Below, one piece after another: positions 1-64,000 of a stretch of DNA of 64,000 bases; within the stretch, counting starts at the first letter, position 1, and every line of letters begins with the position of its first letter. Below the pieces are notes generated by a model that worked only from the letters and a program-made list of their open reading frames with translations, had not been told where the DNA came from and did no database searches. The translations under genes and the position numbers were made by a program. The stretch lies in contig NZ_JAJGNO010000014.1 of NCBI RefSeq assembly GCF_020782235.1, forward strand, positions 1 through 64,000, given 5' to 3'. The stretch comes from Sphingobium naphthae (GTDB taxonomy: Bacteria; Pseudomonadota; Alphaproteobacteria; Sphingomonadales; Sphingomonadaceae).

Positions 1-91
1 TTTAAAAAAAGTGACATATGGCCTTCGAGCCAGCCATGACGCGGCGTCACCCTGCCCCGCCGTGTCATGCCTTTATGGCGAGTAGCAGAGT

Positions 92-1810
92 TCAGAAGGC
101 GTCGGCAGGCAAGGCCATCAGCGAGGCTTCGCCCGCAGCGATGGATTCGGCGAGCCCGCGCGCCTGCGGCAGCATGCGCCGCGCGTAGAATTCTGCGACC
201 ATTCGCTTGGAGCGATGCAAGGGGCTGTCGCTGGTCGCGACCCGGGCCATGCGCGTCCACATCCAACCGAAGGCGACCAGCGCGAACAAGCGCAGATAGT
301 CGACCGCCGCCGCGCCCGCGGCGTCGGCGTCGGCCCCGCGCAAGTCTGCCGTCACCTGCCGAAGCGATGCCAAGGCCTCTCCCGTCCTCTTCGCCACGAA
401 GAGATCGGCCGCAGATCCGATGTCGGCTTCGATCAAGGCGAACAGCTCCTCGACAACCGCGCCGCCGCTCAAGGGGAGCTTGCGCCCCACCAAGTCCATC
501 GCCTGCACGCCATTGGTGCCTTCGTAGATCTGCGCGATGCGCGCGTCGCGGACGAACTGCTCCATGCCCCATTCGCGGATATAGCCATGGCCGCCGAAGA
601 CCTGCTGCGCCTCGACCGCGCTTTCAAAGCCGAAGTCGGTGAAGGCAGCCTTGATCACGGGCGTCAACAAGGCGACGCGCGCATCGGCCTTGGCGCGCTC
701 GGACGCGTCCATATGGCCATGAGCGCGATCGAGCTGAAGTGCGGTCCATCCCGCCAGGGCCCTCCCCGCCTCGACGAAGGCGCGCGTCTTGAGCAGCATG
801 CGCCGGACGTCGGCATGGTCGATGATCGGCACGGGTCCCCGCGCGCCATCGCTGCTGCGGCCCTGAAGCCTGTCCTTGGCATAGGCGGCTGCCTGCTGAT
901 AGGCCGCGCCAGCGATGCCGAGGCCCTGGATGCCCACCATCAGGCGTTCGGCATTCATCATCGTGAACATGGCCGCTAGGCCGCGGTGGGGTTCCCCGAC
1001 CAGCCAGCCCGTCGCACCGTCATAATTCATCACGCAGGTCGGCTGCGCGTGAATGCCCATCTTCTTTTCGAGCGCGCCCACCGACATGGCGTTGCGTGCG
1101 CCGTCCGGCAGGAATTTCGGGACGAGAAAGAGGCTGATGCCTTTCACCCCAAGCGGCGCATCGGGCAATCGCGCCAGCACGAGATGAATGATGTTGGACG
1201 CCATGTCGTGGTCGCCCGAGGAGATGAAGATTTTCTGGCCTGTGATCGCGAAGCTGCCGTCGTCCCTGTCCGCCGCCTTCGTCTTGAGCAAGGCGAGATC
1301 CGTGCCGGCGCCGCTTTCCGTCAGCGCCATCGCCCCCGTCCACTCGCCGCTGACCAGAGGCGGCAGATAACGGGCCTTGAGGTCGTCGCTGGCGTGCGCC
1401 GCGATCGCCTCGGTAGCGCCGCGCGTCAGACCGGGAAACAGGCCGAAGGACAGGTTCGATGCGGACAACATCTCATCGAGCCAAAGTTGCAGGATGAAAG
1501 GCAACCCCTGCCCGCCATGCGCGGGGTCCGCCGCCAGGGCGGGCCAGCCTGCTTCTGAAAAGGCGCGATAGGCCTCGGCGAAGCCCGGCGGGACGATCAC
1601 GTCGCCGTTGACGAGCGCGCTGCCATGTTCGTCGCCTTCCCGATTGAGCGGATGCAAACGCTCGGCGCAAAATTTGCCGCCTTCTTCCAGCACGGCCGCG
1701 GCGAGAGACGCGTCCACATCCTTGCCCAGATCCGACATGGCGCGGTCGAATTCGAGCACCTCCTCCAGCAGGAAGCGATAATCGTCGATCGGGGGCGTGT
1801 AGTCTTGCAT
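92..1810 (-). CDS. acyl-CoA dehydrogenase, long form with C-terminal extension
   Basis: Flavin-dependent oxidation of an acyl-CoA to the enoyl-CoA, as in fatty-acid or side-chain beta-oxidation. The protein has 572 residues: N-terminal helical domain, middle beta domain with the family motif ALTESGAGTDL followed by ITGQKIFISSGDHD, then the helical domain with QVFGGHGYIREWGMEQ and the IYEGTNGVQA signature near the end of the core. The last ~120 residues are the extra C-terminal domain of the roughly 570-600-residue subfamily. I start at the ATG at 1810 (MQDYTPP), which has AGAGAGG nine bases upstream; an earlier ATG 27 bases upstream lacks a comparable site. A TetR regulator lies 51 bases upstream on the same strand and probably controls it. 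Substrate chain length cannot be told from sequence. Confidence 0.93.
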   Translation of the reverse strand: MQDYTPPIDDYRFLLEEVLEFDRAMSDLGKDVDASLAAAVLEEGGKFCAERLHPLNREGDEHGSALVNGDVIVPPGFAEAYRAFSEAGWPALAADPAHGGQGLPFILQLWLDEMLSASNLSFGLFPGLTRGATEAIAAHASDDLKARYLPPLVSGEWTGAMALTESGAGTDLALLKTKAADRDDGSFAITGQKIFISSGDHDMASNIIHLVLARLPDAPLGVKGISLFLVPKFLPDGARNAMSVGALEKKMGIHAQPTCVMNYDGATGWLVGEPHRGLAAMFTMMNAERLMVGIQGLGIAGAAYQQAAAYAKDRLQGRSSDGARGPVPIIDHADVRRMLLKTRAFVEAGRALAGWTALQLDRAHGHMDASERAKADARVALLTPVIKAAFTDFGFESAVEAQQVFGGHGYIREWGMEQFVRDARIAQIYEGTNGVQAMDLVGRKLPLSGGAVVEELFALIEADIGSAADLFVAKRTGEALASLRQVTADLRGADADAAGAAAVDYLRLFALVAFGWMWTRMARVATSDSPLHRSKRMVAEFYARRMLPQARGLAESIAAGEASLMALPADAF

Positions 1811-1861
1811 CGTCAGGAACCTCTCTTTGCGCGCCACCTATACCAAACAACTGTTACAGTC

Positions 1862-2455
1862 TCAAGCCGGGGGCGGATCGTCATCGTCATGCCGGAAGAC
1901 ACGAACGATCTGGGCCGCGATATCGTGCGGCATCATCCTGCCGGGCCGGACCCAGTCGGCGGCCGAATTGAGCTGGCTGAGCAGCAGGTTCCGGTAGATC
2001 GAGCGGTCGATTTCAGCGGGAAGCGGGAGATCTGCGACGAGGCTTCGGAACAACTGCTCGAACCGGTCGCGCCGATCGATCAGGGCGGCGCGGACCTGTT
2101 CGGGCACTTCCCTGAAATCATTCATCATCGGCATGGTGAGCGAATGGGGATCAAGCTGGATGTCCAGCAATGTCGCGCAGGCGGCTTCCAGACGAACCCA
2201 GGGATCATCGTGGCAATCGATGGCCGCCGCGATCTGCTGTTCGGCGGCATCGAGCGCCGCGTGATGCAGCTCGACGAAGAGCGCATCCTTTGACTTGATA
2301 TGATGATAAAGCGACCCGCCCAGCACGCCGGCGGCTTCGCCGATGTCGCGCATGGACGTTCCGCGATAGCCTTTGCGCGCGAAGATCTGCGCCGCAATTT
2401 CCATGATCTGCCGGCGGCGCCCACCCGCCGCTTCGCCTTCGTTCATCCTGCTCAT
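1862..2455 (-). CDS. TetR/AcrR-family transcriptional regulator
   Basis: 197 residues with a typical TetR N-terminal helix-turn-helix (residues ~14-60, motifs AAQIFARKGYRGTSMRDI and LGGSLYHHIKSKD) and a divergent C-terminal ligand domain. The HTH resembles regulators of fatty-acid and acyl-CoA metabolism such as the FadR/KstR2 type (family knowledge). The gene sits immediately upstream of the acyl-CoA dehydrogenase on the same strand, which suggests local autoregulation and control of that gene by an acyl-CoA. An in-frame ATG nine bases downstream is an alternative start. No operator was recognised. Confidence 0.88.
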   Translation of the reverse strand: MSRMNEGEAAGGRRRQIMEIAAQIFARKGYRGTSMRDIGEAAGVLGGSLYHHIKSKDALFVELHHAALDAAEQQIAAAIDCHDDPWVRLEAACATLLDIQLDPHSLTMPMMNDFREVPEQVRAALIDRRDRFEQLFRSLVADLPLPAEIDRSIYRNLLLSQLNSAADWVRPGRMMPHDIAAQIVRVFRHDDDDPPPA

Positions 2456-2496
2456 GCCGTGCGTCTAGCATGGATGACAGGGACAGATCATCCAGT

Positions 2497-3255
2497 TCAG
2501 GCTCTCAGCGTGGCGCCGCCATCGACATAGAGGTCGGTCATGGTGATGTGGCCGGCCCGGTCCGATAGAAGGAACAGGACAGCCTGGGCGATGTCATTGG
2601 GCGTTGCCAGCTTGCCGAGCGGGATGCCGCTCTTGAACGTCTCCAGATTGCCGGCGATGACGCGAGCGGCGCCCTGATCATCGGCCCACATGCTTGTCTG
2701 CATCGGTGTCAACGTCGATCCTGGCGCAACGATGTTGCACCGGATGCCATGGGGCGCGAGTTCAAGCCCGAGGCAGCGCGTGAACATGGTCGCCGCCGCC
2801 TTCGACGCGGCGTAGGCCGACATGGCGTGACGCGGTATGCCGGCCGCGTTGGAGCCGACGGTGACGATGCTGCCCCGGCCACGCGGCGCCATCACCCGCC
2901 CGAGCGCCCGGCCGACATGGAAGACGCCATGCGTATTGACGTCGAAAGTGCGCCGCCAGTCCGCATCGCTCATGTCCAATATGGTGGAGCCGGAGAGGAT
3001 GCCTGCGACATTGACGCCAAGGTCGACCGGCCCCCAGTCGCGCTCGACGGCGTCGACGAGCATGTCGACCGCAGCACTATCGGCAACGTCGAGCGGCGCT
3101 GTCCAGACGTCCTTCATGGGAGTGGGCGCGGCAATATCCGTCGCTACGACGCGCACGCCCTCTTCCAGCATCGATTCGACCAGCGCAGCGCCGATGCCGC
3201 CCGCAGCGCCCGTGACGAAGGCGATGCGCTCCTCAAGCCCGAGCCAGCGACTCAT
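2497..3255 (-). CDS. entA: 2,3-dihydro-2,3-dihydroxybenzoate dehydrogenase
   Basis: Short-chain dehydrogenase (252 residues) that makes 2,3-dihydroxybenzoate (DHB) for a catecholate siderophore, using NAD. The Rossmann motif VTGAAGGIGAAL is near residue 14 and the catalytic tetrad residues are seen as N-V-A-G, S in TVGSNAAG and YAASK near residue 147. It is the last gene of the ent operon. Its ATG at 3255 overlaps the entF stop codon (ATGA), which fixes the start and implies translational coupling. The assignment rests on the family plus its position behind entC/E/B/F; an isolated SDR of this type would be ambiguous. Confidence 0.93.
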   Translation of the reverse strand: MSRWLGLEERIAFVTGAAGGIGAALVESMLEEGVRVVATDIAAPTPMKDVWTAPLDVADSAAVDMLVDAVERDWGPVDLGVNVAGILSGSTILDMSDADWRRTFDVNTHGVFHVGRALGRVMAPRGRGSIVTVGSNAAGIPRHAMSAYAASKAAATMFTRCLGLELAPHGIRCNIVAPGSTLTPMQTSMWADDQGAARVIAGNLETFKSGIPLGKLATPNDIAQAVLFLLSDRAGHITMTDLYVDGGATLRA

Positions 3256-6200
3256 GCGGGCACCGCCTCGCACGCGGCCATGCGCTGCGACAAGATAGGC
3301 GCGATCAGCGCCGATGCCGCGGCACCCGTCATCTCGGAATGGAGGAAGGGGACGGCGACGCCGTCTACCAAAGCGGCATGGGCGCGCCACAGGTCTGCGG
3401 TCAAATCAGGACGATCCTTGTGATCATTGGCGGCGCGGATATGGGTGAGCGTACCATCGAAGGCGCGGTGATGATGGCCGCGCACCAGACGATTGGTATC
3501 GAGCACGGTGCGCACCACCCCATCCAGAGTGCGCGCGGGCAGGCTGCCCAGGGGACTGTCGCCCGCGCGGAGGAACGCCGTGACTGCTGCGCGGGTGGCG
3601 AGATGCGGATAAGCGTCGGGATCATGTCCGGCAATGGCGAGCAGCGCGCGCAAGGCCTGCGCCTGGGTCGGCTCGGGCGCATCGCGCCAGCATTCTGCGG
3701 GATAGGCGTCCAGCAGGGCGAGCAGCCCGACCTCTCGGCCCATGGCGCGCAATTCCGCCGCAACCGCCTGCGCCAATATCCCTCCGACCGACCAGCCGGC
3801 CAGATGGCAGGGGCCGTGCGGCCGCGCTTGCGATATGCGGCGCGCATATGCCGCGGCCAAGGCATCGATGCTGGCAGGCGGCGGAGCATCCGGGTCCAGC
3901 GCAGGCGATTGCAGGCCGAAGACGGTGCGCGCAGGGCTGAGCGCCATGGCCAGCGTGCGATAGCCCCAGCACAGGCCGCCTGCCGGATGGATCAGGAACA
4001 GTGGGGGCATCACCTCTTCCGATGCCCGGCGCAGGGTGATGAGCGGGCCGGTGCCGGCGTCCCCACCATCTTCCATGGCGTCCACATGAGCGGCCAACCC
4101 GGCCACGTCGGGCCATTCGAACAGGGCAGCGAGCCCTGGATCGCGTCCGATTCGCTCGCTCAAGCGCAATGTCAGGTGCACGGCGGACAGGGAATCGCCG
4201 CCCAGCGCGAAGAAGTCTGCGCGCCGGCTCGGCGGCACATCCAGCTTCAGGATTTCGGCGTATAAATCCGCGATCAGCTGTTCGGTGGGCGTCGCCGGTC
4301 CCTCCCCGTCTCGTTCCCCAAGGACTGGCCGTGGCAATGCCTTGCGATCCAGCTTGCCATTGGCGGTGACCGGCAGCGCCTCCAATTCCACGAGCGCTGC
4401 AGGCACCATATAGTCGGGCAGGCGCGCGGTCAGAAAATGGCGCAGCTTGTCGGCGCCATAATCGGGGCTCGGCGTCACATAGGCAATCAGCCGCCCTTCC
4501 CTTGCGATCACTGCCTGCGCACGCGTCAGGCCGGAGGCAACGATCGCCGCTTCGATCTCCCCCAGTTCGATGCGCAAGCCGCGGATCTTCACCTGATCGT
4601 CGGCGCGGCCCAGGAAGAGAATGGCGCCGTCCGATCGCCGCTTCGCCAGGTCGCCGGTGTCGTAGAGCCGCTCGCCAGGAGCGAAGGGATCGGGAACGAA
4701 GCGCTGCGCGGTCAGATCCTCGCGCCCCAGATAGCCGCGCGCCAACTGCACGCCGCCCAGGAACAGCCGGCCGACGACGCCAGGCGGCGCCGGGCGGAGA
4801 CGATCGTCCAGCACCAGCAGGCGCGTATTCCAAACCGGATGGCCGATCGGCACCGGCCGTGAAGCGTCGCCGGCATCGGCCGGCCAGTAGCTCACATCCA
4901 CGGCCGCTTCGGTGGGGCCGTAAAGATTGTGCAGCTGCGCCCTTATGCGCCGATGAAAATGATCGCGCAGGTCCGGCGACAATTCCTCACCGCTGCAGAA
5001 CACCCGCGTCACCTGCATGCCGGCCGAATCTGGGGCATCCAAAAAGAGGGCGAGCATGGATGGGACGAAATGCAGCGCCGTTACGCCATAATCGCGGATC
5101 AACCCCGCAATCGCGCGCGGATCGCGATGTGCGCCGGGAGGCGCGACAACAAGGCGCGCGCCGCTGATCAGCGGCAGGAAGAATTCCCACACGGATACGT
5201 CGAAGGTCGCCGGTGTCTTCTGAAGGATGACGTCATCGGAATCGATGCCGTACTGGCTTTGCATCCATAGCAGGCGGTTCACGATCGCACGATGGGTGAT
5301 GACGACGCCCTTGGGATTGCCCGTCGATCCCGACGTGAAGATCACATAGGCCGGGTCTGTAGCCGAAGGCGGCGAGAGAGACTCGCCCCTTTCCTGCGAC
5401 CAGTGCGAGGGGCTGAACAATCGGTCGCCATATAGTTCCGCAGGATCATCCTGCGCCAATATCAGCATGAGAGCCGCCTGCGCGAGGATGGTCGCTATGC
5501 GAGCGGGCGGGTGATCGAGGTCGATCGGCAGATAGGCGCCGCCAGCGCGCAGGATGGCGACCAGCGCCACCACCAGTTCCAATGATCGCGGCAGGGCTAC
5601 GGCGACGATCGCCTCGGCTCCGACGCCGCGCTCGCGCAATTCCTGCGCCAGCGCCCGACTGCGGCGATCCAGTTCGGCGTAGTCCCATGTTTCCGACCCG
5701 AACGACACCGCCGGCCGATCAGGAAAGGCGCGCATCGCGTGTTCGATTAAGGCGGCAAGGCTGGTGTCAGGCACAGGGTGAGCCGTGGCATTATAGGCCT
5801 CAAGCTCCCGCCTGGCTTCCTGTGGCGTAGCGGTCTGCACCGCGGACAGCGTGTCGGCCCGGACGGCGTTCGCCAGGAAAATGGCCAGCCGCTCGCCATG
5901 GGCAGCCACTTCCTCCTGCGTGTAGAGGTTGGGGTTCGCGTCGATTTCCAGAGTCAGACCCTGGACCGCATCGCCGCGAAAGGTGAAGTTTATATCCTCC
6001 ACCGGACCAGTGCCGGTCACATGCAGCGTCGCGTCGAGCCCGTGAAAGCGTGGCGGACGGTCATAGGGCTGAACATTGACGAGCGGTCCATATAGTCGCT
6101 TCGCGCCGCCGATGAGCCCCAGGTCGCGACGCAGCTGTTCGCTGCGATAGCGGCCATGTTTTCGCGCCTGCGTCAGCGTGTCGGACAGCGCAGCGATATA

Positions 6201-7118
6201 GTCGGCGATCGAGCCATCTTCATCCGGCGCGACGCGGATCGGCAGGACGTTCATGACCATCGCCGGAACCCGCGCCGACACGCTGCCGAAGCGGCCCATA
6301 TGCGGCACGCCAATCAGCAGCTCGCTCGTACCCGTGAAGCGACGGCAATAGGCGCCGACCAGCGCAGTCAGGGCATCGGGCCAGTTGATGCCGGCTTCTT
6401 TGGCCAATGCGAGCAGGGCTGCGCGCGTCTCCGTCTCCATCGCACGTTCGTGGCGATGGAAGCTTCGAGCGGATAGGGCGCGGCCCGGCGCCATGCCCAC
6501 GACATCGTCGATGCCGGCCAGATAATGATGCCACCATGCAGCGTCCTGGGTGCGGGCGGCTGACGCCACATAGGCCGCATCCTCGGCCCAGAGCTGCTCG
6601 ATCGACGAGAAGGGCCGCCCGGCCGCTCGCGCGCCACATGCCGCGCCATAGAGTTCGGCAACGCGGTTGGTGAGCAACACCATGCCATAGCCATCATTGA
6701 CGAGGTGATGCACACGCTGCGCCCAGATATGATGGTCGTCGGCAAGGCGGTAGAGCGCCTGCCCCGCCAGCGGATCCGCCAGGGGATCGACCGCGCGCGC
6801 GATGTCCTTTTGGATCGCATCCAGCGCAGTTGCCTGCGGATCGCGCTCCGCGCACAGGTCGATGATGGCGAGGCTGGGGCGGCGGCTTTGGTCCACCTGC
6901 TGTGATGCGCCTCCAGGCCCCTCCGTGAAGCGCAGCGCAAGCGCCTGCGCCTCTTCGCCGACCTGATCCACCGCAGCCTGAAAGGCGTTCAGATCCAGCG
7001 GTCCCTTGAGGTCGATATATTGGCCCGTATTGAAGATCGGATTGGCAGGATCCAACCGCTGTGCGTACCAGAGGCCCGATTGTGCCTCGGTCAGCGGCGC
7101 CGTCTCCCCGCCGGTCAC
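3252..7118 (-). CDS. entF: enterobactin synthetase component F-like NRPS (C-A-T-TE)
   Basis: A 1288-residue single-module nonribosomal peptide synthetase, the same size as E. coli EntF. Condensation domain at ~1-430 with HHLVNDG (~138), adenylation at ~450-960 with FTSGSTGNPKG and YDTGDL, thiolation domain with GGDSL (serine ~976), thioesterase with GWSVGG (serine ~1109). The adenylation pocket shows FDVSVWEF, HFVPSML, VFCSGE and YGPTEAAVDVS, the same as the EntF serine pocket, so L-serine is the expected substrate and a cyclic tri(DHB-serine) the expected product. The GTG start at 7118 overlaps the stop of the carrier-protein gene (GTGA); longer in-frame starts would run far into that gene. 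No MbtH-like gene, which EntF enzymes usually need, is seen nearby. Confidence 0.95.
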   Translation of the reverse strand: MTGGETAPLTEAQSGLWYAQRLDPANPIFNTGQYIDLKGPLDLNAFQAAVDQVGEEAQALALRFTEGPGGASQQVDQSRRPSLAIIDLCAERDPQATALDAIQKDIARAVDPLADPLAGQALYRLADDHHIWAQRVHHLVNDGYGMVLLTNRVAELYGAACGARAAGRPFSSIEQLWAEDAAYVASAARTQDAAWWHHYLAGIDDVVGMAPGRALSARSFHRHERAMETETRAALLALAKEAGINWPDALTALVGAYCRRFTGTSELLIGVPHMGRFGSVSARVPAMVMNVLPIRVAPDEDGSIADYIAALSDTLTQARKHGRYRSEQLRRDLGLIGGAKRLYGPLVNVQPYDRPPRFHGLDATLHVTGTGPVEDINFTFRGDAVQGLTLEIDANPNLYTQEEVAAHGERLAIFLANAVRADTLSAVQTATPQEARRELEAYNATAHPVPDTSLAALIEHAMRAFPDRPAVSFGSETWDYAELDRRSRALAQELRERGVGAEAIVAVALPRSLELVVALVAILRAGGAYLPIDLDHPPARIATILAQAALMLILAQDDPAELYGDRLFSPSHWSQERGESLSPPSATDPAYVIFTSGSTGNPKGVVITHRAIVNRLLWMQSQYGIDSDDVILQKTPATFDVSVWEFFLPLISGARLVVAPPGAHRDPRAIAGLIRDYGVTALHFVPSMLALFLDAPDSAGMQVTRVFCSGEELSPDLRDHFHRRIRAQLHNLYGPTEAAVDVSYWPADAGDASRPVPIGHPVWNTRLLVLDDRLRPAPPGVVGRLFLGGVQLARGYLGREDLTAQRFVPDPFAPGERLYDTGDLAKRRSDGAILFLGRADDQVKIRGLRIELGEIEAAIVASGLTRAQAVIAREGRLIAYVTPSPDYGADKLRHFLTARLPDYMVPAALVELEALPVTANGKLDRKALPRPVLGERDGEGPATPTEQLIADLYAEILKLDVPPSRRADFFALGGDSLSAVHLTLRLSERIGRDPGLAALFEWPDVAGLAAHVDAMEDGGDAGTGPLITLRRASEEVMPPLFLIHPAGGLCWGYRTLAMALSPARTVFGLQSPALDPDAPPPASIDALAAAYARRISQARPHGPCHLAGWSVGGILAQAVAAELRAMGREVGLLALLDAYPAECWRDAPEPTQAQALRALLAIAGHDPDAYPHLATRAAVTAFLRAGDSPLGSLPARTLDGVVRTVLDTNRLVRGHHHRAFDGTLTHIRAANDHKDRPDLTADLWRAHAALVDGVAVPFLHSEMTGAAASALIAPILSQRMAACEAVPA

Positions 7119-7345
7119 GGTTGCCGCGCCTCCAGCATCGTCCACAACTCCCGCAGGGTCGGCGCTTCCGCAAGATCGGTGAAATCCAGCGGCACGCCCG
7201 CCTCCTCCCACCGCATGGCAAGGTTCATCGCGCGCATCGAATCCAGCCCTATGTCGATGAGATTATCATCCTCGCCGATCGCTACCGGCTCCTCCAGCAT
7301 CTCCTCGATCTGAGCGCGCAGCTGGTTCATGGTCAGGCGAGTCAT
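7115..7345 (-). CDS. stand-alone aryl carrier protein (EntB C-terminal domain equivalent)
   Basis: A 76-residue acyl-carrier-type protein. The phosphopantetheine serine lies in DIGLDSMRAM (about residue 36), and the C-terminal half (LAEAPTLRELW) matches the EntB ArCP (known: LAKNPTIDAWW). It should receive DHB from EntE and pass it to the EntF condensation domain. In E. coli this domain is fused behind the isochorismatase as EntB; here the isochorismatase stops and this gene restarts with an ATGA overlap at 7342-7345. The real stop codon and new ATG make it a genuine split rather than a sequencing frameshift. A phosphopantetheinyl transferase must come from elsewhere in the genome. Confidence 0.9.
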   Translation of the reverse strand: MTRLTMNQLRAQIEEMLEEPVAIGEDDNLIDIGLDSMRAMNLAMRWEEAGVPLDFTDLAEAPTLRELWTMLEARQP

Positions 7346-7989
7346 GCGATACGGTCCATCAGGTTGCGGGTGGACAGGACATGGGCGCAGCAGTCGGCTG
7401 CCTGTGCAAGCGCCATGTCATGCCAGGCGCGCGAGAAATCGCCGAGAGCGTCGGCAGCGAAGAAGGGCTGGATGTCCCGCTGAAAGGCTTCGGCCGCGGT
7501 GAACAGGCAGCCGATATGGGCATAGACGCCGCAGATGATGAGCTGGTCACGCCCGCGCGCACGCATCAGCGTGTCGAGATTGCTGCGCTGAAAGGCGCTG
7601 TAGCGATGCTTGACCAGCACCATGTCCGCGCCTTCCGGCTCGAGCGGCGGGATGATCGGCTGATGATCGGCGATATGACGCATGCCCGGCCCCCAGAGAT
7701 CAGCCTGCAATCCCCGGTCGCGCCGGTCCTGGTCGCCATGCTGGGCGGTATAGAAGACCGGGAGCCCCGCCGCGCGAGCCGCAGCCGCCAGCGCCGCGAT
7801 GTTGGCCACCAGGCCGGGCACGGGATCGGCGTCGGGCGTGAAGGCGTCGACGAAATAACGCTGCATGTCGTGGATCAGCAGCGCGGCGCGACCCGGCTCT
7901 AGGGTCCAGTCGGCCCGCGAGGCCGGCCACTCGCCCTCCACAGGAAGCGCATAGGGCTGGATCGAGGGCAGCCGCCGGTTGATGGTCAT
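7342..7989 (-). CDS. entB: isochorismatase (EntB N-terminal domain equivalent)
   Basis: 215-residue cysteine-hydrolase-fold enzyme that cleaves isochorismate to 2,3-dihydro-DHB and pyruvate. Visible family features are the Asp in [14 protein letters not shown], the Lys in LVKHRYSAF and GVYAHIGC, where the nucleophilic Cys of other members is not used, as in EntB. The protein ends where the aryl carrier domain would begin in E. coli EntB; the carrier is the next gene. The ATG at 7989 overlaps the entE stop codon (ATGA). Placement between entE and entF supports the siderophore role over nicotinamidase-type relatives. Confidence 0.93.
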
Positions 7990-9617
7990 GCATCATTCTC
8001 CTGCGCCAGCAATGTGGCGCGCAGGCTGGCGCGCAATTCCTTGCGGCTGATCTTGCCGACGGCGGTCGTGGCGAATTCGGGCACGAAGATGATCTGGTCG
8101 GGTATCTTGAACGCGGCGATGGCCCGGCCGCGCATCCATGCCTTGATGTCGGCAGGCCTGGGCGCGTCGCCCTGCGCGATCAGGAAGGCGCAGCTGCGCT
8201 CGCCCAGAAAGGCGTCGGGTATCGAAACCACCGCCGCATCGAAAATGTCCGGATGAGCGAGCAGATGATCCTCGATCTCCTCGGCCGAAATCTTTTCGCC
8301 CGCACGGTTGATATGATCGGTAGCGCGTCCCTGCACGACCAAATAGCCGCCGGGCAGACGCTTCACCACGTCGCCGGTTCGATAATAGCCGTCGGCGGTG
8401 AAGGCGCGGGCATTGGCCGCCGGATCGTCATGATAGCCGCGGATCGTGTACGGCCCGCGGGTCAACAGATTGCCGGTCTCGCCATCCGCGACAGGATCGC
8501 CGGCATCGTCCAGGATCAGCACCTCATCATCGGGCGAGATGGCGCGACCCTGGGTTTCGGTGATAATTTCCTCGGGATCGTCCAGCCGCGTATAGTTGAC
8601 CAGCCCTTCGGCCATGCCGAACACCTGCTGCAACGTGCAGCCCAGCACCGGGCGAACGCGCCGCGCTGCTTCCGGCATGAACTTGGCGCCGCCCACCTGC
8701 AGGACCTGCAGGCTGGACAGGTCATGCGATGTGCGCGGCGCCGCCTGCAGCCACAGGAGCGCCAGCGGAGGCACAAGCCCAGTGATGGTCACGCCTTCTC
8801 GCGCGATGAGGGGAAAGGCGATGTCGGGCGTGGGCTGCGGCGCCATCACCACGCGCGCGCCTGCATATAGCGCGCCGAATATGCCCGGTGAACTCATCGG
8901 AAAATTATGCGCCACGGGGAGCGCGGCGAGATAGACGCTGTCGCCATCGACGCCGCAGATCGGGTTGCTGGCGCGAATGCTGTAGAGATAGTCCCTGTGC
9001 GTGCGCGGGATCAGCTTGGACAGACCCGTGCTGCCGCCCGAAATCTGCACCAGCGCAACGTCCGACGAGTCTGCCTGGCCGCTCGGCAAGCGATCCGGAT
9101 CAGCCGTGAAGGCTTCGAAAGCGACATGATCGCCCGGATCGCCAACGACGATGACATGGCGGAGCGCCGGCACGTCCGCCTTCACGGCATCGGCCAACAG
9201 GCGATAGTCGAAGCCGTCATGCCCATCGGCGATGACATAGGCGGCCGCGCCCGACTTGCGCGCGAAATGGGTGATTTCCGTCAGGCGATGCGCTGGCAGG
9301 GTGAAGACGGGTATCAGGCCCGCACGGAACAAACCGAACGTCACCGAGAGGAAAGCCGGAATGTTGGGGAGTTGCACGATCACGCGATCGCCGGGCTGAA
9401 GCCCCAAGGCGAGGAAGCCCGCGGCTGCGATGTCCGCCCGCTCCGACAATTCGGCATAAGTCCAGCGTATATCGCCGCCGACGACGGCGATCCTGTCTCC
9501 ATGCCTTGCCGCGCGTTCGGACAGGAGGAAGCGGAAGGTTTCGTCGGTCCAATAGCCCTTCGCCTGATAGCGCTCGGCAAAGGAGGTCGGCCAGCATTGG
9601 GTCAACGGCGCGTTCAA
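7986..9617 (-). CDS. entE: 2,3-dihydroxybenzoate-AMP ligase
   Basis: 543-residue stand-alone adenylation enzyme that activates DHB and loads it on the aryl carrier protein. Motifs: [16 protein letters not shown] (P-loop, ~200), YYRTGDVV (~420) and [15 protein letters not shown], ending with the catalytic-lysine loop [12 protein letters not shown] start at the TTG at 9617 ([12 protein letters not shown]): it overlaps the entC stop codon as TTGA, continuing the overlap pattern of the operon, and gives the usual length of the family. The open frame extends ~60 codons further upstream, but that part lies within entC and looks like shadow sequence. Confidence 0.94.
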
Positions 9618-10768
9618 CGATCCAGCTCCTGCTGCGCGGCCATGTCGTCCAGTTGCACCGCGCGCAGCATCGCCTGAAACTTGGCCTGCGTTTCCGCCAC
9701 CTCGGCGTCCGGGTCTGAGCCGGCGACGATCCCCGCCCCCGCGTGCAGGATCAGATCCCGGCCCCTGATTTCCGCACAGCGCAAGGTGACATACCAATGG
9801 CCATCGCCTGCCGCATCATCCCAGCCGATCGCGCCGCCGTAAAAGCCGCGGCTGTTGGGTTCCAACGCGGCGATCGTGGCCATCGCCGCCGCCTTGGGCA
9901 CGCCGGCAACGGCCGGGGTGGGATGCAGCATGGCAGCGAGCGCGGCGGCGGACGGAGCGCCATCGCCTTCTTCCCGCAATTCGCCATCGATCCTGGTGCC
10001 CAGGTGCCACATGCTCGCGGTGGATTGCAGCGCGGGGCCCTTGCTGGAGAGGGAGGTGCAATGCGGCGCCAATATGTCCATGATATAGTCGACCACGAGC
10101 GCATGCTCGCGAATGTCCTTTTCCGATTGCAGCAGGGCGCGGCCGGCCTGCTCGTCCCGCCAGGGATCAGCTGACCTCTTGGCTGAACCGGCCAGTGGGT
10201 TGGACCGGATATGACGACCCTGGCGCGCGATCAGCAATTCGGGCGTCGCGCCGACCAACCAATTGTCGGCCAGTCCGGATATCGGCGACAGGTCGACAAG
10301 GTACGTCAGAACGGACGGATCCTGCGCCAGGCGACTGGCAAGAGCGACGGGGTCCACCGGCCTGTCCGATCGCCCATGCAGCTGGCGCGCCAGGACGACC
10401 TTGTGCAAATCGCCCGTTTCGATCTGCGCAAGTGCCTGAAGGACCGTGCGGGCATAATGATCCGGCGACGGCGAAGACGACAGGACGGGCGGCGAAGCCT
10501 GTCGCTCCGACGAACCGGATCCGACAAGCAACGGGGCGACTCGAACCCCGGTCCGGAGCGCGCCCAGTGGAAGGAAATGGGCGGGCTGTTGTCCAGAGAA
10601 GGGGATCAAACCGGCCGTGGCAGAAGGCGTCGCAGATGCATTGCCACCATGGCGGAAGAGACCGCCCAGCGATTCGACGGGGGCGCTATAATGGCCCTGA
10701 TGGGCATGTGCCGCCAGGGCCTGACCCTGGCCGTGCATTAGAAATACGGGCTGTTCGATTTCGCTCAC
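9614..10768 (-). CDS. entC: isochorismate synthase
   Basis: 384-residue chorismate-utilising enzyme that starts DHB synthesis by converting chorismate to isochorismate. C-terminal motifs include [21 protein letters not shown] and, near the end, [15 protein letters not shown]. The GTG start at 10768 has GGAG five bases upstream. It is the first gene of the six-gene ent operon. The 107-base gap upstream carries a 21-bp Fur-like palindrome 14-34 bases before the start codon, so iron repression of the whole operon is expected. Relation to salicylate-type isochorismate synthases is excluded by the following entB/entA genes. Confidence 0.94.
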
Positions 10769-10781
10769 GCCGGCTCCATAA

Positions 10782-10802
10782 TGCGATCAATTCTCATCTG
10801 CA
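10782..10802 (-). promoter_or_regulatory. Fur-like operator before entC
   Basis: On the minus strand the site reads TGCAGATGAGAATTGATCGCA, a 21-base sequence bounded by TGC and GCA. It fits the alphaproteobacterial Fur-box pattern (TGC-n-ATGAGAAT-n-GCA, from family knowledge). It sits between the esterase gene and entC, just upstream of the entC start, where a repressor would block transcription of the ent operon. A -35/-10 pair was not assigned with confidence. Confidence 0.7.
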
Positions 10803-10875
10803 ATAGCGTGCGCGCACTTGGGCGATGCGGATCTGATGTGAATATCGCTTATTCGGACAAGGTTGCCCGAACCGA

Positions 10876-11784
10876 TCACAAGCTGGTCGCGAGGCGCAAG
10901 GCGGGTGCAATGGTGGCGCCGAACGTCGCTCCATGGGGCAGTGGCCCGAGGTCGATCTGTTTCAAAATCACGCCCGATCGCGTCTGCAGACGGTGATAAA
11001 AGGCGGCCCTGTCTGCAGCGTCGATATTGAATCGCGATATGCGCGGGCGCTCCTGTCGATCCTGCGCCACGGCGCTGCCTTCCCCGATGAGGAGGGTACA
11101 GCGCCGTGGATGCGTCGGCGCGGCCACCGCCATGGTCATGATGGCGCCGCCATCCCACCAGAGCGAGGGGCTCGCGGCATAATAGCCGGCAAAGGCATCC
11201 GGTCTGCGCATCAGGCTGTGAAGGACGAACAAACCGCCCAGGCTGTGGCCCCATATCGTCTGGCGTCGCGGGTCGATGGGCGCAACACTCTCGACCTTCG
11301 GCCGCATGACGTCCAGGATGGTGGCCAGAAAGGCATCGGCGCCGCCACCCAGGCGCGCTCCTTGCCCGGCGCCGGGTGCGGTCGGAGTATAATCCCGCGC
11401 TCGTTCGGGCCCATCGAGCCGCAGCGGCGTGTCATGCCCGATCGCGACGATCACCGGCGGACCGGCCGCATCCAGCGACGCCAGCAGCGCCTCGTCCACA
11501 TGGGCCATGGCAGCTTTGCCATCGAGAAGCCAGGCAATGGGGTAGCCGGATTGAGGGGCCATTCTGCGGGGCACAGCGACGATCAGGCGATAGGATCGCG
11601 CCCCGTGTTGCGATGCAACGGGAATCGTTAGAAACCGATACAGCGCCGAACCCCGATCCGCGATCGTCGGCGGCGCCAGCCTTTGCATATCCGGTTGCGC
11701 GAACGATCGGGTCGGTACGCCCAGCAGGCCGAGCGCGCCACCGATCAGCACGCCGCGGCGCGACAATATGTCCGGGCGCGGCAT
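10876..11784 (-). CDS. Tat-exported siderophore esterase (IroE/Fes-like alpha/beta hydrolase)
   Basis: 302 residues of the Esterase_D (PF00756) type. The N-terminus contains the twin-arginine motif SRRGVLIGG followed by a hydrophobic stretch and a cleavage-like SFAQ, so the enzyme is probably periplasmic. The nucleophile elbow is WGHSLGGLF; the likely catalytic His is in LPHGATFG near the end. Such enzymes hydrolyse the ester bonds of tri-catecholate trilactones, like IroE. The start at 11784 shares one base with the upstream esterase stop (TGATG), so the two are co-translated. Specificity for the siderophore is inferred from location beside the ent operon. Confidence 0.85.
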   Translation of the reverse strand: MPRPDILSRRGVLIGGALGLLGVPTRSFAQPDMQRLAPPTIADRGSALYRFLTIPVASQHGARSYRLIVAVPRRMAPQSGYPIAWLLDGKAAMAHVDEALLASLDAAGPPVIVAIGHDTPLRLDGPERARDYTPTAPGAGQGARLGGGADAFLATILDVMRPKVESVAPIDPRRQTIWGHSLGGLFVLHSLMRRPDAFAGYYAASPSLWWDGGAIMTMAVAAPTHPRRCTLLIGEGSAVAQDRQERPRISRFNIDAADRAAFYHRLQTRSGVILKQIDLGPLPHGATFGATIAPALRLATSL

Positions 11785-12584
11785 CACGGCCGGCTCGCCA
11801 GGCGCAGGGCGCGGGGCATGGCCGCCGACACCAATGAGGCATGATCCTCTTCCGGCAACAGGCGGAAACTGCAATGACCTGGCGGTAGATGCGCGGCCAT
11901 GCGCTCACTCAATGCGCGGGCCGTTCCGATCATGTCGCGCTCGGCGCGACGCGCGCGGACGCGGTCGGCATCGGGCTCCCGCGCTTGCCAGGGCGGCAGG
12001 TCGCCTTCCCATTCCCCCATCAGGATGTCGACATGGCTCTCGCGACCGGCGAGGTGCGGCAAGCCCGCGAGAAGATGATCCTGATCCCACCAGATGGAGG
12101 GGCTGGCGGCGCACACCCGGTCGAACGGGCTTTCCGCCTCGAACAGGCTCCAGAGCGCGAAATAGCCTGCGAGAGAATGGCCAAAGAGCGTCAAGCGGCG
12201 CATGTCGATGGAAGCGAAGCGGCCGATCATCGGCAGCATGTCGGATCGCAGGAAGCGCAGGAAATCGACTGCGCCGCCCGACGTGGGGTCGTCGCCGGAG
12301 CGTGGCGTGGTAAAGTCGCGCTGCCGCATCGCCGGTGCATGGCCGCCGACGGGGCCAAGCCCGACGATGACCATGTCCGTCACGGCTGTGGCATCAGGTC
12401 GGCGCGCCATCCGGCGGAGCGCTTCCACCGCGGTCGCAAAACATCCGTCCGCATCGAGGAGGAACAGGGCCGGCCACCCCCCGCCGGGAGCCGGGGCCTC
12501 GGGCTGGAAAAGGTGGAATTGATAGCTGTGGGTGGCCGTCTCGACGACGCCTGTACGGGCATTGCCCAGCGAGAAGGATTGCAT
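11784..12584 (-). CDS. cytoplasmic siderophore esterase (Esterase_D family)
   Basis: 266 residues, no signal peptide. Alpha/beta hydrolase of the same family as the next gene, with FGHSLAGYFALW as nucleophile elbow, WWDQDHLL in the middle and a likely catalytic His in PEEDHASL. In a siderophore locus this fits intracellular release of iron from the ferric trilactone, the role of Fes. I start at ATG 12584 (MQSFSLGN); the open frame extends 54 codons upstream but would run through the putative Fur site. First gene of the esterase pair, divergent from the binding-protein gene. Confidence 0.83.
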   Translation of the reverse strand: MQSFSLGNARTGVVETATHSYQFHLFQPEAPAPGGGWPALFLLDADGCFATAVEALRRMARRPDATAVTDMVIVGLGPVGGHAPAMRQRDFTTPRSGDDPTSGGAVDFLRFLRSDMLPMIGRFASIDMRRLTLFGHSLAGYFALWSLFEAESPFDRVCAASPSIWWDQDHLLAGLPHLAGRESHVDILMGEWEGDLPPWQAREPDADRVRARRAERDMIGTARALSERMAAHLPPGHCSFRLLPEEDHASLVSAAMPRALRLASRP

Positions 12585-12645
12585 GCGGTAACCTGATAGC
12601 GGGTGAACGGAAAGAATTTGGATTATAGCGCTTGCGAATGGAACA

Positions 12646-12666
12646 TGCTCTTTACAATCATTAGCA
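12646..12666. promoter_or_regulatory. second Fur-like operator, divergent promoter region
   Basis: TGCTCTTTACAATCATTAGCA is a 21-base TGC...GCA element whose right half (AATCATTAGCA) matches the Fur-box pattern well and whose left half matches poorly. It lies in the 123-base gap between the divergent esterase gene and the siderophore-binding-protein gene, so one site could repress both. It is weaker than the site before entC. Confidence 0.5.
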
Positions 12667-12707
12667 GATAAATGACAGGCAGGTCTGTCGGGAGCATGGA
12701 GCAGACT

Positions 12708-13874
12708 ATGGGGGCCATGGGAATATCGGGCAACGCGCAGGCGCATGCGCCTTGGTGGAGCGTCGTCATGGCGGCACTAGGCGCGCTTTTGCTCATGTCT
12801 TGCCTGAGCGGCTGCGCGCCAGAGGCCGGGCAGGAGGCGCCAGCCGAGGGCGCCCTGGTCGATCTGCGCGGTCGGCCGATCGCGCTCGACAAGCCCGCGA
12901 CTCGCCTGGCGATCGATGATAGCCGGTATCTGGTCGCGCTCGGCCTGCTGCATCCTGATCCTGTATCGCTGCTGGTCGCCTGGCCCAAGGATATCAACCG
13001 ACTTGGCCCCGAAACCTATGCGCAGTTTCTGCGCAAGTCCCCTGCCCTCGCCGATCTTCCCAAGATCGGCAGTTCCGCTGGCGCATTCGATGCCGAATCG
13101 TTGCTGGCCGCGCATCCCGACACCGCCATCCTGTCGCTCGAGAGCGGCGTGACGGACAGCCAGATCGCCCAGCTGGAGCAGGCGGGAATCAAGGTGGTGG
13201 TGCTGGACTTCTTCCAGAAGCCCTTCGAGCATCTGGAGAAGAGCTTACTGCTGCTGGGCAAGATCACCGGGCGCGAGGCGCAGGCGCGCGATTTCGTCGC
13301 CTTTCGCACCGGGCATATGAAGCGCATCGCCGATCGCGTGGCGCAGCTGGCAGTGGATGATCGTCCGGCGGTGTTCGTCGAGGCCCATGCCGGCATGACG
13401 CCCGACTGCTGCAATTCGCCCGGACGCGGCAATATCGGCGACTATATCGATTTCGTCGGCGGCCATAATATCGGCGCGGACGTCATCGACAAGCCGTTCG
13501 GCAAGCTGAACCTGGAATATGTCATTTCGCAGCGGCCGGCCGTCTACATCGCGACGGGCGGTCCCCATCTGGCCAAGGCCGGCGGGCTGGTGCTGGGCGC
13601 TGGCTATGATCCAGCACAGGCGCGGGCGTCGCTCGCAAAGGTTTCCGCCCGCCAAGGCCTGTCGCAACTGCCTGCCGTGCAATCGGGCCGGACCCATGGC
13701 TTTTCACATCAGCTGATCAATTCGCCGCTCGACATCGTCGCGATCGAGACGTTCGCGACCTGGATCCATCCCGACAAGTTCAAGGATGTCGATCCGGCGC
13801 AGACCCTTTCCGAGATCAACCGGCGCTTCCTCGCCATACCCTATCAGGGCACCTACTGGACCAGCCTGAACTAG
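12708..13874 (+). CDS. iron-siderophore ABC transporter substrate-binding lipoprotein
   Basis: 388 residues. Hydrophobic N-terminus ending in the lipobox LSGC, so it is probably anchored by lipid rather than free in the periplasm. The mature part has the FepB/BtuF-like (PF01497) two-lobe pattern, with LDKPATRLAIDDSRYL at the start, a DPAQ-type helix and a C-terminal TFATWIHPDKF. I chose ATG 12708 because GGAG lies six bases before it; ATG 12672 is possible but has no such site. A Fur-like box lies upstream. The matching permease and ATPase genes are 2.5 kb downstream on the opposite strand. Confidence 0.88.
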   Translation: MGAMGISGNAQAHAPWWSVVMAALGALLLMSCLSGCAPEAGQEAPAEGALVDLRGRPIALDKPATRLAIDDSRYLVALGLLHPDPVSLLVAWPKDINRLGPETYAQFLRKSPALADLPKIGSSAGAFDAESLLAAHPDTAILSLESGVTDSQIAQLEQAGIKVVVLDFFQKPFEHLEKSLLLLGKITGREAQARDFVAFRTGHMKRIADRVAQLAVDDRPAVFVEAHAGMTPDCCNSPGRGNIGDYIDFVGGHNIGADVIDKPFGKLNLEYVISQRPAVYIATGGPHLAKAGGLVLGAGYDPAQARASLAKVSARQGLSQLPAVQSGRTHGFSHQLINSPLDIVAIETFATWIHPDKFKDVDPAQTLSEINRRFLAIPYQGTYWTSLN

Positions 13875-13917
13875 GCCGACGGGTGCCCCTTCGCTTTCAT
13901 CGTCAGGAGTAATGCCA

Positions 13918-15366
13918 ATGTCTGTCTTGCGTGCCAAAGGGGCCGCGATCGGCCTGTTGCTGGCCAGCGCCGCCCTCACCCCCGGCGGAAGCGCGGTCGC
14001 GCAATCCGCCTTCACCACTCTTGACCGCACAGCGGAGGCGCAGGTCAGCTTCTCCGGTCCGGAGCGCGGCGCGCCGATCCTGGCGGGCAGCACGGTCAAG
14101 GTATCGGGCCAGAAATTCCGCCCCGGCCAGAAAGTGACCTTGCTCTACGGCGCGGAGCCGCTGCCCGGCGGCAGCTTCACCGCCGACGCCGAAGGCAAGA
14201 TCACCGGCAGCATCGCCATTCCCGCCAATGCCGTGGCGGGAAGCTTCCCGATCATCGTGGTCGCCCAGGCGCCCTACTTCGCGGCTGTCGAAGAGCTCAA
14301 GGTCTCGCCCACCATCCCGCTCTCGGGACAGCAGGACTATAAGATCAGCCAAGCGCAGACCGCGCGCGGCGTCTATCAGTCGGCCTATAGCGCCAAGAAC
14401 AATGCGCTGTTCACGGCTTCCTCCCAGGGTCGGCCGCCGGTCGCCAATTCCGAGCTGGTGAAGCTGGACGCGGCCACGATGAAAATCCTGGCGCGCGTGA
14501 AGCCCGCGGTGGCGCCCGAGCCCGAGCGGCGGGGCGGACAGGCAGCCCGGCCCGGCGGCCCGGGCGGCAACGCTGCCCGCGGGCCGGGGGTCTATGCGGT
14601 CTACGGGGTGGGCGTGGACGACGCCAAGGATACCGTCTGGGCCACGAATAGCAGGCAGAATACCGTCGCCGTCTACAAGCAGTCGGACCTGTCGCTTGTG
14701 AAGCAGTTCCCGGTCGGCACGGTCAATCATGCGCGCGACGCGGTGATCGACAGCGCGCTGGGCAAGGCCTATGTGAGCGCCACCTTCCAACCGGAAGTGA
14801 AGGTGTTCGACACCGCAACGCTGGCGGAGCCCAAGAGCGTCGCCATTCAGTCGCTGGCGCGGGGCAAGGATTTTTCGGCTGCCAGCCTGTCGCTCGATCC
14901 CGCCGCCCACAAGCTATACGTGGTCAGCGACGCCACCAATGAGGTTGCGGTGATCAACACCCGCACCGACACGGTCGAGCATGTTTTCCCCGTCCCCGGC
15001 GGCCGCAGCACGATCGGGATCAGCCATGATCCGCAGACCGGGCGCATCTATGTCGCCGGCCAGGGCAGCGACAATCTGATCGTGCTGGATGGAACGAGCG
15101 GCGCGGTGATCGCCGACACGCCGGTGGGCGCAGGCGCGCTCAACGTCGTGTTCGATCCGGTCAAGCGGCGGGCCTATGTCGCCAATCGCGGCGCGAGCAC
15201 CATCGCCGTCACCGATGCGGACGGAAAGCTGGTGGCCAATCTGGGTCCGGCACCGACGCCCAACCATGTGGCGCTCGGCAAGGGCGGCACGGTCTATGCC
15301 GTCAACAAATCCGCCAATGCGACCGGCGAGGAAGCCGATAGCATCATGGTCATCCAGCCCAAATAA
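13918..15366 (+). CDS. secreted YncE-like beta-propeller protein with N-terminal Ig-like domain
   Basis: 482 residues with a signal peptide (cleavage near AVAQ). Residues ~30-130 look like an Ig/IPT-type beta domain (GSTVKVSGQKFRPGQKVTLL). A Gly/Pro/Arg-rich hinge (GGQAARPGGPGGNAARG) at ~205-225 interrupts the protein, and the rest is a YVTN-type propeller with repeats such as KLYVVSDATNEVAVINT, RIYVAGQGSDNLIVLDG and RAYVANRGASTIAV. E. coli YncE is iron-regulated (known), and this gene directly follows the siderophore-binding protein, so a role in iron uptake is plausible but unproven. AGGAG eight bases before ATG 13918 favours it over ATG 13912. Confidence 0.8.
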   Translation: MSVLRAKGAAIGLLLASAALTPGGSAVAQSAFTTLDRTAEAQVSFSGPERGAPILAGSTVKVSGQKFRPGQKVTLLYGAEPLPGGSFTADAEGKITGSIAIPANAVAGSFPIIVVAQAPYFAAVEELKVSPTIPLSGQQDYKISQAQTARGVYQSAYSAKNNALFTASSQGRPPVANSELVKLDAATMKILARVKPAVAPEPERRGGQAARPGGPGGNAARGPGVYAVYGVGVDDAKDTVWATNSRQNTVAVYKQSDLSLVKQFPVGTVNHARDAVIDSALGKAYVSATFQPEVKVFDTATLAEPKSVAIQSLARGKDFSAASLSLDPAAHKLYVVSDATNEVAVINTRTDTVEHVFPVPGGRSTIGISHDPQTGRIYVAGQGSDNLIVLDGTSGAVIADTPVGAGALNVVFDPVKRRAYVANRGASTIAVTDADGKLVANLGPAPTPNHVALGKGGTVYAVNKSANATGEEADSIMVIQPK

Positions 15367-15374
15367 AGCCCAGG

Positions 15375-15404
15375 ATCCGGGCGCCTGAGACAGGGTGCCC
15401 GGAT
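15375..15404. terminator. stem-loop between convergent genes, probable bidirectional terminator
   Basis: ATCCGGGC (15375-15382) pairs with GCCCGGAT (15397-15404), with a further short CCT/AGG stem inside. It lies between the convergent YncE-like and ABC ATPase genes. There is no clear T-run on either strand, so factor-independent termination is uncertain. Confidence 0.5.
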
Positions 15405-15472
15405 TCACCGATCAGGACAGCGAAAGCGACAGGTGGAGCGACATCGCACCAAATGCCTCTGCGGCTGTCGCC

Positions 15473-16273
15473 TCAATCGTCCAATATATCCCGCAGGTCG
15501 ATATGCAGTCGATCGGGCGGGCCGCTGATGTCGGCCGCGACGCGGTAGACGGACGCCAATATGTCCGGCGTGATCGCCTGCGCCGGGGGGCCGTCGGCGA
15601 CCAGCCGACCCTCGGCGAAAACCAGGATGCGGTCCGACCAACGGGCCGCGATCGACAGGTCGTGCAGCACCATCAGCGCGATCATGCCGCGCTCGGCGGC
15701 GAGTTCCCGCACCAGTTTCATGACGCGCAGCTGGTAGTGGAGATCGAGCGCGCTGATCGGTTCATCGAGCAGCAGGATGCGCGGCCTGCGCGCCAGCGCC
15801 TGCGCCAGCGAGGCGAGTTGACGCTGTCCGCCCGACAGATGATCGAGCCCCGTCATGGCGAGCGCGCCGATGCCGACGCGCTCGATCACCTCCATCGCGC
15901 GCACCAATATGGCCTGGTCGCTCCCTATCGCGCCATCGACGGGCGACGCGCGCAGCGCGCTGACGACCGTTTCCAGCACGGTCAGCGCCACTCGCTGCGG
16001 CAGGGACTGCGGCATGTAGGTGACAAAGCGCGCATGATCGGCCAGCGGCAGGCGCAGCAGGTCCCGGTTGCCCAGGCGCACCGATCCTTGCGCTGGATGA
16101 AGGCCGGCGAGCGCGCGCAGCAATGTGGTCTTGCCCGCCGCATTGGGCCCGATCAGCGACACCACCTGCCCCGGCGTGACCGGGGCAAGATCGAGCGGAT
16201 GAACGATCGTGCGTCCGCCATAGCCGGCGCTGAGGCCGATAACGCCCAGTGCGTCGTCGAAGCCCGCCATCAT
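15473..16273 (-). CDS. iron-siderophore ABC transporter ATP-binding protein (FepC type)
   Basis: 266 residues. Walker A GPNAAGKTTL near residue 45, signature LSGGQRQLASLAQAL, Walker B RILLLDEPISALD followed by the LHDLS switch histidine. It drives import of ferric siderophore with the FecCD-type permease encoded just upstream. The start ATG 16273 overlaps the permease stop codon (ATGA); a second ATG three bases later is possible. The binding protein of the system is encoded on the other strand, converging on this gene. Confidence 0.92.
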   Translation of the reverse strand: MMAGFDDALGVIGLSAGYGGRTIVHPLDLAPVTPGQVVSLIGPNAAGKTTLLRALAGLHPAQGSVRLGNRDLLRLPLADHARFVTYMPQSLPQRVALTVLETVVSALRASPVDGAIGSDQAILVRAMEVIERVGIGALAMTGLDHLSGGQRQLASLAQALARRPRILLLDEPISALDLHYQLRVMKLVRELAAERGMIALMVLHDLSIAARWSDRILVFAEGRLVADGPPAQAITPDILASVYRVAADISGPPDRLHIDLRDILDD

Positions 16274-17277
16274 GCCCGCTCCGGCCGGCGCAGGATGAGC
16301 GCGAGGAAGACGGGAACGCCGATCATCGACGTGACGATGCCGACAGGCAGCAGCGTGCCGGGCACCAGCAGCTTGCTGGCGACCGAGGCCAGCGACATGA
16401 TGAGCGCGCCAGTCAGCATGGCGGCGGGCAGCAGAAAGCGATGATCCTCCCCCAGCAGCAGCCGGGCGATATGCGGGCCGACCAGGCCGATGAAGCCGAT
16501 CGTGCCGACGAACGCGACCGATGTCGCCGCCAGCGCGCTGATGCGCAGCAGCGAAAAGAAGCGCAGCCGCTGCACGTCGATGCCGAAGCTGCGCGCCCGG
16601 TCCTCCCCCAGGCGCAGCGCGGTCATGGCATGGCCGGCGCGCAGCGAGAAGGGCGTGACCGCCGCGATGACGAGCGCGAGCACGATCAAATTGGTCCAGG
16701 TCGCCCGCCCCAGCGATCCCATGCTCCAGAAGACAAGCTGCGACAGCGCTTCCTGACTGGCGATGAACTGGATCAGCGCGACCAGGGCATTGAAGGTGAA
16801 GACCAGAGCGATGCCGAACAGCACGACGCCTTCAACCCCGGCGGCGCGGCTGCGCGCCAGCGCTTCGAGGAGCAGCACGGATGCGAAGGCGCACAGGAAG
16901 GCGTTCACCGGCACCATCCAGTCGGCCGAGACGAACGGCAGGCTCAATCCCATGACGATCGCGAGCGCCGCGCCGAAGGAGGCGGCCGACGACACGCCGA
17001 GGGTGAATGGGCTGGCGAGCGGATTGTTGAGGATGGTCTGCATTTCCGCCCCCGCCAGCGACAGGGCGGCGCCCACGAGGATGGCCATCAGCGCATAGGG
17101 CAGTCGCACCTGGCGGATGATCGTCACCTGCGCATCGGAAAGCGCCGACGGATCGAACAACCCGGCCCAGACGTCGCGCAGCGGCAGCGAGGAGGGACCC
17201 GTGGAAATATCGAGCGCGAAAGCCAGGCCGCACAGTAACCCGATCAGCAGCAGCAGTTGCAGCCGGCGCTGCATCAT
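16270..17277 (-). CDS. iron-siderophore ABC transporter permease (FecCD family)
   Basis: About 335 residues from the ATG at 17277 (MMQRR), with a first membrane segment LQLLLLIGLLCGLAFAL and some eight to ten more hydrophobic helices. Family motifs are GAEMQTILNNPLASPFTLGVSS and FVGTIGFIGLVGPHIARLLLG, the latter being the loop that contacts the ATPase. Only one permease gene is present, so it is probably a homodimer. The open frame continues ~80 codons upstream without homology; no strong ribosome site marks the start, so it could be some codons longer. Divergent from the M20 amidohydrolase. Confidence 0.9.
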   Translation of the reverse strand: MMQRRLQLLLLIGLLCGLAFALDISTGPSSLPLRDVWAGLFDPSALSDAQVTIIRQVRLPYALMAILVGAALSLAGAEMQTILNNPLASPFTLGVSSAASFGAALAIVMGLSLPFVSADWMVPVNAFLCAFASVLLLEALARSRAAGVEGVVLFGIALVFTFNALVALIQFIASQEALSQLVFWSMGSLGRATWTNLIVLALVIAAVTPFSLRAGHAMTALRLGEDRARSFGIDVQRLRFFSLLRISALAATSVAFVGTIGFIGLVGPHIARLLLGEDHRFLLPAAMLTGALIMSLASVASKLLVPGTLLPVGIVTSMIGVPVFLALILRRPERA

Positions 17278-17446
17278 GCGCCGATAGGATCGCAACGTCG
17301 CGTCAGTGTGAAGGGAAGCAGTCAGCCTTTTTTCTCCATTGCGAGGCAGTTGCAACAGCCGATAGGGAGCATCCTGTCTAAGGGCAAGCGCGCTTGACCG
17401 CGCGCCGCGATGCCGGAGGATGGGCAACAGCAGGAAGGAAGAGCCG

Positions 17447-18595
17447 ATGAAGACGGTGGAACAGATGGAGCGGCTGGCGCCGGCCATGACCGAGTGGCGG
17501 CGGGACTTCCATCGCAACCCGGAACTGGCGTTTCACGAATCGCGGACCGCCGCGATCGTCGCCGACCGGCTGCGCGAATTCGGGCTGGACCCGGCGACCG
17601 GGATCGGCGGCACGGGGGTCGTCGCCGTGATCGACAGCGGCAAGCCGGGTCCGTCGATCGCGCTGCGCGCGGACATGGACGCGCTGCCGATGGACGATGC
17701 GTCGGGCAAGCCCTGGCACAGCCACAGCCCCGGCGTCGCCCATGCCTGCGGCCATGACGGCCATAGCGCGGCGCTGCTGGGCACCGCGCGCCATCTGGCC
17801 GATCATCCGCCCGCCGCCGGGCGAGTCGTGCTGATATTCCAGCCGGCCGAGGAAAATGGCCTGGGCGCGCGGGCGATGATCGCCGACGGCCTGCTGGAGC
17901 GCTTCCCCTTCGACGAGGTCTATGCCTTCCACAATATGCCGTTGCTGGACCCCGGCGTTGCGGCGGTGCGGGCCGGGCCGACGCTCAACGGCTATATCAT
18001 CTGGGATATCGAGATCGAAGGCGTGGGCGGCCATGGCGCGGCCTTCTTCAAGACCATCGATCCCGTGCAGGCGGCCGCGCGGCTCACCATCGAGATCGGG
18101 TCGATCGTCGGCCGCTACCTGGATCCCTCCGAAAGCGGGCTGATCACGGTCTGCGCGTTGCAGGCGGGCACGTCGCACAATGTCATTCCGGAACGCGCGA
18201 CGCTGAGCGGTACGCTGCGGGCGTTGCGGCCCGAGGTGATGGACCTTCTCTACGCCCGGCTGGAAGCGGCGTGCGACGGCGTCGCGGCGCTGACGGGATG
18301 CAGGATCAGCCTGCATCAGGCGGCGCAGGTGCCCCCCTGCGTCAACGCGCCGGACGCAGCGGACCGGGCGGCGGCGGCCTGCGCGGAGATATTGGGAGCG
18401 GACAAGGTGATCCGCGACCATGCCCCCTTCCCCTTCACCGACGACATGGCGCTGCTGTTGCAGGCGGCGCCGGGCGCCTATCTGTTCCTTGGGCAGGACA
18501 GCGCCATGTGCCATCACCCCGAATATGATTTCGATGATGCACTGTTGCCGGTGGCGGCCAGCATCTTCGTCGCGCTGGTGCGCCAGCCGCGTTGA
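17447..18595 (+). CDS. M20D family amidohydrolase (hippurate/N-acyl-amino-acid hydrolase type)
   Basis: 382 residues. Dinuclear-metal peptidase fold: WRRDFHRNPELAFHE at the N-terminus, RADMDALPM, HACGHDGHSAALL (metal ligands), QPAEENGLGARAMI with the catalytic Glu, and the dimerisation domain around EGVGGHGAAF. The last metal His is in MCHHPEYDFDD. It cleaves an amide bond of an N-acyl amino acid or a similar conjugate. Start at 17447 has GGAAG upstream; an ATG 27 bases earlier is the alternative. It lies between the siderophore transporter and a TonB receptor, so it might process a degraded DHB-serine unit, but this is only a guess from position. Confidence 0.88.
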   Translation: MKTVEQMERLAPAMTEWRRDFHRNPELAFHESRTAAIVADRLREFGLDPATGIGGTGVVAVIDSGKPGPSIALRADMDALPMDDASGKPWHSHSPGVAHACGHDGHSAALLGTARHLADHPPAAGRVVLIFQPAEENGLGARAMIADGLLERFPFDEVYAFHNMPLLDPGVAAVRAGPTLNGYIIWDIEIEGVGGHGAAFFKTIDPVQAAARLTIEIGSIVGRYLDPSESGLITVCALQAGTSHNVIPERATLSGTLRALRPEVMDLLYARLEAACDGVAALTGCRISLHQAAQVPPCVNAPDAADRAAAACAEILGADKVIRDHAPFPFTDDMALLLQAAPGAYLFLGQDSAMCHHPEYDFDDALLPVAASIFVALVRQPR

Positions 18596-18608
18596 GGAGC
18601 GCCGAGTA

Positions 18609-19349
18609 TCAGTCGGCCGGCTGATCCAAGGCGGGCATGGCGAGCCACTGCGCCACGACGCGATTGAAGGCGTCTGGCGCCTCGGCCGGGAGCATATGGC
18701 CGGCGTTCGGCACCACATGGAGGCGCGCGCCGGGGATGGCCGTCGCGATCGCTTCATGCTGAGCGACCGGCGACCAGCGATCCTGATCCCCCACGATAGC
18801 GGCAGTCGGGCAGCCTATGGCGGGGAGCAGGGCGTCGAGCGCCGGGCGATGGAGGAGCGCTTCGATCTGCGCTTCGAAGACGGCAAGGCCCGCCGACACG
18901 CACATGGCGGTGAGCCGCGCCATCAGCGCGTCGTCGCGCGCCGCCGCGTCCCCCATCATCGGCGGCAGCCATTGCGCCACCAGCGCGGCCATGCCCTGGG
19001 CGCGACCCAGATCGCGCAGCCGATAGCGCCCTTCCCGTTCGCCGGGCTTCACCGGGTGCACGCCGGTGTCGACCAGCGCCAGTCGCTCCACGCGGTCGGG
19101 CGTCTTGCGGATGATCTCCAGCGCGACCCGCGCGCCCATCGAATGGCCGAGCAGGGCAGCGCGGGCGGGCATGCGCGCCAGGACATGGTCGGCCATCGCC
19201 TCGATCCGGTCAGCGCCGCCATAGAAGCCGCCCATGACGCGGCTTTCGGGAAAGGCTGCGAGCGTCTCGCCGAACATGCGGGAGTCGCAGATCAGCCCGG
19301 GGAGAATGACGAGCGGGGCGGGGGGTGTGGGAGACGCAGAAGCAGGCAT
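18609..19349 (-). CDS. alpha/beta hydrolase
   Basis: 246 residues with LVILPGLICDSRMF at the N-terminus, nucleophile elbow LLGHSMGARVALEI, a helical lid, the acid residue in VGDQDRWSP and a C-terminal VPNAGHMLPAEAPDAF histidine. Typical of small esterases and MhpC/BioH-like hydrolases; the substrate is not predictable. ATG 19349 is chosen because the 24 codons before it show no homology. It converges on the amidohydrolase with a 13-base gap and is divergent from the TonB receptor. Confidence 0.85.
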   Translation of the reverse strand: MPASASPTPPAPLVILPGLICDSRMFGETLAAFPESRVMGGFYGGADRIEAMADHVLARMPARAALLGHSMGARVALEIIRKTPDRVERLALVDTGVHPVKPGEREGRYRLRDLGRAQGMAALVAQWLPPMMGDAAARDDALMARLTAMCVSAGLAVFEAQIEALLHRPALDALLPAIGCPTAAIVGDQDRWSPVAQHEAIATAIPGARLHVVPNAGHMLPAEAPDAFNRVVAQWLAMPALDQPAD

Positions 19350-19477
19350 GATGCTGTCCCTACAGGATAAAGGCTGGGCACGCGGCAAAAAATGTGCCGC
19401 GACAAGCGAACCGCGCCTCAACCCGCATCAGCCCCTTTCCATTTGCAATGGGGGCGGAAAACCCCAAAGGAGGCGGC

Positions 19478-21481
19478 ATGAAAAAAGCCCTGCCGATCGT
19501 CCTGCTGTCGACCCTGCCCTTCCCCAGCTGGGCGCAGACACCGGACCAAGCGCCCACGATCGTGGTGACGGGCGCGGGGCTTGACCTGCCGCCGGGGACG
19601 CCTGCCTATGGGTCGGTCGTGATCGGGCGCGAGCGATTGATGGACAGCGCGTCCGGGCGGATCGAAAACATATTGGGCGATGTCGCCGGTTTCCAGCAGT
19701 TCCGCCGGTCTGACAGCCGGTCGGCCAATCCATCGTCGCAGGGCGTCACGCTGCGCGCGCTGGGCGGCAATGCGTCGAGCCGGACGCTGATGCTGCTGGA
19801 CGGCGTGCCGCTGGCCGATCCCTTTTTCGGCTATATCCCCTTCGGCGCGCTGGCGCCCGAGCGACTGTCGGTGGTGCGGGTAACGCGCGGCGGCGGCAGC
19901 GGCGCCTTCGGGTCCGGCGCGGTGGCGGGCACGATCGAGCTCGCAAGCGCAACCCGGGAGCAGTTGCCCGATGTCGCGGTGAGCGCGCTCTATGGCAGCC
20001 GCGACGCGACAGAAGTGTCCGCGACCGTGACGCCGGACCTGGGCGATGGTTATGTGTCGCTGTCGGGACGCTGGGACCGAGGCGACGGCTTCTACACGAC
20101 GCCGCGCGACCAACGAGTCGAAGCGAGCGCGCCGGCCGCCTATGATGGCTGGTCAACCAATATTCGCGCGGTGGCTCCGCTGTCGGCCGATTCCGAACTG
20201 CAGTTCCGCGCGACCCTGTTCGAGGACAAGCGCACGCTGCGCTTCACGGGCGCGGACAGCATGAGCCAGGGGCAGGATGCCAGCATCCGCTATGTCGCCC
20301 GCGGCGCGTGGCAGGTGGATGCGCTCGCCTATATCCAGGCGCGCAACTATTCCAACATCGTCATATCCTCCTCCACCTTTCGCAGGACGCTGGACCAGCG
20401 CAACACGCCGTCCACGGGATTGGGCGGCAAGGTCGAGCTGCGGCCGCCGGTCGGTCCGGACCATGTGCTGCGGATCGGCGCGGACACGCGCCAGGCATCG
20501 GGCGACATGTATGAGGACGCCTATAATGCAAACGTCGCCAGCAACCCGCGCACATCGCTGCGCCATGCCGGCGGAGAGCAATGGACGGCGGGGATCTTCG
20601 CCGAGGATGACTGGACATTGGGCCGCCTGATCCTGACGGCGGGCGCGCGGGCGGACCATTGGACGATTCGCAACGGCTTCTACCGCCAGGTCAGCGCAAC
20701 CACGGGGGTGGCGAGCGGCGAGGATTATGCCGACCGGTCGGGCTGGGAAACGACGGGACGGGTGGGCGCGCTGTTCCAGCCGAGCGAGGCGGTGGCGTTG
20801 CGCGCGGCGGCCTATAGCGGCTTTCGCCTGCCCACGCTCAACGAGCTTTACCGGCCCTTCGTCGTGTTCCCGATCACCACGCAGGCCAATGCGGCGCTCG
20901 ACCCTGAAAATCTGAAGGGCGTGGAAGCGGGCATCGACCTCCGCCCGGCGCGCGGCGTCACCCTGTCCGCCACCGCCTTCTACAACCGGCTGGACGATGC
21001 GATCGCCAATGTGACGATCGACGCGGAGACTCGCCAGCGCCGCAATGTCGACCGGATCGTCGCCAAGGGCATCGAATTGACGGCAGCGGCGGAGCTTGGC
21101 GACATGCGCCTGTCAGCATCCTACGCCTATAGCCACAGCCGCGTCCATGCGCCGGGCGAGGCGTTCGACGGCTTCACCCCGGCGCAGACGCCCCGCCATG
21201 CGGCGAGCGCGACCCTGGCCTGGGCGCCGCGGCAGGGGCCCTCGCTCTCGACAACCCTGCGCTATGTGGCCAAACAATATGAGGACGACCTTGAAAGCGA
21301 CGTGCTGCCCGACGCGCTGACGCTGGATGCGGTCGCGCGGCTGCCGGTCGGGCATGGCGTGACCGTGGTCGCGCGGGGCGAGAATCTGTTCGAAGAGACG
21401 GTCGTCACGCGCAATGCGGGCGGGTCGATCGACCTCGGCACGCCGCGCACCCTGTGGATCGGCCTCAGCTTCCGCGGCTGA
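19478..21481 (+). CDS. TonB-dependent outer-membrane receptor
   Basis: 667 residues from ATG 19478, which has AAAGGAGG upstream and starts a clear signal peptide (cleavage after SWAQ). TonB box region TIVVTG, then a plug domain with GVTLRALGGNASSRTLMLLDGVPL and GGGSGAFGSGAVAGTIEL, followed by a 22-strand barrel ending in the typical aromatic-rich last strand LWIGLSFRG. The compact size and plug resemble receptors for cobalamin, metal chelates or siderophores. It is the only receptor near the siderophore locus and the best candidate for uptake of its product, but it also borders the copper operon. I found no convincing Fur box or cobalamin riboswitch upstream. Confidence 0.9.
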   Translation: MKKALPIVLLSTLPFPSWAQTPDQAPTIVVTGAGLDLPPGTPAYGSVVIGRERLMDSASGRIENILGDVAGFQQFRRSDSRSANPSSQGVTLRALGGNASSRTLMLLDGVPLADPFFGYIPFGALAPERLSVVRVTRGGGSGAFGSGAVAGTIELASATREQLPDVAVSALYGSRDATEVSATVTPDLGDGYVSLSGRWDRGDGFYTTPRDQRVEASAPAAYDGWSTNIRAVAPLSADSELQFRATLFEDKRTLRFTGADSMSQGQDASIRYVARGAWQVDALAYIQARNYSNIVISSSTFRRTLDQRNTPSTGLGGKVELRPPVGPDHVLRIGADTRQASGDMYEDAYNANVASNPRTSLRHAGGEQWTAGIFAEDDWTLGRLILTAGARADHWTIRNGFYRQVSATTGVASGEDYADRSGWETTGRVGALFQPSEAVALRAAAYSGFRLPTLNELYRPFVVFPITTQANAALDPENLKGVEAGIDLRPARGVTLSATAFYNRLDDAIANVTIDAETRQRRNVDRIVAKGIELTAAAELGDMRLSASYAYSHSRVHAPGEAFDGFTPAQTPRHAASATLAWAPRQGPSLSTTLRYVAKQYEDDLESDVLPDALTLDAVARLPVGHGVTVVARGENLFEETVVTRNAGGSIDLGTPRTLWIGLSFRG

Positions 21482-21506
21482 GCGCAGGGCGCAGGGCGCA
21501 GGGCGC
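21482..21506. repeat. short tandem repeat, 7-base unit
   Basis: GCGCAGG occurs three times in tandem followed by GCGC directly after the receptor stop codon, in the 29-base gap before the convergent copB end. Likely slippage-prone; no function assigned. Confidence 0.85.
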
Positions 21507-21510
21507 TGCG

Positions 21511-22437
21511 TCAGAACCAGAAGCGCAGGCCCATGACCAGGCTGGTGGTCGATGCCCCCTCCCCCGCGGCGCGGGCAAATCGGGCGCTGTCGCCGACGCG
21601 GCGTTCCCAGTTGATGCCGACATAGGGAGCGAATTCGCGCGCCAGTTCGTAGCGCAGGCGCAGGCCAAGCTCGACATCGGACAGGCCGGCGCCGATGCCG
21701 AGTTCCGGCACGTCCTGCGCGGCGACGTTCAGCTCCGCGGCGGGTTGCAGGATGAGCCGCTGGGTGATGCGCTGGTCATAGCTGCCCTCGATCCGAAGAT
21801 GGGCGTCGCCCCTGTCGGACAGGAAAGCCTGGGCCTCGACCTCGAACCAGTAGGGCGCGAGGCCTTCGATGCCGATGGCGGCGTAGCTGCGCTGGGGCTG
21901 CGGGCGGATGTCGTGGCGCACGCCCGCGATCAGGTTCCACCAGGGATCTATGGCGCGGCTGTAGAGTGCCTGCAGTTCGGCCCTGTGCAGCGCGCCGTCG
22001 ACGGCGCCCTCCCCTTCCGACTTGATGGCGAGGCGGTTGATGTCGCCGCCGATCCAGCCTTCGCCTTCCCAATGATAGCGGTCGCCGCCCTTGTGCGCGC
22101 GATATTCGGCGCGGTCGACCATCAGTTGCGAGAAGGTCATGCCGCCATTTTCGCGGATCATCGCCGCGCGAGCGCGCGCCATGACGGCTGGGTCGTACAG
22201 GGCGTCCGCGGCATGATCGGTCGGGATCGGCGGCGGCGCGGCGGCGGGCATGGACGCCGCCGCGGCCGGCATGACGTGGCCGGCATGGGGATCGGCAGAG
22301 GGGTCGACCGCGGGCTGCGCCGTATGCGCGCCATGATTCATCTGACGATGGTCCATATGGCTGTGGTCCATCGTCTGCGACCAGGCCGGCGGCGTGAGGA
22401 GCCCGCCCAGCATGAGGATGGCGGCCACGCGCATCAT
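21511..22437 (-). CDS. copB: copper resistance outer-membrane protein CopB
   Basis: 308 residues with a signal peptide and a His/Met-rich N-terminal segment (TMDHSHMDHRQMNHGAHT, with more Met and His to about residue 60), then the conserved CopB/PcoB beta-barrel: MVDRAEYR, HWEGEGWIGGDINRL, and the terminal strand SLVMGLRFWF. It is thought to bind or export copper at the outer membrane together with CopA. The ATG at 22437 overlaps the copA stop codon (ATGA), so the two are co-translated. Last gene of the five-gene metal operon. Confidence 0.95.
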   Translation of the reverse strand: MMRVAAILMLGGLLTPPAWSQTMDHSHMDHRQMNHGAHTAQPAVDPSADPHAGHVMPAAAASMPAAAPPPIPTDHAADALYDPAVMARARAAMIRENGGMTFSQLMVDRAEYRAHKGGDRYHWEGEGWIGGDINRLAIKSEGEGAVDGALHRAELQALYSRAIDPWWNLIAGVRHDIRPQPQRSYAAIGIEGLAPYWFEVEAQAFLSDRGDAHLRIEGSYDQRITQRLILQPAAELNVAAQDVPELGIGAGLSDVELGLRLRYELAREFAPYVGINWERRVGDSARFARAAGEGASTTSLVMGLRFWF

Positions 22438-24164
22438 GCAGCCGCCTCCTCGTGCCGCACGGTCACGATGCGCATCATCCCCGCATGCATATGCAGCAGC
22501 ATGTGGCAGTGGAACGCCCAGTCGCCAATCGCGTCGGCCGTCAGATCGAAGCTGAGCTTGCCGCCCGGCAGCACGTTGACCGTATGCTTGCGCGGGAAAT
22601 GAGCCGCGTCTTCGCCAGTGACGAGTTCGAAGAAATGGCCGTGGATGTGGATGGGGTGCGGCATCATCGTGTCGTTGATCAGCGTGACCCGCACCCGCTC
22701 CCCATGGCGAAAGGGAATGGGATCGGCGCCGTCCGACAGCTTCACCCCGTCGAACGACCACATATACCGCTCCATATTGGCGGTGAGATGGATGTCGAGC
22801 GTGCGGCTGGGCGCGCGGGTGTCGGCATTGGGCTCCAGCGCGCGCAGATCGGCATAGGTGAGCACGCGATGGGCGACATGCTCAAGACCCGTCGGCCGAT
22901 CGGCGGTGCGATCCATCGGCATGGGCGACAGGGTCGCGACGCCGGGGCCCAGCGGCAGGGCGGGCGCGACGGAGGGATCGCGCATCGACATGCTGTGGCC
23001 GCTCATGGCGTGCGCGGCGCCGCTGCCATGCGCGCCATGATCGCCCGGCATGGCCGGCATGGCCATCCCCATGTCCTTCATCCCCAGCAGCGGACGCGGA
23101 CGCAGCGGCGGGACCGGCGCGGCCATGCCCGCCCGCGGCGCCAGCGTTGCCCGGACAAGGCCGGAGCGGTCGATGGCTTCGGCGATCAGCCCATAGGGCC
23201 GCGGCTCGGTCGGCTGGACGATCACGTCATAGGTTTCGGCGATGCCGATCTGAAATTCGTCAGTGTCGACGGGCCGCACATTCTGGCCGTCGCACTGAAC
23301 GACGCGCATCGGCAGCCCGGGCAGGCGGACGTTGAAATTGGTCATGGCCGACGCGTTGATGATGCGCAGCCGCACTCGCTCGCCCGGCTGGAAGAGGCCC
23401 GTCCAGTTTTCCGGGGTGCCATGGCCGTTGACCAGATAGCTGTAGGTGGCGCCCGTGACGTCGGACAGGTCGGTCGGGTCCATCCGCATGGCGCCCCAGT
23501 CGAGCCGTTCCTCGAGCGACTGGTCTTTGCCCGCCAGCAGGCCCGAGAGCGTCTGGCGCTGCATGTTATAATAGCCGCCCATCTGCTTGAGGCGCTGGAG
23601 CAGCCGGTGGGGGTGGACCGGGGTCCAGTCCGACAGCAGAACGACATGCTCCCGATCATAAGCCACGGGATCGGCAGCGGCCGGGTCGATGACGATGGGA
23701 CCATAATGGCCCATCGCTTCCTGCATGCCCGAATGGCTGTGATACCAGTAGGTGCCCGCCTGGCGAACCGGGAATTCATAGCGGAAGGTTTCTCCCGGGC
23801 GGATGCCGGGAAAGCTGACGCCGGGCACGCCATCCATCTGGAACGGGACGATCAGGCCGTGCCAGTGGATCGACGTGTCCTCCGCCAGGCTGTTGGTGAC
23901 GGACAGCCGCACCATCTGCCCCTGCTTCAAGCGGATGAGCGGCGCGGGCAGCGTGCCGTTGACGGTGATCGCATGCCCCGACCGGCCGCCGGTGCGAAAA
24001 TGAGTTTCCCCAACGGTCAGCGCAATGTCTTCGCCCGAAAGGATGCCAGGCGCGGGGTGCAGCCCGGCCGTGCCGCTGCGCGCCCAGGCGGGAAAGGCGC
24101 CCGCAAGGGTGAGCGCCGCAGCGCCCCGGAACAGGCTGCGCCGGTCGAGAGAAAGATCGATCAT
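22434..24164 (-). CDS. copA: multicopper oxidase CopA, Tat-exported
   Basis: 576 residues. Twin-arginine leader (DRRSLFRGAAAL), then three cupredoxin domains with all four copper motifs: HWHG, YWYHSHS, HPIHIHGHFFEL and HCHMLLHMHAGM. A Met/His-rich insert (MGMAMPAMPGDHGAHG and MSGHSMSM) lies at about 365-400, as in CopA/PcoA. It oxidises Cu(I) in the periplasm. The start at 24164 gives the complete Tat signal; the ECF sigma gene ends 24 bases upstream, so the gene is transcribed with the cnrYXH-like genes. Confidence 0.95.
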   Translation of the reverse strand: MIDLSLDRRSLFRGAAALTLAGAFPAWARSGTAGLHPAPGILSGEDIALTVGETHFRTGGRSGHAITVNGTLPAPLIRLKQGQMVRLSVTNSLAEDTSIHWHGLIVPFQMDGVPGVSFPGIRPGETFRYEFPVRQAGTYWYHSHSGMQEAMGHYGPIVIDPAAADPVAYDREHVVLLSDWTPVHPHRLLQRLKQMGGYYNMQRQTLSGLLAGKDQSLEERLDWGAMRMDPTDLSDVTGATYSYLVNGHGTPENWTGLFQPGERVRLRIINASAMTNFNVRLPGLPMRVVQCDGQNVRPVDTDEFQIGIAETYDVIVQPTEPRPYGLIAEAIDRSGLVRATLAPRAGMAAPVPPLRPRPLLGMKDMGMAMPAMPGDHGAHGSGAAHAMSGHSMSMRDPSVAPALPLGPGVATLSPMPMDRTADRPTGLEHVAHRVLTYADLRALEPNADTRAPSRTLDIHLTANMERYMWSFDGVKLSDGADPIPFRHGERVRVTLINDTMMPHPIHIHGHFFELVTGEDAAHFPRKHTVNVLPGGKLSFDLTADAIGDWAFHCHMLLHMHAGMMRIVTVRHEEAAA

Positions 24165-24188
24165 AGGCGACAATACGCGGGAAAAGCA

Positions 24189-24773
24189 TCAATCCCTCAA
24201 TATTTCGGCGAGCCGGCTGCGCGCGCGGTAGAGCCGCGTTTCCACCGCCTTTTCGCTGATGCCGAGAACCCGTGCGGTGTCGGCCTGGCTCATCTGTTCG
24301 ATGGCGCGCAGCAGCAGCACCGGCCGCAGGCTGGCGGGGAGCGACGCGATGGCGGCGTTGATGCGGACGAGTTCGGCGCTCGATTGCAGCGCCTGTTCGG
24401 GTGTGGCGGCGGGATCGGCGATGGCACGCGCGTCCTCCATCGGCCGGGCGAAGGTAAAGAAGCGGCGCACCGCGCGCCGGCGCGCCCAGTCGCGGCATTT
24501 GTTGAGCGCGATCCGCGCGATCCAGATGCGGAACGGCCGCGCGGCATCATAGCGGTCCAGCGCGGCGAAGGCGGCGACGAAGCTTTCCTGGACGATGTCT
24601 AGCGCTTCGTCGCTGTCGCCGACGTGGCCGCGCGCCAACCGCCAGACCGCATCGCGGTGTCGCTGCATCAACGCGCGATAGGCGGACTGATCGCCGGCGC
24701 GCGCACGACGGGCCAGCGCGCCATCATCGGCGTTGGCATCGGCGTCGGCGGCATCGACTGGGGACGCTGTCAC
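24189..24773 (-). CDS. ECF RNA polymerase sigma factor, CnrH-like
   Basis: 194 residues. Region 2 is recognisable as DAVWRLARGHVGDSDEALDIVQESFVAAF and FRIWIARIALNKCRDWARRR, region 4 as LPASLRPVLLLRAIEQMSQADTARVLGISEKAVETRLYRAR. With the upstream genes it matches the CnrY-CnrX-CnrH arrangement (anti-sigma, periplasmic sensor, sigma) known from Cupriavidus metal resistance. It should be released by metal and transcribe this operon, including copAB. The GTG start at 24773 overlaps the sensor stop (GTGA). Confidence 0.9.
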   Translation of the reverse strand: MTASPVDAADADANADDGALARRARAGDQSAYRALMQRHRDAVWRLARGHVGDSDEALDIVQESFVAAFAALDRYDAARPFRIWIARIALNKCRDWARRRAVRRFFTFARPMEDARAIADPAATPEQALQSSAELVRINAAIASLPASLRPVLLLRAIEQMSQADTARVLGISEKAVETRLYRARSRLAEILRD

Positions 24774-25207
24774 CGCGCCGGCTGGGTCAGCGCCCTGACG
24801 ACCGCCGCGTCGAACTGCGCCGCCTGGTCGGGGCGCAGGACCGCGCGCATCGCGAACATATGCTGCAACGTTTCCTTCTGCAGCTGTCCCATCACCTGGT
24901 GCGAGCGATCGACCGCCTGCGCGACCTTGGGCCCATAGCCATGTTCGGCGGCGATGGCGGCGGCCAGCCGCTGATTGTCGGCGCGCATGTCCGCCTCCAG
25001 CGCGGCGCGGCGCGCGGCGAAGGCGGTTTCGAGTGCATGGATGCGTTTTTGCTGCGCAGCATCCAATGTGAGGCGTTGATGAAGAAGGCTATGAACTTCG
25101 CTTTCGACCGGCGGGGACGGCGCAAGCCACAGGCGCGCGACCAGCACGGCGGCGAGGGCCGCGACAAAGGCGACCAGCGCGACCGGCAGATAGCGACGCC
25201 AGCTCAT
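24770..25207 (-). CDS. periplasmic metal sensor, CnrX-like
   Basis: 145 residues with one N-terminal membrane anchor (LPVALVAFVAALAAVLVARLW) and a helical periplasmic domain. The metal ligands described for CnrX (two His spaced by three, a Glu, and a late His and Met spaced by three) have counterparts: HSLLH at ~40-44, the Glu in HALETAF and HMFAM at ~116-120. This supports direct binding of copper, nickel or cobalt. It would relay metal status to the CnrY-like anti-sigma encoded just upstream (ATGA overlap at 25204-25207). Confidence 0.82.
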   Translation of the reverse strand: MSWRRYLPVALVAFVAALAAVLVARLWLAPSPPVESEVHSLLHQRLTLDAAQQKRIHALETAFAARRAALEADMRADNQRLAAAIAAEHGYGPKVAQAVDRSHQVMGQLQKETLQHMFAMRAVLRPDQAAQFDAAVVRALTQPAR

Positions 25208-25464
25208 CGCCCGAGCAGCCGCGAGGGGGCGTAGTCGGACATGCCGATGGCGACCGGCGAGGCGGCGGCAGGCGTCGCCGGCACCATGCTGCCGATCCAG
25301 CCGGTGCCCAGCGCGATGAAGCCGGCGACCAGCAGGCTGCGCCGCACCGCGATGCGATCGCGCCGCCGGGCGACGCCATCGAGCACCGATGGCGCCAGCC
25401 CCCGCAGCCGGGGATCGGTCGGCGATGCGCGCAGCGCATCCAGCATGTCGTCAAGATCGGTCAT
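25204..25464 (-). CDS. small membrane anti-sigma factor, CnrY-like
   Basis: 86 residues: a soluble N-terminus with LDDMLDALRASPTDPRL, which could bind the sigma factor, then one membrane helix (LLVAGFIALGTGWIGSMV) and a short periplasmic tail. Size, topology and position as first gene before the CnrX-like sensor and ECF sigma are those of CnrY; sequence similarity by eye is weak. The 88-base gap upstream should contain the sigma-dependent promoter of the copper operon; two similar CTGCGT-ATG segments are seen there but no promoter was assigned. Confidence 0.72.
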   Translation of the reverse strand: MTDLDDMLDALRASPTDPRLRGLAPSVLDGVARRRDRIAVRRSLLVAGFIALGTGWIGSMVPATPAAASPVAIGMSDYAPSRLLGR

Positions 25465-25552
25465 CGCATCGTCTCCGCAGCGTCATCATGCCATACGCAG
25501 GGGACGCCGCCACCCCTCATGACGCAGCCCTGTCCTTACGCAGCAAGAGCGA

Positions 25553-28075
25553 TCAAACCTGCCGCAGCGCGCGGGCGGGACGGACCGAAAGCAAGGGCAA
25601 GGCGCCGGCAAGACCGATGCCCAGCGTCAGCAACGCGCCGGCTGCCAGAGTCGCGAGAACGACATGCCAGTCCGGCGCCCAGGTGAAGTCGAAGATCTGG
25701 ACGATGACGAACCAGGCCGCGATGCTGCCCAATGCCAGCGCGACCAGCGCCAGCAGCGCGGCGAGCAGCCCATATTCGAGCGCCTGCCCGCCGAGCAGCT
25801 GCATCCGGGTGGCGCCCAGCGTCTTGAGGATGACGCTGTCATAGCTGCGCGACTGGCGCGCCGCCGCGATGGCGCCGACCAGCACGGCGATCCCCGCCAG
25901 GATCGCGACCGAGGCGGCGACCAGGATGGCGCGCGACATCTGCGTCAGGATCATGCCCACCTGATCGACCACGTCGCCCACGGCGATGACCGAGACGCCC
26001 GGGAAAGCGGCCAGCAGCGCACGGGTCATGGCGGTGTCGTGGCGCGGGTCCATGGTGATGGTCGCAGCGACGCTGTGCGGCGCGGACCGGAGCGTGACGG
26101 GCGAGAAGACGAGGACATAGTTGAAGCCCATCGTGTCCCAGTTGACCTTGCGCAGGGAGGCGATGCGCGCCTCTATTTCGCGGCCCAGGATCGAAACGGT
26201 CAGCCGGTCGCCGACGCCTATTCCCAGCGTGTCGGCCGCTTCGGCGTCGAGCGATACGAGCGGCGGGCCGCGATAGTCTTTGGGCCACCAGCGGCCGGCG
26301 ACCAGATCGCTGCCTTCGGGCAGCGTGGCGCTGTAGGTGACGCCGCGCTCGCCGCGCAGGAACCAGGCGCCTTCGGGCAGTTGCTCCAGGTCGGCGACGC
26401 GCTGGCCGCCATAGGCGGTGATCGTGCCGCGCAGCACGGGCACGATGTTGAGCTGCGCTTCGGGCGCCTGGCGCAGCGCGATCGCGCGGAAGCGCGCCTG
26501 GTCGGCGGCGGGAATGTCGAGCACGATCTGCGCGGGCGCCTTGTTCGGCACGACCTGCCGGATTTCGGCGTCGAGACTGGTTTCGATGCCCGCCAGAGTG
26601 ACGAACAGGGTGAGCGCGAGGCCGAGAGCGACGATGAGTGCGGCGGTCTGCGCGCCGGGGCGGTGGAGATTGGCGAGCGCAAGCCGCAGCCAGGGGCGCT
26701 TGGGCCGTGGCAGGCGCCGCGCGCCCCACCGAACCGCGATGCCGATCCCCAGCAGTAACAGCAAGACCGCCCCGACCGCGCCCAGGACGGCCGCGGCAAA
26801 GAGCGGATCGCGCGCCGTGCCGAGCGCCAGCGCTACCAGCAGTGCACCGGCCACGCCCATGGCGGCAAGGCTGCGCCGGTCGAGCCCCGAGCGGCTGTCG
26901 ACCGCGCCGCGAAACAGGGCGGCCGCCGGCTGAGTGCGCGCCCTGGCCAATGGCGGGAAGGTGAAGAGAAAGGCGATGAGCAAGCCGTAGAGCGCGCTGG
27001 TGAGGAGCGGCAGCGGGTGCAGACGGAAGCCGGGACTGACGGGCAGCACATCCCCCGCCAGCGCCACGACCAGCGGCGGCAGCGCTGCGCCCGCCAGCAG
27101 GCCCGCGCCGATTCCGAGCAAGGCGACCGCGCCGACCTGCAGCCGGTAGATGCGAGCGATGTCGGCGGCGGTGGCGCCCAGCACCTTGAACGTGGCGATG
27201 CCGCCCCGCTTGCCGGCCAGATAGGAAGCGACGCCATTGCTGACGCCGATGCCCGCGATCACGAGCGCGGCAAGGCCGATCAGCGCGAGAAACTGGCCCA
27301 TGCGTTCGATGAAGCGGTTGGCGCCGGGCGCTGCGCGATCGCGATCCTTGAACGTCCAGCCTTCGCTCGCGCGCGCCTTTTCCCAATCCTTGCGCACGGT
27401 CGCGGCATCGAAGCGCGGGTCCAGGCGAATGCGATATTTGGTCGCGTAGAGGCTGCCCGGCTGAATGAGGCCGGTGCGGCGAAGGCCGTCCATCGACACG
27501 ATCGCGACCGGGCCGAGCGTGAACCCCTCCCCCAGCCGATCCGGTTCGTCGGCGATGATGTCGCTGACGATGAAGCGCGCATCGCCATAGCGCAGCTGCG
27601 CGCCGCGGCCGATGTCCAGCCGTTCGGCCAGCGCTTCGCCGATGACGATGTGGCCGGCATCCAGGGGACGATAGGCGCCATGGCGCAGGGTCAGCGCGCC
27701 ATAGAGCGGATAGGCGGTGTCGACCCCCTTGAGTTCGGTGAGGATCGCGGGCGGCGCGTCCCCCCTGCCCTGCCCGACCCGCTGCGCCATGGCGCGCATG
27801 CGGATCGTTTCGCTGAGCGCGCCGAGCTGGCGGAAAGCCTGTTTGTCGCCAAGGCTCGCCTGGCGCTGGGTCATGCCGATTTCCACATCGCCGCCCAGGA
27901 TCACCCGGCCGCGATCGCGCAATTCCTGTGTGATCGCGCTTGTCAGGCTGCCGATCGCCGCCAGGGTCGCGACCCCCAGGAACAGGCAGAGGAAGAGCAG
28001 GCGCAAACCCCGAAAGCCCAGATGCAGGTCGCGCCGGGCAATGCGCCAGGCGGCGCGCCAGCCAAGGCCGTTCAT
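25553..28075 (-). CDS. ABC transporter permease, YbbP/FtsX family
   Basis: 840 residues with about ten membrane helices and two FtsX-type domains; long periplasmic loops hold MacB-like core sequence (for example LGGDVEIGMTQRQASL). Together with the adjacent YbbA-like ATPase it forms the YbbAP system, a relative of LolCDE that is thought to move lipidic or hydrophobic compounds across the envelope. The ATG at 28075 overlaps the ATPase stop (ATGA). The gene order ATPase-permease divergent from tesA is conserved from E. coli (known), which supports the assignment. Confidence 0.9.
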   Translation of the reverse strand: MNGLGWRAAWRIARRDLHLGFRGLRLLFLCLFLGVATLAAIGSLTSAITQELRDRGRVILGGDVEIGMTQRQASLGDKQAFRQLGALSETIRMRAMAQRVGQGRGDAPPAILTELKGVDTAYPLYGALTLRHGAYRPLDAGHIVIGEALAERLDIGRGAQLRYGDARFIVSDIIADEPDRLGEGFTLGPVAIVSMDGLRRTGLIQPGSLYATKYRIRLDPRFDAATVRKDWEKARASEGWTFKDRDRAAPGANRFIERMGQFLALIGLAALVIAGIGVSNGVASYLAGKRGGIATFKVLGATAADIARIYRLQVGAVALLGIGAGLLAGAALPPLVVALAGDVLPVSPGFRLHPLPLLTSALYGLLIAFLFTFPPLARARTQPAAALFRGAVDSRSGLDRRSLAAMGVAGALLVALALGTARDPLFAAAVLGAVGAVLLLLLGIGIAVRWGARRLPRPKRPWLRLALANLHRPGAQTAALIVALGLALTLFVTLAGIETSLDAEIRQVVPNKAPAQIVLDIPAADQARFRAIALRQAPEAQLNIVPVLRGTITAYGGQRVADLEQLPEGAWFLRGERGVTYSATLPEGSDLVAGRWWPKDYRGPPLVSLDAEAADTLGIGVGDRLTVSILGREIEARIASLRKVNWDTMGFNYVLVFSPVTLRSAPHSVAATITMDPRHDTAMTRALLAAFPGVSVIAVGDVVDQVGMILTQMSRAILVAASVAILAGIAVLVGAIAAARQSRSYDSVILKTLGATRMQLLGGQALEYGLLAALLALVALALGSIAAWFVIVQIFDFTWAPDWHVVLATLAAGALLTLGIGLAGALPLLSVRPARALRQV

Positions 28076-28773
28076 GCCGGTCGATCCGACAGGATGCGTC
28101 CGTCGCGCATTTCGATGATGCGGCCGCACCGCTGCGCCAGCAGGGGATCATGGGTGATGATGAGCAGCGTCGCGCCGGCCGCGCGCTGGCGATCGAACAG
28201 CAGGTCCATGATCGACGCGCCGGTCGCCGCATCGAGATTGCCGGTGGGTTCGTCGGCGAAGAGCAGGGTCGGACGCGGCGCGACGGCGCGGGCAATGGCG
28301 ACGCGCTGCTGCTCCCCGCCCGACAGCTGCGCGGGATAATGATCGAGGCGATGGCCAAGGCCGACCGCGCGCAATTCGTCCGCCGCCCGCGCGAACGCGT
28401 CGGCATGGCCGGCCAGTTCGAGCGGCACGGCGACATTTTCCAGCGCGGTCATGGTGGGCAGCAGATGGAAGGATTGCAGGATGATGCCGATCCGGCCGCG
28501 GCGCGCGCGCGCCAGATCATCTTCCCCCAGCGCGCCGAAATCGACGCCGCCAATGTCCACCTGGCCGCCGCTGGCGCGCTCAAGGCCCGACAGCACCGCC
28601 ATCAGCGAGCTTTTACCCGACCCCGACGCGCCCAATATGGCGACGCTTTCGCCGCGCAGGATGGTGAGGTCCAGCCCTTTCAGGATCGCCACCGGCGCGT
28701 CGCGCGTTCCCAGCTGGAGCGTGACATTCTGAGCGCGGATCGCGATAGTCGCGGGATCGATGGGCGAATGCAT
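28072..28773 (-). CDS. ABC transporter ATP-binding protein, YbbA/LolD family
   Basis: 233 residues: Walker A GASGSGKSSLM near 47, signature LSGGEQQRVAIARAV, Walker B LLFADEPTGNLD and switch LLIITHDP. Partner ATPase of the downstream FtsX-type permease. The start ATG at 28773 (MHSPIDP) gives the normal length; the open frame continues upstream only through tesA. The gene is divergent from tesA with almost no intergenic space, so the two promoters must overlap coding sequence. Confidence 0.91.
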   Translation of the reverse strand: MHSPIDPATIAIRAQNVTLQLGTRDAPVAILKGLDLTILRGESVAILGASGSGKSSLMAVLSGLERASGGQVDIGGVDFGALGEDDLARARRGRIGIILQSFHLLPTMTALENVAVPLELAGHADAFARAADELRAVGLGHRLDHYPAQLSGGEQQRVAIARAVAPRPTLLFADEPTGNLDAATGASIMDLLFDRQRAAGATLLIITHDPLLAQRCGRIIEMRDGRILSDRPA

Positions 28774-28789
28774 GAAGAAGGAGCGTTCC

Positions 28790-29494
28790 TTGGCGGGCAG
28801 GTTGATGCAATATGGGGCGCTGGCGCTGATTGTCCATCTGGCGAGCGGCTGTTCCGACCAGGCGCCGCCCCCTCCCCCGCCGACCAATGCCGCAATCAGC
28901 GCGGAAGGCGCGGCGCCCGCCACGCCCGCGGCCGACAGGAAGCTGGTGGTCGCCTTTGGCGACAGCCTCTATGCCGGCTATAATCTGGACCAGGGCCAGG
29001 GTTTGGCGCCCGTGCTGGAAGCCACGCTGGCCACGCGCGGGGTCAAGGCGCAGGTGGTGAATGCCGGCGTGTCCGGCGACACCACGGCGGCGGGGCGAGC
29101 GCGGCTGGCCTTCACGCTCGACGGATTGCCGCGTACGCCCGACCTGATGCTGGTGGGCCTGGGCGGCAACGACATGCTGCGCGGTTTGTCGCCCCAGGAC
29201 ACGCGCGCCAATCTGGATGCGATCCTGGCCGAAGCGAAGGCGCGCGGGATCAAGGTGATGCTGACCGGGATGCTCGCCTCCCCCAATATGGGGGCGGATT
29301 ATGCCGCCGCCTTCAATAGCATCTACCCCGATCTGGCGCGCAAATATGATGCGGCGCTCTACCCCTTCATGCTGGATGGCGTGCTGGGCGATCAGGCGCT
29401 GCTGCTGCCCGACGGCATCCACCCCAATGCGCAGGGGGTGAAGAGGATCGCCGGGCGGCTGGCGCCGATGGTCGCCGAGGCGCTGGCGCCCTGA
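28790..29494 (+). CDS. tesA: arylesterase / acyl-CoA thioesterase I, lipoprotein (SGNH hydrolase)
   Basis: About 234 residues. SGNH block I FGDSLYAGYNL, block II VVNAGVSGDTTAAG, block III GLGGNDMLRG, block V DGIHPNAQGVKRIA. N-terminal hydrophobic signal ending in lipobox LASGC followed by a Pro-rich linker, so it is a lipoprotein. I propose the TTG at 28790 as start because AGAAGGAG lies six bases before it; the upstream ATGs at 28760 and 28772 would overlap the divergent ATPase gene start and have no comparable site. Usual TesA role is hydrolysis of acyl esters or thioesters in the periplasm. Confidence 0.88.
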   Translation: MAGRLMQYGALALIVHLASGCSDQAPPPPPPTNAAISAEGAAPATPAADRKLVVAFGDSLYAGYNLDQGQGLAPVLEATLATRGVKAQVVNAGVSGDTTAAGRARLAFTLDGLPRTPDLMLVGLGGNDMLRGLSPQDTRANLDAILAEAKARGIKVMLTGMLASPNMGADYAAAFNSIYPDLARKYDAALYPFMLDGVLGDQALLLPDGIHPNAQGVKRIAGRLAPMVAEALAP

Positions 29495-29501
29495 TCCGCC
29501 C

Positions 29502-30515
29502 CTATTCCAGCGGCTCGCCATCCCAGGTTTCGGTGTCGATCTGCGCCTGGGCGGCCTTGGGATAGCGCGGGCCGGAGACGGCTTCGAACGTAAAGAGCGC
29601 GTCGACCGCGGCCAGCGTATCGGCCGAGACGTCGATGGTCAGCGTCGCGAGATCCTCGTCCAGATGGGCAATGCTGGTGGTGCCGGGGATGGCGACGATG
29701 TTGGGGCGGCGCGAGAGCACCCAGGCAAGGCTGAGCTGCGCCATGGTGCAGCCGGCGGCTTGAGCGATGGTCCGGAACCGCGCGGCGAGTTCCAGATTAT
29801 GATCGAGATGCGGCGGGTGGAAGCGCGGCATCGCATGGCGCACATCGCCCTGCGCCACGCCATCAGGCCCCACGCTGCCGGCCAGCACGCCGCGGGCGAG
29901 CGGCGAAAAGGCGACGAAGCCGACATCGAGTGCGACACATGCGTCGAGCACCGCCACTTCGGCATTGCGGGTCCAGGGCGAATATTCGGTCTGCATCGCC
30001 GCGATGGGATGGACGGCATGGGCGCGGCGCAGGGTGGCGGCGGACATTTCCGACAGGCCGATCGCGCCGATCTTCCCCGCCTCGACCGCGCGAGCGAGCG
30101 CGCCGACCGACTCCTCGATCGGGACGTTCGGGTCGAGCCGATGGAGATAATAGAGATCGATATGGTCGACCCGCAGGCGCCGGAGCGAATCCTCCAGCGT
30201 CGCGGTGATGGCCTGCGGCGAGCCATCCAGCCCCCGCTGCCCGTTCTTGCCGCCGAGCACGCATTTGCTGGCCAGCACGAATTCGTCCCGCCAGTCCATC
30301 AGCGTGCGACCCAGCAGTTCCTCATTGGCGCCGAACCCGTAGAGCGCGGCGGTGTCGAAGAAATCGACGCCCCGATCGAGCGCGTGCAGCAGCAGCTTTT
30401 CCGCGTCGCGCGGCTCGGGCCGGGGAAGATAGGCGTGGCTGAGGTTCATGCAGCCAAGGCCGATGGCCGATACGGTGAAGGGACCGATGGAGCGGGGCGA
30501 GGGCGCGACAGTCAT
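29502..30515 (-). CDS. aldo/keto reductase
   Basis: 337 residues of the AKR TIM-barrel family: IGLGCMNLSHAY at the N-terminus, catalytic Asp/Tyr in DFFDTAALYGFGANE, Lys in LASKCVLG, and His in YYLHRLDP. The C-terminal NADPH-binding part is LSRRPNIVAIPGTT. Close in pattern to the YajO/PLR-type oxidoreductases. Substrate unknown. It converges on tesA with only seven bases between the stop codons. Confidence 0.9.
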   Translation of the reverse strand: MTVAPSPRSIGPFTVSAIGLGCMNLSHAYLPRPEPRDAEKLLLHALDRGVDFFDTAALYGFGANEELLGRTLMDWRDEFVLASKCVLGGKNGQRGLDGSPQAITATLEDSLRRLRVDHIDLYYLHRLDPNVPIEESVGALARAVEAGKIGAIGLSEMSAATLRRAHAVHPIAAMQTEYSPWTRNAEVAVLDACVALDVGFVAFSPLARGVLAGSVGPDGVAQGDVRHAMPRFHPPHLDHNLELAARFRTIAQAAGCTMAQLSLAWVLSRRPNIVAIPGTTSIAHLDEDLATLTIDVSADTLAAVDALFTFEAVSGPRYPKAAQAQIDTETWDGEPLE

Positions 30516-30710
30516 GGGCGTGATGTTCCTCTGGCAGATCGGGAAGATGGCTCGCCCATAGCTTCAGGGGGCAGCCGGTTCCAGCAGCCTGTGACGACTT
30601 TCCTATCGATCGGCCGCGCAAAGCTATTGGCCCGACGTCACGACAATCCTGGATAGGCGGCCCATGGCCGGTTCGATCAGACGATGATGCAGGAACCAGT
30701 CGGGCGGAAC

Positions 30711-31832
30711 ATGACAATGAGGAGAGCCGAACTGAAGCCGAAGCCCCTGAAGGTCCATGCCTGGCTGGCGTGCCTGGCTTTCCCGGCCGTCCCCGCCGCC
30801 GCACAGGAAGCACCCGGCGCGGACGAGGATGCGTCGGCGCCGACCATCGCCCGCAGCTTTGGCGACACCGGATTGATGGCGCGGTTCAACAGCAGCGAAC
30901 AATATGGCGCGGTGCAGGCGCGCACCGGCCTTTACACGGCACATGCCAACGTGGCCCAGGCCGGCGGCGTCACGACGGGTTTCAAGGACGATGTCACGAC
31001 ATTGGTCACGCCCGTCAATATGATCATGCCCCTGCGCGGACTGGGGCAGGGAGTGCATGTCAAGCTGGGCTACGCCAACATCCTGTCGCGCGGTTCGGAG
31101 GGTCATGCGACGCAAGTGGACAATGACAGCCAGACGGGGTTGGCGCAGTTGCTGTGGTTGATCGGCGATCAGGCCCTGATCGGCGGCGGCGTGATTCACG
31201 AGGTATCGAATATCGGGCTGCGCCACAATGAAGGCGGGATCACGACCCAGGGGACCGGCGTGCGCGTCGACATGCTGTATCGCTTCGCCTCCAACTGGGG
31301 CGCATCGCTGCGCATTTCCCGGCTTTCCGGCGAAGCCGACAGCAAGATCCCCAATGCGCGCCTGGGCGTCATCGCCAACCGGCAATCGTTCCGCCGCACC
31401 TATAGCGAAGCGTCGGTCGTGGGCACCTATCGCGGCGCGCAGAGCGCCTTTGTGCCCCGTGGCTGGATCATGCGCCCCTCGGCAGCGCTCATCTGGCAAG
31501 ACAGTCGCTTTTCGGCGGGCACGAACAATCTGGGCACAGCAGTGGCGAGCCGCTCCGAACAGTATATGCTGGGTACGGCGACCGTGCGGCTGGAGCAGGA
31601 TGGTTTTGCGCCCTGGCGGGTGCGGAGCTATGGCGAAGCGGGGCTGGAACAGGAATTGCGCAACAACGTGGCGCAGGTCGATGACGATCCCACCAGCCTC
31701 TATATCAAGGCCGGCGCAGCCATGAACATGGGCGGCAAGGGCCGGCTGGACCTCTATGTCGCACGCCGGGACAGCATCAAGGGCAGCTTCCAGTCCACGA
31801 CGGTCAACCTGCTGCTGAGCATGGCCTTCTAG
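30711..31832 (+). CDS. outer-membrane beta-barrel protein, unknown function
   Basis: About 373 residues with a signal peptide (cleavage near PAAAQ) and an all-beta mature part of alternating hydrophobic residues ending with phenylalanine (STTVNLLLSMAF), the signature of a barrel inserted in the outer membrane. I do not recognise a specific family; pieces such as SYGEAGLEQELRNN resemble autotransporter-type barrels without a passenger domain. The start is uncertain: ATGs at 30684, 30711 and 30717 are in frame and none has a strong ribosome site. Divergent from the aldo/keto reductase. Confidence 0.65.
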   Translation: MTMRRAELKPKPLKVHAWLACLAFPAVPAAAQEAPGADEDASAPTIARSFGDTGLMARFNSSEQYGAVQARTGLYTAHANVAQAGGVTTGFKDDVTTLVTPVNMIMPLRGLGQGVHVKLGYANILSRGSEGHATQVDNDSQTGLAQLLWLIGDQALIGGGVIHEVSNIGLRHNEGGITTQGTGVRVDMLYRFASNWGASLRISRLSGEADSKIPNARLGVIANRQSFRRTYSEASVVGTYRGAQSAFVPRGWIMRPSAALIWQDSRFSAGTNNLGTAVASRSEQYMLGTATVRLEQDGFAPWRVRSYGEAGLEQELRNNVAQVDDDPTSLYIKAGAAMNMGGKGRLDLYVARRDSIKGSFQSTTVNLLLSMAF

Positions 31833-31954
31833 GCAAGTGCGCCAGCAGTCGCCGTGGCGAACGGCCTGCACGCATCCGCCATCAAGGATTTCGGTTGGTT
31901 TTGGTCGATCCATCACCCACAATGACGCGGTTCGGCCCTGACGAGGAGGAAAGC

Positions 31955-32863
31955 ATGACTGATTTCGACGCCGGCGCAGCCACGGGCGCTGCCGATTATC
32001 CGCGCAAGGTGCTGGACCTGTTCGACGCCTATGTTCATGGCGCGCTGGATCGGCGCAGCTTCCTCAATCAGTGCGCGGCGCATGTCGGCGGGATGGTTTC
32101 GGCGACCGCCGTGCTGGCGGCGCTCAGCCCGGATTTCGCGCGCGGCCAGGTCATCCCCGCCGATGACGCGCGTGTCGCCACCAGCCGCATCGACATCCCC
32201 TCCCCCCAAGGCCATGGCACCGTGCGCGCCTATGTCGCGCGGCCGGCAGCCAAGGGCGATGCCGACCTGCCGGTCGTGATCGTCGCGCACGAGAATCGCG
32301 GTCTCAATCCCCATATCGAGGATGTCGCCCGGCGGCTGGCGCTGGAGGGGTTCATGGCGGTCGCGCCGGACGCGCTGACGACGCTGGGCGGCTATCCCGG
32401 CGACGAGGACAAGGCGCGAGAGATGTTCGCAACGCTGGACCGGGCGAAGATCGGTGAGGATTTCGTCGCTGCGGCGAACCATGCGCGGACCATGCCGGGC
32501 AGCAACGGCAAGCTGGCGGCGACGGGTTTCTGCTTTGGCGGCGGGATCGCCAATCTGCTGGCGACGCGCCTGCCGGACCTGCGCGCCGCCATCCCCTTTT
32601 ACGGCAGTCCGCCGCCGCTGGAAGACGTCCCCGCAATCAAGGCGCAACTGCTGATCCATTATGCGGGCAACGACACGCGCGTCAATGCGAGCTGGCCGGA
32701 TTACAAGGCTGCGCTGGACAAGGCCGGCATCGACTATCAGGTCTTCATCTACGAGGGCGTCGAACATGGTTTCAACAACGACACCACGCCGCGCTTCGAC
32801 AAGGAAGCCGCCGCGCTGGCGTGGAGCCGGACGCTGGAGCTGCTGCGGCGCACCCTGAACTGA
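31955..32863 (+). CDS. dienelactone hydrolase family protein
   Basis: 302 residues of the PF01738 alpha/beta hydrolase family. The nucleophile is the cysteine of GFCFGGGIANLL, with the acid in HYAGNDTRVN and the histidine in EGVEHGFNND, the Cys-Asp-His triad of dienelactone hydrolase. Residues 30-70 contain DRRSFLNQ followed by a moderately hydrophobic stretch, as in the subgroup with an N-terminal Tat-like leader. Start at 31955 has GAGGAGGAAA upstream. The substrate is not known; nothing next to it belongs to a chloroaromatic pathway. Confidence 0.86.
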   Translation: MTDFDAGAATGAADYPRKVLDLFDAYVHGALDRRSFLNQCAAHVGGMVSATAVLAALSPDFARGQVIPADDARVATSRIDIPSPQGHGTVRAYVARPAAKGDADLPVVIVAHENRGLNPHIEDVARRLALEGFMAVAPDALTTLGGYPGDEDKAREMFATLDRAKIGEDFVAAANHARTMPGSNGKLAATGFCFGGGIANLLATRLPDLRAAIPFYGSPPPLEDVPAIKAQLLIHYAGNDTRVNASWPDYKAALDKAGIDYQVFIYEGVEHGFNNDTTPRFDKEAAALAWSRTLELLRRTLN

Positions 32864-32878
32864 ACGCGCGGCGGCCGG

Positions 32879-34036
32879 TCAGCGGACGAAGGTGATGCTG
32901 ACCGGCTTTGGCGTTGGCGTGCGGCGCCCGGTATCGGTCAGGCGGCCGGAGCGGCGATCCACCGCGAAGATGCTGATCCAGTCCGATCGTTCATTGGCAA
33001 CCAGCATCCAGCGGCCGTCGGGGTGCAGGGTAAAGCCCCACGGCACCTCTCCGCCCGCATCGATCCGCTGAAGGAAGGACAATGTTCCTTCCTTCGGGTC
33101 CACGGCGAACACCACGATGCGGTTTTCGGCACGATTGCCGGCATAGACGAACCGGCCGTCGGCGCTGACGAGGATTTCCGAAGCGCTGCTGGCGCCTTCA
33201 TGATCCGGGGCGTCGGTGGCGATGGTCTGAACGGGGTCGAGCCGCCCGTCGCGAGCGTGCCAGCGCAGCACCTGCACATCGGCCGTCAGTTCGTTCACCA
33301 GATAGAGAAAGCGGCCATTGGGCGCAAAGGCGATATGGCGTGGGCCGCTGCCGGCCGCAGCCACGAAATGCCGCGCCGTTTCGGCAGGTTCCGTGTGGAT
33401 CGCATGCTTGCGTCCGTCGAAGGGATAGACGAACAGGCGGTCAGCGCCAAGATCGGCCACCAACACGAAGCGACCGGTCGGATCGACCAGGACGCTGTGC
33501 GCGTGCGGCTTGGCCTGTCGGCGATGCGGGCCGGACCCGCTGGCCGCGACGAGGGAAACCCGGTCGCCGAGACGGCCGTCGCTCAGGATGGGAAAGCTCG
33601 CAACCGATCCGCCGGCATAATTGGCCGCAAACAAGGTCATCGAACGGGGATCGAGAGTCAGATAGGTGGTCCCGCCGCCACCGGCATCGACTTCGTTGAG
33701 GCGAGTGAGCGCTCCTGTCGCGGGATCGACGCGATAGGCGATGACGCTGCCATTGCGCGTCCCATCATTGCCATCCTCGTTCGCGGCGTAGACGATGGGC
33801 AGGCGCGGATGACGGACGATCCAGGTGGGACGCGGCACCGCCGCGACCGTTCCGATCATCGCCAGGTCGCCGGACCGGGCATCGAAGCGGCCCGCCCTGA
33901 TTTCGGGTCCGTGCATGCCGACATAGACCAGGTCCGATGGAGCCGGCGCCGCAGACGCGCCGCCGGCGACGGCCAGAAGCATCAGCAAGGCGCTCCAGCG
34001 TGGCTTATGCGTCCCTGTTTTCATGTTGCCCGCCAT
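32879..34036 (-). CDS. lactonase family beta-propeller (6-phosphogluconolactonase-like), secreted
   Basis: 385 residues of the PF10282 seven-bladed propeller family, with a signal peptide (cleavage around GASAAPAP). Repeats include LPIVYAANEDGNDGTRNG, RFVLVADLGADRLFVYPFD and RFVYAGNRAENRIVVFAVD, and the family ending WMLVANERSDWISIF. Cytoplasmic members are phosphogluconolactonases; exported members have no settled substrate. Either the ATG at 34036 (two bases after AGGAGG) or that at 34024 (14 bases after) may be used. It converges on the dienelactone hydrolase gene. Confidence 0.83.
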   Translation of the reverse strand: MAGNMKTGTHKPRWSALLMLLAVAGGASAAPAPSDLVYVGMHGPEIRAGRFDARSGDLAMIGTVAAVPRPTWIVRHPRLPIVYAANEDGNDGTRNGSVIAYRVDPATGALTRLNEVDAGGGGTTYLTLDPRSMTLFAANYAGGSVASFPILSDGRLGDRVSLVAASGSGPHRRQAKPHAHSVLVDPTGRFVLVADLGADRLFVYPFDGRKHAIHTEPAETARHFVAAAGSGPRHIAFAPNGRFLYLVNELTADVQVLRWHARDGRLDPVQTIATDAPDHEGASSASEILVSADGRFVYAGNRAENRIVVFAVDPKEGTLSFLQRIDAGGEVPWGFTLHPDGRWMLVANERSDWISIFAVDRRSGRLTDTGRRTPTPKPVSITFVR

Positions 34037-34177
34037 AGCCTCCTATCCCGCTCCTGCTTGCAGGCCGATGTCGCATGAGCGCATGGGGTGACGCTATAAA
34101 AAGCCGGGCGGGCGCCATCAAATCTCACGCGCCGGCCACTCGACCGCCGTCACGCTCGCTGATAGCGCGGCGGCACG

Positions 34178-35425
34178 ATGACCGCCCCGCGTCACCCCTT
34201 CGCCTATCGCGATTTCCGCTATCTTTGGATGGCGCGCGTGTGCGCCATGCTGGCCCATAGTGGCCTGGTGGTTGCGCTGGGCTGGGCCGTCTATGACGAG
34301 GCGCGACTTTCCATGGGCATTGGCGCGGCTGCCTTGCGGTTGGGCCTGATCGGCCTCGTCCAGTTCCTGCCGATCCTGCTGCTGAGCCCGGTCACGGGGC
34401 TGGCCGCCGACCGGTTCGATCGTCGCCAGGTCGTCCGCCTGGCGCTGCTGGGCCAATTCCTCTGTCCGGCGGCCTTGACGCTGATGGAGATGGGGCCGGG
34501 ACAGACCCTCTATGCTCTTTACGGCGCGGCCGCCCTGTTCGCGGCGGCGCGGGCTTTCTACATGCCGGCGATGAACGCCCTGCCTGCCGCCCTGGTGCCG
34601 CGGGAAACATTGCCGCAAGCCATCGCGTTCAGTGCCATCGCGGGTCGTGTCGGGGGCATTCTGGGACCAGTGCTGGGCGGGTTCGCCTATGCAGGGGGCG
34701 CGGTCTGGGCATTCGCCCTATGCGCAGCGCTGCTGGCGACCGCGATCTTGCTGCAGTTTCAAATCCGGCCGATCGTGCAGCGACCGATCCAGGGAGACAG
34801 GCGCGCGCTGGCACAGATGATCGAGGGATTTCATTATGTGATGGGCAATCGGCTTCTGCTCGGCGCGATCAGCCTGGACATGTTCGCCGTGCTGCTGGGC
34901 GGCACCAATGCGCTGCTGCCCATTTTCGCGCGCGACATATTGCATATGGGTCCCGAAGGTCTGGGCGCCTTGCGCGCGGCCGCCTCCACGGGCGCGCTGA
35001 CCATGGCGGGCTGGCTGTCCTGGCGACCCGTGCGCGACAATGTCGGGAGGAAGATGCTGGTCGCCGTCGCCATCTACGGCATTGCCACCATCGGCTTCGG
35101 CCTGTCGCGCACGCTGATCCTGTCCCTTCTGTGCCTGATCGTCCTGGGCGCCGCCGACATGGTGTCGGTCTATATCCGCCAGTCGCTGGTGCAGATCGCC
35201 ACGCCCGACGATCGGCGCGGCCGCGTGGGCGCGATCTCCGGACTGTTCATCGCCGGATCCAACGAGCTGGGCGAAATGGAGTCGGGCGTGGCGGCCGCCT
35301 TGCTGGGTCCGGTGGGCGCCGTGCTGCTGGGAGGAGCGGGCGCGATCCTGCTCGCCGGGCTCTGGGCACGCCTGTTCCCCGAACTTCCCGCCGCCCGACG
35401 GTTTGAGCAGGTCGACGCGAACTGA
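34178..35425 (+). CDS. MFS transporter, EntS-like (MFS_3) family
   Basis: 415 residues, about twelve membrane helices. The N-terminal FRYLWMARVCAMLAHSGLVVALGWAVYD and the loop GLAADRFDRRQVVRLAL are of the MFS_3 type that includes the enterobactin exporter EntS. Export of the siderophore made by the ent operon is possible, but the gene lies 18 kb away and has no visible Fur site, so this is only a suggestion. It converges on the LysR gene with a nine-base gap. Confidence 0.85.
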   Translation: MTAPRHPFAYRDFRYLWMARVCAMLAHSGLVVALGWAVYDEARLSMGIGAAALRLGLIGLVQFLPILLLSPVTGLAADRFDRRQVVRLALLGQFLCPAALTLMEMGPGQTLYALYGAAALFAAARAFYMPAMNALPAALVPRETLPQAIAFSAIAGRVGGILGPVLGGFAYAGGAVWAFALCAALLATAILLQFQIRPIVQRPIQGDRRALAQMIEGFHYVMGNRLLLGAISLDMFAVLLGGTNALLPIFARDILHMGPEGLGALRAAASTGALTMAGWLSWRPVRDNVGRKMLVAVAIYGIATIGFGLSRTLILSLLCLIVLGAADMVSVYIRQSLVQIATPDDRRGRVGAISGLFIAGSNELGEMESGVAAALLGPVGAVLLGGAGAILLAGLWARLFPELPAARRFEQVDAN

Positions 35426-35434
35426 CGCCGGGCG

Positions 35435-36673
35435 TCAGGCCGGCTCCAGTTCCATGACGCGTGGCCGGGCGGTGATTTCGCTTTCGACATGATGACGGAT
35501 CATCTCGATGAAATCCGCATGCAGCCGCGTCGGCAGCCAATTGGCGCGGGTGGTAACGCCAATGACCGGCACGGGCGAGATCGGCCCATGGGCGATCGCG
35601 GTCAGACCCTGCCCTTCATGCTGAAGCTCATAGGACGTCATCAGCGTCAGCCGGTCGCTGGCTGCGAGCAGTGGACGGATGATCGCCAGCGCGGATGTCG
35701 CGATGGGCGCACGCGCGGGCGGTCCACCCTGGAACAGATGATCGAAGCAGGCGCGCCGGCTGGAGCCCGGAGCGCCGATGAGCCAGTCATGGCCCCGCAG
35801 ATCGGACACAGCAACATCATCCCTGCCGGCGAGAGGATGACCATCGCGCGCGACGATGGAGTATGGGGTGTGCGCGAGCGGCAGGGTATCCAGATCGTCT
35901 GCATCTTCACGCGGCAGCAGCCCGACCACGAAATCCACATCGCCTGCGCGCAGGCTTTTCACCATTTCCACGGCGCTTTCATTGCGAATGACGACCTGCG
36001 CATTAGGCGCGTGCGCCATGTAATCCTCAAGCATGGAGGCAAGCAGGACGCTGCCGCCCAGCGGCATGGCGCCCACGACGATCGGCGCGGTCGTTTCGCC
36101 CTGTAGGGCCGCCAGTTCCTGAACGCCCCAGTCGATTTCCTGAAGACAGAGTTTGAGCCGGCGACCCAGTTCGATACCATCGGGCGTCGGAATGGTGCCC
36201 GCCGCCGTCCTGTAGAAAAGCGGCTTGCGGAGATTGCTTTCAAGGTCGCGCGCAGCGCGCTGGAGGGTGGCGGGCGACAAGCCGAGCGCTTGCGCGGCCA
36301 GAGGGAACGAGCCCTGCTCCACAATAGCGATCAGCGCCCGGACCTGCGATCGCAGCAGGCGAGCCGCGACGACCTTCGCCCCGGCCTCGCCGCCTTCGAC
36401 GCCGAACAGGGTGAGCGCCCGTTCGAACTGGGCCAGGAAACGCACCACGCGGCGGTGGAACAGATCGCCACTGGCATTGAGATAGCTGCCGCTGGCGCGC
36501 CGTTCGACCAGCTTGACGCCGACGAGCTGCTCCAGCTTGCTGAGCGATTGAGTCACAGCAGGCTGTGATAAGTTACAGTCCTCCGACGCGCCCCGCACAC
36601 TCTCCAGCCTGCCGACGCTTTCAAACAGCCTGAGCTGCCGGAAGCTGATCGATTCAATCGTCTCTTGCGACAT
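35435..36673 (-). CDS. LysR-type regulator with two tandem HTH domains
   Basis: 412 residues, about 100 longer than a usual LysR protein. Residues ~10-75 form one HTH_1 domain (FRQLRLFESVGRLESV, then LSQPAVTQSLSKLEQLVGVKLVER) and residues ~108-170 a second (LLRSQVRALIAIVEQGSFPLAAQALGLSPATLQRAARDLE, then LFYRTAAGTIPT). The ligand-binding domain follows from ~190 (IVVGAMPLGGSVLLASMLEDY). Divergent from the first Pht5-like gene, so it is the probable regulator of the catabolic cluster to its right. The 200-base gap is where its operator should be. Confidence 0.9.
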   Translation of the reverse strand: MSQETIESISFRQLRLFESVGRLESVRGASEDCNLSQPAVTQSLSKLEQLVGVKLVERRASGSYLNASGDLFHRRVVRFLAQFERALTLFGVEGGEAGAKVVAARLLRSQVRALIAIVEQGSFPLAAQALGLSPATLQRAARDLESNLRKPLFYRTAAGTIPTPDGIELGRRLKLCLQEIDWGVQELAALQGETTAPIVVGAMPLGGSVLLASMLEDYMAHAPNAQVVIRNESAVEMVKSLRAGDVDFVVGLLPREDADDLDTLPLAHTPYSIVARDGHPLAGRDDVAVSDLRGHDWLIGAPGSSRRACFDHLFQGGPPARAPIATSALAIIRPLLAASDRLTLMTSYELQHEGQGLTAIAHGPISPVPVIGVTTRANWLPTRLHADFIEMIRHHVESEITARPRVMELEPA

Positions 36674-36873
36674 TTTCTCGCCTTTGCATCCTCTTTCCGG
36701 TCAGGGCGATAGCATGATTTTTATACCTATTGAAAGAGTGAAGAGAAGGCGAGTTGCAGCGCGCCTGATTGAAAACATGCCGCGCCTCTTTGGTAAGCCG
36801 TGCGGTCGCGTTGACTAATGTCCCGCCGCGGCGCTTCACCATGAACGGCAAATATCAAAGCGGGAGAGTCCCT

Positions 36874-37860
36874 GTGTCCAAGGTTCATCTGAAAATCGCC
36901 GTCGCGGAACATCCGCACACATCCGCCATTCGCGACGGGTCGATCCCGATCGAAGGCGTCGACGCCGAAATCGTGACGGTCAAGCCGCAGATCGGGGCAT
37001 TCCGCCGGATGGTTCGCGACCTGGAATTCGACGTCTGCGAGATCGCGCCGACGACCTACATCATCGCCCGCGCCTATGGAAAGAAGTTCAAGGCGCTCCC
37101 CATCTTCGTGGTGCGCCGCTTCCACCATGCAGGCCTGCTGGTGCGTCCGGACGCGGGCATCACCAGCCCGAAGGATCTGGAAGGCAAGAAGGCGGGCGTG
37201 CGCGCCTATTCGGTCACCACGGGGGTGTGGACGCGGCAAGTGCTGATCGACGAATATGGCGTCGACAACAGCAAGATAAACTGGTTCGTCGATGACGAGG
37301 AACATGTTCAGGAACTGAAGCTCCCCGCCAATGTGAGCCATGTTGCGGCCGGCGACAGCCTGGCCGACATGATGGCGCGCGGCGACATCGTCGCGGGGTT
37401 CGACGCCGCGGCCGGCATCGGCCGCACCGGCGCGCCGACCGGCGGCTGGCAGGAGGTCGAGGCCAATTATCCCGACCTCTTCCCCAATGCCGAGGAACTG
37501 GAAGCGGACTATTATGCCCGCACCAAGGTCTATCCGATGCACGGCACCATCGTCGTCAAGGACAGCGTGCTGGAAGAGCATCCCTGGGTCGCGCGCTCCA
37601 TTTACGACGCCTTCACCAAGGCCAAGGACGCGTGGGTCGCCAAGCTGAACAGCGGAGAAGCGACGGGGGCCGGCGCCGACAAATATCGCAAGCTTCAGAA
37701 AATCGTGGGGGCAGACCCGCTGCCCTATGGCATCGAGGCCAATCGCGCGACGATCGAGGCGCTGGAGAAGACCGCGTTCGATCAGGGGCTGACCCCGCGT
37801 CGCATGAGCATGGACGAACTGTTCGTCGACCCCGAGCAGGGGCCCGCGCTCACCGCCTGA
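36874..37860 (+). CDS. 4,5-dihydroxyphthalate decarboxylase (Pht5)-like protein, copy 1
   Basis: 328 residues, close to the ~330 of Pht5, with the periplasmic-binding-protein (NMT1/ABC substrate-binding) fold but no signal peptide. Recognisable parts are the start HLKIAVAEHPHTSAIRDGSIPIEGVD, IAPTTYIIARAYGKKFKALPIFVVRRFHH and GKKAGVRAYSVTTGVW. Pht5 decarboxylates 4,5-dihydroxyphthalate to protocatechuate; relatives may act on other aromatic acids or just bind them. I use the GTG at 36874, with GGGAGAG five bases upstream; the 35 codons before it have no homology. First gene of the catabolic operon. Confidence 0.75.
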   Translation: MSKVHLKIAVAEHPHTSAIRDGSIPIEGVDAEIVTVKPQIGAFRRMVRDLEFDVCEIAPTTYIIARAYGKKFKALPIFVVRRFHHAGLLVRPDAGITSPKDLEGKKAGVRAYSVTTGVWTRQVLIDEYGVDNSKINWFVDDEEHVQELKLPANVSHVAAGDSLADMMARGDIVAGFDAAAGIGRTGAPTGGWQEVEANYPDLFPNAEELEADYYARTKVYPMHGTIVVKDSVLEEHPWVARSIYDAFTKAKDAWVAKLNSGEATGAGADKYRKLQKIVGADPLPYGIEANRATIEALEKTAFDQGLTPRRMSMDELFVDPEQGPALTA

Positions 37861-37948
37861 TCCCTTTGCGGGTGCGGCCATCCGCACCCCTTGGCGGCCA
37901 CAGCGCCGCGCCAAGCCACCACGCCGCACCAGGCGGACGGAGAGTTCA

Positions 37949-38974
37949 ATGATTATCGATTGCCATGGTCACTTCACGACGGTCCCCCAGTCTTTCCGCG
38001 AATGGCGGAGCAAGCAGGTCGCCGCTGCCGACGATCCGGCCAATGCGCCCAAAATGGCGGACTGCATCGTCACCGACGACGACATTCGCGAAGGTGTGGG
38101 GAACGGGCAGCTCAAGCTGCAGCAGGAACGCGGCAGCGACCTGACGCTGTTTTCCCCCATTGCCGGCCTGATGAGTCATCATCTGGGCAATGAGCGCACC
38201 AGCCTGGAATGGGCGACGATCAGCAACGACCTGGTCCGCCGGGTGTGCGACATCTATCCTGACAATTTCGTGCCGGTGGGCATGTTGCCCCAGTCGCCGC
38301 TGGCGCCGCCAAAAAATTCGATCCCCGAGCTCAAGCGGATCGTCAACGAACTCGGTTTCGTCGGGGTCAATGTGAACCCCGACCCGACCGGCGGCTACTG
38401 GACCGGCAAGCCCTTCACCGACAAGGAATGGTATCCTCTGTTCGAGGCGCTGTGCGAGCTGGACGTTCCCGCGATGGTCCATGTCGCGGCAAGCTGCAAT
38501 CCCAACTTCCATGGCACCGGCGCCCATTATCTCAATGCCGACACGTCGGTGTTCATGCAGATCCTCCAGTCCGACCTGTTCAAGGACTTCCCGACCCTGC
38601 GCCTCATTATCCCGCACGGCGGCGGCGCGGTGCCCTATCACTGGGGCCGCTATCGCGGCATGAGCCTGGAGATCGCTGGCCGGCCGCTCGAAGGGCTGCT
38701 CGACAACATCTTCTTCGACACCTGCGTCTATCACCATCCGGGCGTCGAACTGCTGACCAAGGTGGTGCCGACCAGCAACGTCCTGTTCGGGTCGGAGATG
38801 ATCGGCGCGGTGCGCGGTCGGGATCCCGACACGGGCGAATATTTCGACGACACCAAACGCTATGTCGACGCCTGCGAGGCGCTGTCCGAAGCCGATCGCC
38901 ACGCGATCTTCGAAGGCAATGCCCGCCGGGTCTATCCGCGCCTCGACGCGCACCTCAAGGCGAAGGGTCTGTAA
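37949..38974 (+). CDS. ligJ: 4-oxalomesaconate hydratase (LigJ type)
   Basis: 341 residues, the length of LigJ of Sphingobium SYK-6. Amidohydrolase-superfamily barrel: metal motif DCHGH at the N-terminus, MVHVAASCNPNF in the middle, IIPHGGGAVPYHWGR and FFDTCVYHHPGVELL, and FGSEMIGAVRG at strand 8. LigJ hydrates 4-oxalomesaconate to 4-carboxy-4-hydroxy-2-oxoadipate in protocatechuate 4,5-cleavage and gallate pathways. GGAGAG lies before the ATG. It is followed after three bases by the second amidohydrolase. Recognition is by family pattern, so a related substrate cannot be excluded. Confidence 0.85.
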   Translation: MIIDCHGHFTTVPQSFREWRSKQVAAADDPANAPKMADCIVTDDDIREGVGNGQLKLQQERGSDLTLFSPIAGLMSHHLGNERTSLEWATISNDLVRRVCDIYPDNFVPVGMLPQSPLAPPKNSIPELKRIVNELGFVGVNVNPDPTGGYWTGKPFTDKEWYPLFEALCELDVPAMVHVAASCNPNFHGTGAHYLNADTSVFMQILQSDLFKDFPTLRLIIPHGGGAVPYHWGRYRGMSLEIAGRPLEGLLDNIFFDTCVYHHPGVELLTKVVPTSNVLFGSEMIGAVRGRDPDTGEYFDDTKRYVDACEALSEADRHAIFEGNARRVYPRLDAHLKAKGL

Positions 38975-38977
38975 GCC

Positions 38978-39826
38978 ATGACCGTGATCGACATTCATCC
39001 GCATATCATTTCGGACGATGCGGACCGCTATCCCCCCGCTCCGCTGTTCGGCAAGCGGTCCGACTGGTCGCAGGAGCGGCCGTGCACCGTCGCATCGCTG
39101 ATCGCGGCGATGGACGAAGCCGGCGTCGACAAGGCCGCGGTCGTCCATTCGTCCACCACCTACGGCTTCGACAACAGCTATGTGGTCGATGGCTGCAACG
39201 AATATCCCGACCGGCTGATCGCGGTCGGGTCAGTCGACGTCGCTGCCAGCGACGCAGTTCCAGTGATCCGGGGCTGGGTGGATAAGGGCCTCAAGGGCCT
39301 GCGCATCTTCACCGGGGGGTCGACCAAGGATTTCGACCCAACCGAGCTGGAAAACCCGGCCGCCTATCCCGCCTGGGAGGTGCTGGGCGACCTGGGCATC
39401 CCGATGTGCATCCAGACCGGACCCATCGGCCTGCCGCAGGTGCGCGATCTCGCCGTCCGCTTCCCGAAGGTCAACATCATCCTCGACCATCTGGGTCGTC
39501 CCGATGTCCTCGACGGCCCGCCCTACGCCAACGCCGACAGCCTGTTCGCCATGGCGGACCTGCCCAACATCTATTTGAAACTGACGCCCCGCATCATGGG
39601 CGACGTGACCAAGGGGCAGGCGAGCGCCGACACCTTCTTCACCAAGGTCGCTGCCGTCTTCGGCGCCAACCGCATGGCATGGGGGTCCAACTTCCCCACA
39701 TCGCCCGGCACGCTTTCGGACATTCTGGCGACGGCGCGAGACCGGCTCGCCTGCCTCAGCGATGAGGATCAGAACTGGGTCTTCGCCAAGACCGCACAGA
39801 CGCTTTACCCGGCGCTGAAAGACTGA
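38978..39826 (+). CDS. amidohydrolase family protein, LigI/lactonase-like (COG3618)
   Basis: 282 residues with a TIM-barrel metal-dependent hydrolase pattern: HPHI at the N-terminus, GLKGLRIF, IQTGPIGL, IILDHLGRPD and WGSNFPTSP. LigI, which opens 2-pyrone-4,6-dicarboxylate (PDC) to 4-oxalomesaconate, belongs to this group; its strand-8 motif is WGTDWP, whereas here an Asn stands where LigI has Asp, as in several other members. Directly between ligJ and an MFS gene. A PDC- or lactone-hydrolysing role is inferred from context only. Confidence 0.8.
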   Translation: MTVIDIHPHIISDDADRYPPAPLFGKRSDWSQERPCTVASLIAAMDEAGVDKAAVVHSSTTYGFDNSYVVDGCNEYPDRLIAVGSVDVAASDAVPVIRGWVDKGLKGLRIFTGGSTKDFDPTELENPAAYPAWEVLGDLGIPMCIQTGPIGLPQVRDLAVRFPKVNIILDHLGRPDVLDGPPYANADSLFAMADLPNIYLKLTPRIMGDVTKGQASADTFFTKVAAVFGANRMAWGSNFPTSPGTLSDILATARDRLACLSDEDQNWVFAKTAQTLYPALKD

Positions 39827-39850
39827 CGAAAATACATAAGGAGAGGGTTC

Positions 39851-41140
39851 ATGGCCACATCACCGATACCGAAGGAAGCGCCGGCTTCGGCCGCGCGCCT
39901 GCCAGAACTTTCTCCCGCCGCGCGCTGGCTGGTGCTGTTCCTGCTGGCGACCGGCGTGCTGATCGCCTTCGTCGATCGCACCAGCATTTCCTCCGCCCTG
40001 GCCGATCCGCCGTTCATCGCGCATTTCGGCCTGTCCGATGTGGATCGGGGCTGGCTGAACTCTGCCTTTTTCTGGTCCTATGGGCTGGTGCAGATTCCCA
40101 TGGGCTGGCTGGTCGACCGCTATGGCGTGAAAGTGCCCTACACGATCTGCTTCGTCCTGTGGTGTCTGGCGACGGCCGCGATCGGCCTGGTCGACGCCTT
40201 TGCCGCGCTGCTGACCATGCGTCTGCTCATCGGCGCGGCCGAAGCGATCGTGATGCCCGCCAGCTATCGTTGGATCCGCAATAATTTCACCGAGCGGCAA
40301 AATGGCACCGCCGTCGGCCTGTTCGCGATGGGCAACAAGCTGGGCCCCGCGATCGGCGCGCCGGTCGCTGCCTGGCTGATCGTCAATTATGACTGGCGCA
40401 TGATGTTCATCCTGACGGGCGTCGCCGGCTTCATCTGGCTGGTGCCCTGGATGCTGACCGTTCAGAATGACTGGCCCACCCCCGAGGAACGCGCCACCGC
40501 CAAGCGCAAGGCCGCATCCGTCACCTTTTCCAGCATCCTCAAGAGCCCGCTGGTCTGGGGAGCGATGATCGTGAATTTCTGCTACGGCTATTTCACCTTC
40601 TACTGCATGACCTGGATGCCGGCCTATCTGGTCGAGGAGCGCGGCCTGTCGCTCAAGCAGTCGGGTCTCTACACCTTCTTCAGCTTCGCCGGCATCGCCA
40701 TCGTCGCGGTGGTCGCGGGCTGGGTCGCGGACAAGCTGATCGAGCGCGGCGGCGATCCCGTGTTCGTGCGCAAGGCCTTTGTCATCGCCGGCTTCATCGG
40801 CGCGTGCACCGTGCTGCTGGGCGCCTATTCGCCGAGCCTGTCGATGGCCTTGTTCTGGAACGTCTTTTCCCTTTCGTTCCTGGGCCTCGCCACCGCGAAC
40901 AACCTGGCGCTGTGCCGCCTGACCTTGATCCCCAAGCCAGCCATCGGGCTGGTGACGGGCGTGCAGCAGGTCGCGACGTCCCTGGCCGGGGGCGTGGCGG
41001 CAAGCCTGTCGGGCTGGCTGCTGCATGTCAGCGGCGGCTATGACCTGCCAATGCTGGTGATCTTCGTCTTCCTGATCATCGGCGCAGCCGCGACATGGAT
41101 CCTGCTGCGTCCGCAATGGGCGCCCAGAATTTCGGAATAA
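39851..41140 (+). CDS. MFS transporter, ACS (aromatic/organic acid:H+ symporter) type
   Basis: 429 residues, twelve membrane helices, with the family motifs FWSYGLVQIPMGWLVDRYGVK (helix 2-3 loop) and MPASYRWIRNNFTERQNGTAVG. This family imports aromatic acids, hexuronates or phthalate. SD sequence AGGAGAGGG precedes the ATG. Part of the catabolic operon, so it likely imports the pathway substrate through the inner membrane. It shares a 69-base identical segment with the truncated transporter at 48255. Confidence 0.9.
   Translation: MATSPIPKEAPASAARLPELSPAARWLVLFLLATGVLIAFVDRTSISSALADPPFIAHFGLSDVDRGWLNSAFFWSYGLVQIPMGWLVDRYGVKVPYTICFVLWCLATAAIGLVDAFAALLTMRLLIGAAEAIVMPASYRWIRNNFTERQNGTAVGLFAMGNKLGPAIGAPVAAWLIVNYDWRMMFILTGVAGFIWLVPWMLTVQNDWPTPEERATAKRKAASVTFSSILKSPLVWGAMIVNFCYGYFTFYCMTWMPAYLVEERGLSLKQSGLYTFFSFAGIAIVAVVAGWVADKLIERGGDPVFVRKAFVIAGFIGACTVLLGAYSPSLSMALFWNVFSLSFLGLATANNLALCRLTLIPKPAIGLVTGVQQVATSLAGGVAASLSGWLLHVSGGYDLPMLVIFVFLIIGAAATWILLRPQWAPRISE
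40564..40632 (+). repeat. 69-base segment identical to 48959-49027
   Basis: An exact 69-base match between the two MFS genes, covering the segment that encodes MIVNFCYGYFTFYCM and the following residues. The surrounding parts of the two genes are clearly more diverged, with frequent third-position changes, so the perfect block stands out. Confidence 0.9.
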
Positions 41141-41220
41141 GCAATCGCACGGAGCGGGCTTTGGATTGGCCGCTTCCCATCAGGGCGCATAATGTGCCCG
41201 CCGGACAAACAGAGGATATT

Positions 41221-42219
41221 ATGGCGAAGATCGTATTCGGGATGGCGGTGCCGCATAGCGGCATGCTGGGACAAAAGCCGGAGGACTGGCTGAACAATGG
41301 CGACCGGGATCGCAACAATCCCGAGCTCTGGTTCCAGAACCGGACCTGGACCTATCCCGAACTGGAGGCGCATCGCGGCGCGGCGTTCGAGCCTTATCTG
41401 ACGATCGAGGAGCGCACCGCCCGCGCCGGGCGCTGCCGGGCGGCGCTTGACGCGATGGCGGAAGCCTACAAGGCGGCCAAGGTGGACGTCGCCATCATCC
41501 TGGGCAAGGATCAGAAGGAAATCTGGCCCGACCAGTCCCCCTCGATCACCATCTACACCGGGCAGGACGTGCATAATGGCCCGCCGCAACGCGCCGTATA
41601 CGCCCCCGACCATCATGTCGTGCATCAGGCCTATCCGGATCTGGCCACCTACCTCATCAAGACCTTCCAGAAGGAAGGGTTCGACCTCAATGACCTGATG
41701 GCGTGGCCCGAAAATGTCTGGATGGAGAAGAATCAGGGGCGGAAAGCCGATTATCCGGTCGTGCCGCACGCCTACAGCTTCGTCTATCACCAGATCATGG
41801 GCGATGACGTGCCGCCGCATGTGCCGGTGCTCTTCAACCTCTTCTATCCCCCGACCCAGCCATCGATGCAGCGCTGCATCCAGTTCGGCCGCGTGCTACG
41901 GGAAGCGATCGAGGCATGGCCCGAGGATGTGCGGGTCGCGGTGATCGCCAGCGGCGGCCTGTCGCACTTCGTCAATGACGAGGAGTTCGACCGGGACGTG
42001 ATGGAGAAGCTGGCCGCCTATGACTATGAGGGCCTGGCGGCGATCCCGGACGGCTATTACCAGTCGGGCACGTCGGAAGTGAAGATCTACTCGATCGTCA
42101 TGATGGCGCTTGAGCATACCGGCGCGCAGATGACCCTGGTGGACTATGTCCCCTGCTGGCGCACCGCCGCCGGCACCGGCGAGGGCATGGGCTTCATGTA
42201 CTGGAACGCGCCGGAATAA
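41221..42219 (+). CDS. class III extradiol dioxygenase, LigB superfamily
   Basis: 332 residues. The N-terminal VFGMAVPHSGMLG carries the first expected iron-ligand His, and VIASGGLSHFVN the catalytic His near residue 240. In LigB the second iron ligand is the His of YNDH; the aligned stretch here reads IILGKDQKEIW, with Gln in that place. A C-terminal AGTGEG may correspond to the glutamate-ligand region. The length and the long insert after the first motif fit the single-polypeptide branch that includes 3-O-methylgallate dioxygenase (DesZ). It probably cleaves a catechol- or gallate-type ring, the product going to the LigI/LigJ-type genes. Confidence 0.78.
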   Translation: MAKIVFGMAVPHSGMLGQKPEDWLNNGDRDRNNPELWFQNRTWTYPELEAHRGAAFEPYLTIEERTARAGRCRAALDAMAEAYKAAKVDVAIILGKDQKEIWPDQSPSITIYTGQDVHNGPPQRAVYAPDHHVVHQAYPDLATYLIKTFQKEGFDLNDLMAWPENVWMEKNQGRKADYPVVPHAYSFVYHQIMGDDVPPHVPVLFNLFYPPTQPSMQRCIQFGRVLREAIEAWPEDVRVAVIASGGLSHFVNDEEFDRDVMEKLAAYDYEGLAAIPDGYYQSGTSEVKIYSIVMMALEHTGAQMTLVDYVPCWRTAAGTGEGMGFMYWNAPE

Positions 42220-42258
42220 GCGGCGCTTCCCTTTTCCCATTCACATAGGACGACCATC

Positions 42259-43116
42259 ATGACCGATACGCGCCTTAACGGCGTCATCCGCGCCTTCGAA
42301 GCCGGCAAGCCCGCCTTCACCTGCTTCTCCAAGGTCGACAAGCTGACCGCGCAGGAACTGACCGACGCGCCCTATGACGGCATCGTCTTCGAAATGGAGC
42401 ATAACCCCTATGACGTCGGCGGCCTCGGCGACGCGCTTCAATACATGCTCAACCGCAAGAAGATCGCCGAAAGCGGCGCCGTCGCGCCTTCGGTGACGCC
42501 GCTGGCGCGCATTCCTGCCAACGGTGCGGAGATGAACCAGTTCCAGGCCAAACAGGTGCTGGATCGCGGCGTCTATGGCGTCATCACGCCGCATGTTTCG
42601 ACCGTCGAGCAGGCCTATAACATGGTCGCGTCGTGCCGCTACGCCAAGCCGACCGGCGCTGCCCTCTACGAGCCCAAGGGCGTGCGCGGCGATGGACCGG
42701 CGACGGCAGCGCGCTACTGGGGGGTCAGCCAGGCGGACTATTATGCCAAGGCCGATGTCTGGCCGCTCGCCCCGCATGGCGAGATCCTGGTAGGCATGAT
42801 GTGCGAAAGCCCCGAGGCGATCGAAAATCTGGACGACATCCTGGCCAATGTGCCGGGCATCGGCCTGGTGCTGATCGGCGAGGGCGACCTCAGCCAGGCG
42901 CTGGGCTATCCGCGCCAATATGACCACCCGGAAGTGGTTGGCGCGATGAACCGCATCGTGGAGGTCTGCAAGAAGCACAATGTCGTCGTGGGCAACCCGC
43001 ACACCAATGCGAAGAATGTCGAGCGGCTGATCGGCGAGGGCTATCGCTTCCTCATGTCAGCGCCCACCCGCAGCTATGGCGTCGTGGGCCAGGGCCGCGA
43101 ACTGGCGGGATATTGA
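42259..43116 (+). CDS. HpcH/HpaI family class II aldolase
   Basis: 285 residues with the PF03328 pattern: FEMEHNPYD (the Glu-His near the metal site), VTPLARIPANGAEMNQ, QVLDRGVYGVITPHVST with the basic residue, MCESPEAIENLDDIL with metal-ligand Glu and IGEGDLSQALG with Asp. These enzymes split 4-hydroxy-2-oxo acids to pyruvate and an aldehyde or oxo acid. In SYK-6 the ligJ product is cleaved by LigK, an RraA-like enzyme of a different family; this aldolase may replace it. The next gene starts four bases after its stop. Confidence 0.87.
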   Translation: MTDTRLNGVIRAFEAGKPAFTCFSKVDKLTAQELTDAPYDGIVFEMEHNPYDVGGLGDALQYMLNRKKIAESGAVAPSVTPLARIPANGAEMNQFQAKQVLDRGVYGVITPHVSTVEQAYNMVASCRYAKPTGAALYEPKGVRGDGPATAARYWGVSQADYYAKADVWPLAPHGEILVGMMCESPEAIENLDDILANVPGIGLVLIGEGDLSQALGYPRQYDHPEVVGAMNRIVEVCKKHNVVVGNPHTNAKNVERLIGEGYRFLMSAPTRSYGVVGQGRELAGY

Positions 43117-43120
43117 CGCC

Positions 43121-44665
43121 ATGAACGGTGCGGAAAGCCTGGTCTCCACCCTGGTCGACCAAGGTGTCGATATCTGTTTCGCCAATCCCGGAACGTCGGA
43201 AATGCATTTCCTGGCGGCGCTCGACAATCCCAGGATGCGGAGCGTCCTGTGCCTGTTCGAGGGCATAGCGACGGGCGCAGCCGATGGATGGTACCGGATG
43301 AAGGACAGGCCCGCTTCCACCCTGCTCCATCTGGGGCCAGGGCTGGCGAATGGCCTCTCCAACATCCACAATGCCAAGCGCGCCTCGTCGGGCATGGTCA
43401 ACATCATCGGCGAACATTCGGTGGCGCATCTGCGTTATGACCCGCCGCTGCAGTCGGACATCGAAGGGCTGGCCCGCCCTTTGAGCCACTGGGTCCGGCG
43501 TGCCGACAGCGCGTCGACCATCGCCTGGGACGCGGCACAGGCGGTCGCGACGGCATCGGAGCATCCCGGCAAGATCGCAACCCTGATCCTGCCCGGAGAT
43601 ACCAGCTGGCAGCAGGCCGACAGGGCCGTCACTTTGCCCAAGATCGACCAGCGCCGTCCCGCACCCGCGCCCGCACGGATCGATCATGTCGCCAAGGTGC
43701 TGACGTCAGGCGAGCCCACGCTGATCATCCTGGGCAACAAGGCGACGCGCGGCCGCGCGCTGGAGCTGGCGGGCAAGGTCGCAGCAGCCACCGGTGCGCG
43801 CCTGGGATCGCAATTCTTCACGGCGCGGATCGAGCGCGGCGCGGGACGAACGCCGATCGAGCGCATTCCCTATGCCGTGCCGCAGGCGATGGCGTTCCTG
43901 GACGGCTTCAAGCATATCATCACGGTCGAAACACGCGAACCGGTCGCCTTCTTCGCCTATCCCGACAAGCCGAGCCTGATGAAGAAGGAAGGCACGCTCG
44001 TCCACCCTCTGGTGGAGGAGCATGAGGATAGCGCAGCGGCGTTCGAGATGCTGCTTGACGCGCTCGGCGCGAGCGCCGTCCAGCCGATCGTGCAGGCCAG
44101 GATCGAAACGCCCTCTCCCACCGGCGCGCTCACCCCCCTCAGCATCGCGCATGCGCTGGCCGTCGCCCTGCCCGAAAACGCCATTCTGGTCGATGAATCG
44201 CTGACCACGGGGCGGGAATCCATGGGCCATACGATGGGCGCGCTGCCGCACGACCTCATCAACAATATGGGCGGCTCGATCGGCTATGGCACGCCGGTCG
44301 CTACCGGCGCGGCGCTGGCCTGCCCGGACCGGCGCGTCTTCTGCACCGTGGGTGATGGCAGCGCCATGTACACGATCCAGTCGCTCTGGACCCAGGCGCG
44401 CGAGGGGCTGAACATCACCACCATCATCTACGCCAATCGCAGCTATGCGATCCTGAAGGCCGAATATGCCAATATGGGCGCGGGCAGTCCGGGGCCGCAG
44501 GCGATGGCGATGATCGACATCGACCGGCCGACGATCGACTGGATCGCCATGGCCAAAAGCATGGGGGTGCCGGCAGTGGCGGTCGAAACGGCGGAGGATT
44601 TCGTCAAGGCGATGCAGAACAGCGCGCGCGAGCCTGGTCCGGCGCTCATCGAAGTCAGACTGTAG
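43121..44665 (+). CDS. ThDP-dependent enzyme, acetolactate-synthase-like
   Basis: 514 residues in the usual three-domain layout. The catalytic glutamate is in LFEGIATGAADGWYRM (residue ~48), and the ThDP-binding motif is VGDGSAMYTIQ with the downstream NRSYAILK near residue 430-455. By length and motifs it belongs to the group with IlvB-like, benzoylformate decarboxylase-like and sulfopyruvate decarboxylase-like enzymes. It should decarboxylate or ligate a 2-oxo acid from the pathway. Start ATG 43121 is four bases after the aldolase stop, and the earlier in-frame start would overlap that gene. Confidence 0.85.
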   Translation: MNGAESLVSTLVDQGVDICFANPGTSEMHFLAALDNPRMRSVLCLFEGIATGAADGWYRMKDRPASTLLHLGPGLANGLSNIHNAKRASSGMVNIIGEHSVAHLRYDPPLQSDIEGLARPLSHWVRRADSASTIAWDAAQAVATASEHPGKIATLILPGDTSWQQADRAVTLPKIDQRRPAPAPARIDHVAKVLTSGEPTLIILGNKATRGRALELAGKVAAATGARLGSQFFTARIERGAGRTPIERIPYAVPQAMAFLDGFKHIITVETREPVAFFAYPDKPSLMKKEGTLVHPLVEEHEDSAAAFEMLLDALGASAVQPIVQARIETPSPTGALTPLSIAHALAVALPENAILVDESLTTGRESMGHTMGALPHDLINNMGGSIGYGTPVATGAALACPDRRVFCTVGDGSAMYTIQSLWTQAREGLNITTIIYANRSYAILKAEYANMGAGSPGPQAMAMIDIDRPTIDWIAMAKSMGVPAVAVETAEDFVKAMQNSAREPGPALIEVRL

Positions 44666-44689
44666 GACACAGAATAAGGGGTAGAGGAT

Positions 44690-45586
44690 ATGGCGACGAG
44701 CGCCGAAGACATACTGACATTGCGCACCAACCTGGCCGAATATCCGGTGACGAAGGCAATCCGCGACGGGCGGGTCACTTCCGACATCGTCAAGCTGGAC
44801 TGTTGCGGGCCCGAGCCGGCGCAAAACGGGTTCAAGGACATGGTCCGCCGGAACATGTATGATGCGGGCGAACTGGCGATCGTCACCTATTTGCAGGCCA
44901 AATGCTACGGCAAGCCATATGTGCTGCTGCCCGCGCCCGTTTCGGGCCGGTTCCAGCATCATTGCGCAGGCTACAACCGCGAGCTCGGCCATCTCGATCC
45001 CAAGGACATCGAAGGTCGCCAGGTGGGCGTACGCACCTATGCGCAGACGACGGGCCTGTGGGTGCGCGGCATCCTGCAACATGAATATGGCGTCGATCTC
45101 GACAAGGTCACCTGGATGACCGTGGGGGAAGGCCATTTGGAGGAATATAGCGATCCCGCCAATTGCATCCGGCTGCCCAAGGGCTCCGATATCGGGCAGA
45201 TGATGCTGGACGGGGAACTGGCTGCCACGCTCCAAGGCGTCGACCTGCCCAAGGACCCGCGCGTCGAACGATTGATCCCCGACCCCTTCGATGCCGCCAA
45301 GGACTGGTTCGCGCGCGAGGGCGTGGTGCCGATCAACCATATCTTCGTCGTGCACGAGGACATATCGAAGAACCGTCCCGATGTGGTGCGCGAAATCTAC
45401 CGCATGATCGGCGAGAGCCGTGCGTTGACGCAAGGCGGCGTGCCCGATCCGTTCCCGCCCATGGGGCTGGAAGCCAATCGCAAGGGGCTGCAGCTCGCGA
45501 TCGACTGGGCTTTCGAGCAGAATATCATCCCGCGCAAGCTAAGCGTCGATGAGCTGTTCGACGACGTTACGGGAACTCTCGGATAA
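44690..45586 (+). CDS. Pht5-like (4,5-dihydroxyphthalate decarboxylase family) protein, copy 2
   Basis: 298 residues, related to the protein at 36874 but clearly diverged and about 30 residues shorter. Shared blocks: LAEYPVTKAIRDGRV at the start, GRQVGVRTYAQTTGLWVRGIL, and the C-terminal ANRKGLQLAIDWAFEQNIIPRKLSVDELF, which parallels ANRATIEALEKTAFDQGLTPRRMSMDELF of copy 1. No signal peptide. The SD GGGGTAGAGG precedes the ATG. It is the last gene before a strong terminator, so the catabolic operon begins and ends with members of this family. Confidence 0.75.
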   Translation: MATSAEDILTLRTNLAEYPVTKAIRDGRVTSDIVKLDCCGPEPAQNGFKDMVRRNMYDAGELAIVTYLQAKCYGKPYVLLPAPVSGRFQHHCAGYNRELGHLDPKDIEGRQVGVRTYAQTTGLWVRGILQHEYGVDLDKVTWMTVGEGHLEEYSDPANCIRLPKGSDIGQMMLDGELAATLQGVDLPKDPRVERLIPDPFDAAKDWFAREGVVPINHIFVVHEDISKNRPDVVREIYRMIGESRALTQGGVPDPFPPMGLEANRKGLQLAIDWAFEQNIIPRKLSVDELFDDVTGTLG

Positions 45587-45599
45587 CATAGGCGAAACG

Positions 45600-45636
45600 A
45601 GGCGGCGGGAATTGATAGACTCCCGCCGCCTTTCTT
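45600..45636 (+). terminator. rho-independent terminator of the catabolic operon
   Basis: AGGCGGCGGGA (45600-45610) pairs perfectly with TCCCGCCGCCT (45621-45631) around a ten-base loop, followed by a T-rich stretch. It lies just after the second Pht5-like gene. Confidence 0.88.
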
Positions 45637-45726
45637 ATAAGCGCGGACCCAGCTTCTCTTCTACCTAGCGTGCACAATCCGATAACAATGGGTTGAATAA
45701 TCAGCGCACCATGGGGAGGACACATC

Positions 45727-48027
45727 ATGCGCCGCTGCAACTTTTCAATACCCGCCCTGCTCGGCGGGATTTCTATCGCCGCGCTTGCCGCTTCGCCCGC
45801 CTTCGCCCAGCCCGTGGAGCCGCCCGCGGCCGCCCAGGAAGGCGTTTCCGACATCATCGTCACCGCCCAGAAGCGCAGCGAAAATGCGCAGAATGTCGCG
45901 GTTGCGATCACCGCGCTCAGCACGGAAGATATCGCCGCATCCGGCGTGACCAGCACGGAGGATTTGCGGGCAGCCGTGCCTTCGCTCAACGTCACGACGG
46001 CAGCAGGCGGCTTTGGCCTGCCGCGCATTCGCGGCGTCGGCGCCACCGGCCAGGGCGCCGGGATCGAGAACCCGGTCGCGGTCTATGTCGACGGCGTCTA
46101 TTACGGCTCCGCCATCGGGGCGCTGCAGTCGCTGTTCGATGTCGAGCAGGTCGCGGTTCTGAAAGGGCCGCAGGGCACGCTCTTTGGCCGTAACGCGACC
46201 GGCGGTCTCATCCAGATCACCACGCGCAAGCCCAGCTATGACTATACTGCCTCCGCCCGCTTCGGCTACGGCAATTATGATACGGCGAGCGCCGCCGCCT
46301 ATGTTTCGGGCGGCCTGGCCCCTACCCTCGCCTTCAGCCTGTCGGGTCAGTATGAGAATCGCGGCGACGGCTATGGCCAGAATGTCTTCACGGGCAACGA
46401 CATCCAGACCGATCGCACCTATTCGCTGCGCGCCAAATTGCTCTGGGAGCCGGGCGACACCACCTCCATCGTCCTGTCCGGCGACTATTTCGGCCGGGAA
46501 GCGGCCGATCCGGCGTTCGTCACCTTCAGCCGCAACAGCGCCGGCCAATATGTGCCCGACGTCATAAAGTCTCTGGGCGGCGACCCGCAGCGCGACATCT
46601 ATGCCGATTTCGATCCCACGTTGCGCGGCCGGCAGAAGGGCGTCAGCCTATCGATCGACCAGGAATTGGGCGGCGTGAACCTGCGGAGCATCACCGCCTA
46701 CCGCAAGACCGAGTTGCGCACCTATTTCGATCCCGACGGGACGGTGGCGCCGCGCCTGCGCATCGACAACAATAATCGCGACAAGCAGTTCACGCAGGAG
46801 ATCGACCTGATTTCCGACAATGCCGGGCCATTCAACTGGGTTATCGGCGGCTTTTACATGAAGAGCAGCGCTGGCCAATATCCTGGTCGCACCACCGGCC
46901 TGACGACCTTCGGCGACAACGGCTATTCGGACGACTATACCGACATCGGTCTTGAATCGATTGCCGGCTTTGCCGACGGCACCTACGAACTGGGCGAAAA
47001 CACCAAGATCACGGCTGGCATTCGCTACACCTATGACAAGCGCGATATCGATGCGACCCGCATCACCTATAACGGCAACACGGACGTCACCACCACAACC
47101 ACCTACGGCCCTGAGAAGCGCAGCTTCGACAAGCTGACGTGGCGCTTGTCGATCGACCATCGCTTTTCGCCCGAGTTGATGGCCTATGCGAGCTACAATC
47201 GCGGCTTCCGCAGCGGGACGTTCGTGCCGCAGATCGCGACGCCCTTCAACGTGCTGGAACCCGAGGTCGTCGATGCCTATGAACTGGGTATCAAGACCGA
47301 TCTGTTCGATCGCAAGGTGCGGCTGAACGTCGCGGGCTATTATTACGACCAGTCGGCGGTGCAGGTGATCCAGGTCATCGCGGGCGTGAACAACGTCTAC
47401 AACGCCCGGCAGGGTGCGCGCATCTACGGCATCGATGCCGACATGACCTGGCAGGTAAGCGACAATCTGCGCCTCTTCGGCGGCTTCAACTGGACCGACG
47501 CGCGCTACAGGGATTTCACCGACGCGATCATTTCCATCCCCTATCCTGTCGCGGCCGGTTTTTCGCCGTCCGACTATAGTTATGTCGACAGCCAGACCGG
47601 ACAGACGGTCGCGAATACCGCCTGTTTGGGTACATTCGGCGCTCCGACGGCGCAGCTGGGCGGCAATTGCCTGCTGCGCGGCGATGCGTCGGGCAATCGG
47701 CTGCAGAATACGCCCGAAATCACCTTCAGCCTTGGCGGCAGCCTGGACATCCCGACCAGCGCGGGCATCTTCACCCTGGCGGGCAATTATTACTATAATG
47801 ATGGCTTCGTCGCGACCGCGGACGAACGCGTCACGCAGCCAAGCTACAACACGGTCGACGCGTCGATCACCTGGAAGGAGCCCGGCGAGAAATTCTATGT
47901 TCGCTTGTGGGGCAAGAATTTGACCGACGCCTTCTATCGCAGCCAGATCAGCGCCACCAACAGCGGTGACAATGGCTATGCAGGCGCGCCCCGCACCTAT
48001 GGCGTGACGTTCGGCTTCGACTACTGA
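45727..48027 (+). CDS. TonB-dependent receptor, probable aromatic-compound uptake
   Basis: 766 residues with a signal peptide (cleavage after AFAQ). TonB box DIIVTAQKR, plug with LPRIRGVGATGQGAG, VYVDGVYYG, DVEQVAVLKGPQGTLFGRNATGGLIQITTRKP, and a long barrel ending YGVTFGFDY. This is the large receptor subtype common in sphingomonads, several of which take up lignin-derived aromatics (family knowledge). It stands between two strong terminators, so it is its own transcription unit. Placement behind the catabolic operon suggests it brings the substrate across the outer membrane. Confidence 0.92.
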   Translation: MRRCNFSIPALLGGISIAALAASPAFAQPVEPPAAAQEGVSDIIVTAQKRSENAQNVAVAITALSTEDIAASGVTSTEDLRAAVPSLNVTTAAGGFGLPRIRGVGATGQGAGIENPVAVYVDGVYYGSAIGALQSLFDVEQVAVLKGPQGTLFGRNATGGLIQITTRKPSYDYTASARFGYGNYDTASAAAYVSGGLAPTLAFSLSGQYENRGDGYGQNVFTGNDIQTDRTYSLRAKLLWEPGDTTSIVLSGDYFGREAADPAFVTFSRNSAGQYVPDVIKSLGGDPQRDIYADFDPTLRGRQKGVSLSIDQELGGVNLRSITAYRKTELRTYFDPDGTVAPRLRIDNNNRDKQFTQEIDLISDNAGPFNWVIGGFYMKSSAGQYPGRTTGLTTFGDNGYSDDYTDIGLESIAGFADGTYELGENTKITAGIRYTYDKRDIDATRITYNGNTDVTTTTTYGPEKRSFDKLTWRLSIDHRFSPELMAYASYNRGFRSGTFVPQIATPFNVLEPEVVDAYELGIKTDLFDRKVRLNVAGYYYDQSAVQVIQVIAGVNNVYNARQGARIYGIDADMTWQVSDNLRLFGGFNWTDARYRDFTDAIISIPYPVAAGFSPSDYSYVDSQTGQTVANTACLGTFGAPTAQLGGNCLLRGDASGNRLQNTPEITFSLGGSLDIPTSAGIFTLAGNYYYNDGFVATADERVTQPSYNTVDASITWKEPGEKFYVRLWGKNLTDAFYRSQISATNSGDNGYAGAPRTYGVTFGFDY

Positions 48028-48056
48028 CCCGGCGGCGTGTGACGCCCCTTTTCGCG

Positions 48057-48091
48057 AAACGCCCGCCATCGCCCATGATGGCGGGCGTTTT
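48057..48091 (+). terminator. rho-independent terminator after the TonB receptor gene
   Basis: AAACGCCCGCCATC (48057-48070) pairs with GATGGCGGGCGTTT (48077-48090), a 14-bp perfect stem with a six-base loop, followed by T. Located 30 bases after the receptor stop codon. Confidence 0.9.
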
Positions 48092-48254
48092 GCCGTTCCA
48101 GCGCCGGCAAATCTATCGTCGCAGGCGCAACTTCAATTGTTCAGTGCCGAACGATCGCCCGACCAAAGGCAAAGAACAGGCGATTACCAGCGTCATCATC
48201 AGCGGCAGCGGTCAAGCAAATGCCGACCAGCAGATCGCATTCAGGAGAGCAACC

Positions 48255-49127
48255 ATGACCCAACCCTCATCTGCGCAGATCGGCTCACCGGAACAACGAT
48301 CGCCTAGCGCAGCCGCAGTCTGGGGCATCATGCTGCTTCTGAGCTTGGGCGTGCTGATCGCCTATGCCGATCGCGCCAGCATATCCGCGGCGATCGCCAA
48401 CCAGCAGTTCATCGATCATTTCGGCATGTCCGATGTCGAGCGCGGTATCGTGGGTTCGGCATTTTTCTGGTCCTATGCGCTGGCGCAGATTCCGATGGGG
48501 TGGGTGGTCGACCGCTATGGCGTAAAGTTGCCCTATGCGCTGTGCTTTGCACTATGGTGCTGCGCCACGGCGGGTGCCGGGATCATGACCGCCTTCAGCG
48601 GATTGGTGATCATGCGGCTCATCGTCGGCGCTACAGAGGCGGTGGTGATGCCCGCCAGCTATCGCTGGATCCGCCACAATGTCCCGGAGCGCCACACCGG
48701 CGCTGCGATCGGCCTGTTTGCGATGGGAAACAAGATCGGGACGGCCCTGGGCGCGCCGCTGGCTGCTTGGCTGATCATTCTTTACGACTGGCGCGCCATG
48801 TTCGTGATCACCGGCTTGCTGGGCCTGGTCCGGCTGGCGCCATGGACATTGTGCGTGCGCAACGACTTTCCCAAAAAGGCGGACATGGCGGCGGTGATGC
48901 GGCGGGCAGCCACGGTGCCGTTCCGCAACATCATCACGTCCCCTGTCGTATGGGGCGGGATGATCGTGAATTTCTGCTACGGCTATTTCACCTTCTACTG
49001 CATGACCTGGATGCCGGCCTATCTGGTGGAGAGCAGGGGGCTGTCGCTCACGCAATCGGGCCTCTATACCTTCTTCAGCTTCGCGGGCATCGCCGTCGTC
49101 GCCATCATTTCCGGTTACCAGCTATGA
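48255..49127 (+). pseudogene. truncated MFS transporter (ACS type), C-terminal third lost
   Basis: 290 codons from the ATG at 48255 (AGGAGAG upstream) match the transporter at 39851 nearly end to end up to FSFAGIAVVAIISG, then break into YQL and a stop. The full-length paralogue has 429 residues, so about the last 115 residues, four or five helices, are missing. Homology ends abruptly at about 49110 and the following 150 bases show no transporter sequence. The product is unlikely to transport. It probably arose by a deletion or a rearrangement that joined foreign DNA at this point. Confidence 0.85.
48959..49027 (+). repeat. 69-base segment identical to 40564-40632
   Basis: Second copy of the exact 69-base block shared by the two MFS genes, about 85 bases before the point where the truncated gene loses homology. 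Confidence 0.9.
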
Positions 49128-49287
49128 AGCGACCGCGACCACAGCGAAGAAAGGTTGTGCCGAACAGGGCTATCTGACCGGTGTCCGAGACATGATGTCC
49201 GAAATAGCGGAATAGCAGCCGCATCCATTGTGGAAAAAGGAGGCCTTGGATCGCTCCCGGCCTCCTCTTTCCCTTCATGCCCCCGCT

Positions 49288-51156
49288 TTAGCTGGGATCG
49301 CTGAGATACAGCGGCATGGAATCTTCCCATTTGCTGTCGGTCAGCAGCCGCTTGTTCGAGCCGTCGGCGTTCATCACGTAGATTTGGCCATATTGCTGGA
49401 AGGTCTGATCGTAGAGCGCGGCCTCGTCACGGAAGCCGTGCTGCGATCCGCTCCACATGATCCGGCCGTCAGGCGACCAGACGGCATGGCCGTCGCTGGA
49501 CGGATGGGTGGTTGCGCGGAACAGGCCGCTGCCATCAGGCTTGATCGTGTAGATATCGAAATTGCCGTCGTCGCGCTTGCGCGTGAAGACGATCCGCTTG
49601 CCATCGGGCGACCAGCCGGGAAGATTGTCCAGGCCCTGCGTCAGAACGCGGATCTTGCGCGTGTCGAGATTGAGGATGCGCAGCCCCTTTTCCGTCTCGC
49701 CCCAGACGCGGAACACCAGTTCCTTGCCATCGGCCGAATAGCTGGGGAAACCCGAATGGAGGCTGCCGTCGGTGAGTTGTTCGGCGCCGGTGCCGTCGCG
49801 GCGGACGCGCCAGAGCGCGGCCGTCATCTTGCTGCGTTCGTTGAACCAGTAGCCGAGGCCGAAGGCGATCCATTCGCCATCGGGCGACCAGCAGGGCTGG
49901 AAGGCCCCGGCCAGACCCATTTGCACCTTTTTTTCGTCCAGCCCCCGGCCGGAGGATTCGAAGACTTTTCGCTTTTCGGAGCCGTCCGGCCGCATGATCC
50001 AGACCGAGCTATTGCCCAGCTGCTTTTCGGTAAAGACGACCCAGCCGTCGCGCGACAGCAGCGGGAAGACGTCGACATGCTGATAGTCATAGTCCGTGTC
50101 CCAGCTGAAAAGCGGCTTGTAGAGCGGGCGCACGGGTTTGAAAGCGACCTTTTCATAGATCACCGACTTGCCATCCGGGGTCCAGTTGGGCGCGCGGATG
50201 AAAGCCTGGCGAAGCGCCGGGCGATCGGAGGTATAGGCCAGCCCTTCATTAGGGCCATATTTGACAAGATAGCCAATCTCGCTGTTGCTGAGAAATTGCG
50301 GATGCAGCTTGAGATCGACACCCGTCGTGTGTTCGACCCGATCGCCGCCGTTCACATCGACGGAGACAATCTGCGAGGGAGCCTTGCCGACATAGTTGGG
50401 ACGACGCGCACCCCACGTCGCTTCGACCGTCATTTCATAGAAGACGATTCGCTTGCCATCCGGCGACCATTTGGGCGAGCCGAGACAATAGCCCGGCTTG
50501 GAGGCCACTTTGCGGAATCCGGTTCCGTCAGGGCGGATAACGTAGATGGACAATTCCTGCGTATGTTCCCAGCCATGTCCCTTGTCATGTCCGGTCCAGC
50601 GCGTGTTGCGATCACTGGAAAAGGCGAGCCATTGTCCATCAGGCGACCAGGCCGGGCGGAAATAGCAGTCCGGATAGAGGTCTTCGCCATGAATGTCGCC
50701 AATGCCGGTCAACTGGAGGGTTCGACCGGTGAACAGATCCTGCAGCCAGATGTTGGCGCGATAGCCGTTCCGGGTGGACACAAAGGCGAGCGTCCGGCCG
50801 TCGGGCGACAGCACAGCGGCGTCATCCATGCTGTCGGTCGTGATGACAGGCGCAATACCCGTGCCGTCGGCCCGTGCGCGGAAGATATCGGACTGGCCGT
50901 CCCCGCGACGTTCGGACGTAAAGATCAGCCACTGTCCGTCGGGCGACAGAGTGCCATTATATTCGTAATCCGTGTCGACGAGCAGCTTGCGTTCATTGCT
51001 GCCGTCCAGATTGGCCATCATCAGTTGAGAGATGGAAGGCGCGATGCGGTTCATCAGCATCACACCCTTTCGCCCCAACGGCACATCCGTTGCACGCGCA
51101 GCGCCGGCGGCCAGCGCCCCCAAGGACAGTCCCATGAAATTTCTACGGTTCATCAC
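49288..51156 (-). CDS. TolB-like WD40/beta-propeller protein, Tat-exported
   Basis: 622 residues with a twin-arginine-type leader (NRRNFMGLSLGALAAGAARA) and a propeller made of many TolB/PD40 repeats of the form WSPDGKRIVF, LSPDGQWLIF and WSPDGEWIAF, each followed by I-x-T/V-I-x-x-DGSG. No peptidase domain (no Ser-Asp-His triad of S9 enzymes) follows the propeller. Probably a periplasmic binding or scaffold protein. It lies 57 bases downstream of the second ThDP enzyme and may share its promoter. Its link to the catabolic genes is unknown. Confidence 0.8.
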   Translation of the reverse strand: MMNRRNFMGLSLGALAAGAARATDVPLGRKGVMLMNRIAPSISQLMMANLDGSNERKLLVDTDYEYNGTLSPDGQWLIFTSERRGDGQSDIFRARADGTGIAPVITTDSMDDAAVLSPDGRTLAFVSTRNGYRANIWLQDLFTGRTLQLTGIGDIHGEDLYPDCYFRPAWSPDGQWLAFSSDRNTRWTGHDKGHGWEHTQELSIYVIRPDGTGFRKVASKPGYCLGSPKWSPDGKRIVFYEMTVEATWGARRPNYVGKAPSQIVSVDVNGGDRVEHTTGVDLKLHPQFLSNSEIGYLVKYGPNEGLAYTSDRPALRQAFIRAPNWTPDGKSVIYEKVAFKPVRPLYKPLFSWDTDYDYQHVDVFPLLSRDGWVVFTEKQLGNSSVWIMRPDGSEKRKVFESSGRGLDEKKVQMGLAGAFQPCWSPDGEWIAFGLGYWFNERSKMTAALWRVRRDGTGAEQLTDGSLHSGFPSYSADGKELVFRVWGETEKGLRILNLDTRKIRVLTQGLDNLPGWSPDGKRIVFTRKRDDGNFDIYTIKPDGSGLFRATTHPSSDGHAVWSPDGRIMWSGSQHGFRDEAALYDQTFQQYGQIYVMNADGSNKRLLTDSKWEDSMPLYLSDPS

Positions 51157-51213
51157 CCTACTCCGATAATATGCTCTGTTGATCGGGACCGCTTCTGCTG
51201 GCGATCGCCCTCG

Positions 51214-52956
51214 TTATCCCATCCATTTGCTCACCGGCACCGCCGACTCTTCCAGCGGCTGGGCGATGACGTCGATCAGCGTGGGACCATCATGAGCGAT
51301 CGCCTTGCGCATGATGGAGTCAAGCGCTTCAGGATCATCGACGGTCCAGGCCTTCACGCCATACGCCTCCGCTATGCGTGCATGGTCGGTGCGCGTGAAA
51401 TCGACCGAGAAATACCGCCCGCCATAGCCCTCCTTCTGACTTGCCTTTATCCATCCGAAGGACGCATTGGAAAAAACGATCATGGTGATGGGCAAACCCT
51501 GGCGCACGATCGTTTCCAGCTCACCCACCGCAAAGCCGAAACTGCCATCGCCCATCACCGCCACCACCTTGCGCTCGGGCGCGCCGAACTGCGCACCGAC
51601 CGATGCTGGCAATGCAAATCCCAGGGCGCCATGAGCGCGATTGGTGATGAAGCGGCGCCCGCTCCCATTGAACTGAAAATAACCTGAAAAATAGGGGCAC
51701 GGCGTGCCGGGATCCGCAACGATGATGGCATCGGAAGGCAGAGCCGCCTGCAGCGCGGCCAGAACGCGCTCCGGGCGAATGGGCCTCTCGCTGGATCGAG
51801 CCAGGCGATCGAAAGCGGCACGCTTTTGGGCCCTCAGGGATGCGACCCGCTCCGCGGCGCCATTGTGGCGTCGTGCACCCGCAAGGCGCTTCTCTATCTC
51901 GATCCGCAGCGCCGACAGGCACAGCAGCGCGTCGCCGACGACGCCAGCCTCCACGCGATAATTGCCTGAGACAACCATGGGATCAATGTCGATGTGGACG
52001 ATCGGCGTGGTGCGGGATGGCACGCTTCCATGCTCCGTCGTCGTGGAGCCCGCGCGGCAACCGACGAAGATCACGCAGTCCGCCGCCGCAATGACCGCGC
52101 GTGTTTCGTCCGTACCGCCGTTGGCGCCGACCACGCCGACCGCCAAGGGATGATCGTCAGCTATGGCGCCATGACCGCTCACCGTCGAAGCGACCGGTGC
52201 GTCGAGCAGTTCAGCCAATTCCGCGAGCAGGTTGCAGGCGCCCGCAAGGATGACGCCCCCGCCACAGATAAAGGCCGGTCGCTTGGCGGCGAGGATGACA
52301 TCGGCTGCGGCAGCAATCAGTTCGCTGTCCGGGCCCGTGCGATAAGCGGGGAAGGTCGTATGGCGCGGATCCGCCCAGATGTCGGCTGTCGAAAGATGCT
52401 GCTTTTGCAGATCATAGGGCAAGCCGATATGCGCGGCGCCCGGCCGCCCCGTCGTCGCCGCGCGGAAAGCGGTGCGGAAGATGTGCGGGATCTGGCTGAC
52501 ATGGTCGACCACGCTATTCCACTTGGTCAGCGGCGCGAACAAGGCGCGCTGGTCGAGTTCGGTCAAGGGATAGCGACCCCGTGCCGTTACCGAGATGTCG
52601 GAGGTGATGGATAGCAAGGCGACGGAGGATTCATTGGCTTCGATGACGCCCGGCAGGATGTAGGTCGCCCCTCCCCCGCTTGGTCCTTCGCAGACCCCTA
52701 CCCTACCCGTGACGCGCGCATAGGCATCCGCCATATAGGCCGCGCTGCGCTCGTCGCGCGTGAGAACATGGTCGATGCCATGATCCAACCGCGCCAGCGC
52801 GTCGTAGAATGGCAGGCTGGTGTCGCCGCATAGGCCGAATATATGGCGCACGCCATGCGCCTGCAGCATCCGAACGACCGCCTTTGCGCCCGTAAGGTCC
52901 GCAGACTGGCCATCGGGGAAAGCCAGTGCATCCGAGGGGAGATCGTCAGGGATCAT
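51214..52956 (-). CDS. ThDP-dependent enzyme, acetolactate-synthase large-subunit-like
   Basis: 580 residues with N-terminal pyrimidine-binding domain (HIFGLCGDTSLPFYDAL, catalytic Glu in LTRDERSAAYMADAYAR), central Rossmann domain (RPAFICGGGVILAG, VGCRAGSTTTEHG) and C-terminal PP domain (VMGDGSFGFAVGELET with NASFGWIK). It differs from the ThDP enzyme at 43121 throughout, so they are not recent duplicates. No regulatory subunit gene is present, and it is probably catabolic (glyoxylate carboligase- or 2-oxo acid decarboxylase-like) rather than for branched amino acids. I start at ATG 52956 (MIPDDLPS). Confidence 0.88.
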   Translation of the reverse strand: MIPDDLPSDALAFPDGQSADLTGAKAVVRMLQAHGVRHIFGLCGDTSLPFYDALARLDHGIDHVLTRDERSAAYMADAYARVTGRVGVCEGPSGGGATYILPGVIEANESSVALLSITSDISVTARGRYPLTELDQRALFAPLTKWNSVVDHVSQIPHIFRTAFRAATTGRPGAAHIGLPYDLQKQHLSTADIWADPRHTTFPAYRTGPDSELIAAAADVILAAKRPAFICGGGVILAGACNLLAELAELLDAPVASTVSGHGAIADDHPLAVGVVGANGGTDETRAVIAAADCVIFVGCRAGSTTTEHGSVPSRTTPIVHIDIDPMVVSGNYRVEAGVVGDALLCLSALRIEIEKRLAGARRHNGAAERVASLRAQKRAAFDRLARSSERPIRPERVLAALQAALPSDAIIVADPGTPCPYFSGYFQFNGSGRRFITNRAHGALGFALPASVGAQFGAPERKVVAVMGDGSFGFAVGELETIVRQGLPITMIVFSNASFGWIKASQKEGYGGRYFSVDFTRTDHARIAEAYGVKAWTVDDPEALDSIMRKAIAHDGPTLIDVIAQPLEESAVPVSKWMG

Positions 52957-53105
52957 GCAGACAGCATTAAGGATCAAAAGCCCGGCTCCCTTATCGAAAA
53001 GCGAGCAAAGGCGATTGATGGGGCAGTTTGAACGTCTGGCCGGCCCAACCCGGAACAAGAGACTACACTTGCTGAAGGTGCTTTATCGTTGACTATTTCA
53101 TGCTA

Positions 53106-53118
53106 TAGAATTGTTCTA
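53106..53118. promoter_or_regulatory. small palindrome before the plasmid HTH gene
   Basis: TAGAATTGTTCTA is a perfect 5-3-5 palindrome within an AT-rich stretch, 20 bases before the start at 53138. It lies in the divergent gap between the ThDP enzyme and the HTH protein and could be an operator. No -35/-10 pair was assigned. Confidence 0.3.
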
Positions 53119-53137
53119 GATTGATATTATCGGATCG

Positions 53138-54151
53138 GTGATGAACAAAGGATTGGGTGTTATAGCCCATTATGCCGCGGCACAATCCGCGCTGGAACGG
53201 CTTGAGGAGCGTTTGAAGCTCAGCCCCGTGCGTGTGCCTTTGCGAAGCCGGATGCAGATAGCTGAACGCCAAGCGCTAGCGCGTATGGATGAGACCGTTC
53301 TGATGGAGGAGGATGTATATGTCGACGGGCGAAGAACCGTCAGCACGTCTCCTTTTGACCTCAGTCGCAGCCGGCATACGATGTCCGCCCACATTACGCT
53401 TGAGGCCTTAGCCGAGGAACCAGGCGCAGTGCTGGAATGGCTTGATGCGCCAAAGGCCGTAGCGGCTGAACGCGCCGCGCCAATGGTAAGTGTTTTGGAG
53501 CGGGTCAGGGCATGGCAGGGCGCGAGCGCCGCATTTGCCCCCTCCCCTCCCCTGCTCGGCAGCGCGCATATGGCGCGGCTGTGGCGCGCGCATGCCCCGC
53601 TTGGCCGAGGCGACCTGGTGGCGAGCTTGCTGATCGGCGATCGCTGGGGGCCTGGGCGGTGGGACGGATCGAAGGGCGGACTAGTCGCCTTGGGCCTTGA
53701 AGGCAGCCACCAGCCCTGGAAGGTTGCGGAAGGCGAGCAGCTGGAGCGAGTCTGGCTCGAAGCGATCCGGCAGGGCGCGCAAGCGCATCTCGACCTCGAG
53801 CTGCGCCTGCGTGCCTATGCTGTGCGTGCCGCACAGTTCCTTCAGGCCAAGCGCAGGCCCGGCCGGCTGAAGGACATGCTCCTGCTCGCCATGATACGCC
53901 CGCGCGTCACCAGCAGCATGGCAGCCAAGGCGCTGGGCATCACCAGCGCTGGCGCCATAAAGCTGCTGACGATCGCGGCCGAGGCGGGCCTGCTGGTGGA
54001 GCGAAGCGGACAGGCAAGCTATCGCCATTATGCCATCCCCGTGGCGGCTTCGTCGGAAATGCCGCGCCGGTTGGCCGATCCGTTTGATCCTGAGGAAGAA
54101 TGGAACGGGGAACCTCAAAACGTTAGCGGCATATTGAGCTCGGAGGCCTGA
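53138..54151 (+). CDS. plasmid-associated HTH protein (DUF1612 / RHE_PE00001-like)
   Basis: 337 residues. The N-terminal region contains ERLEERLKLSPVRVPLRSRMQIAERQALARMDE, the middle GLVALGLEGS, and the C-terminus a helix-turn-helix (RVTSSMAAKALGITSAGAIKLLTIAAEAGLLVE). This organisation is that of a family found mostly on rhizobial and sphingomonad plasmids (RHE_PE00001 type), whose function is not established. Its place beside the replication region agrees. The start ATG at 53138 follows a weak GGTG; an ATG one base further on is out of frame, but the next codon is also ATG. Confidence 0.7.
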   Translation: MMNKGLGVIAHYAAAQSALERLEERLKLSPVRVPLRSRMQIAERQALARMDETVLMEEDVYVDGRRTVSTSPFDLSRSRHTMSAHITLEALAEEPGAVLEWLDAPKAVAAERAAPMVSVLERVRAWQGASAAFAPSPPLLGSAHMARLWRAHAPLGRGDLVASLLIGDRWGPGRWDGSKGGLVALGLEGSHQPWKVAEGEQLERVWLEAIRQGAQAHLDLELRLRAYAVRAAQFLQAKRRPGRLKDMLLLAMIRPRVTSSMAAKALGITSAGAIKLLTIAAEAGLLVERSGQASYRHYAIPVAASSEMPRRLADPFDPEEEWNGEPQNVSGILSSEA

Positions 54152-54293
54152 CACCTTCACGACCGCTGATCGCGCAGCAGGTACTCACAGCGACTTGCCG
54201 ATCGTACTTGGTGAGGTCGCTATCGCTCCTTGCAACTAAGGGCGGGCCCCAGCTTCCTAGCCAGACAATCAGCCTCCCGAACAGCTCGTTTGG

Positions 54294-54310
54294 ATGATTC
54301 TGATAACACG
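54294..54310 (+). repeat. origin repeat, forward copy (17 bases)
   Basis: ATGATTCTGATAACACG. Its exact reverse complement is at 54536-54552 and a 15/17 match is at 54657-54673. It contains the iteron core GATAACACG(TTG) found at 58675. Confidence 0.8.
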
Positions 54311-54535
54311 TTGAGGCCGATCAGAGCGTGGAGCAGGCAATTACCAGTAGGATTTTGAGCAAGGCGTCAGTTCCGGCTCATTCCGTATAAACGATGCAAT
54401 CCCAGAGGCGTTGCGTCCTGCTATGCAGGCGACACGGGCCGGACGATGAAGATGCAGGTCTTCGCTGAGCGGTCAATGACTGATGCCGCTCGAACACCTT
54501 AAAGTCTCTCAAGCCCTACGATCTTCCCGTCGCAT

Positions 54536-54552
54536 CGTGTTATCAGAATCAT
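54536..54552 (-). repeat. origin repeat, inverted copy (17 bases)
   Basis: CGTGTTATCAGAATCAT, exact reverse complement of 54294-54310. The 225 bases between the pair could form the arms of an origin structure or be two binding sites in opposite orientation. Confidence 0.8.
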
Positions 54553-54656
54553 GCAAGCAGCGGTCCATGAGCGCCCTCTAAAGCTGAGCGGCTCACCATC
54601 TCATTGGATGAACAGGATATAAGCAGCCTTAGTGCGGCTACGCCGAGGCTCAGCGA

Positions 54657-54673
54657 ATGATTCCGAAAACACG
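54657..54673 (+). repeat. origin repeat, third copy next to repA stop
   Basis: ATGATTCCGAAAACACG differs from 54294-54310 at two positions. Extended to the right, CCGAAAACACGTCCGCGCG (54663-54681) matches 18 of 19 bases of the iteron at 58629-58647 on the other side of the par-rep genes. Confidence 0.78.
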
Positions 54674-54689
54674 TCCGCGCGGGAGTGAG

Positions 54690-55991
54690 TTAAAGGCGGA
54701 ACTTGTTCCGGCGATGATGTTCCTTGACGAAGCCGTAGAATCGCTTCGAATAGTTGCGCGGCAGTTCATCCGGGTTGGATCCCAGGAAGGCGTCGAACCG
54801 CTCGATCAGTGCATCATAATCCCACCCAGGGAAATCCACGCGGATGGCCGCATAAATCTCCTGATCCAGCACCTTGTTCGCGCGGGGAGGGATGGCGGGG
54901 GAGGGCGCGCGCGTCGGTCTGCGCTCCGGTCGCTTCGACGCGACCTGAGCATCCTCATGTCCCGGGGTCACGCGCAGACCCTTGCCCAGACCCGCAATGA
55001 TCCCCTGCGTCAGGCGGGGGTCGATCAGATCATCAGACGTGTCTGACGTGTGATCGGAATCGCCAGCCTCAACCGATCGGGACAAGGAGGGGAGGGGACG
55101 CTTCCGGGGTTTCGCCTGGTTGAGATGACGGCGCATCACCATCTTGAGCTTCGGCTTGATGCTGTCGCCATCCACCACTTCGAGGCTGATGTCCGGCAAT
55201 TCGTTGTGACGCGCCAGTTCCATCAGCTTGCGCTTGAACACCGGATAGCTGCTCTCGCTACCGCTTTTCTGATGCAGCGTTTCAAAGCCGATGGTGAACC
55301 CTTCCGCACCATTGCCGCCGGCATGCTTGCGCGAGGCGCGATACAGCCATTTGCCGAGGCCGCTGGTGATTTCGAAATAAAGCGGCGAAATCGATAGCAC
55401 GTTGCGCTTGTCCATCACGCCATCGAAAAACCATTTCGACAGGGTGATCTCCATGCCGAGCGACCTTTGCGTGCGTTCATCCACCAGATGCGTGTAACTG
55501 TCGATCCAGGAGAAGGTCGTCTCCCGGCTCTTGTTACTGGCGCGTATGTTGGTCTTGATCGTGGTTGCCTGTAGCCGATCCAACGCGCTCACCAGCCGCT
55601 CATAGGCGCGGCCGCTGGTGCCCCAGCAGATGCGCTTGAGCAGATCGCCAGGCTGAAGGCGGATCACTGGCGAGATGTCGTTGGTGCCACGCTCCCGCAT
55701 CTCATTGAGATGAGAGGCGAGATAGATCATGATGTCGGCGTCCCAGATCGTTGCCATGCCATAAGCGGCATTGGGCAGAACCTGCACGGTTACCGTGCGG
55801 TCGGGACTCACATAATCGATCGGCTTGATGCGCTTGCGCTTCGACAGGCTGAAGAAGGGCCGCTGCATCGTCTCCTGATAATCGCGCAGGGAAATGTCGC
55901 TGAAATCGGGAAGCGTGAAGAACATTTCGAATTGGACCTTCCGCTCCTTGAGCGGCGGTCTCGCTTCGCTGTCTTCGTCTACCTGTCCCAT
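54690..55991 (-). CDS. repA: plasmid replication initiator protein A (RPA family)
   Basis: 433 residues of the RPA type (PF10134): VQFEMFFTLPDFSDISLRDYQETMQRPFFSLSKRKR, then TVQVLPNAAYGMATIWDADIMIYLASHL, LKRICWGTSGRAYERL and IDSYTHLVDERTQRSLGMEI, which is the winged-helix initiator core. The C-terminal third is a low-complexity Pro/Arg/Ser linker (~305-375) followed by a small helical region (DFPGWDYDALIERFDAFLGS). It opens the origin at iterons. Third gene of parA-parB-repA, 85 bases after parB. This identifies the window as part of a plasmid or chromid. Confidence 0.92.
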   Translation of the reverse strand: MGQVDEDSEARPPLKERKVQFEMFFTLPDFSDISLRDYQETMQRPFFSLSKRKRIKPIDYVSPDRTVTVQVLPNAAYGMATIWDADIMIYLASHLNEMRERGTNDISPVIRLQPGDLLKRICWGTSGRAYERLVSALDRLQATTIKTNIRASNKSRETTFSWIDSYTHLVDERTQRSLGMEITLSKWFFDGVMDKRNVLSISPLYFEITSGLGKWLYRASRKHAGGNGAEGFTIGFETLHQKSGSESSYPVFKRKLMELARHNELPDISLEVVDGDSIKPKLKMVMRRHLNQAKPRKRPLPSLSRSVEAGDSDHTSDTSDDLIDPRLTQGIIAGLGKGLRVTPGHEDAQVASKRPERRPTRAPSPAIPPRANKVLDQEIYAAIRVDFPGWDYDALIERFDAFLGSNPDELPRNYSKRFYGFVKEHHRRNKFRL

Positions 55992-56002
55992 CCCATCCCC
56001 GC

Positions 56003-56063
56003 TTCCCCCCGGAGGGAAATCAGAACCAAGCTATTGATATTAAAGGAATAATAATCCTTTTTC
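56003..56063. promoter_or_regulatory. structured leader between parB and repA
   Basis: The 85-base gap is AT-rich. Read in the repA direction, TTCCC/GGGAA (56018-56003) can form a hairpin that includes the G-run serving as the repA ribosome site. Read in the plus direction, AAAGGA (56042-56047) pairs with TCCTTT (56055-56060) followed by TT, like a small terminator. This resembles the place where repABC plasmids carry a counter-transcribed RNA, but no promoter for one was identified. Confidence 0.35.
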
Positions 56064-56076
56064 AGCTTTTTATCGG

Positions 56077-57087
56077 TTAGCGCCTGCGGGTCGATCGCAT
56101 CTTCGCCTGCTCGATCACGGGCCGCAACGCCTCCAATATCTCATCCACCGTCAGATTGCTGGGGGAGAGGGAGAGGGTGAGGACCTTCTGCTGATCCTTT
56201 TCCACTTGGCCGATGGCATCGCCGCGCGGCGCGACGATCGTGGCGCGCTGGACCCGTCCTTTAGTCGTCGTCGATTGGACCAGGCGCGACAACACCTCCG
56301 GTCCGGTGATAGGCTGCTCATCGCCTGACCGCCGGAAGCTCTGCTCCGCGGCAATCTGATCGGCGGCAGCCTCCAGCTTCGCGCGTGCGCTTCCATCGCG
56401 GAGCAGCGGCAGCAGCTTTTCGGCATATTTGGCCTGAAGGTCCATCGGCGAATGAAAGGCGCTGACGATGAAGGGCGGGATTTCCGTCAACGCGATATAG
56501 CGCGACAGCTGCGACTTTGAGATTTTGAGCCGTTCCGCCATGCGCAGCTGTACGCCGCCATAATAGCTGTCGACCGCGGCCTTGTAGTTCAGGCCGCGCT
56601 CAAGGTCCGAAATGTCCTCCCGCTCGCGATTTTCGATATCGGCCAAGCGGAAGGCGGCTTCGTCGTCGAGATCCTCTATGATCGCGATCAGATCGATGTC
56701 AGGATAATGATTGGCGTTGAGCCAGGAGATCGCCCAATGGCGACGCGTGCCCGTGACCAGCTCATAGGGAAGGGGGCCGCCCGGCGTTCGACGAACCACC
56801 GCCGGGACGCGATTGCCGCCTTCGGCAAGGATCGAATCGATGAGGCTGCGCAGCCGGAACTCGTCCAGCATCGAATAATCGCGCGCATTGCCGGGCCAGA
56901 TCGAACATTCGGCCGGCTTCAGGCGGATGGTGGGGCGCTTGACGATGCGCGCGGCCTCGCCAAACGCCTCCAGCCGCTTGTTGGTGAAATTGGGGCGCGG
57001 CGTTGCCGGCGTTTCAGGCGTGGGCGTGGCGGACGGTTCACTGGGAACCGATGCAAGCGCTTCGCCGATGAGGGAGCGCCGGCTCAT
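56077..57087 (-). CDS. parB: plasmid partition protein ParB
   Basis: 336 residues. N-terminal ParB/Srx-like domain with IRLKPAECSIWPGNARDYSML and YELVTGTRRHWAISWL (box like GERRxxA), followed by DIENREREDISDLERGLNYKAAVDSYYGG and the helix-turn-helix MAERLKISKSQLSRYIALTEIP. It binds parS and works with ParA to segregate the replicon. The ATG at 57087 overlaps the parA stop codon (ATGA). No canonical parS could be picked out by eye. Confidence 0.93.
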   Translation of the reverse strand: MSRRSLIGEALASVPSEPSATPTPETPATPRPNFTNKRLEAFGEAARIVKRPTIRLKPAECSIWPGNARDYSMLDEFRLRSLIDSILAEGGNRVPAVVRRTPGGPLPYELVTGTRRHWAISWLNANHYPDIDLIAIIEDLDDEAAFRLADIENREREDISDLERGLNYKAAVDSYYGGVQLRMAERLKISKSQLSRYIALTEIPPFIVSAFHSPMDLQAKYAEKLLPLLRDGSARAKLEAAADQIAAEQSFRRSGDEQPITGPEVLSRLVQSTTTKGRVQRATIVAPRGDAIGQVEKDQQKVLTLSLSPSNLTVDEILEALRPVIEQAKMRSTRRR

Positions 57088-58268
57088 GCCGCCACACTCA
57101 CGTCAGCGGTGAGGCTGGTGGACGGCCATTGCTGGCGAATCTGTTGCTCCACCTCGGCGAACACGGCGTCGAGATTGTCGCGGCAGCGCGTATAGGTCTG
57201 GTGCGAAGCCGAGGGTTTGGACTCATAGATGGACCGGAAGGCCTGGGTGGCGTTCTTGATCTCCTCCGACGCGAGGATCGGTTGACCAAGCAGCAGCCCC
57301 GCATAGGTCGCCTGCATGATCCGCCACATGTCGTTCTCGCCGGGCTTGCTGGGCGAAAAGGCCGAACAGACGACACGGATGAAGCCATAGCTGACCGGCG
57401 TGCCATTTTGTTCGAGTATCTCGATATTGTCCGCGATCGTATCCATGAAATGGATGGTCGACAGATAGTCGAGCTGCCGCGCGGGCACCGGGATCAGCAG
57501 CCCGGTCGCCGCGGCCATGACATTGAGGCCGAGGAACCCCATGGCTGGCGGTGGGTCGAGCAGGATCACGTCGAAATCCTTGGTCACGCTGGCGATGCCG
57601 ATGCGCAGCGCCTGCAGGCTTTCGCGCACCGCCTGCCCGCCTTCGCGCAGCGTCGAGGTGAGATCCCACTCCGCATCCTGAAGGCCAAGGCTGGAGGGCA
57701 CGATCTTGATCGTCGGCCAGGGCGTGTCGCGAATGGTTTCGGCAAAGTTGCTGAAGGTGCTGCGCGGCGAAAGGAAGGCGCCCAGCGTCTGTTCGTCGTC
57801 GATCAGCGTTTCGGGCTGGATGTCGAACATGGTGGTGGTCGATGCCTGCGGATCGCAATCGATCACCAGGACGCGATAGCCGTGCAGCGCGAGATAATCG
57901 GCAAGATGCTTGGTGATGGTGCTCTTGCCGACGCCGCCCTTGAAGTTCTGAACCGCCAGCACGACCGCATCCTCGTCGGGCTGCTTGCCGACATGGATGC
58001 CGAGGGCGCTGCGGATATGGGTGAGGTCTTCGAGCGTGTAGTAGCGCCGGCCATTGGGCTGCGTCTTGGGCTGGGGCAGGCGGCCTTTGGCTTCCGCTTT
58101 GGCAAGAGCCTCGGGCGTGCGGCCGATGAGCTCGGCGGCAATCGTCGGGCCGAAGCTGATATCCAGCGTCTTGCGGTTGTCGGGGCGGAACACGATCGTC
58201 TTGATGTGATCGCGCATTTGCTGGCAAGCCGTGGTGACGTTGCGCAGCGTATTGACGGTGAACGACAT
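57084..58268 (-). CDS. parA: plasmid partition ATPase ParA, type Ia with N-terminal HTH
   Basis: 394 residues. A MerR-like winged HTH at ~35-85 (TIAAELIGRTPEALAKAEAKGRL, then GRRYYTLEDLTHIRSALG) precedes the deviant Walker A QNFKGGVGKSTITKHLADYLA at ~105, VLVIDCDPQASTT and Walker B VILLDPPPAMGFLGL. The HTH marks the type Ia group, which usually represses its own operon. Start ATG 58268 has GAGGGG a few bases upstream; the ATG at 58280 is the alternative. First gene of the par-rep operon; its upstream 560 bases contain iterons. Confidence 0.94.
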   Translation of the reverse strand: MSFTVNTLRNVTTACQQMRDHIKTIVFRPDNRKTLDISFGPTIAAELIGRTPEALAKAEAKGRLPQPKTQPNGRRYYTLEDLTHIRSALGIHVGKQPDEDAVVLAVQNFKGGVGKSTITKHLADYLALHGYRVLVIDCDPQASTTTMFDIQPETLIDDEQTLGAFLSPRSTFSNFAETIRDTPWPTIKIVPSSLGLQDAEWDLTSTLREGGQAVRESLQALRIGIASVTKDFDVILLDPPPAMGFLGLNVMAAATGLLIPVPARQLDYLSTIHFMDTIADNIEILEQNGTPVSYGFIRVVCSAFSPSKPGENDMWRIMQATYAGLLLGQPILASEEIKNATQAFRSIYESKPSASHQTYTRCRDNLDAVFAEVEQQIRQQWPSTSLTADVSVAA

Positions 58269-58280
58269 GATGCCCCTCAT

Positions 58281-58831
58281 GCTCGAATCAGAAGTGGATA
58301 TAGGTTAGGGTTTAATGCGCCGATTTGCGCGTGAAAGTCAAACCGGAAGCCAAGATGCCGTGACGATGGGCATCGGGCCGATCGCGTGCGCTGGAAAGCA
58401 AACCTCAGCGCGTGTCGCGATCGTTGCGTTTTCACCCTCCTGAAAAGCCTATTGGAGCCGACCTGGCGATCACAACAAGGTCGAGATGCGTCCCGCGGGC
58501 TCCACGGTCGCCATTATGGATTTTATTCAGGGATTATGAGGGTTAGGCCCGGGGCCACGCGGCTGTTTGTGGCGGATTTCCGCCATGGCTGGACGCTTCG
58601 AGCGATCCGATGACACGTCAGGCCGTGACCGAAAACACGTTCGCGCGATTTCGAAACCACGCTGGAGCGAGCGCGATAACACGTTGCGCAATTGTTGCCG
58701 CAAGGCGATAGGTCATGCCGAGCCCGCGCGACAAGGCGGGTTGGAATTTCCTCTGATGCTATTGCGCTGGGGCGGCCTGCTTGCAATATGCCCGCAGCGC
58801 GGGGGCGTCGTAACGAGAGTGTAGAGAAACA
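58281..58831. other. intergenic region upstream of parA with iterons
   Basis: About 550 bases between the divergent parA and hybrid-kinase genes. It contains the four 22-base direct repeats at 58607-58694 and presumably the parA operon promoter. I see no gene in it; short open frames there lack ribosome sites and protein-like composition. The first ~300 bases show no recognisable signal. Confidence 0.6.
58607..58694 (+). repeat. four tandem 22-base iterons
   Basis: The core (c/t/g)CGA(t/a)(a/g)A(c/a)CACG recurs at 58607, 58629, 58651 and 58673, exactly 22 bases apart, or two helical turns, so a protein would bind each on the same face. Core sequences: CCGATGACACG, CCGAAAACACG, TCGAAACCACG and GCGATAACACG. 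Spacing and length are typical of replication-initiator iterons. The same core appears at 54302 and 54665 near repA. Confidence 0.82.
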
Positions 58832-61800
58832 ATGCCCTCCCTGTTCGGGATGACGCCGGCGCGATCCGCGACCCTGCTTCACATCGCCTTGCTGATCCTC
58901 ATGATCCCGCCGTTTCTGGCGGACATGACGCTGCCGCTCGGCATGTCGGTCTGGGTGCTCTATCTGCTCCCGATCACCTTATCCTATCTGACGTCGCGCG
59001 CGATCATCCCGCCGCTGCTCGCGGTGATGGCGACGCTTTTGATGGTGATCGGCTATCAGATCGCGCCGGCGGGCGTGGATCCGACCGTGGCGCAGGTCAA
59101 TCGCTCCATGGGGGGGCTGACCGCATGGCTGCTGGGCGGGCTTGGCTATCTGTTCGTGCGCAACAAGCTCGCCATCCGGCGAGAGGAGTGGGTGCAGCGC
59201 TCGCAGATCGGCCTTGGCCGGGCGATGGCGGGCGAACGCAGTCTGCGGACGCTGAGCGAGGATCTGCTGCGCTATCTGACCAACCGGCTGGGCGCGCAGG
59301 CGGCGATGCTGTTCGTGGACGATGGCGCCGCCTATCGCCAGGTCGCCAGCATCGGCGTGCCCAAGGGCGCGGACGTCATCCGCTCGACCGGAGCCGACGA
59401 CGGGCTGATCGGCGTTGCGATCACCGAAAACCGGATCGTGCGCATCGGGCCGGTGCCGGCGTCCTATCTGAGCTACGGGACGGCGATGGGCCATGCCGCG
59501 CCCACCACCATGCTGGTCGCCCCCGCCTGCGCCGACGATGATGTCGTCGCGGTGCTGGAGATCGGCTTTGCGCAGGAGCCCGATGAGGAGACATTGATCC
59601 TGCTGGAGCGGGCGGGCGAGGGGATCGGCAAGGCGATCCGGGCGGCGCGCTATCGCGAACGGCTGCAGGAACTGCTGGAAGAAACGCAGCAGCAGGCCGA
59701 GGAGCTTCAGGCGCAGAGCGAGGAATTGCGCAGCGCTAACGAGGAGCTGGAGGAACAGAGCCGGGTGCTGCTGGATTCGCAGGCGCGGCTGGAAACCCAG
59801 CAGGCCGAACTGGAGCAGACCAATGTCGAGCTGGAGGAGCAGACCCAGCAGCTGGTCCAGCAGCGCAACGACCTGACGCGCGCGCAGACATCGCTGGAGG
59901 AACAGGCGCGCGAACTGGAACAGGCGAGCCGCTACAAGTCCGAGTTCCTGGCCAATATGAGCCACGAACTGCGCACGCCGCTCAATTCGCTGCTGATCAT
60001 GGCGCGGTTGCTGGCCGACAATCGGGCCGGCAACCTGACATCGGAGCAGGTGCGCCATGCCGAGACGATCGAGACGTCGGGCAACGATCTGCTGCTGCTG
60101 ATCAACGACATTCTGGACATTTCCAAGATCGAAGCAGGGCATGTCGACCTGCAGACGCGGCATATCCGCATCGCGCCGATGGTCGAGAAGCTGCACGCGC
60201 TGCTGGAGCCCGGCGCGCGGCAGAAGGGGATCGCGCTGCGCATTCCATCGGCCGCCGACATGCCCGCCGAGATCGAGACCGATCCGCACCGGATGGAGCA
60301 GATCCTCAAAAATTTCCTGTCGAACGCGATCAAGTTCACGGAGAAGGGCGAAGTGACGCTGACGGTGCAGGCGGCGGCGAACGACTGCATTGCCTTTACC
60401 GTGCATGACACCGGCATCGGCATTCCGGCCGAACAGCAGCAGACGATCTTCGAGCCTTTCCGCCAGGCCGATGGATCGGTCAGCCGCAAATATGGCGGCA
60501 CCGGCCTGGGGCTGTCCATTTCGCGCGAGCTGGCGCGGTTGCTGGGCGGCGAGATCAGCCTGGTGAGCGCGCCGGGCGAGGGGAGCAGCTTCACCCTGAC
60601 GCTGCCGCGGGACTTCAGCGAAACGCCCGTCGCGGCCCCGGTCTATCGCCCCGCGCCGCGCGAGGCGACGCCGCTGCTGGCGACGCGCACCGATCTGCCC
60701 GCAGCGCCGGCGCGGCCGCGATCGCTCGACGATGACCGCGACGCGCTGACCGGCGACAGCCGCGTCATCCTGTTCGTCGAGGATGATCCGGCCTTTGCCC
60801 GCATCCTGTGCGACCTGGCGCGCGAGATGGATTTCCAGTGCCTGCTGGCCGAAAGCGCGGACGAGGGCGTGATGCTCGCGCGGCAATATCTGCCGCAGGC
60901 GATCATCCTCGACATGGGGCTGCCCGACCATAGCGGCCTGTCGGTGCTCGACCGTCTGAAGCGCGACGTCAATACGCGCCATATTCCGGTCCATTGCGTG
61001 TCGGTGGCCGACCATGCCCATGCGGCGCTGTCCAACGGCGCGGTCGGCTATATGTTCAAGCCGGTCAAGCGGCAGGAACTGGCCGAGGTGCTGGAAGGGT
61101 TGCAGCATCGCTTCGCCGCGCGGATGCGGCGGGTGCTGCTGGTCGAGGACGATGCGACCCAGCGCGAGAGCCTGCGCCTGCTGCTGGCGACGCGGGATGT
61201 CGACACGGTCGAGGCGGCGGATGCGAGTGAATGCCTGGAGCGGCTGTCGACCCAGACCTTCGATTGCATGGTCATGGACCTCAACCTGCCGGACGCTTCG
61301 GGCTTCGAACTGCTCGAACAGCTGAGCCGCGACGACAGCCTCTCCTTCCCGCCAGTCATCGTCTATACCGGGCGCGACCTGTCGGCGGAGGAGGAGCTGC
61401 GCCTGCGCCGCTATTCCAAGTCGATCATCATCAAGGGCGCGAAGTCGCCCGAGCGACTGCTGGACGAGGTCACATTGTTCCTGCACCAGGTCGTGGCCGA
61501 CCTGCCCGCGCGGCAGCAGGCGATGTTGGCGACCGCGCTCAACCGCGATGCGCTGCTGGAGGGGCGGCACATATTGGTGGCGGAGGATGATGTCCGCAAT
61601 ATCTATGCGCTGACCAGCCTGTTCGAGCCGCATGGCGCGACCGTCCATATTGCGCGCAATGGTGCGGAGGCGCTCAAATTCCTGGCGGGTGCGCAAGGGC
61701 CGGACATCGATCTGGTGCTGATGGACGTGATGATGCCGGAGATGGACGGGCTGACCGCGACGCGGGAGATCCGCGCCAATCCCGACTGGCGCGATCTGCC

Positions 61801-61936
61801 GATCATCAGCCTGACCGCCAAGGCGACGGCGCAGGACCAGGCGCAGTGCATCGCCGCCGGCGCGAACGACTATCTGGCCAAGCCGCTGGACGTCGACAAG
61901 CTGCTGTCGCTGGTGCGGGTATGGATGCCGCGATGA
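58832..61936 (+). CDS. membrane hybrid histidine kinase: GAF, coiled coil, HisKA-HATPase, three receivers
   Basis: 1034 residues. Three to four membrane helices in ~10-115, a GAF-like domain ~140-275, a Glu/Gln-rich coiled coil ~280-370, HisKA with ANMSHELRTPLNS (His ~377), HATPase with NFLSNAIKFTEKG, DTGIGIP and GGTGLGLSIS. Three receiver domains follow with phospho-acceptor Asp in ILDMGLPD (~693), VMDLNLPD (~814) and LMDVMMPE (~964), each keeping a Lys (KPVK, IIKGAK, KPLD). A stop/start overlap links it to cheR. A multi-step phosphorelay sensor; signal unknown. No cognate output domain is seen in the window. Confidence 0.92.
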   Translation: MPSLFGMTPARSATLLHIALLILMIPPFLADMTLPLGMSVWVLYLLPITLSYLTSRAIIPPLLAVMATLLMVIGYQIAPAGVDPTVAQVNRSMGGLTAWLLGGLGYLFVRNKLAIRREEWVQRSQIGLGRAMAGERSLRTLSEDLLRYLTNRLGAQAAMLFVDDGAAYRQVASIGVPKGADVIRSTGADDGLIGVAITENRIVRIGPVPASYLSYGTAMGHAAPTTMLVAPACADDDVVAVLEIGFAQEPDEETLILLERAGEGIGKAIRAARYRERLQELLEETQQQAEELQAQSEELRSANEELEEQSRVLLDSQARLETQQAELEQTNVELEEQTQQLVQQRNDLTRAQTSLEEQARELEQASRYKSEFLANMSHELRTPLNSLLIMARLLADNRAGNLTSEQVRHAETIETSGNDLLLLINDILDISKIEAGHVDLQTRHIRIAPMVEKLHALLEPGARQKGIALRIPSAADMPAEIETDPHRMEQILKNFLSNAIKFTEKGEVTLTVQAAANDCIAFTVHDTGIGIPAEQQQTIFEPFRQADGSVSRKYGGTGLGLSISRELARLLGGEISLVSAPGEGSSFTLTLPRDFSETPVAAPVYRPAPREATPLLATRTDLPAAPARPRSLDDDRDALTGDSRVILFVEDDPAFARILCDLAREMDFQCLLAESADEGVMLARQYLPQAIILDMGLPDHSGLSVLDRLKRDVNTRHIPVHCVSVADHAHAALSNGAVGYMFKPVKRQELAEVLEGLQHRFAARMRRVLLVEDDATQRESLRLLLATRDVDTVEAADASECLERLSTQTFDCMVMDLNLPDASGFELLEQLSRDDSLSFPPVIVYTGRDLSAEEELRLRRYSKSIIIKGAKSPERLLDEVTLFLHQVVADLPARQQAMLATALNRDALLEGRHILVAEDDVRNIYALTSLFEPHGATVHIARNGAEALKFLAGAQGPDIDLVLMDVMMPEMDGLTATREIRANPDWRDLPIISLTAKATAQDQAQCIAAGANDYLAKPLDVDKLLSLVRVWMPR

Positions 61937-62808
61937 TGGCCGATTTGGCCGCGGCGCCCGAGGCCGAGGAACAGCTGCAGCTGCTGGAGCTGGATTCGCT
62001 GCTCGACCTTCTGTGGCGTCGCCACCAGTTCGATTTTCGCGGCTATTCCCGCGGCTCCATCTTGCGGCGGATGGTGCGGGCGCAGCAATATTTCGGCTGC
62101 GAGAGCCTGTCGATGCTGCAGCACCGGATGCTGCACGAGCCGGCCATCCTGCCCGATCTGCTGAGCTTCCTCACCATCCATGTGAGCGAGATGTTCCGCG
62201 ACCCCGCCTATTTCCGGGCGCTGCGCGAGCAGGTGCTGCCGCATCTGGCGACCTTTCCCTCGCTCAAGGTCTGGATTGCGGGATGCAGCACGGGGGAGGA
62301 GCTTTATTCGCTGGCCATCCTCTTTCGCGAGGAGGGCTTGGACAGCCGCACCCTGTTCTACGCAACCGACATCAGCCCGGCGGCGCTGCGCAAGGCGGAA
62401 CTGGGCATTTACGACATGGACCGGTTGGCTGGCTTCACCGCCAACCATCAGGCATCGGGCGCGCGCACGTCGCTCAGCGACTATTATACCGCCGCTTATG
62501 GCGGGGCGCGCTTCGACCCCAGCCTGCGCGAGCGCACCCTGTTTGCCGAGCATAGTCTGGTGAGCGACCAGGTGTTCGGCGAGGTGCACCTGATTTCCTG
62601 CCGCAACGTCCTCATCTATTTCGACCGCCCGTTGCAGGACAGGGCGGTGGGCCTGTTCCGCGAATCCCTGGTGCGGGGCGGGTTCCTGGGGCTGGGCGCG
62701 AAGGAAACGCTGCGCTTTTCAACCCATGCAAATGGCTTTACCGAGTTTGCGGCCCAGGAACGTATCTACAGGAAGGCGAACAGCGCGGGGAATGTCGTTC
62801 ATGTCTGA
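61933..62808 (+). CDS. cheR: CheR-type protein-glutamate methyltransferase
   Basis: About 291 residues. N-terminal helical domain (LLDLLWRRHQFDFRGYSRGSILRRMVRAQ), then the SAM-binding domain with LTIHVSEMFRDPAYFRALRE, VWIAGCSTGEELYSLAI, FYATDISPAALRKAELGIYD and VHLISCRNVLIYFDR. CheR methylates chemoreceptor glutamates, but no receptor or CheA gene is present. I use the ATG at 61933, which overlaps the kinase stop codon as ATGA; ATGs at 61921 and 61936 are in frame. It overlaps the next gene by eight bases, so the three signalling genes form one operon. Confidence 0.9.
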   Translation: MMADLAAAPEAEEQLQLLELDSLLDLLWRRHQFDFRGYSRGSILRRMVRAQQYFGCESLSMLQHRMLHEPAILPDLLSFLTIHVSEMFRDPAYFRALREQVLPHLATFPSLKVWIAGCSTGEELYSLAILFREEGLDSRTLFYATDISPAALRKAELGIYDMDRLAGFTANHQASGARTSLSDYYTAAYGGARFDPSLRERTLFAEHSLVSDQVFGEVHLISCRNVLIYFDRPLQDRAVGLFRESLVRGGFLGLGAKETLRFSTHANGFTEFAAQERIYRKANSAGNVVHV

Positions 62809-64000
62809 GGAAGCGCCCGTCAATTTCCTGCTGGTGGACGATGTCCCGCAAAATCTGGAAGCGCTGGAGGCGCTGCTGGCCCATGACGGGCTGCGGCTGT
62901 TCAAGGCGCATTCGGGCGCGCAGGCGCTGGAGCTGATGCTGGAGCACGACTTCGCCCTGGCGCTGCTGGACGTGCAGATGCCCGAGATGGACGGGTTCGA
63001 GCTGGCGGAGATCATGCGGTCGACCGAACGCACGCGCGCCATTCCCATCATTTTCCTGACGGCGGTCGCGACCGACGAACTGCGCCGCTTTCGCGGCTAT
63101 GAGGCGGGCGCGGTCGATTATCTGCTCAAGCCCATCGACACGCGCATGCTGCGCAGCAAGACCGATGTCTTCTACGAGCTGAGCCGGCAGCGGCAGATAT
63201 TGGCGCGGCAGCGCGACGAACTGCGCGATACGGCCGACCGGCTGGCGACGACGCTCAATCGCCTGACCGCTCATCGCGACAATTCTCCGCTGGCGATCGT
63301 CGAATTCGAACCGGACCTGCGCCTGATCAGCTGGACCAGGGGTGCCGAGCGGCTGTTCGGCTGGTCGCCCGACGCGGTGCTGGGGCGCCATGCCGGCACG
63401 ATCGGCTGGATGGATGTGGAGACGGCGGGCGCGGTCACGCGCCATGTCGCGGCATTGACGGTCGGCGGCGAACATCGCGACATGCAGGTCCATTCGGTCC
63501 GCCGCGCCGACGGCATGCTGCTGGAATGCGAATTCTATTATTCGCTGCTGCTGGATCGCAGCGGCAAGCCCGTGTCCGTCAGCGCGCAGATATTGGACGT
63601 GACGGAACGTCGGCGCGCGGAGGAAACGCAGCATCTGCTGATCGGCGAACTCAATCACCGGGTGAAGAACACGCTGGCGTCGGTCCAGGCGATCGCGTTC
63701 CAGACGCTGAAGGGCGCGCCGAGCCCGGCGGAGTTCGCCGACAAGTTCACCGGCCGGCTGCAGGCGCTGGCCCAGGCGCATTCGCTGCTGAGCCGCCAGA
63801 CCTGGCAGAGCGCCAGCCTGTCGCAGCTGGTGCAGGATCAGCTGGATCTCGGCACGATCGACGAAGGCCGCTGCTCCGTGTCGGGGCCTGCGGTCGAGCT
63901 GCCGCCCAATCTGGCGCTGCATCTGGCGCTGGTGCTGCATGAGCTGGGCACCAACGCGGCCAAATATGGCGCCTTGTCCAACAGCGAAGGCCATGTCTTC
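62801..64000 (+). CDS. receiver-PAS-HWE/HisKA_2 histidine kinase (partial, runs off the right edge)
   Basis: Open from ATG 62801 to the window end, about 400 residues without a stop. Residues ~8-125 are a receiver domain (FLLVDDVPQNLEAL, LLDVQMPEMDG with Asp ~56, TAVATDEL, LLKPID), then a coiled segment and a PAS domain at ~165-270. The kinase begins at GELNHRVKNTLASVQA (His ~284), the signature of the HWE/HisKA_2 class, and the visible end includes HELGTNAAKYGALS of the ATP-binding domain. This class feeds the alphaproteobacterial general stress response among other outputs (family knowledge). Overlaps cheR by eight bases. Confidence 0.88.
   Translation, partial: MSEEAPVNFLLVDDVPQNLEALEALLAHDGLRLFKAHSGAQALELMLEHDFALALLDVQMPEMDGFELAEIMRSTERTRAIPIIFLTAVATDELRRFRGYEAGAVDYLLKPIDTRMLRSKTDVFYELSRQRQILARQRDELRDTADRLATTLNRLTAHRDNSPLAIVEFEPDLRLISWTRGAERLFGWSPDAVLGRHAGTIGWMDVETAGAVTRHVAALTVGGEHRDMQVHSVRRADGMLLECEFYYSLLLDRSGKPVSVSAQILDVTERRRAEETQHLLIGELNHRVKNTLASVQAIAFQTLKGAPSPAEFADKFTGRLQALAQAHSLLSRQTWQSASLSQLVQDQLDLGTIDEGRCSVSGPAVELPPNLALHLALVLHELGTNAAKYGALSNSEGHVF

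Follow-up and report, generated by a model that had tools for sequence, protein, structure and literature searches.

A widely conserved operon bounded by two Pht5-family genes in Sphingobium naphthae looks like an undescribed route for a carboxylated ring compound

A stretch of 64,000 nucleotides from Sphingobium naphthae (contig NZ_JAJGNO010000014.1; hereafter the window) carries relatives of the protocatechuate 4,5-cleavage (lig) genes set between two Pht5-family genes, and raises the question of what kind of compound such a combination might degrade. An earlier note, made from the letters of this DNA, had read it as a candidate aromatic-acid catabolic operon, with a possible route from ring cleavage to a pyrone or 4-oxalomesaconate (OMA), through hydration by LigJ, to an aldol cleavage.

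The operon and its genomic setting

Sequence and family searches delineate an eight-gene operon on the forward strand (36.87-45.59 kb) with Pht5-type genes at each end and LigJ-, LigI-, MFS, LigB-, HpaI-type and ThDP genes between them, in the very order and with the identities first noted (Table 1). The intergenic gaps measure 3-88 bp, with the ThDP start taken at 43121. The first gene, Pht5a, likely starts at the GTG at 36874 (its ORF runs from 36769), and no signal peptide was seen when its N-terminus was read by eye.

Table 1. Features of the operon and its flanks (positions in the window)
Feature	Position	Strand	Basis or remark
PF10282 seven-bladed propeller 'lactonase'	32879..34036	-	Pfam, 336 bits; recurrent accessory, upstream
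MFS_3 / EntS-like transporter	34178..35425	+	family search; recurrent accessory, upstream
LysR-type regulator, divergent from operon	35435..36673	-	family search
Pht5a, 4,5-dihydroxyphthalate decarboxylase family	36874..37860	+	9jp7 match
LigJ-type hydratase with R71I	37949..38974	+	sequence matches, alignment
LigI-type (COG3618) amidohydrolase, N238 replacing the LigI catalytic Asp	38978..39826	+	sequence, fold, alignment
MFS transporter, ACS-like	39851..41140	+	family search
LigB-type class III extradiol dioxygenase homologue, optional module	41221..42219	+	start moved from 41095
HpaI-type class II pyruvate aldolase	42259..43116	+	family search, alignment
ThDP enzyme, NF005760/PRK07586 family, benzoylformate-decarboxylase-like	43121..44665	+	start moved from 43076
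Pht5b, second, shorter Pht5-family protein	44690..45586	+	9jp7, E=1.5e-20
TonB-dependent receptor	45727..48027	+	with the cluster in only 3/88 loci
PD40 beta-propeller, Tat-like N-terminus (by eye)	49288..51156	-	partner of LigB-type gene, downstream
Second ThDP enzyme, acetolactate-synthase-like	51214..53058	-	ORF start TTG, true start uncertain

The earlier note took the absence of ligA, ligC and ligK as a sign of a novel pathway. They are indeed missing from the window; on the contig, however, all the genes for protocatechuate 4,5-cleavage, among them ligA and ligK, are found past the window edge, 19 kb downstream of the operon (64.7-73.1 kb; LigI-type, OMA tautomerase, LigK, LigJ, LigA, LigB and a LigC-type GFO/IDH protein), and a gallate dioxygenase (767 bits) is encoded elsewhere in the genome. 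Because that set is complete and on the same contig, the argument from missing partners fails; for the same reason we rejected the possibility that the operon is itself a fragmentary lig operon. LigAB, LigC, LigI, LigU, LigJ and LigK do not occur together in it, and only the LigJ-type protein and distant LigI and LigB types are present. With the lig/fld systems it shares a LigJ-type hydratase, an aldolase, a LigI-superfamily amidohydrolase and a regulator (35% identity to that of the lig operon); it differs from them in lacking LigA, LigC, LigK and LigU, in the residue replacements described below, in its two Pht5-like genes and one ThDP gene and in standing apart from the complete lig set on the contig.

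Conservation of the core across Proteobacteria

With Pht5b as its one query, a single scan retained 80 of 93 relatives, which fall in 79 named loci from Alpha-, Beta- and Gammaproteobacteria. Adding nine loci from a plasmid collection, in which species may overlap with the former, gave a set of 88; L026 was dropped as the same record as L017. Counts over these 88 score truncated loci as lacking a gene, and a recount covers the 67 loci of at least 20 kb (58 plus the nine from plasmids). Two Pht5-like proteins together with the LigJ-, LigI- and HpaI-like enzymes constitute a five-enzyme core found in 64 of these 67 loci, a count to be read with the caveat that Pht5b was the query that retrieved most of the loci (Pht5b itself is seen in 87 of the 88). 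Since the core is kept to this extent, the operon is more than a chance grouping, and its description as a coherent catabolic unit bounded by Pht5-family genes is borne out by the neighborhood search that the earlier note had called for. Its carriers include Sphingomonadaceae, Caulobacter, Nitrospirillum, many Burkholderiales and Pseudomonas.

The surrounding genes are conserved to differing degrees. Homologues of the PF10282 lactonase (36-58% identity) occur in 30 of the 88 loci and those of the MFS_3/EntS-like transporter (40-59%) in 34; a divergent upstream homologue of the LysR-type regulator (47-89%) is found in nine further loci, each alphaproteobacterial according to its record title. 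An aldehyde dehydrogenase gene is linked in only 27/88, TTT-type porter genes are present in 16, and the S. naphthae genome's own aldehyde dehydrogenase copy adjoins IlvD/EDD. The TonB receptor, earlier counted as part of the locus, does follow the operon here but seldom travels with it, and the second ThDP gene accompanies it in only two loci (L032 and L036), making its tie to the operon weak. In the Acetobacter oeni locus (L043) no Pht5a was found within the stretch examined; the locus has an outer-membrane porin-like ORF that appears OprB-like by eye.

In a divergent sister cluster, L124, the Pht5 pair and the LigJ-, LigI- and HpaI-type genes are all retained; its 19.9 kb gave no match for the LigB-type or the ThDP gene. 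Its neighbors are Dak1/Dak2, TAL_FSA, DHDPS and GFO/IDH genes, a setting that would fit sugar-acid catabolism, in which the LigI-type protein would be a sugar lactonase and the HpaI-type protein a 2-keto-3-deoxy-acid aldolase, acting with an alpha-ketoglutaric-semialdehyde-type aldehyde dehydrogenase; the dehydrogenases of the 27 loci, the S. naphthae copy beside IlvD/EDD and the porin-like ORF of L043 could be taken the same way. We regard this as a weak rival and very improbable: other loci have next to none of the sugar genes of L124 (dehydrogenase aside, one Dak1 match in L077 at 43% and weak IclR matches in four loci), the LigJ-type protein is 58-59% identical to the OMA hydratases of lig operons, and the Pht5 and LigB families are not known to include sugar enzymes.

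Residue replacements in the core enzymes

The LigJ-type protein matches OMA hydratases with E=4e-136 or better, and alignment recovers H6, H8, H178, H223 and E284 of LigJ in it; the four histidines presumably have the same roles in both, and an E284Q mutant appears in a PDB title. The arginine strictly conserved in OMA hydratases, R71, which sits in a conserved loop, is absent: the position is isoleucine in 79/79 cluster proteins, and in L124 as well, versus arginine in 12/12 canonical and 5/5 distant LigJ-like proteins. The role of R71, including any contact with substrate, is putative.

The LigI-type protein is related to PDC hydrolases weakly by sequence (3.6e-7), and these are also its best match by fold, the structure matches given here all being those of Foldseek. 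An asparagine, N238, is invariant in the 24/24 members aligned at the position of D248 of true LigI; both lig-operon LigIs in the alignment have aspartate. We take D248 to be the catalytic residue of LigI, of which PDB titles name the mutants D248N and D248A. As the aspartate used by LigI is missing, lactone hydrolysis by the LigI-like protein is not secure. Given I71 and N238, the OMA route as first drawn is not supported.

These replacements also bear on an accessory or alternative pathway for gallate, 3-O-methylgallate or syringate, with the LigB-type protein cleaving a pyrogallol ring so as to give OMA or PDC and the LigI-type, LigJ-type and HpaI-type (for LigK) proteins finishing the degradation. 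The closeness of the LigJ-type protein to true OMA hydratases, the LigAB- and DesB-like fold of the LigB-type protein and the capacity of HpaI, in principle, to replace LigK would all suit it. Against these stand both replacements, the absence of an O-demethylase among the operon genes, a genome already equipped with a gallate dioxygenase and the full protocatechuate set, and the two Pht5-like genes and LigB-less loci that it leaves unexplained; we hence consider it rather improbable.

For both Pht5-type proteins the sole match below E=1e-3 is the 4,5-dihydroxyphthalate decarboxylase 9jp7 (Pht5a, E=7e-42, and in a second comparison 3.2e-41 over residues 2-317 of 327; Pht5b, 1.5e-20 over residues 9-244 of 298). 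Proteins of the Pht5 fold also do other chemistry; the relationship of both to the decarboxylase is no closer than family level, and their activity on 4,5-dihydroxyphthalate is putative. The HpaI-type protein, aligned with 7nnk, has the metal Glu/Asp and the Arg/His residues, which we assume to act as in other HpaI enzymes, and the ThDP enzyme matches NF005760 with 743 bits.

A separable ring-cleavage module and a candidate pathway

The LigB-type protein scores weakly against its family (53.7 bits), yet has the LigB fold: its best match is LigAB (1bou_B, E=5.4e-15, probability 1.00, TM 0.59-0.65; Foldseek with a model of pLDDT 72.8), and it also folds like DesB. Of the residues of its putative 2-His-1-Glu iron site, H12, H249 and E286 are present, and the position presumed to hold the second histidine ligand is Q98 in 11/11 proteins. 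In loci of at least 20 kb the PD40 gene accompanies 40/49 with the LigB-type gene versus 0/18 without it (Fisher test, which ignores relatedness of the loci). A LigB-type orthologue was not found in 9 of the 19 genomes searched among the 31 LigB-less loci (L018, L022, L024, L105, L062 and seven truncated loci were left out). These nine comprise three MAGs and six isolates, and four of the latter have a different LigB/DesB-type gene with a strong match (206-245 bits), which could stand in and so counts against an optional role. On the HpaI tree the LigB-type gene changes state 10 times when ten short loci are left out, which speaks for such a role; against it, presence of the gene is clustered, with 12 changes across all 84 rows versus a shuffled mean of 23, and the starred branches force only 5 changes. 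Six loci with the gene apart from the core were marked as positive by hand. The LigB-type gene looks like a separable, optional add-on, and since 9/19 genomes show no orthologue, ring cleavage by it is not the necessary first step previously supposed.

This bears in turn on a hydroxylated phthalate or benzene polycarboxylate (e.g. a trihydroxyphthalate or a methyl-dihydroxyphthalate that arises in fungal or tannin chemistry) whose ring Pht5a would decarboxylate before the LigB-type protein opens it and the rest follows. The two Pht5-family genes, the ACS-like and TTT-type porters and a Burkholderia multivorans stretch (L023) with just Pht5a, MFS, LigB-type and PD40 genes of the set are in its favor. 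It appears unlikely, however, as the operon has no ring hydroxylase, the core with Pht5a is also present in genomes whose search yielded no LigB-type orthologue, and Pht5a was not found in the A. oeni locus. The pht/oph systems for phthalate 4,5-dihydroxylation likewise share a Pht5-family decarboxylase, whereas the operon has two divergent ones and its own ring-opening and lower enzymes, and lacks a phthalate dioxygenase or dehydrogenase. Gallate, 3-O-methylgallate, syringate, protocatechuate and phthalates look less likely as putative substrates.

Set beside the observed gene content, conservation, family assignments, residue replacements and modularity, the reading that we favor, tentatively and at somewhat short of an even chance, is that the operon takes up and degrades a carboxylated ring acid rich in oxygen, its core acting by hydrolysis, hydration and retro-aldol cleavage on carboxylated pyrones or ring-opened acids. 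The MFS porter would import the acid; the Pht5-like proteins would decarboxylate it once or twice (by chemistry of the vinylogous beta-keto-acid type); the LigI-like amidohydrolase may open a lactone, e.g. a 2-pyrone; the LigJ-like hydratase would add water to a 2-oxo-3-enoate bearing at C4 a group other than the carboxylate of OMA; the HpaI-like aldolase would then release pyruvate; and the ThDP enzyme may handle the remaining 2-oxo acid, in some loci with the aldehyde dehydrogenase. The LigB-type dioxygenase and its PD40 partner would feed this core from an aromatic diol. The order of steps is the one that the enzyme families suggest. A bolder version, possible though doubtful, has the five-enzyme core degrade carboxylated pyrones or ring-opened polycarboxylic acids without any need for oxygen, with LigJ retuned by R71I to a substrate without a C4 carboxylate, the N-for-D LigI relative using a different hydrolytic mechanism, the two Pht5-type decarboxylases acting on non-phthalate acids, and ring cleavage a bolt-on repeatedly gained or lost.

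A precedent for hydrolysis, hydration and retro-aldol cleavage from a carboxypyrone is the catabolism of lumichrome (riboflavin) by the lum genes of Nocardioides simplex, which according to PMC12746152 proceeds by extradiol cleavage, pyrone hydrolysis, hydration and retro-aldol cleavage to pyruvate and a second acid, with a ThDP decarboxylase. The operon parallels this lower pathway in chemistry, the level at which LumE, LumW, LumY and LumX enter the comparison. In lumichrome catabolism the hydratase, LumY, has a cupin domain and the ThDP enzyme is built from two subunits, both unlike the operon, which also lacks P450, Rieske and xanthine-oxidase genes. Flavonoid A-ring clusters (fde of Herbaspirillum and ifc of Variovorax) may have a counterpart in L020, where a distant LigB-type/LigJ-like pair adjoins Rieske/FAD oxygenase genes; the LigB-type identity there is only 34-41%, RraA-type aldolases replace HpaI and there is no Pht5-like match. 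Ellagic-acid and flavonoid routes were considered, with nothing for them beyond such distant neighbors, and a literature search for ellagic, tannic or humic links gave only unrelated titles among the matches listed.

A literature search, mostly below full-text level, found no description of the operon, in keeping with the earlier view that no characterised pathway has this combination; the core, found in so many bacteria, has the look of a route not yet described for degrading a carboxylated ring compound. That the operon occurs in several proteobacterial classes suggests a substrate that is common though unnamed. In genome annotation the operon may be mistaken for a piece of the protocatechuate 4,5-cleavage pathway: in a table of PMC8268980, OMA hydratase is marked in every Paraburkholderia column shown, with frequent gaps for LigC and PDC hydrolase, a pattern that may be linked to this cluster, which P. 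domus carries (L101). Identification of the substrate would give functions to the Pht5-like, LigJ-like and PRK07586-family proteins at once.

Conservation and genomic setting of the operon

Pfam, NCBIfam and PDB searches upheld the gene families that the earlier note had named in the operon.

Extent of the operon, gene starts and replication genes in the window
Feature	Position	Strand	Basis
Operon, Pht5a start to Pht5b end	near 36874 to 45586	+	
Pht5a start (GTG)	36874	+	GGGAG ahead of start codon
LigB-type start, corrected	41221	+	AGAGGA ahead of ATG; homologues begin there
ThDP gene start, corrected	43121	+	
RepA, ParB-like and ParA genes	54690-58280		

Scanning genome contigs with a Pht5b alignment recovered 93 relatives, 80 of which were kept, in 79 loci; with nine plasmid loci these made up the 88 loci compared by tblastn. 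Pht5b was present in 87 of them, followed by the HpaI-type (83), LigI-type (80), LigJ (79) and Pht5a (77) genes, the MFS transporter (74), the ThDP enzyme (69), the LigB-type gene (57) and the downstream beta-propeller gene PD40 (45). This neighborhood search, of a kind that the earlier note had proposed, found the core of five enzymes (both Pht5s, LigJ, LigI-type and HpaI-type) complete in 64 of the 67 loci of at least 20 kb; among these 64, the LigB-type gene occurs in 48, ThDP in 51 and both in 36. Homologues of both upstream genes, a PF10282 lactonase and an MFS_3 transporter, were also found among the compared loci. The operon is real and conserved, and we found no description of it in the literature searched.

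Within the order of the source organism the operon is an accessory trait, since Pht5b reaches E <= 1e-80 in just 5 of 296 sampled genomes, the source genome counted, and in one of the five it is a 47% relative. The nearest Pht5b genes are those of Sphingobium C100 and AP50 (88-90%). The window occupies positions 1-64000 of a 78,490-base contig, which is probably a plasmid because it carries RepA, ParA and ParB-like genes. The HpaI-type gene (42259-43116) is 94-95% identical to those of three Novosphingobium loci (L034, L035, L106), where the remaining operon genes are 73-88% identical; recombination at this gene is possible. A second MFS gene (48039-49127), 63% identical to that of the operon with a match limited to residues 2-291 of 429, is probably truncated. 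Positions 3252-21481, coding for an NRPS module (condensation, AMP-binding, PCP, thioesterase), a second AMP-binding protein, a periplasmic binding protein and a TonB receptor, look like a siderophore locus.

The divergent sister cluster L124 (Pht5b 47%, HpaI 70%, LigI-type 43%) retains both Pht5s and LigJ, with no match to the LigB-type or ThDP genes. It adjoins sugar genes that are hardly found in the other loci, except for an aldehyde dehydrogenase whose family is linked in 27 of the 88; the source genome has an unlinked 59% copy of this enzyme on contig C33, adjoining IlvD/EDD.

The LigB-type gene and PD40

PD40 accompanies the LigB-type gene in 40 of 49 loci of at least 20 kb and is absent from all 18 loci of that length that lack the LigB-type gene (Fisher p = 5e-10, a value that ignores relatedness). 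In five loci (L060, L067, L084, L086 and L104) the LigB-type, MFS and PD40 genes lie apart from a LigB-less core, accompanied in L084 by a second Pht5b, and a Burkholderia multivorans stretch (L023) has, of the whole set, only Pht5a, MFS, LigB-type and PD40. Genome-wide searches, covering 19 of the 31 LigB-less loci, recovered the LigB-type gene elsewhere for 10 and nowhere in the genome for nine. Four isolates among these nine have a strong LigB/DesB-type relative; in the two other isolates, Caballeronia sordidicola and Acetobacter oeni, the sole relative is weaker (281-284 aa). The remaining three are MAGs, one lacking any member and two having a single weak one. On a quick HpaI tree LigB presence appears clustered, given 12 changes with all rows versus 23 in shuffles, yet not of single origin: it changes 10 times with short loci left out, and starred branches force 5 changes.

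In Polymorphobacter, Aminobacter, Bradyrhizobium and Rhodococcus, LigB-type relatives (34-41%) have LigJ-like and RraA-type genes as neighbors. The Aminobacter plasmid group (L020:8818-16213), in which three RraA-type genes stand with LigB-type, LigJ-like, Rieske and FAD oxygenase genes, is a possible flavonoid cluster of the fde kind; those of Rhodococcus (L028:11252-19075) and Bradyrhizobium (L027:9154-13065) comprise LigB-type, LigJ-like, RraA-family and RidA genes.

Protocatechuate and gallate genes in the same genome

The earlier note had argued partly from an absence of ligA, ligC and ligK, which the rest of the contig (64001-78490, L006) contradicts. Just past the window edge lies a full canonical protocatechuate 4,5-cleavage set (L006:694-9147, contig 64.7-73.1 kb): LigA (70897-71154) directly ahead of LigB (543 bits), LigK (423 bits), OMA tautomerase (546 bits), a LigI-type gene, a GFO/IDH oxidoreductase resembling LigC, a PcaQ-type regulator and a LigJ 59% identical to that of the operon. 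The set closely resembles the fld genes of Sphingobium TomTYG65 (L014), where LigJ is 94% identical. Contig C22 encodes a gallate dioxygenase with a fused LigA domain (767 bits); protocatechuate and gallate thus have their own genes in this genome. Another, weak LigB-type gene (43 bits) lies at L005:328-1404 (G000:C22:793-1296).

Residue signatures and proposed chemistry

Ten positions, each at least 90% conserved within both sets, distinguish the cluster LigJs from 12 canonical ones, the split being complete (79/79 versus 12/12) at N53G, R71I, S73G and S180A. R71 is kept in five more distant LigJ-like proteins; the LigJ of L124 has I at 71 and keeps both serines. In the operon LigI-type protein WGSN replaces WGTD, with N238 invariant (24/24); D occupies that position in the LigIs of L006 and L014. 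Foldseek places the model of the operon protein (pLDDT 93.5) beside PDC hydrolases. The LigB-type family has Q98 at the position of LigB's second His ligand (11/11).

Aromatic-acid catabolism, as the earlier note read the cluster, is plausible as to substrate class, and the evidence does not require it. By enzyme family the lower route would run through hydrolysis, hydration and retro-aldol cleavage, plus decarboxylations. The nearest worked-out chemistry that we found is the end of lumichrome catabolism, in which 4-methyl-6-carboxypyrone is converted to pyruvate and acetoacetate (PMC12746152). The neutral C4 group of that pyrone would suit a LigJ lacking R71.
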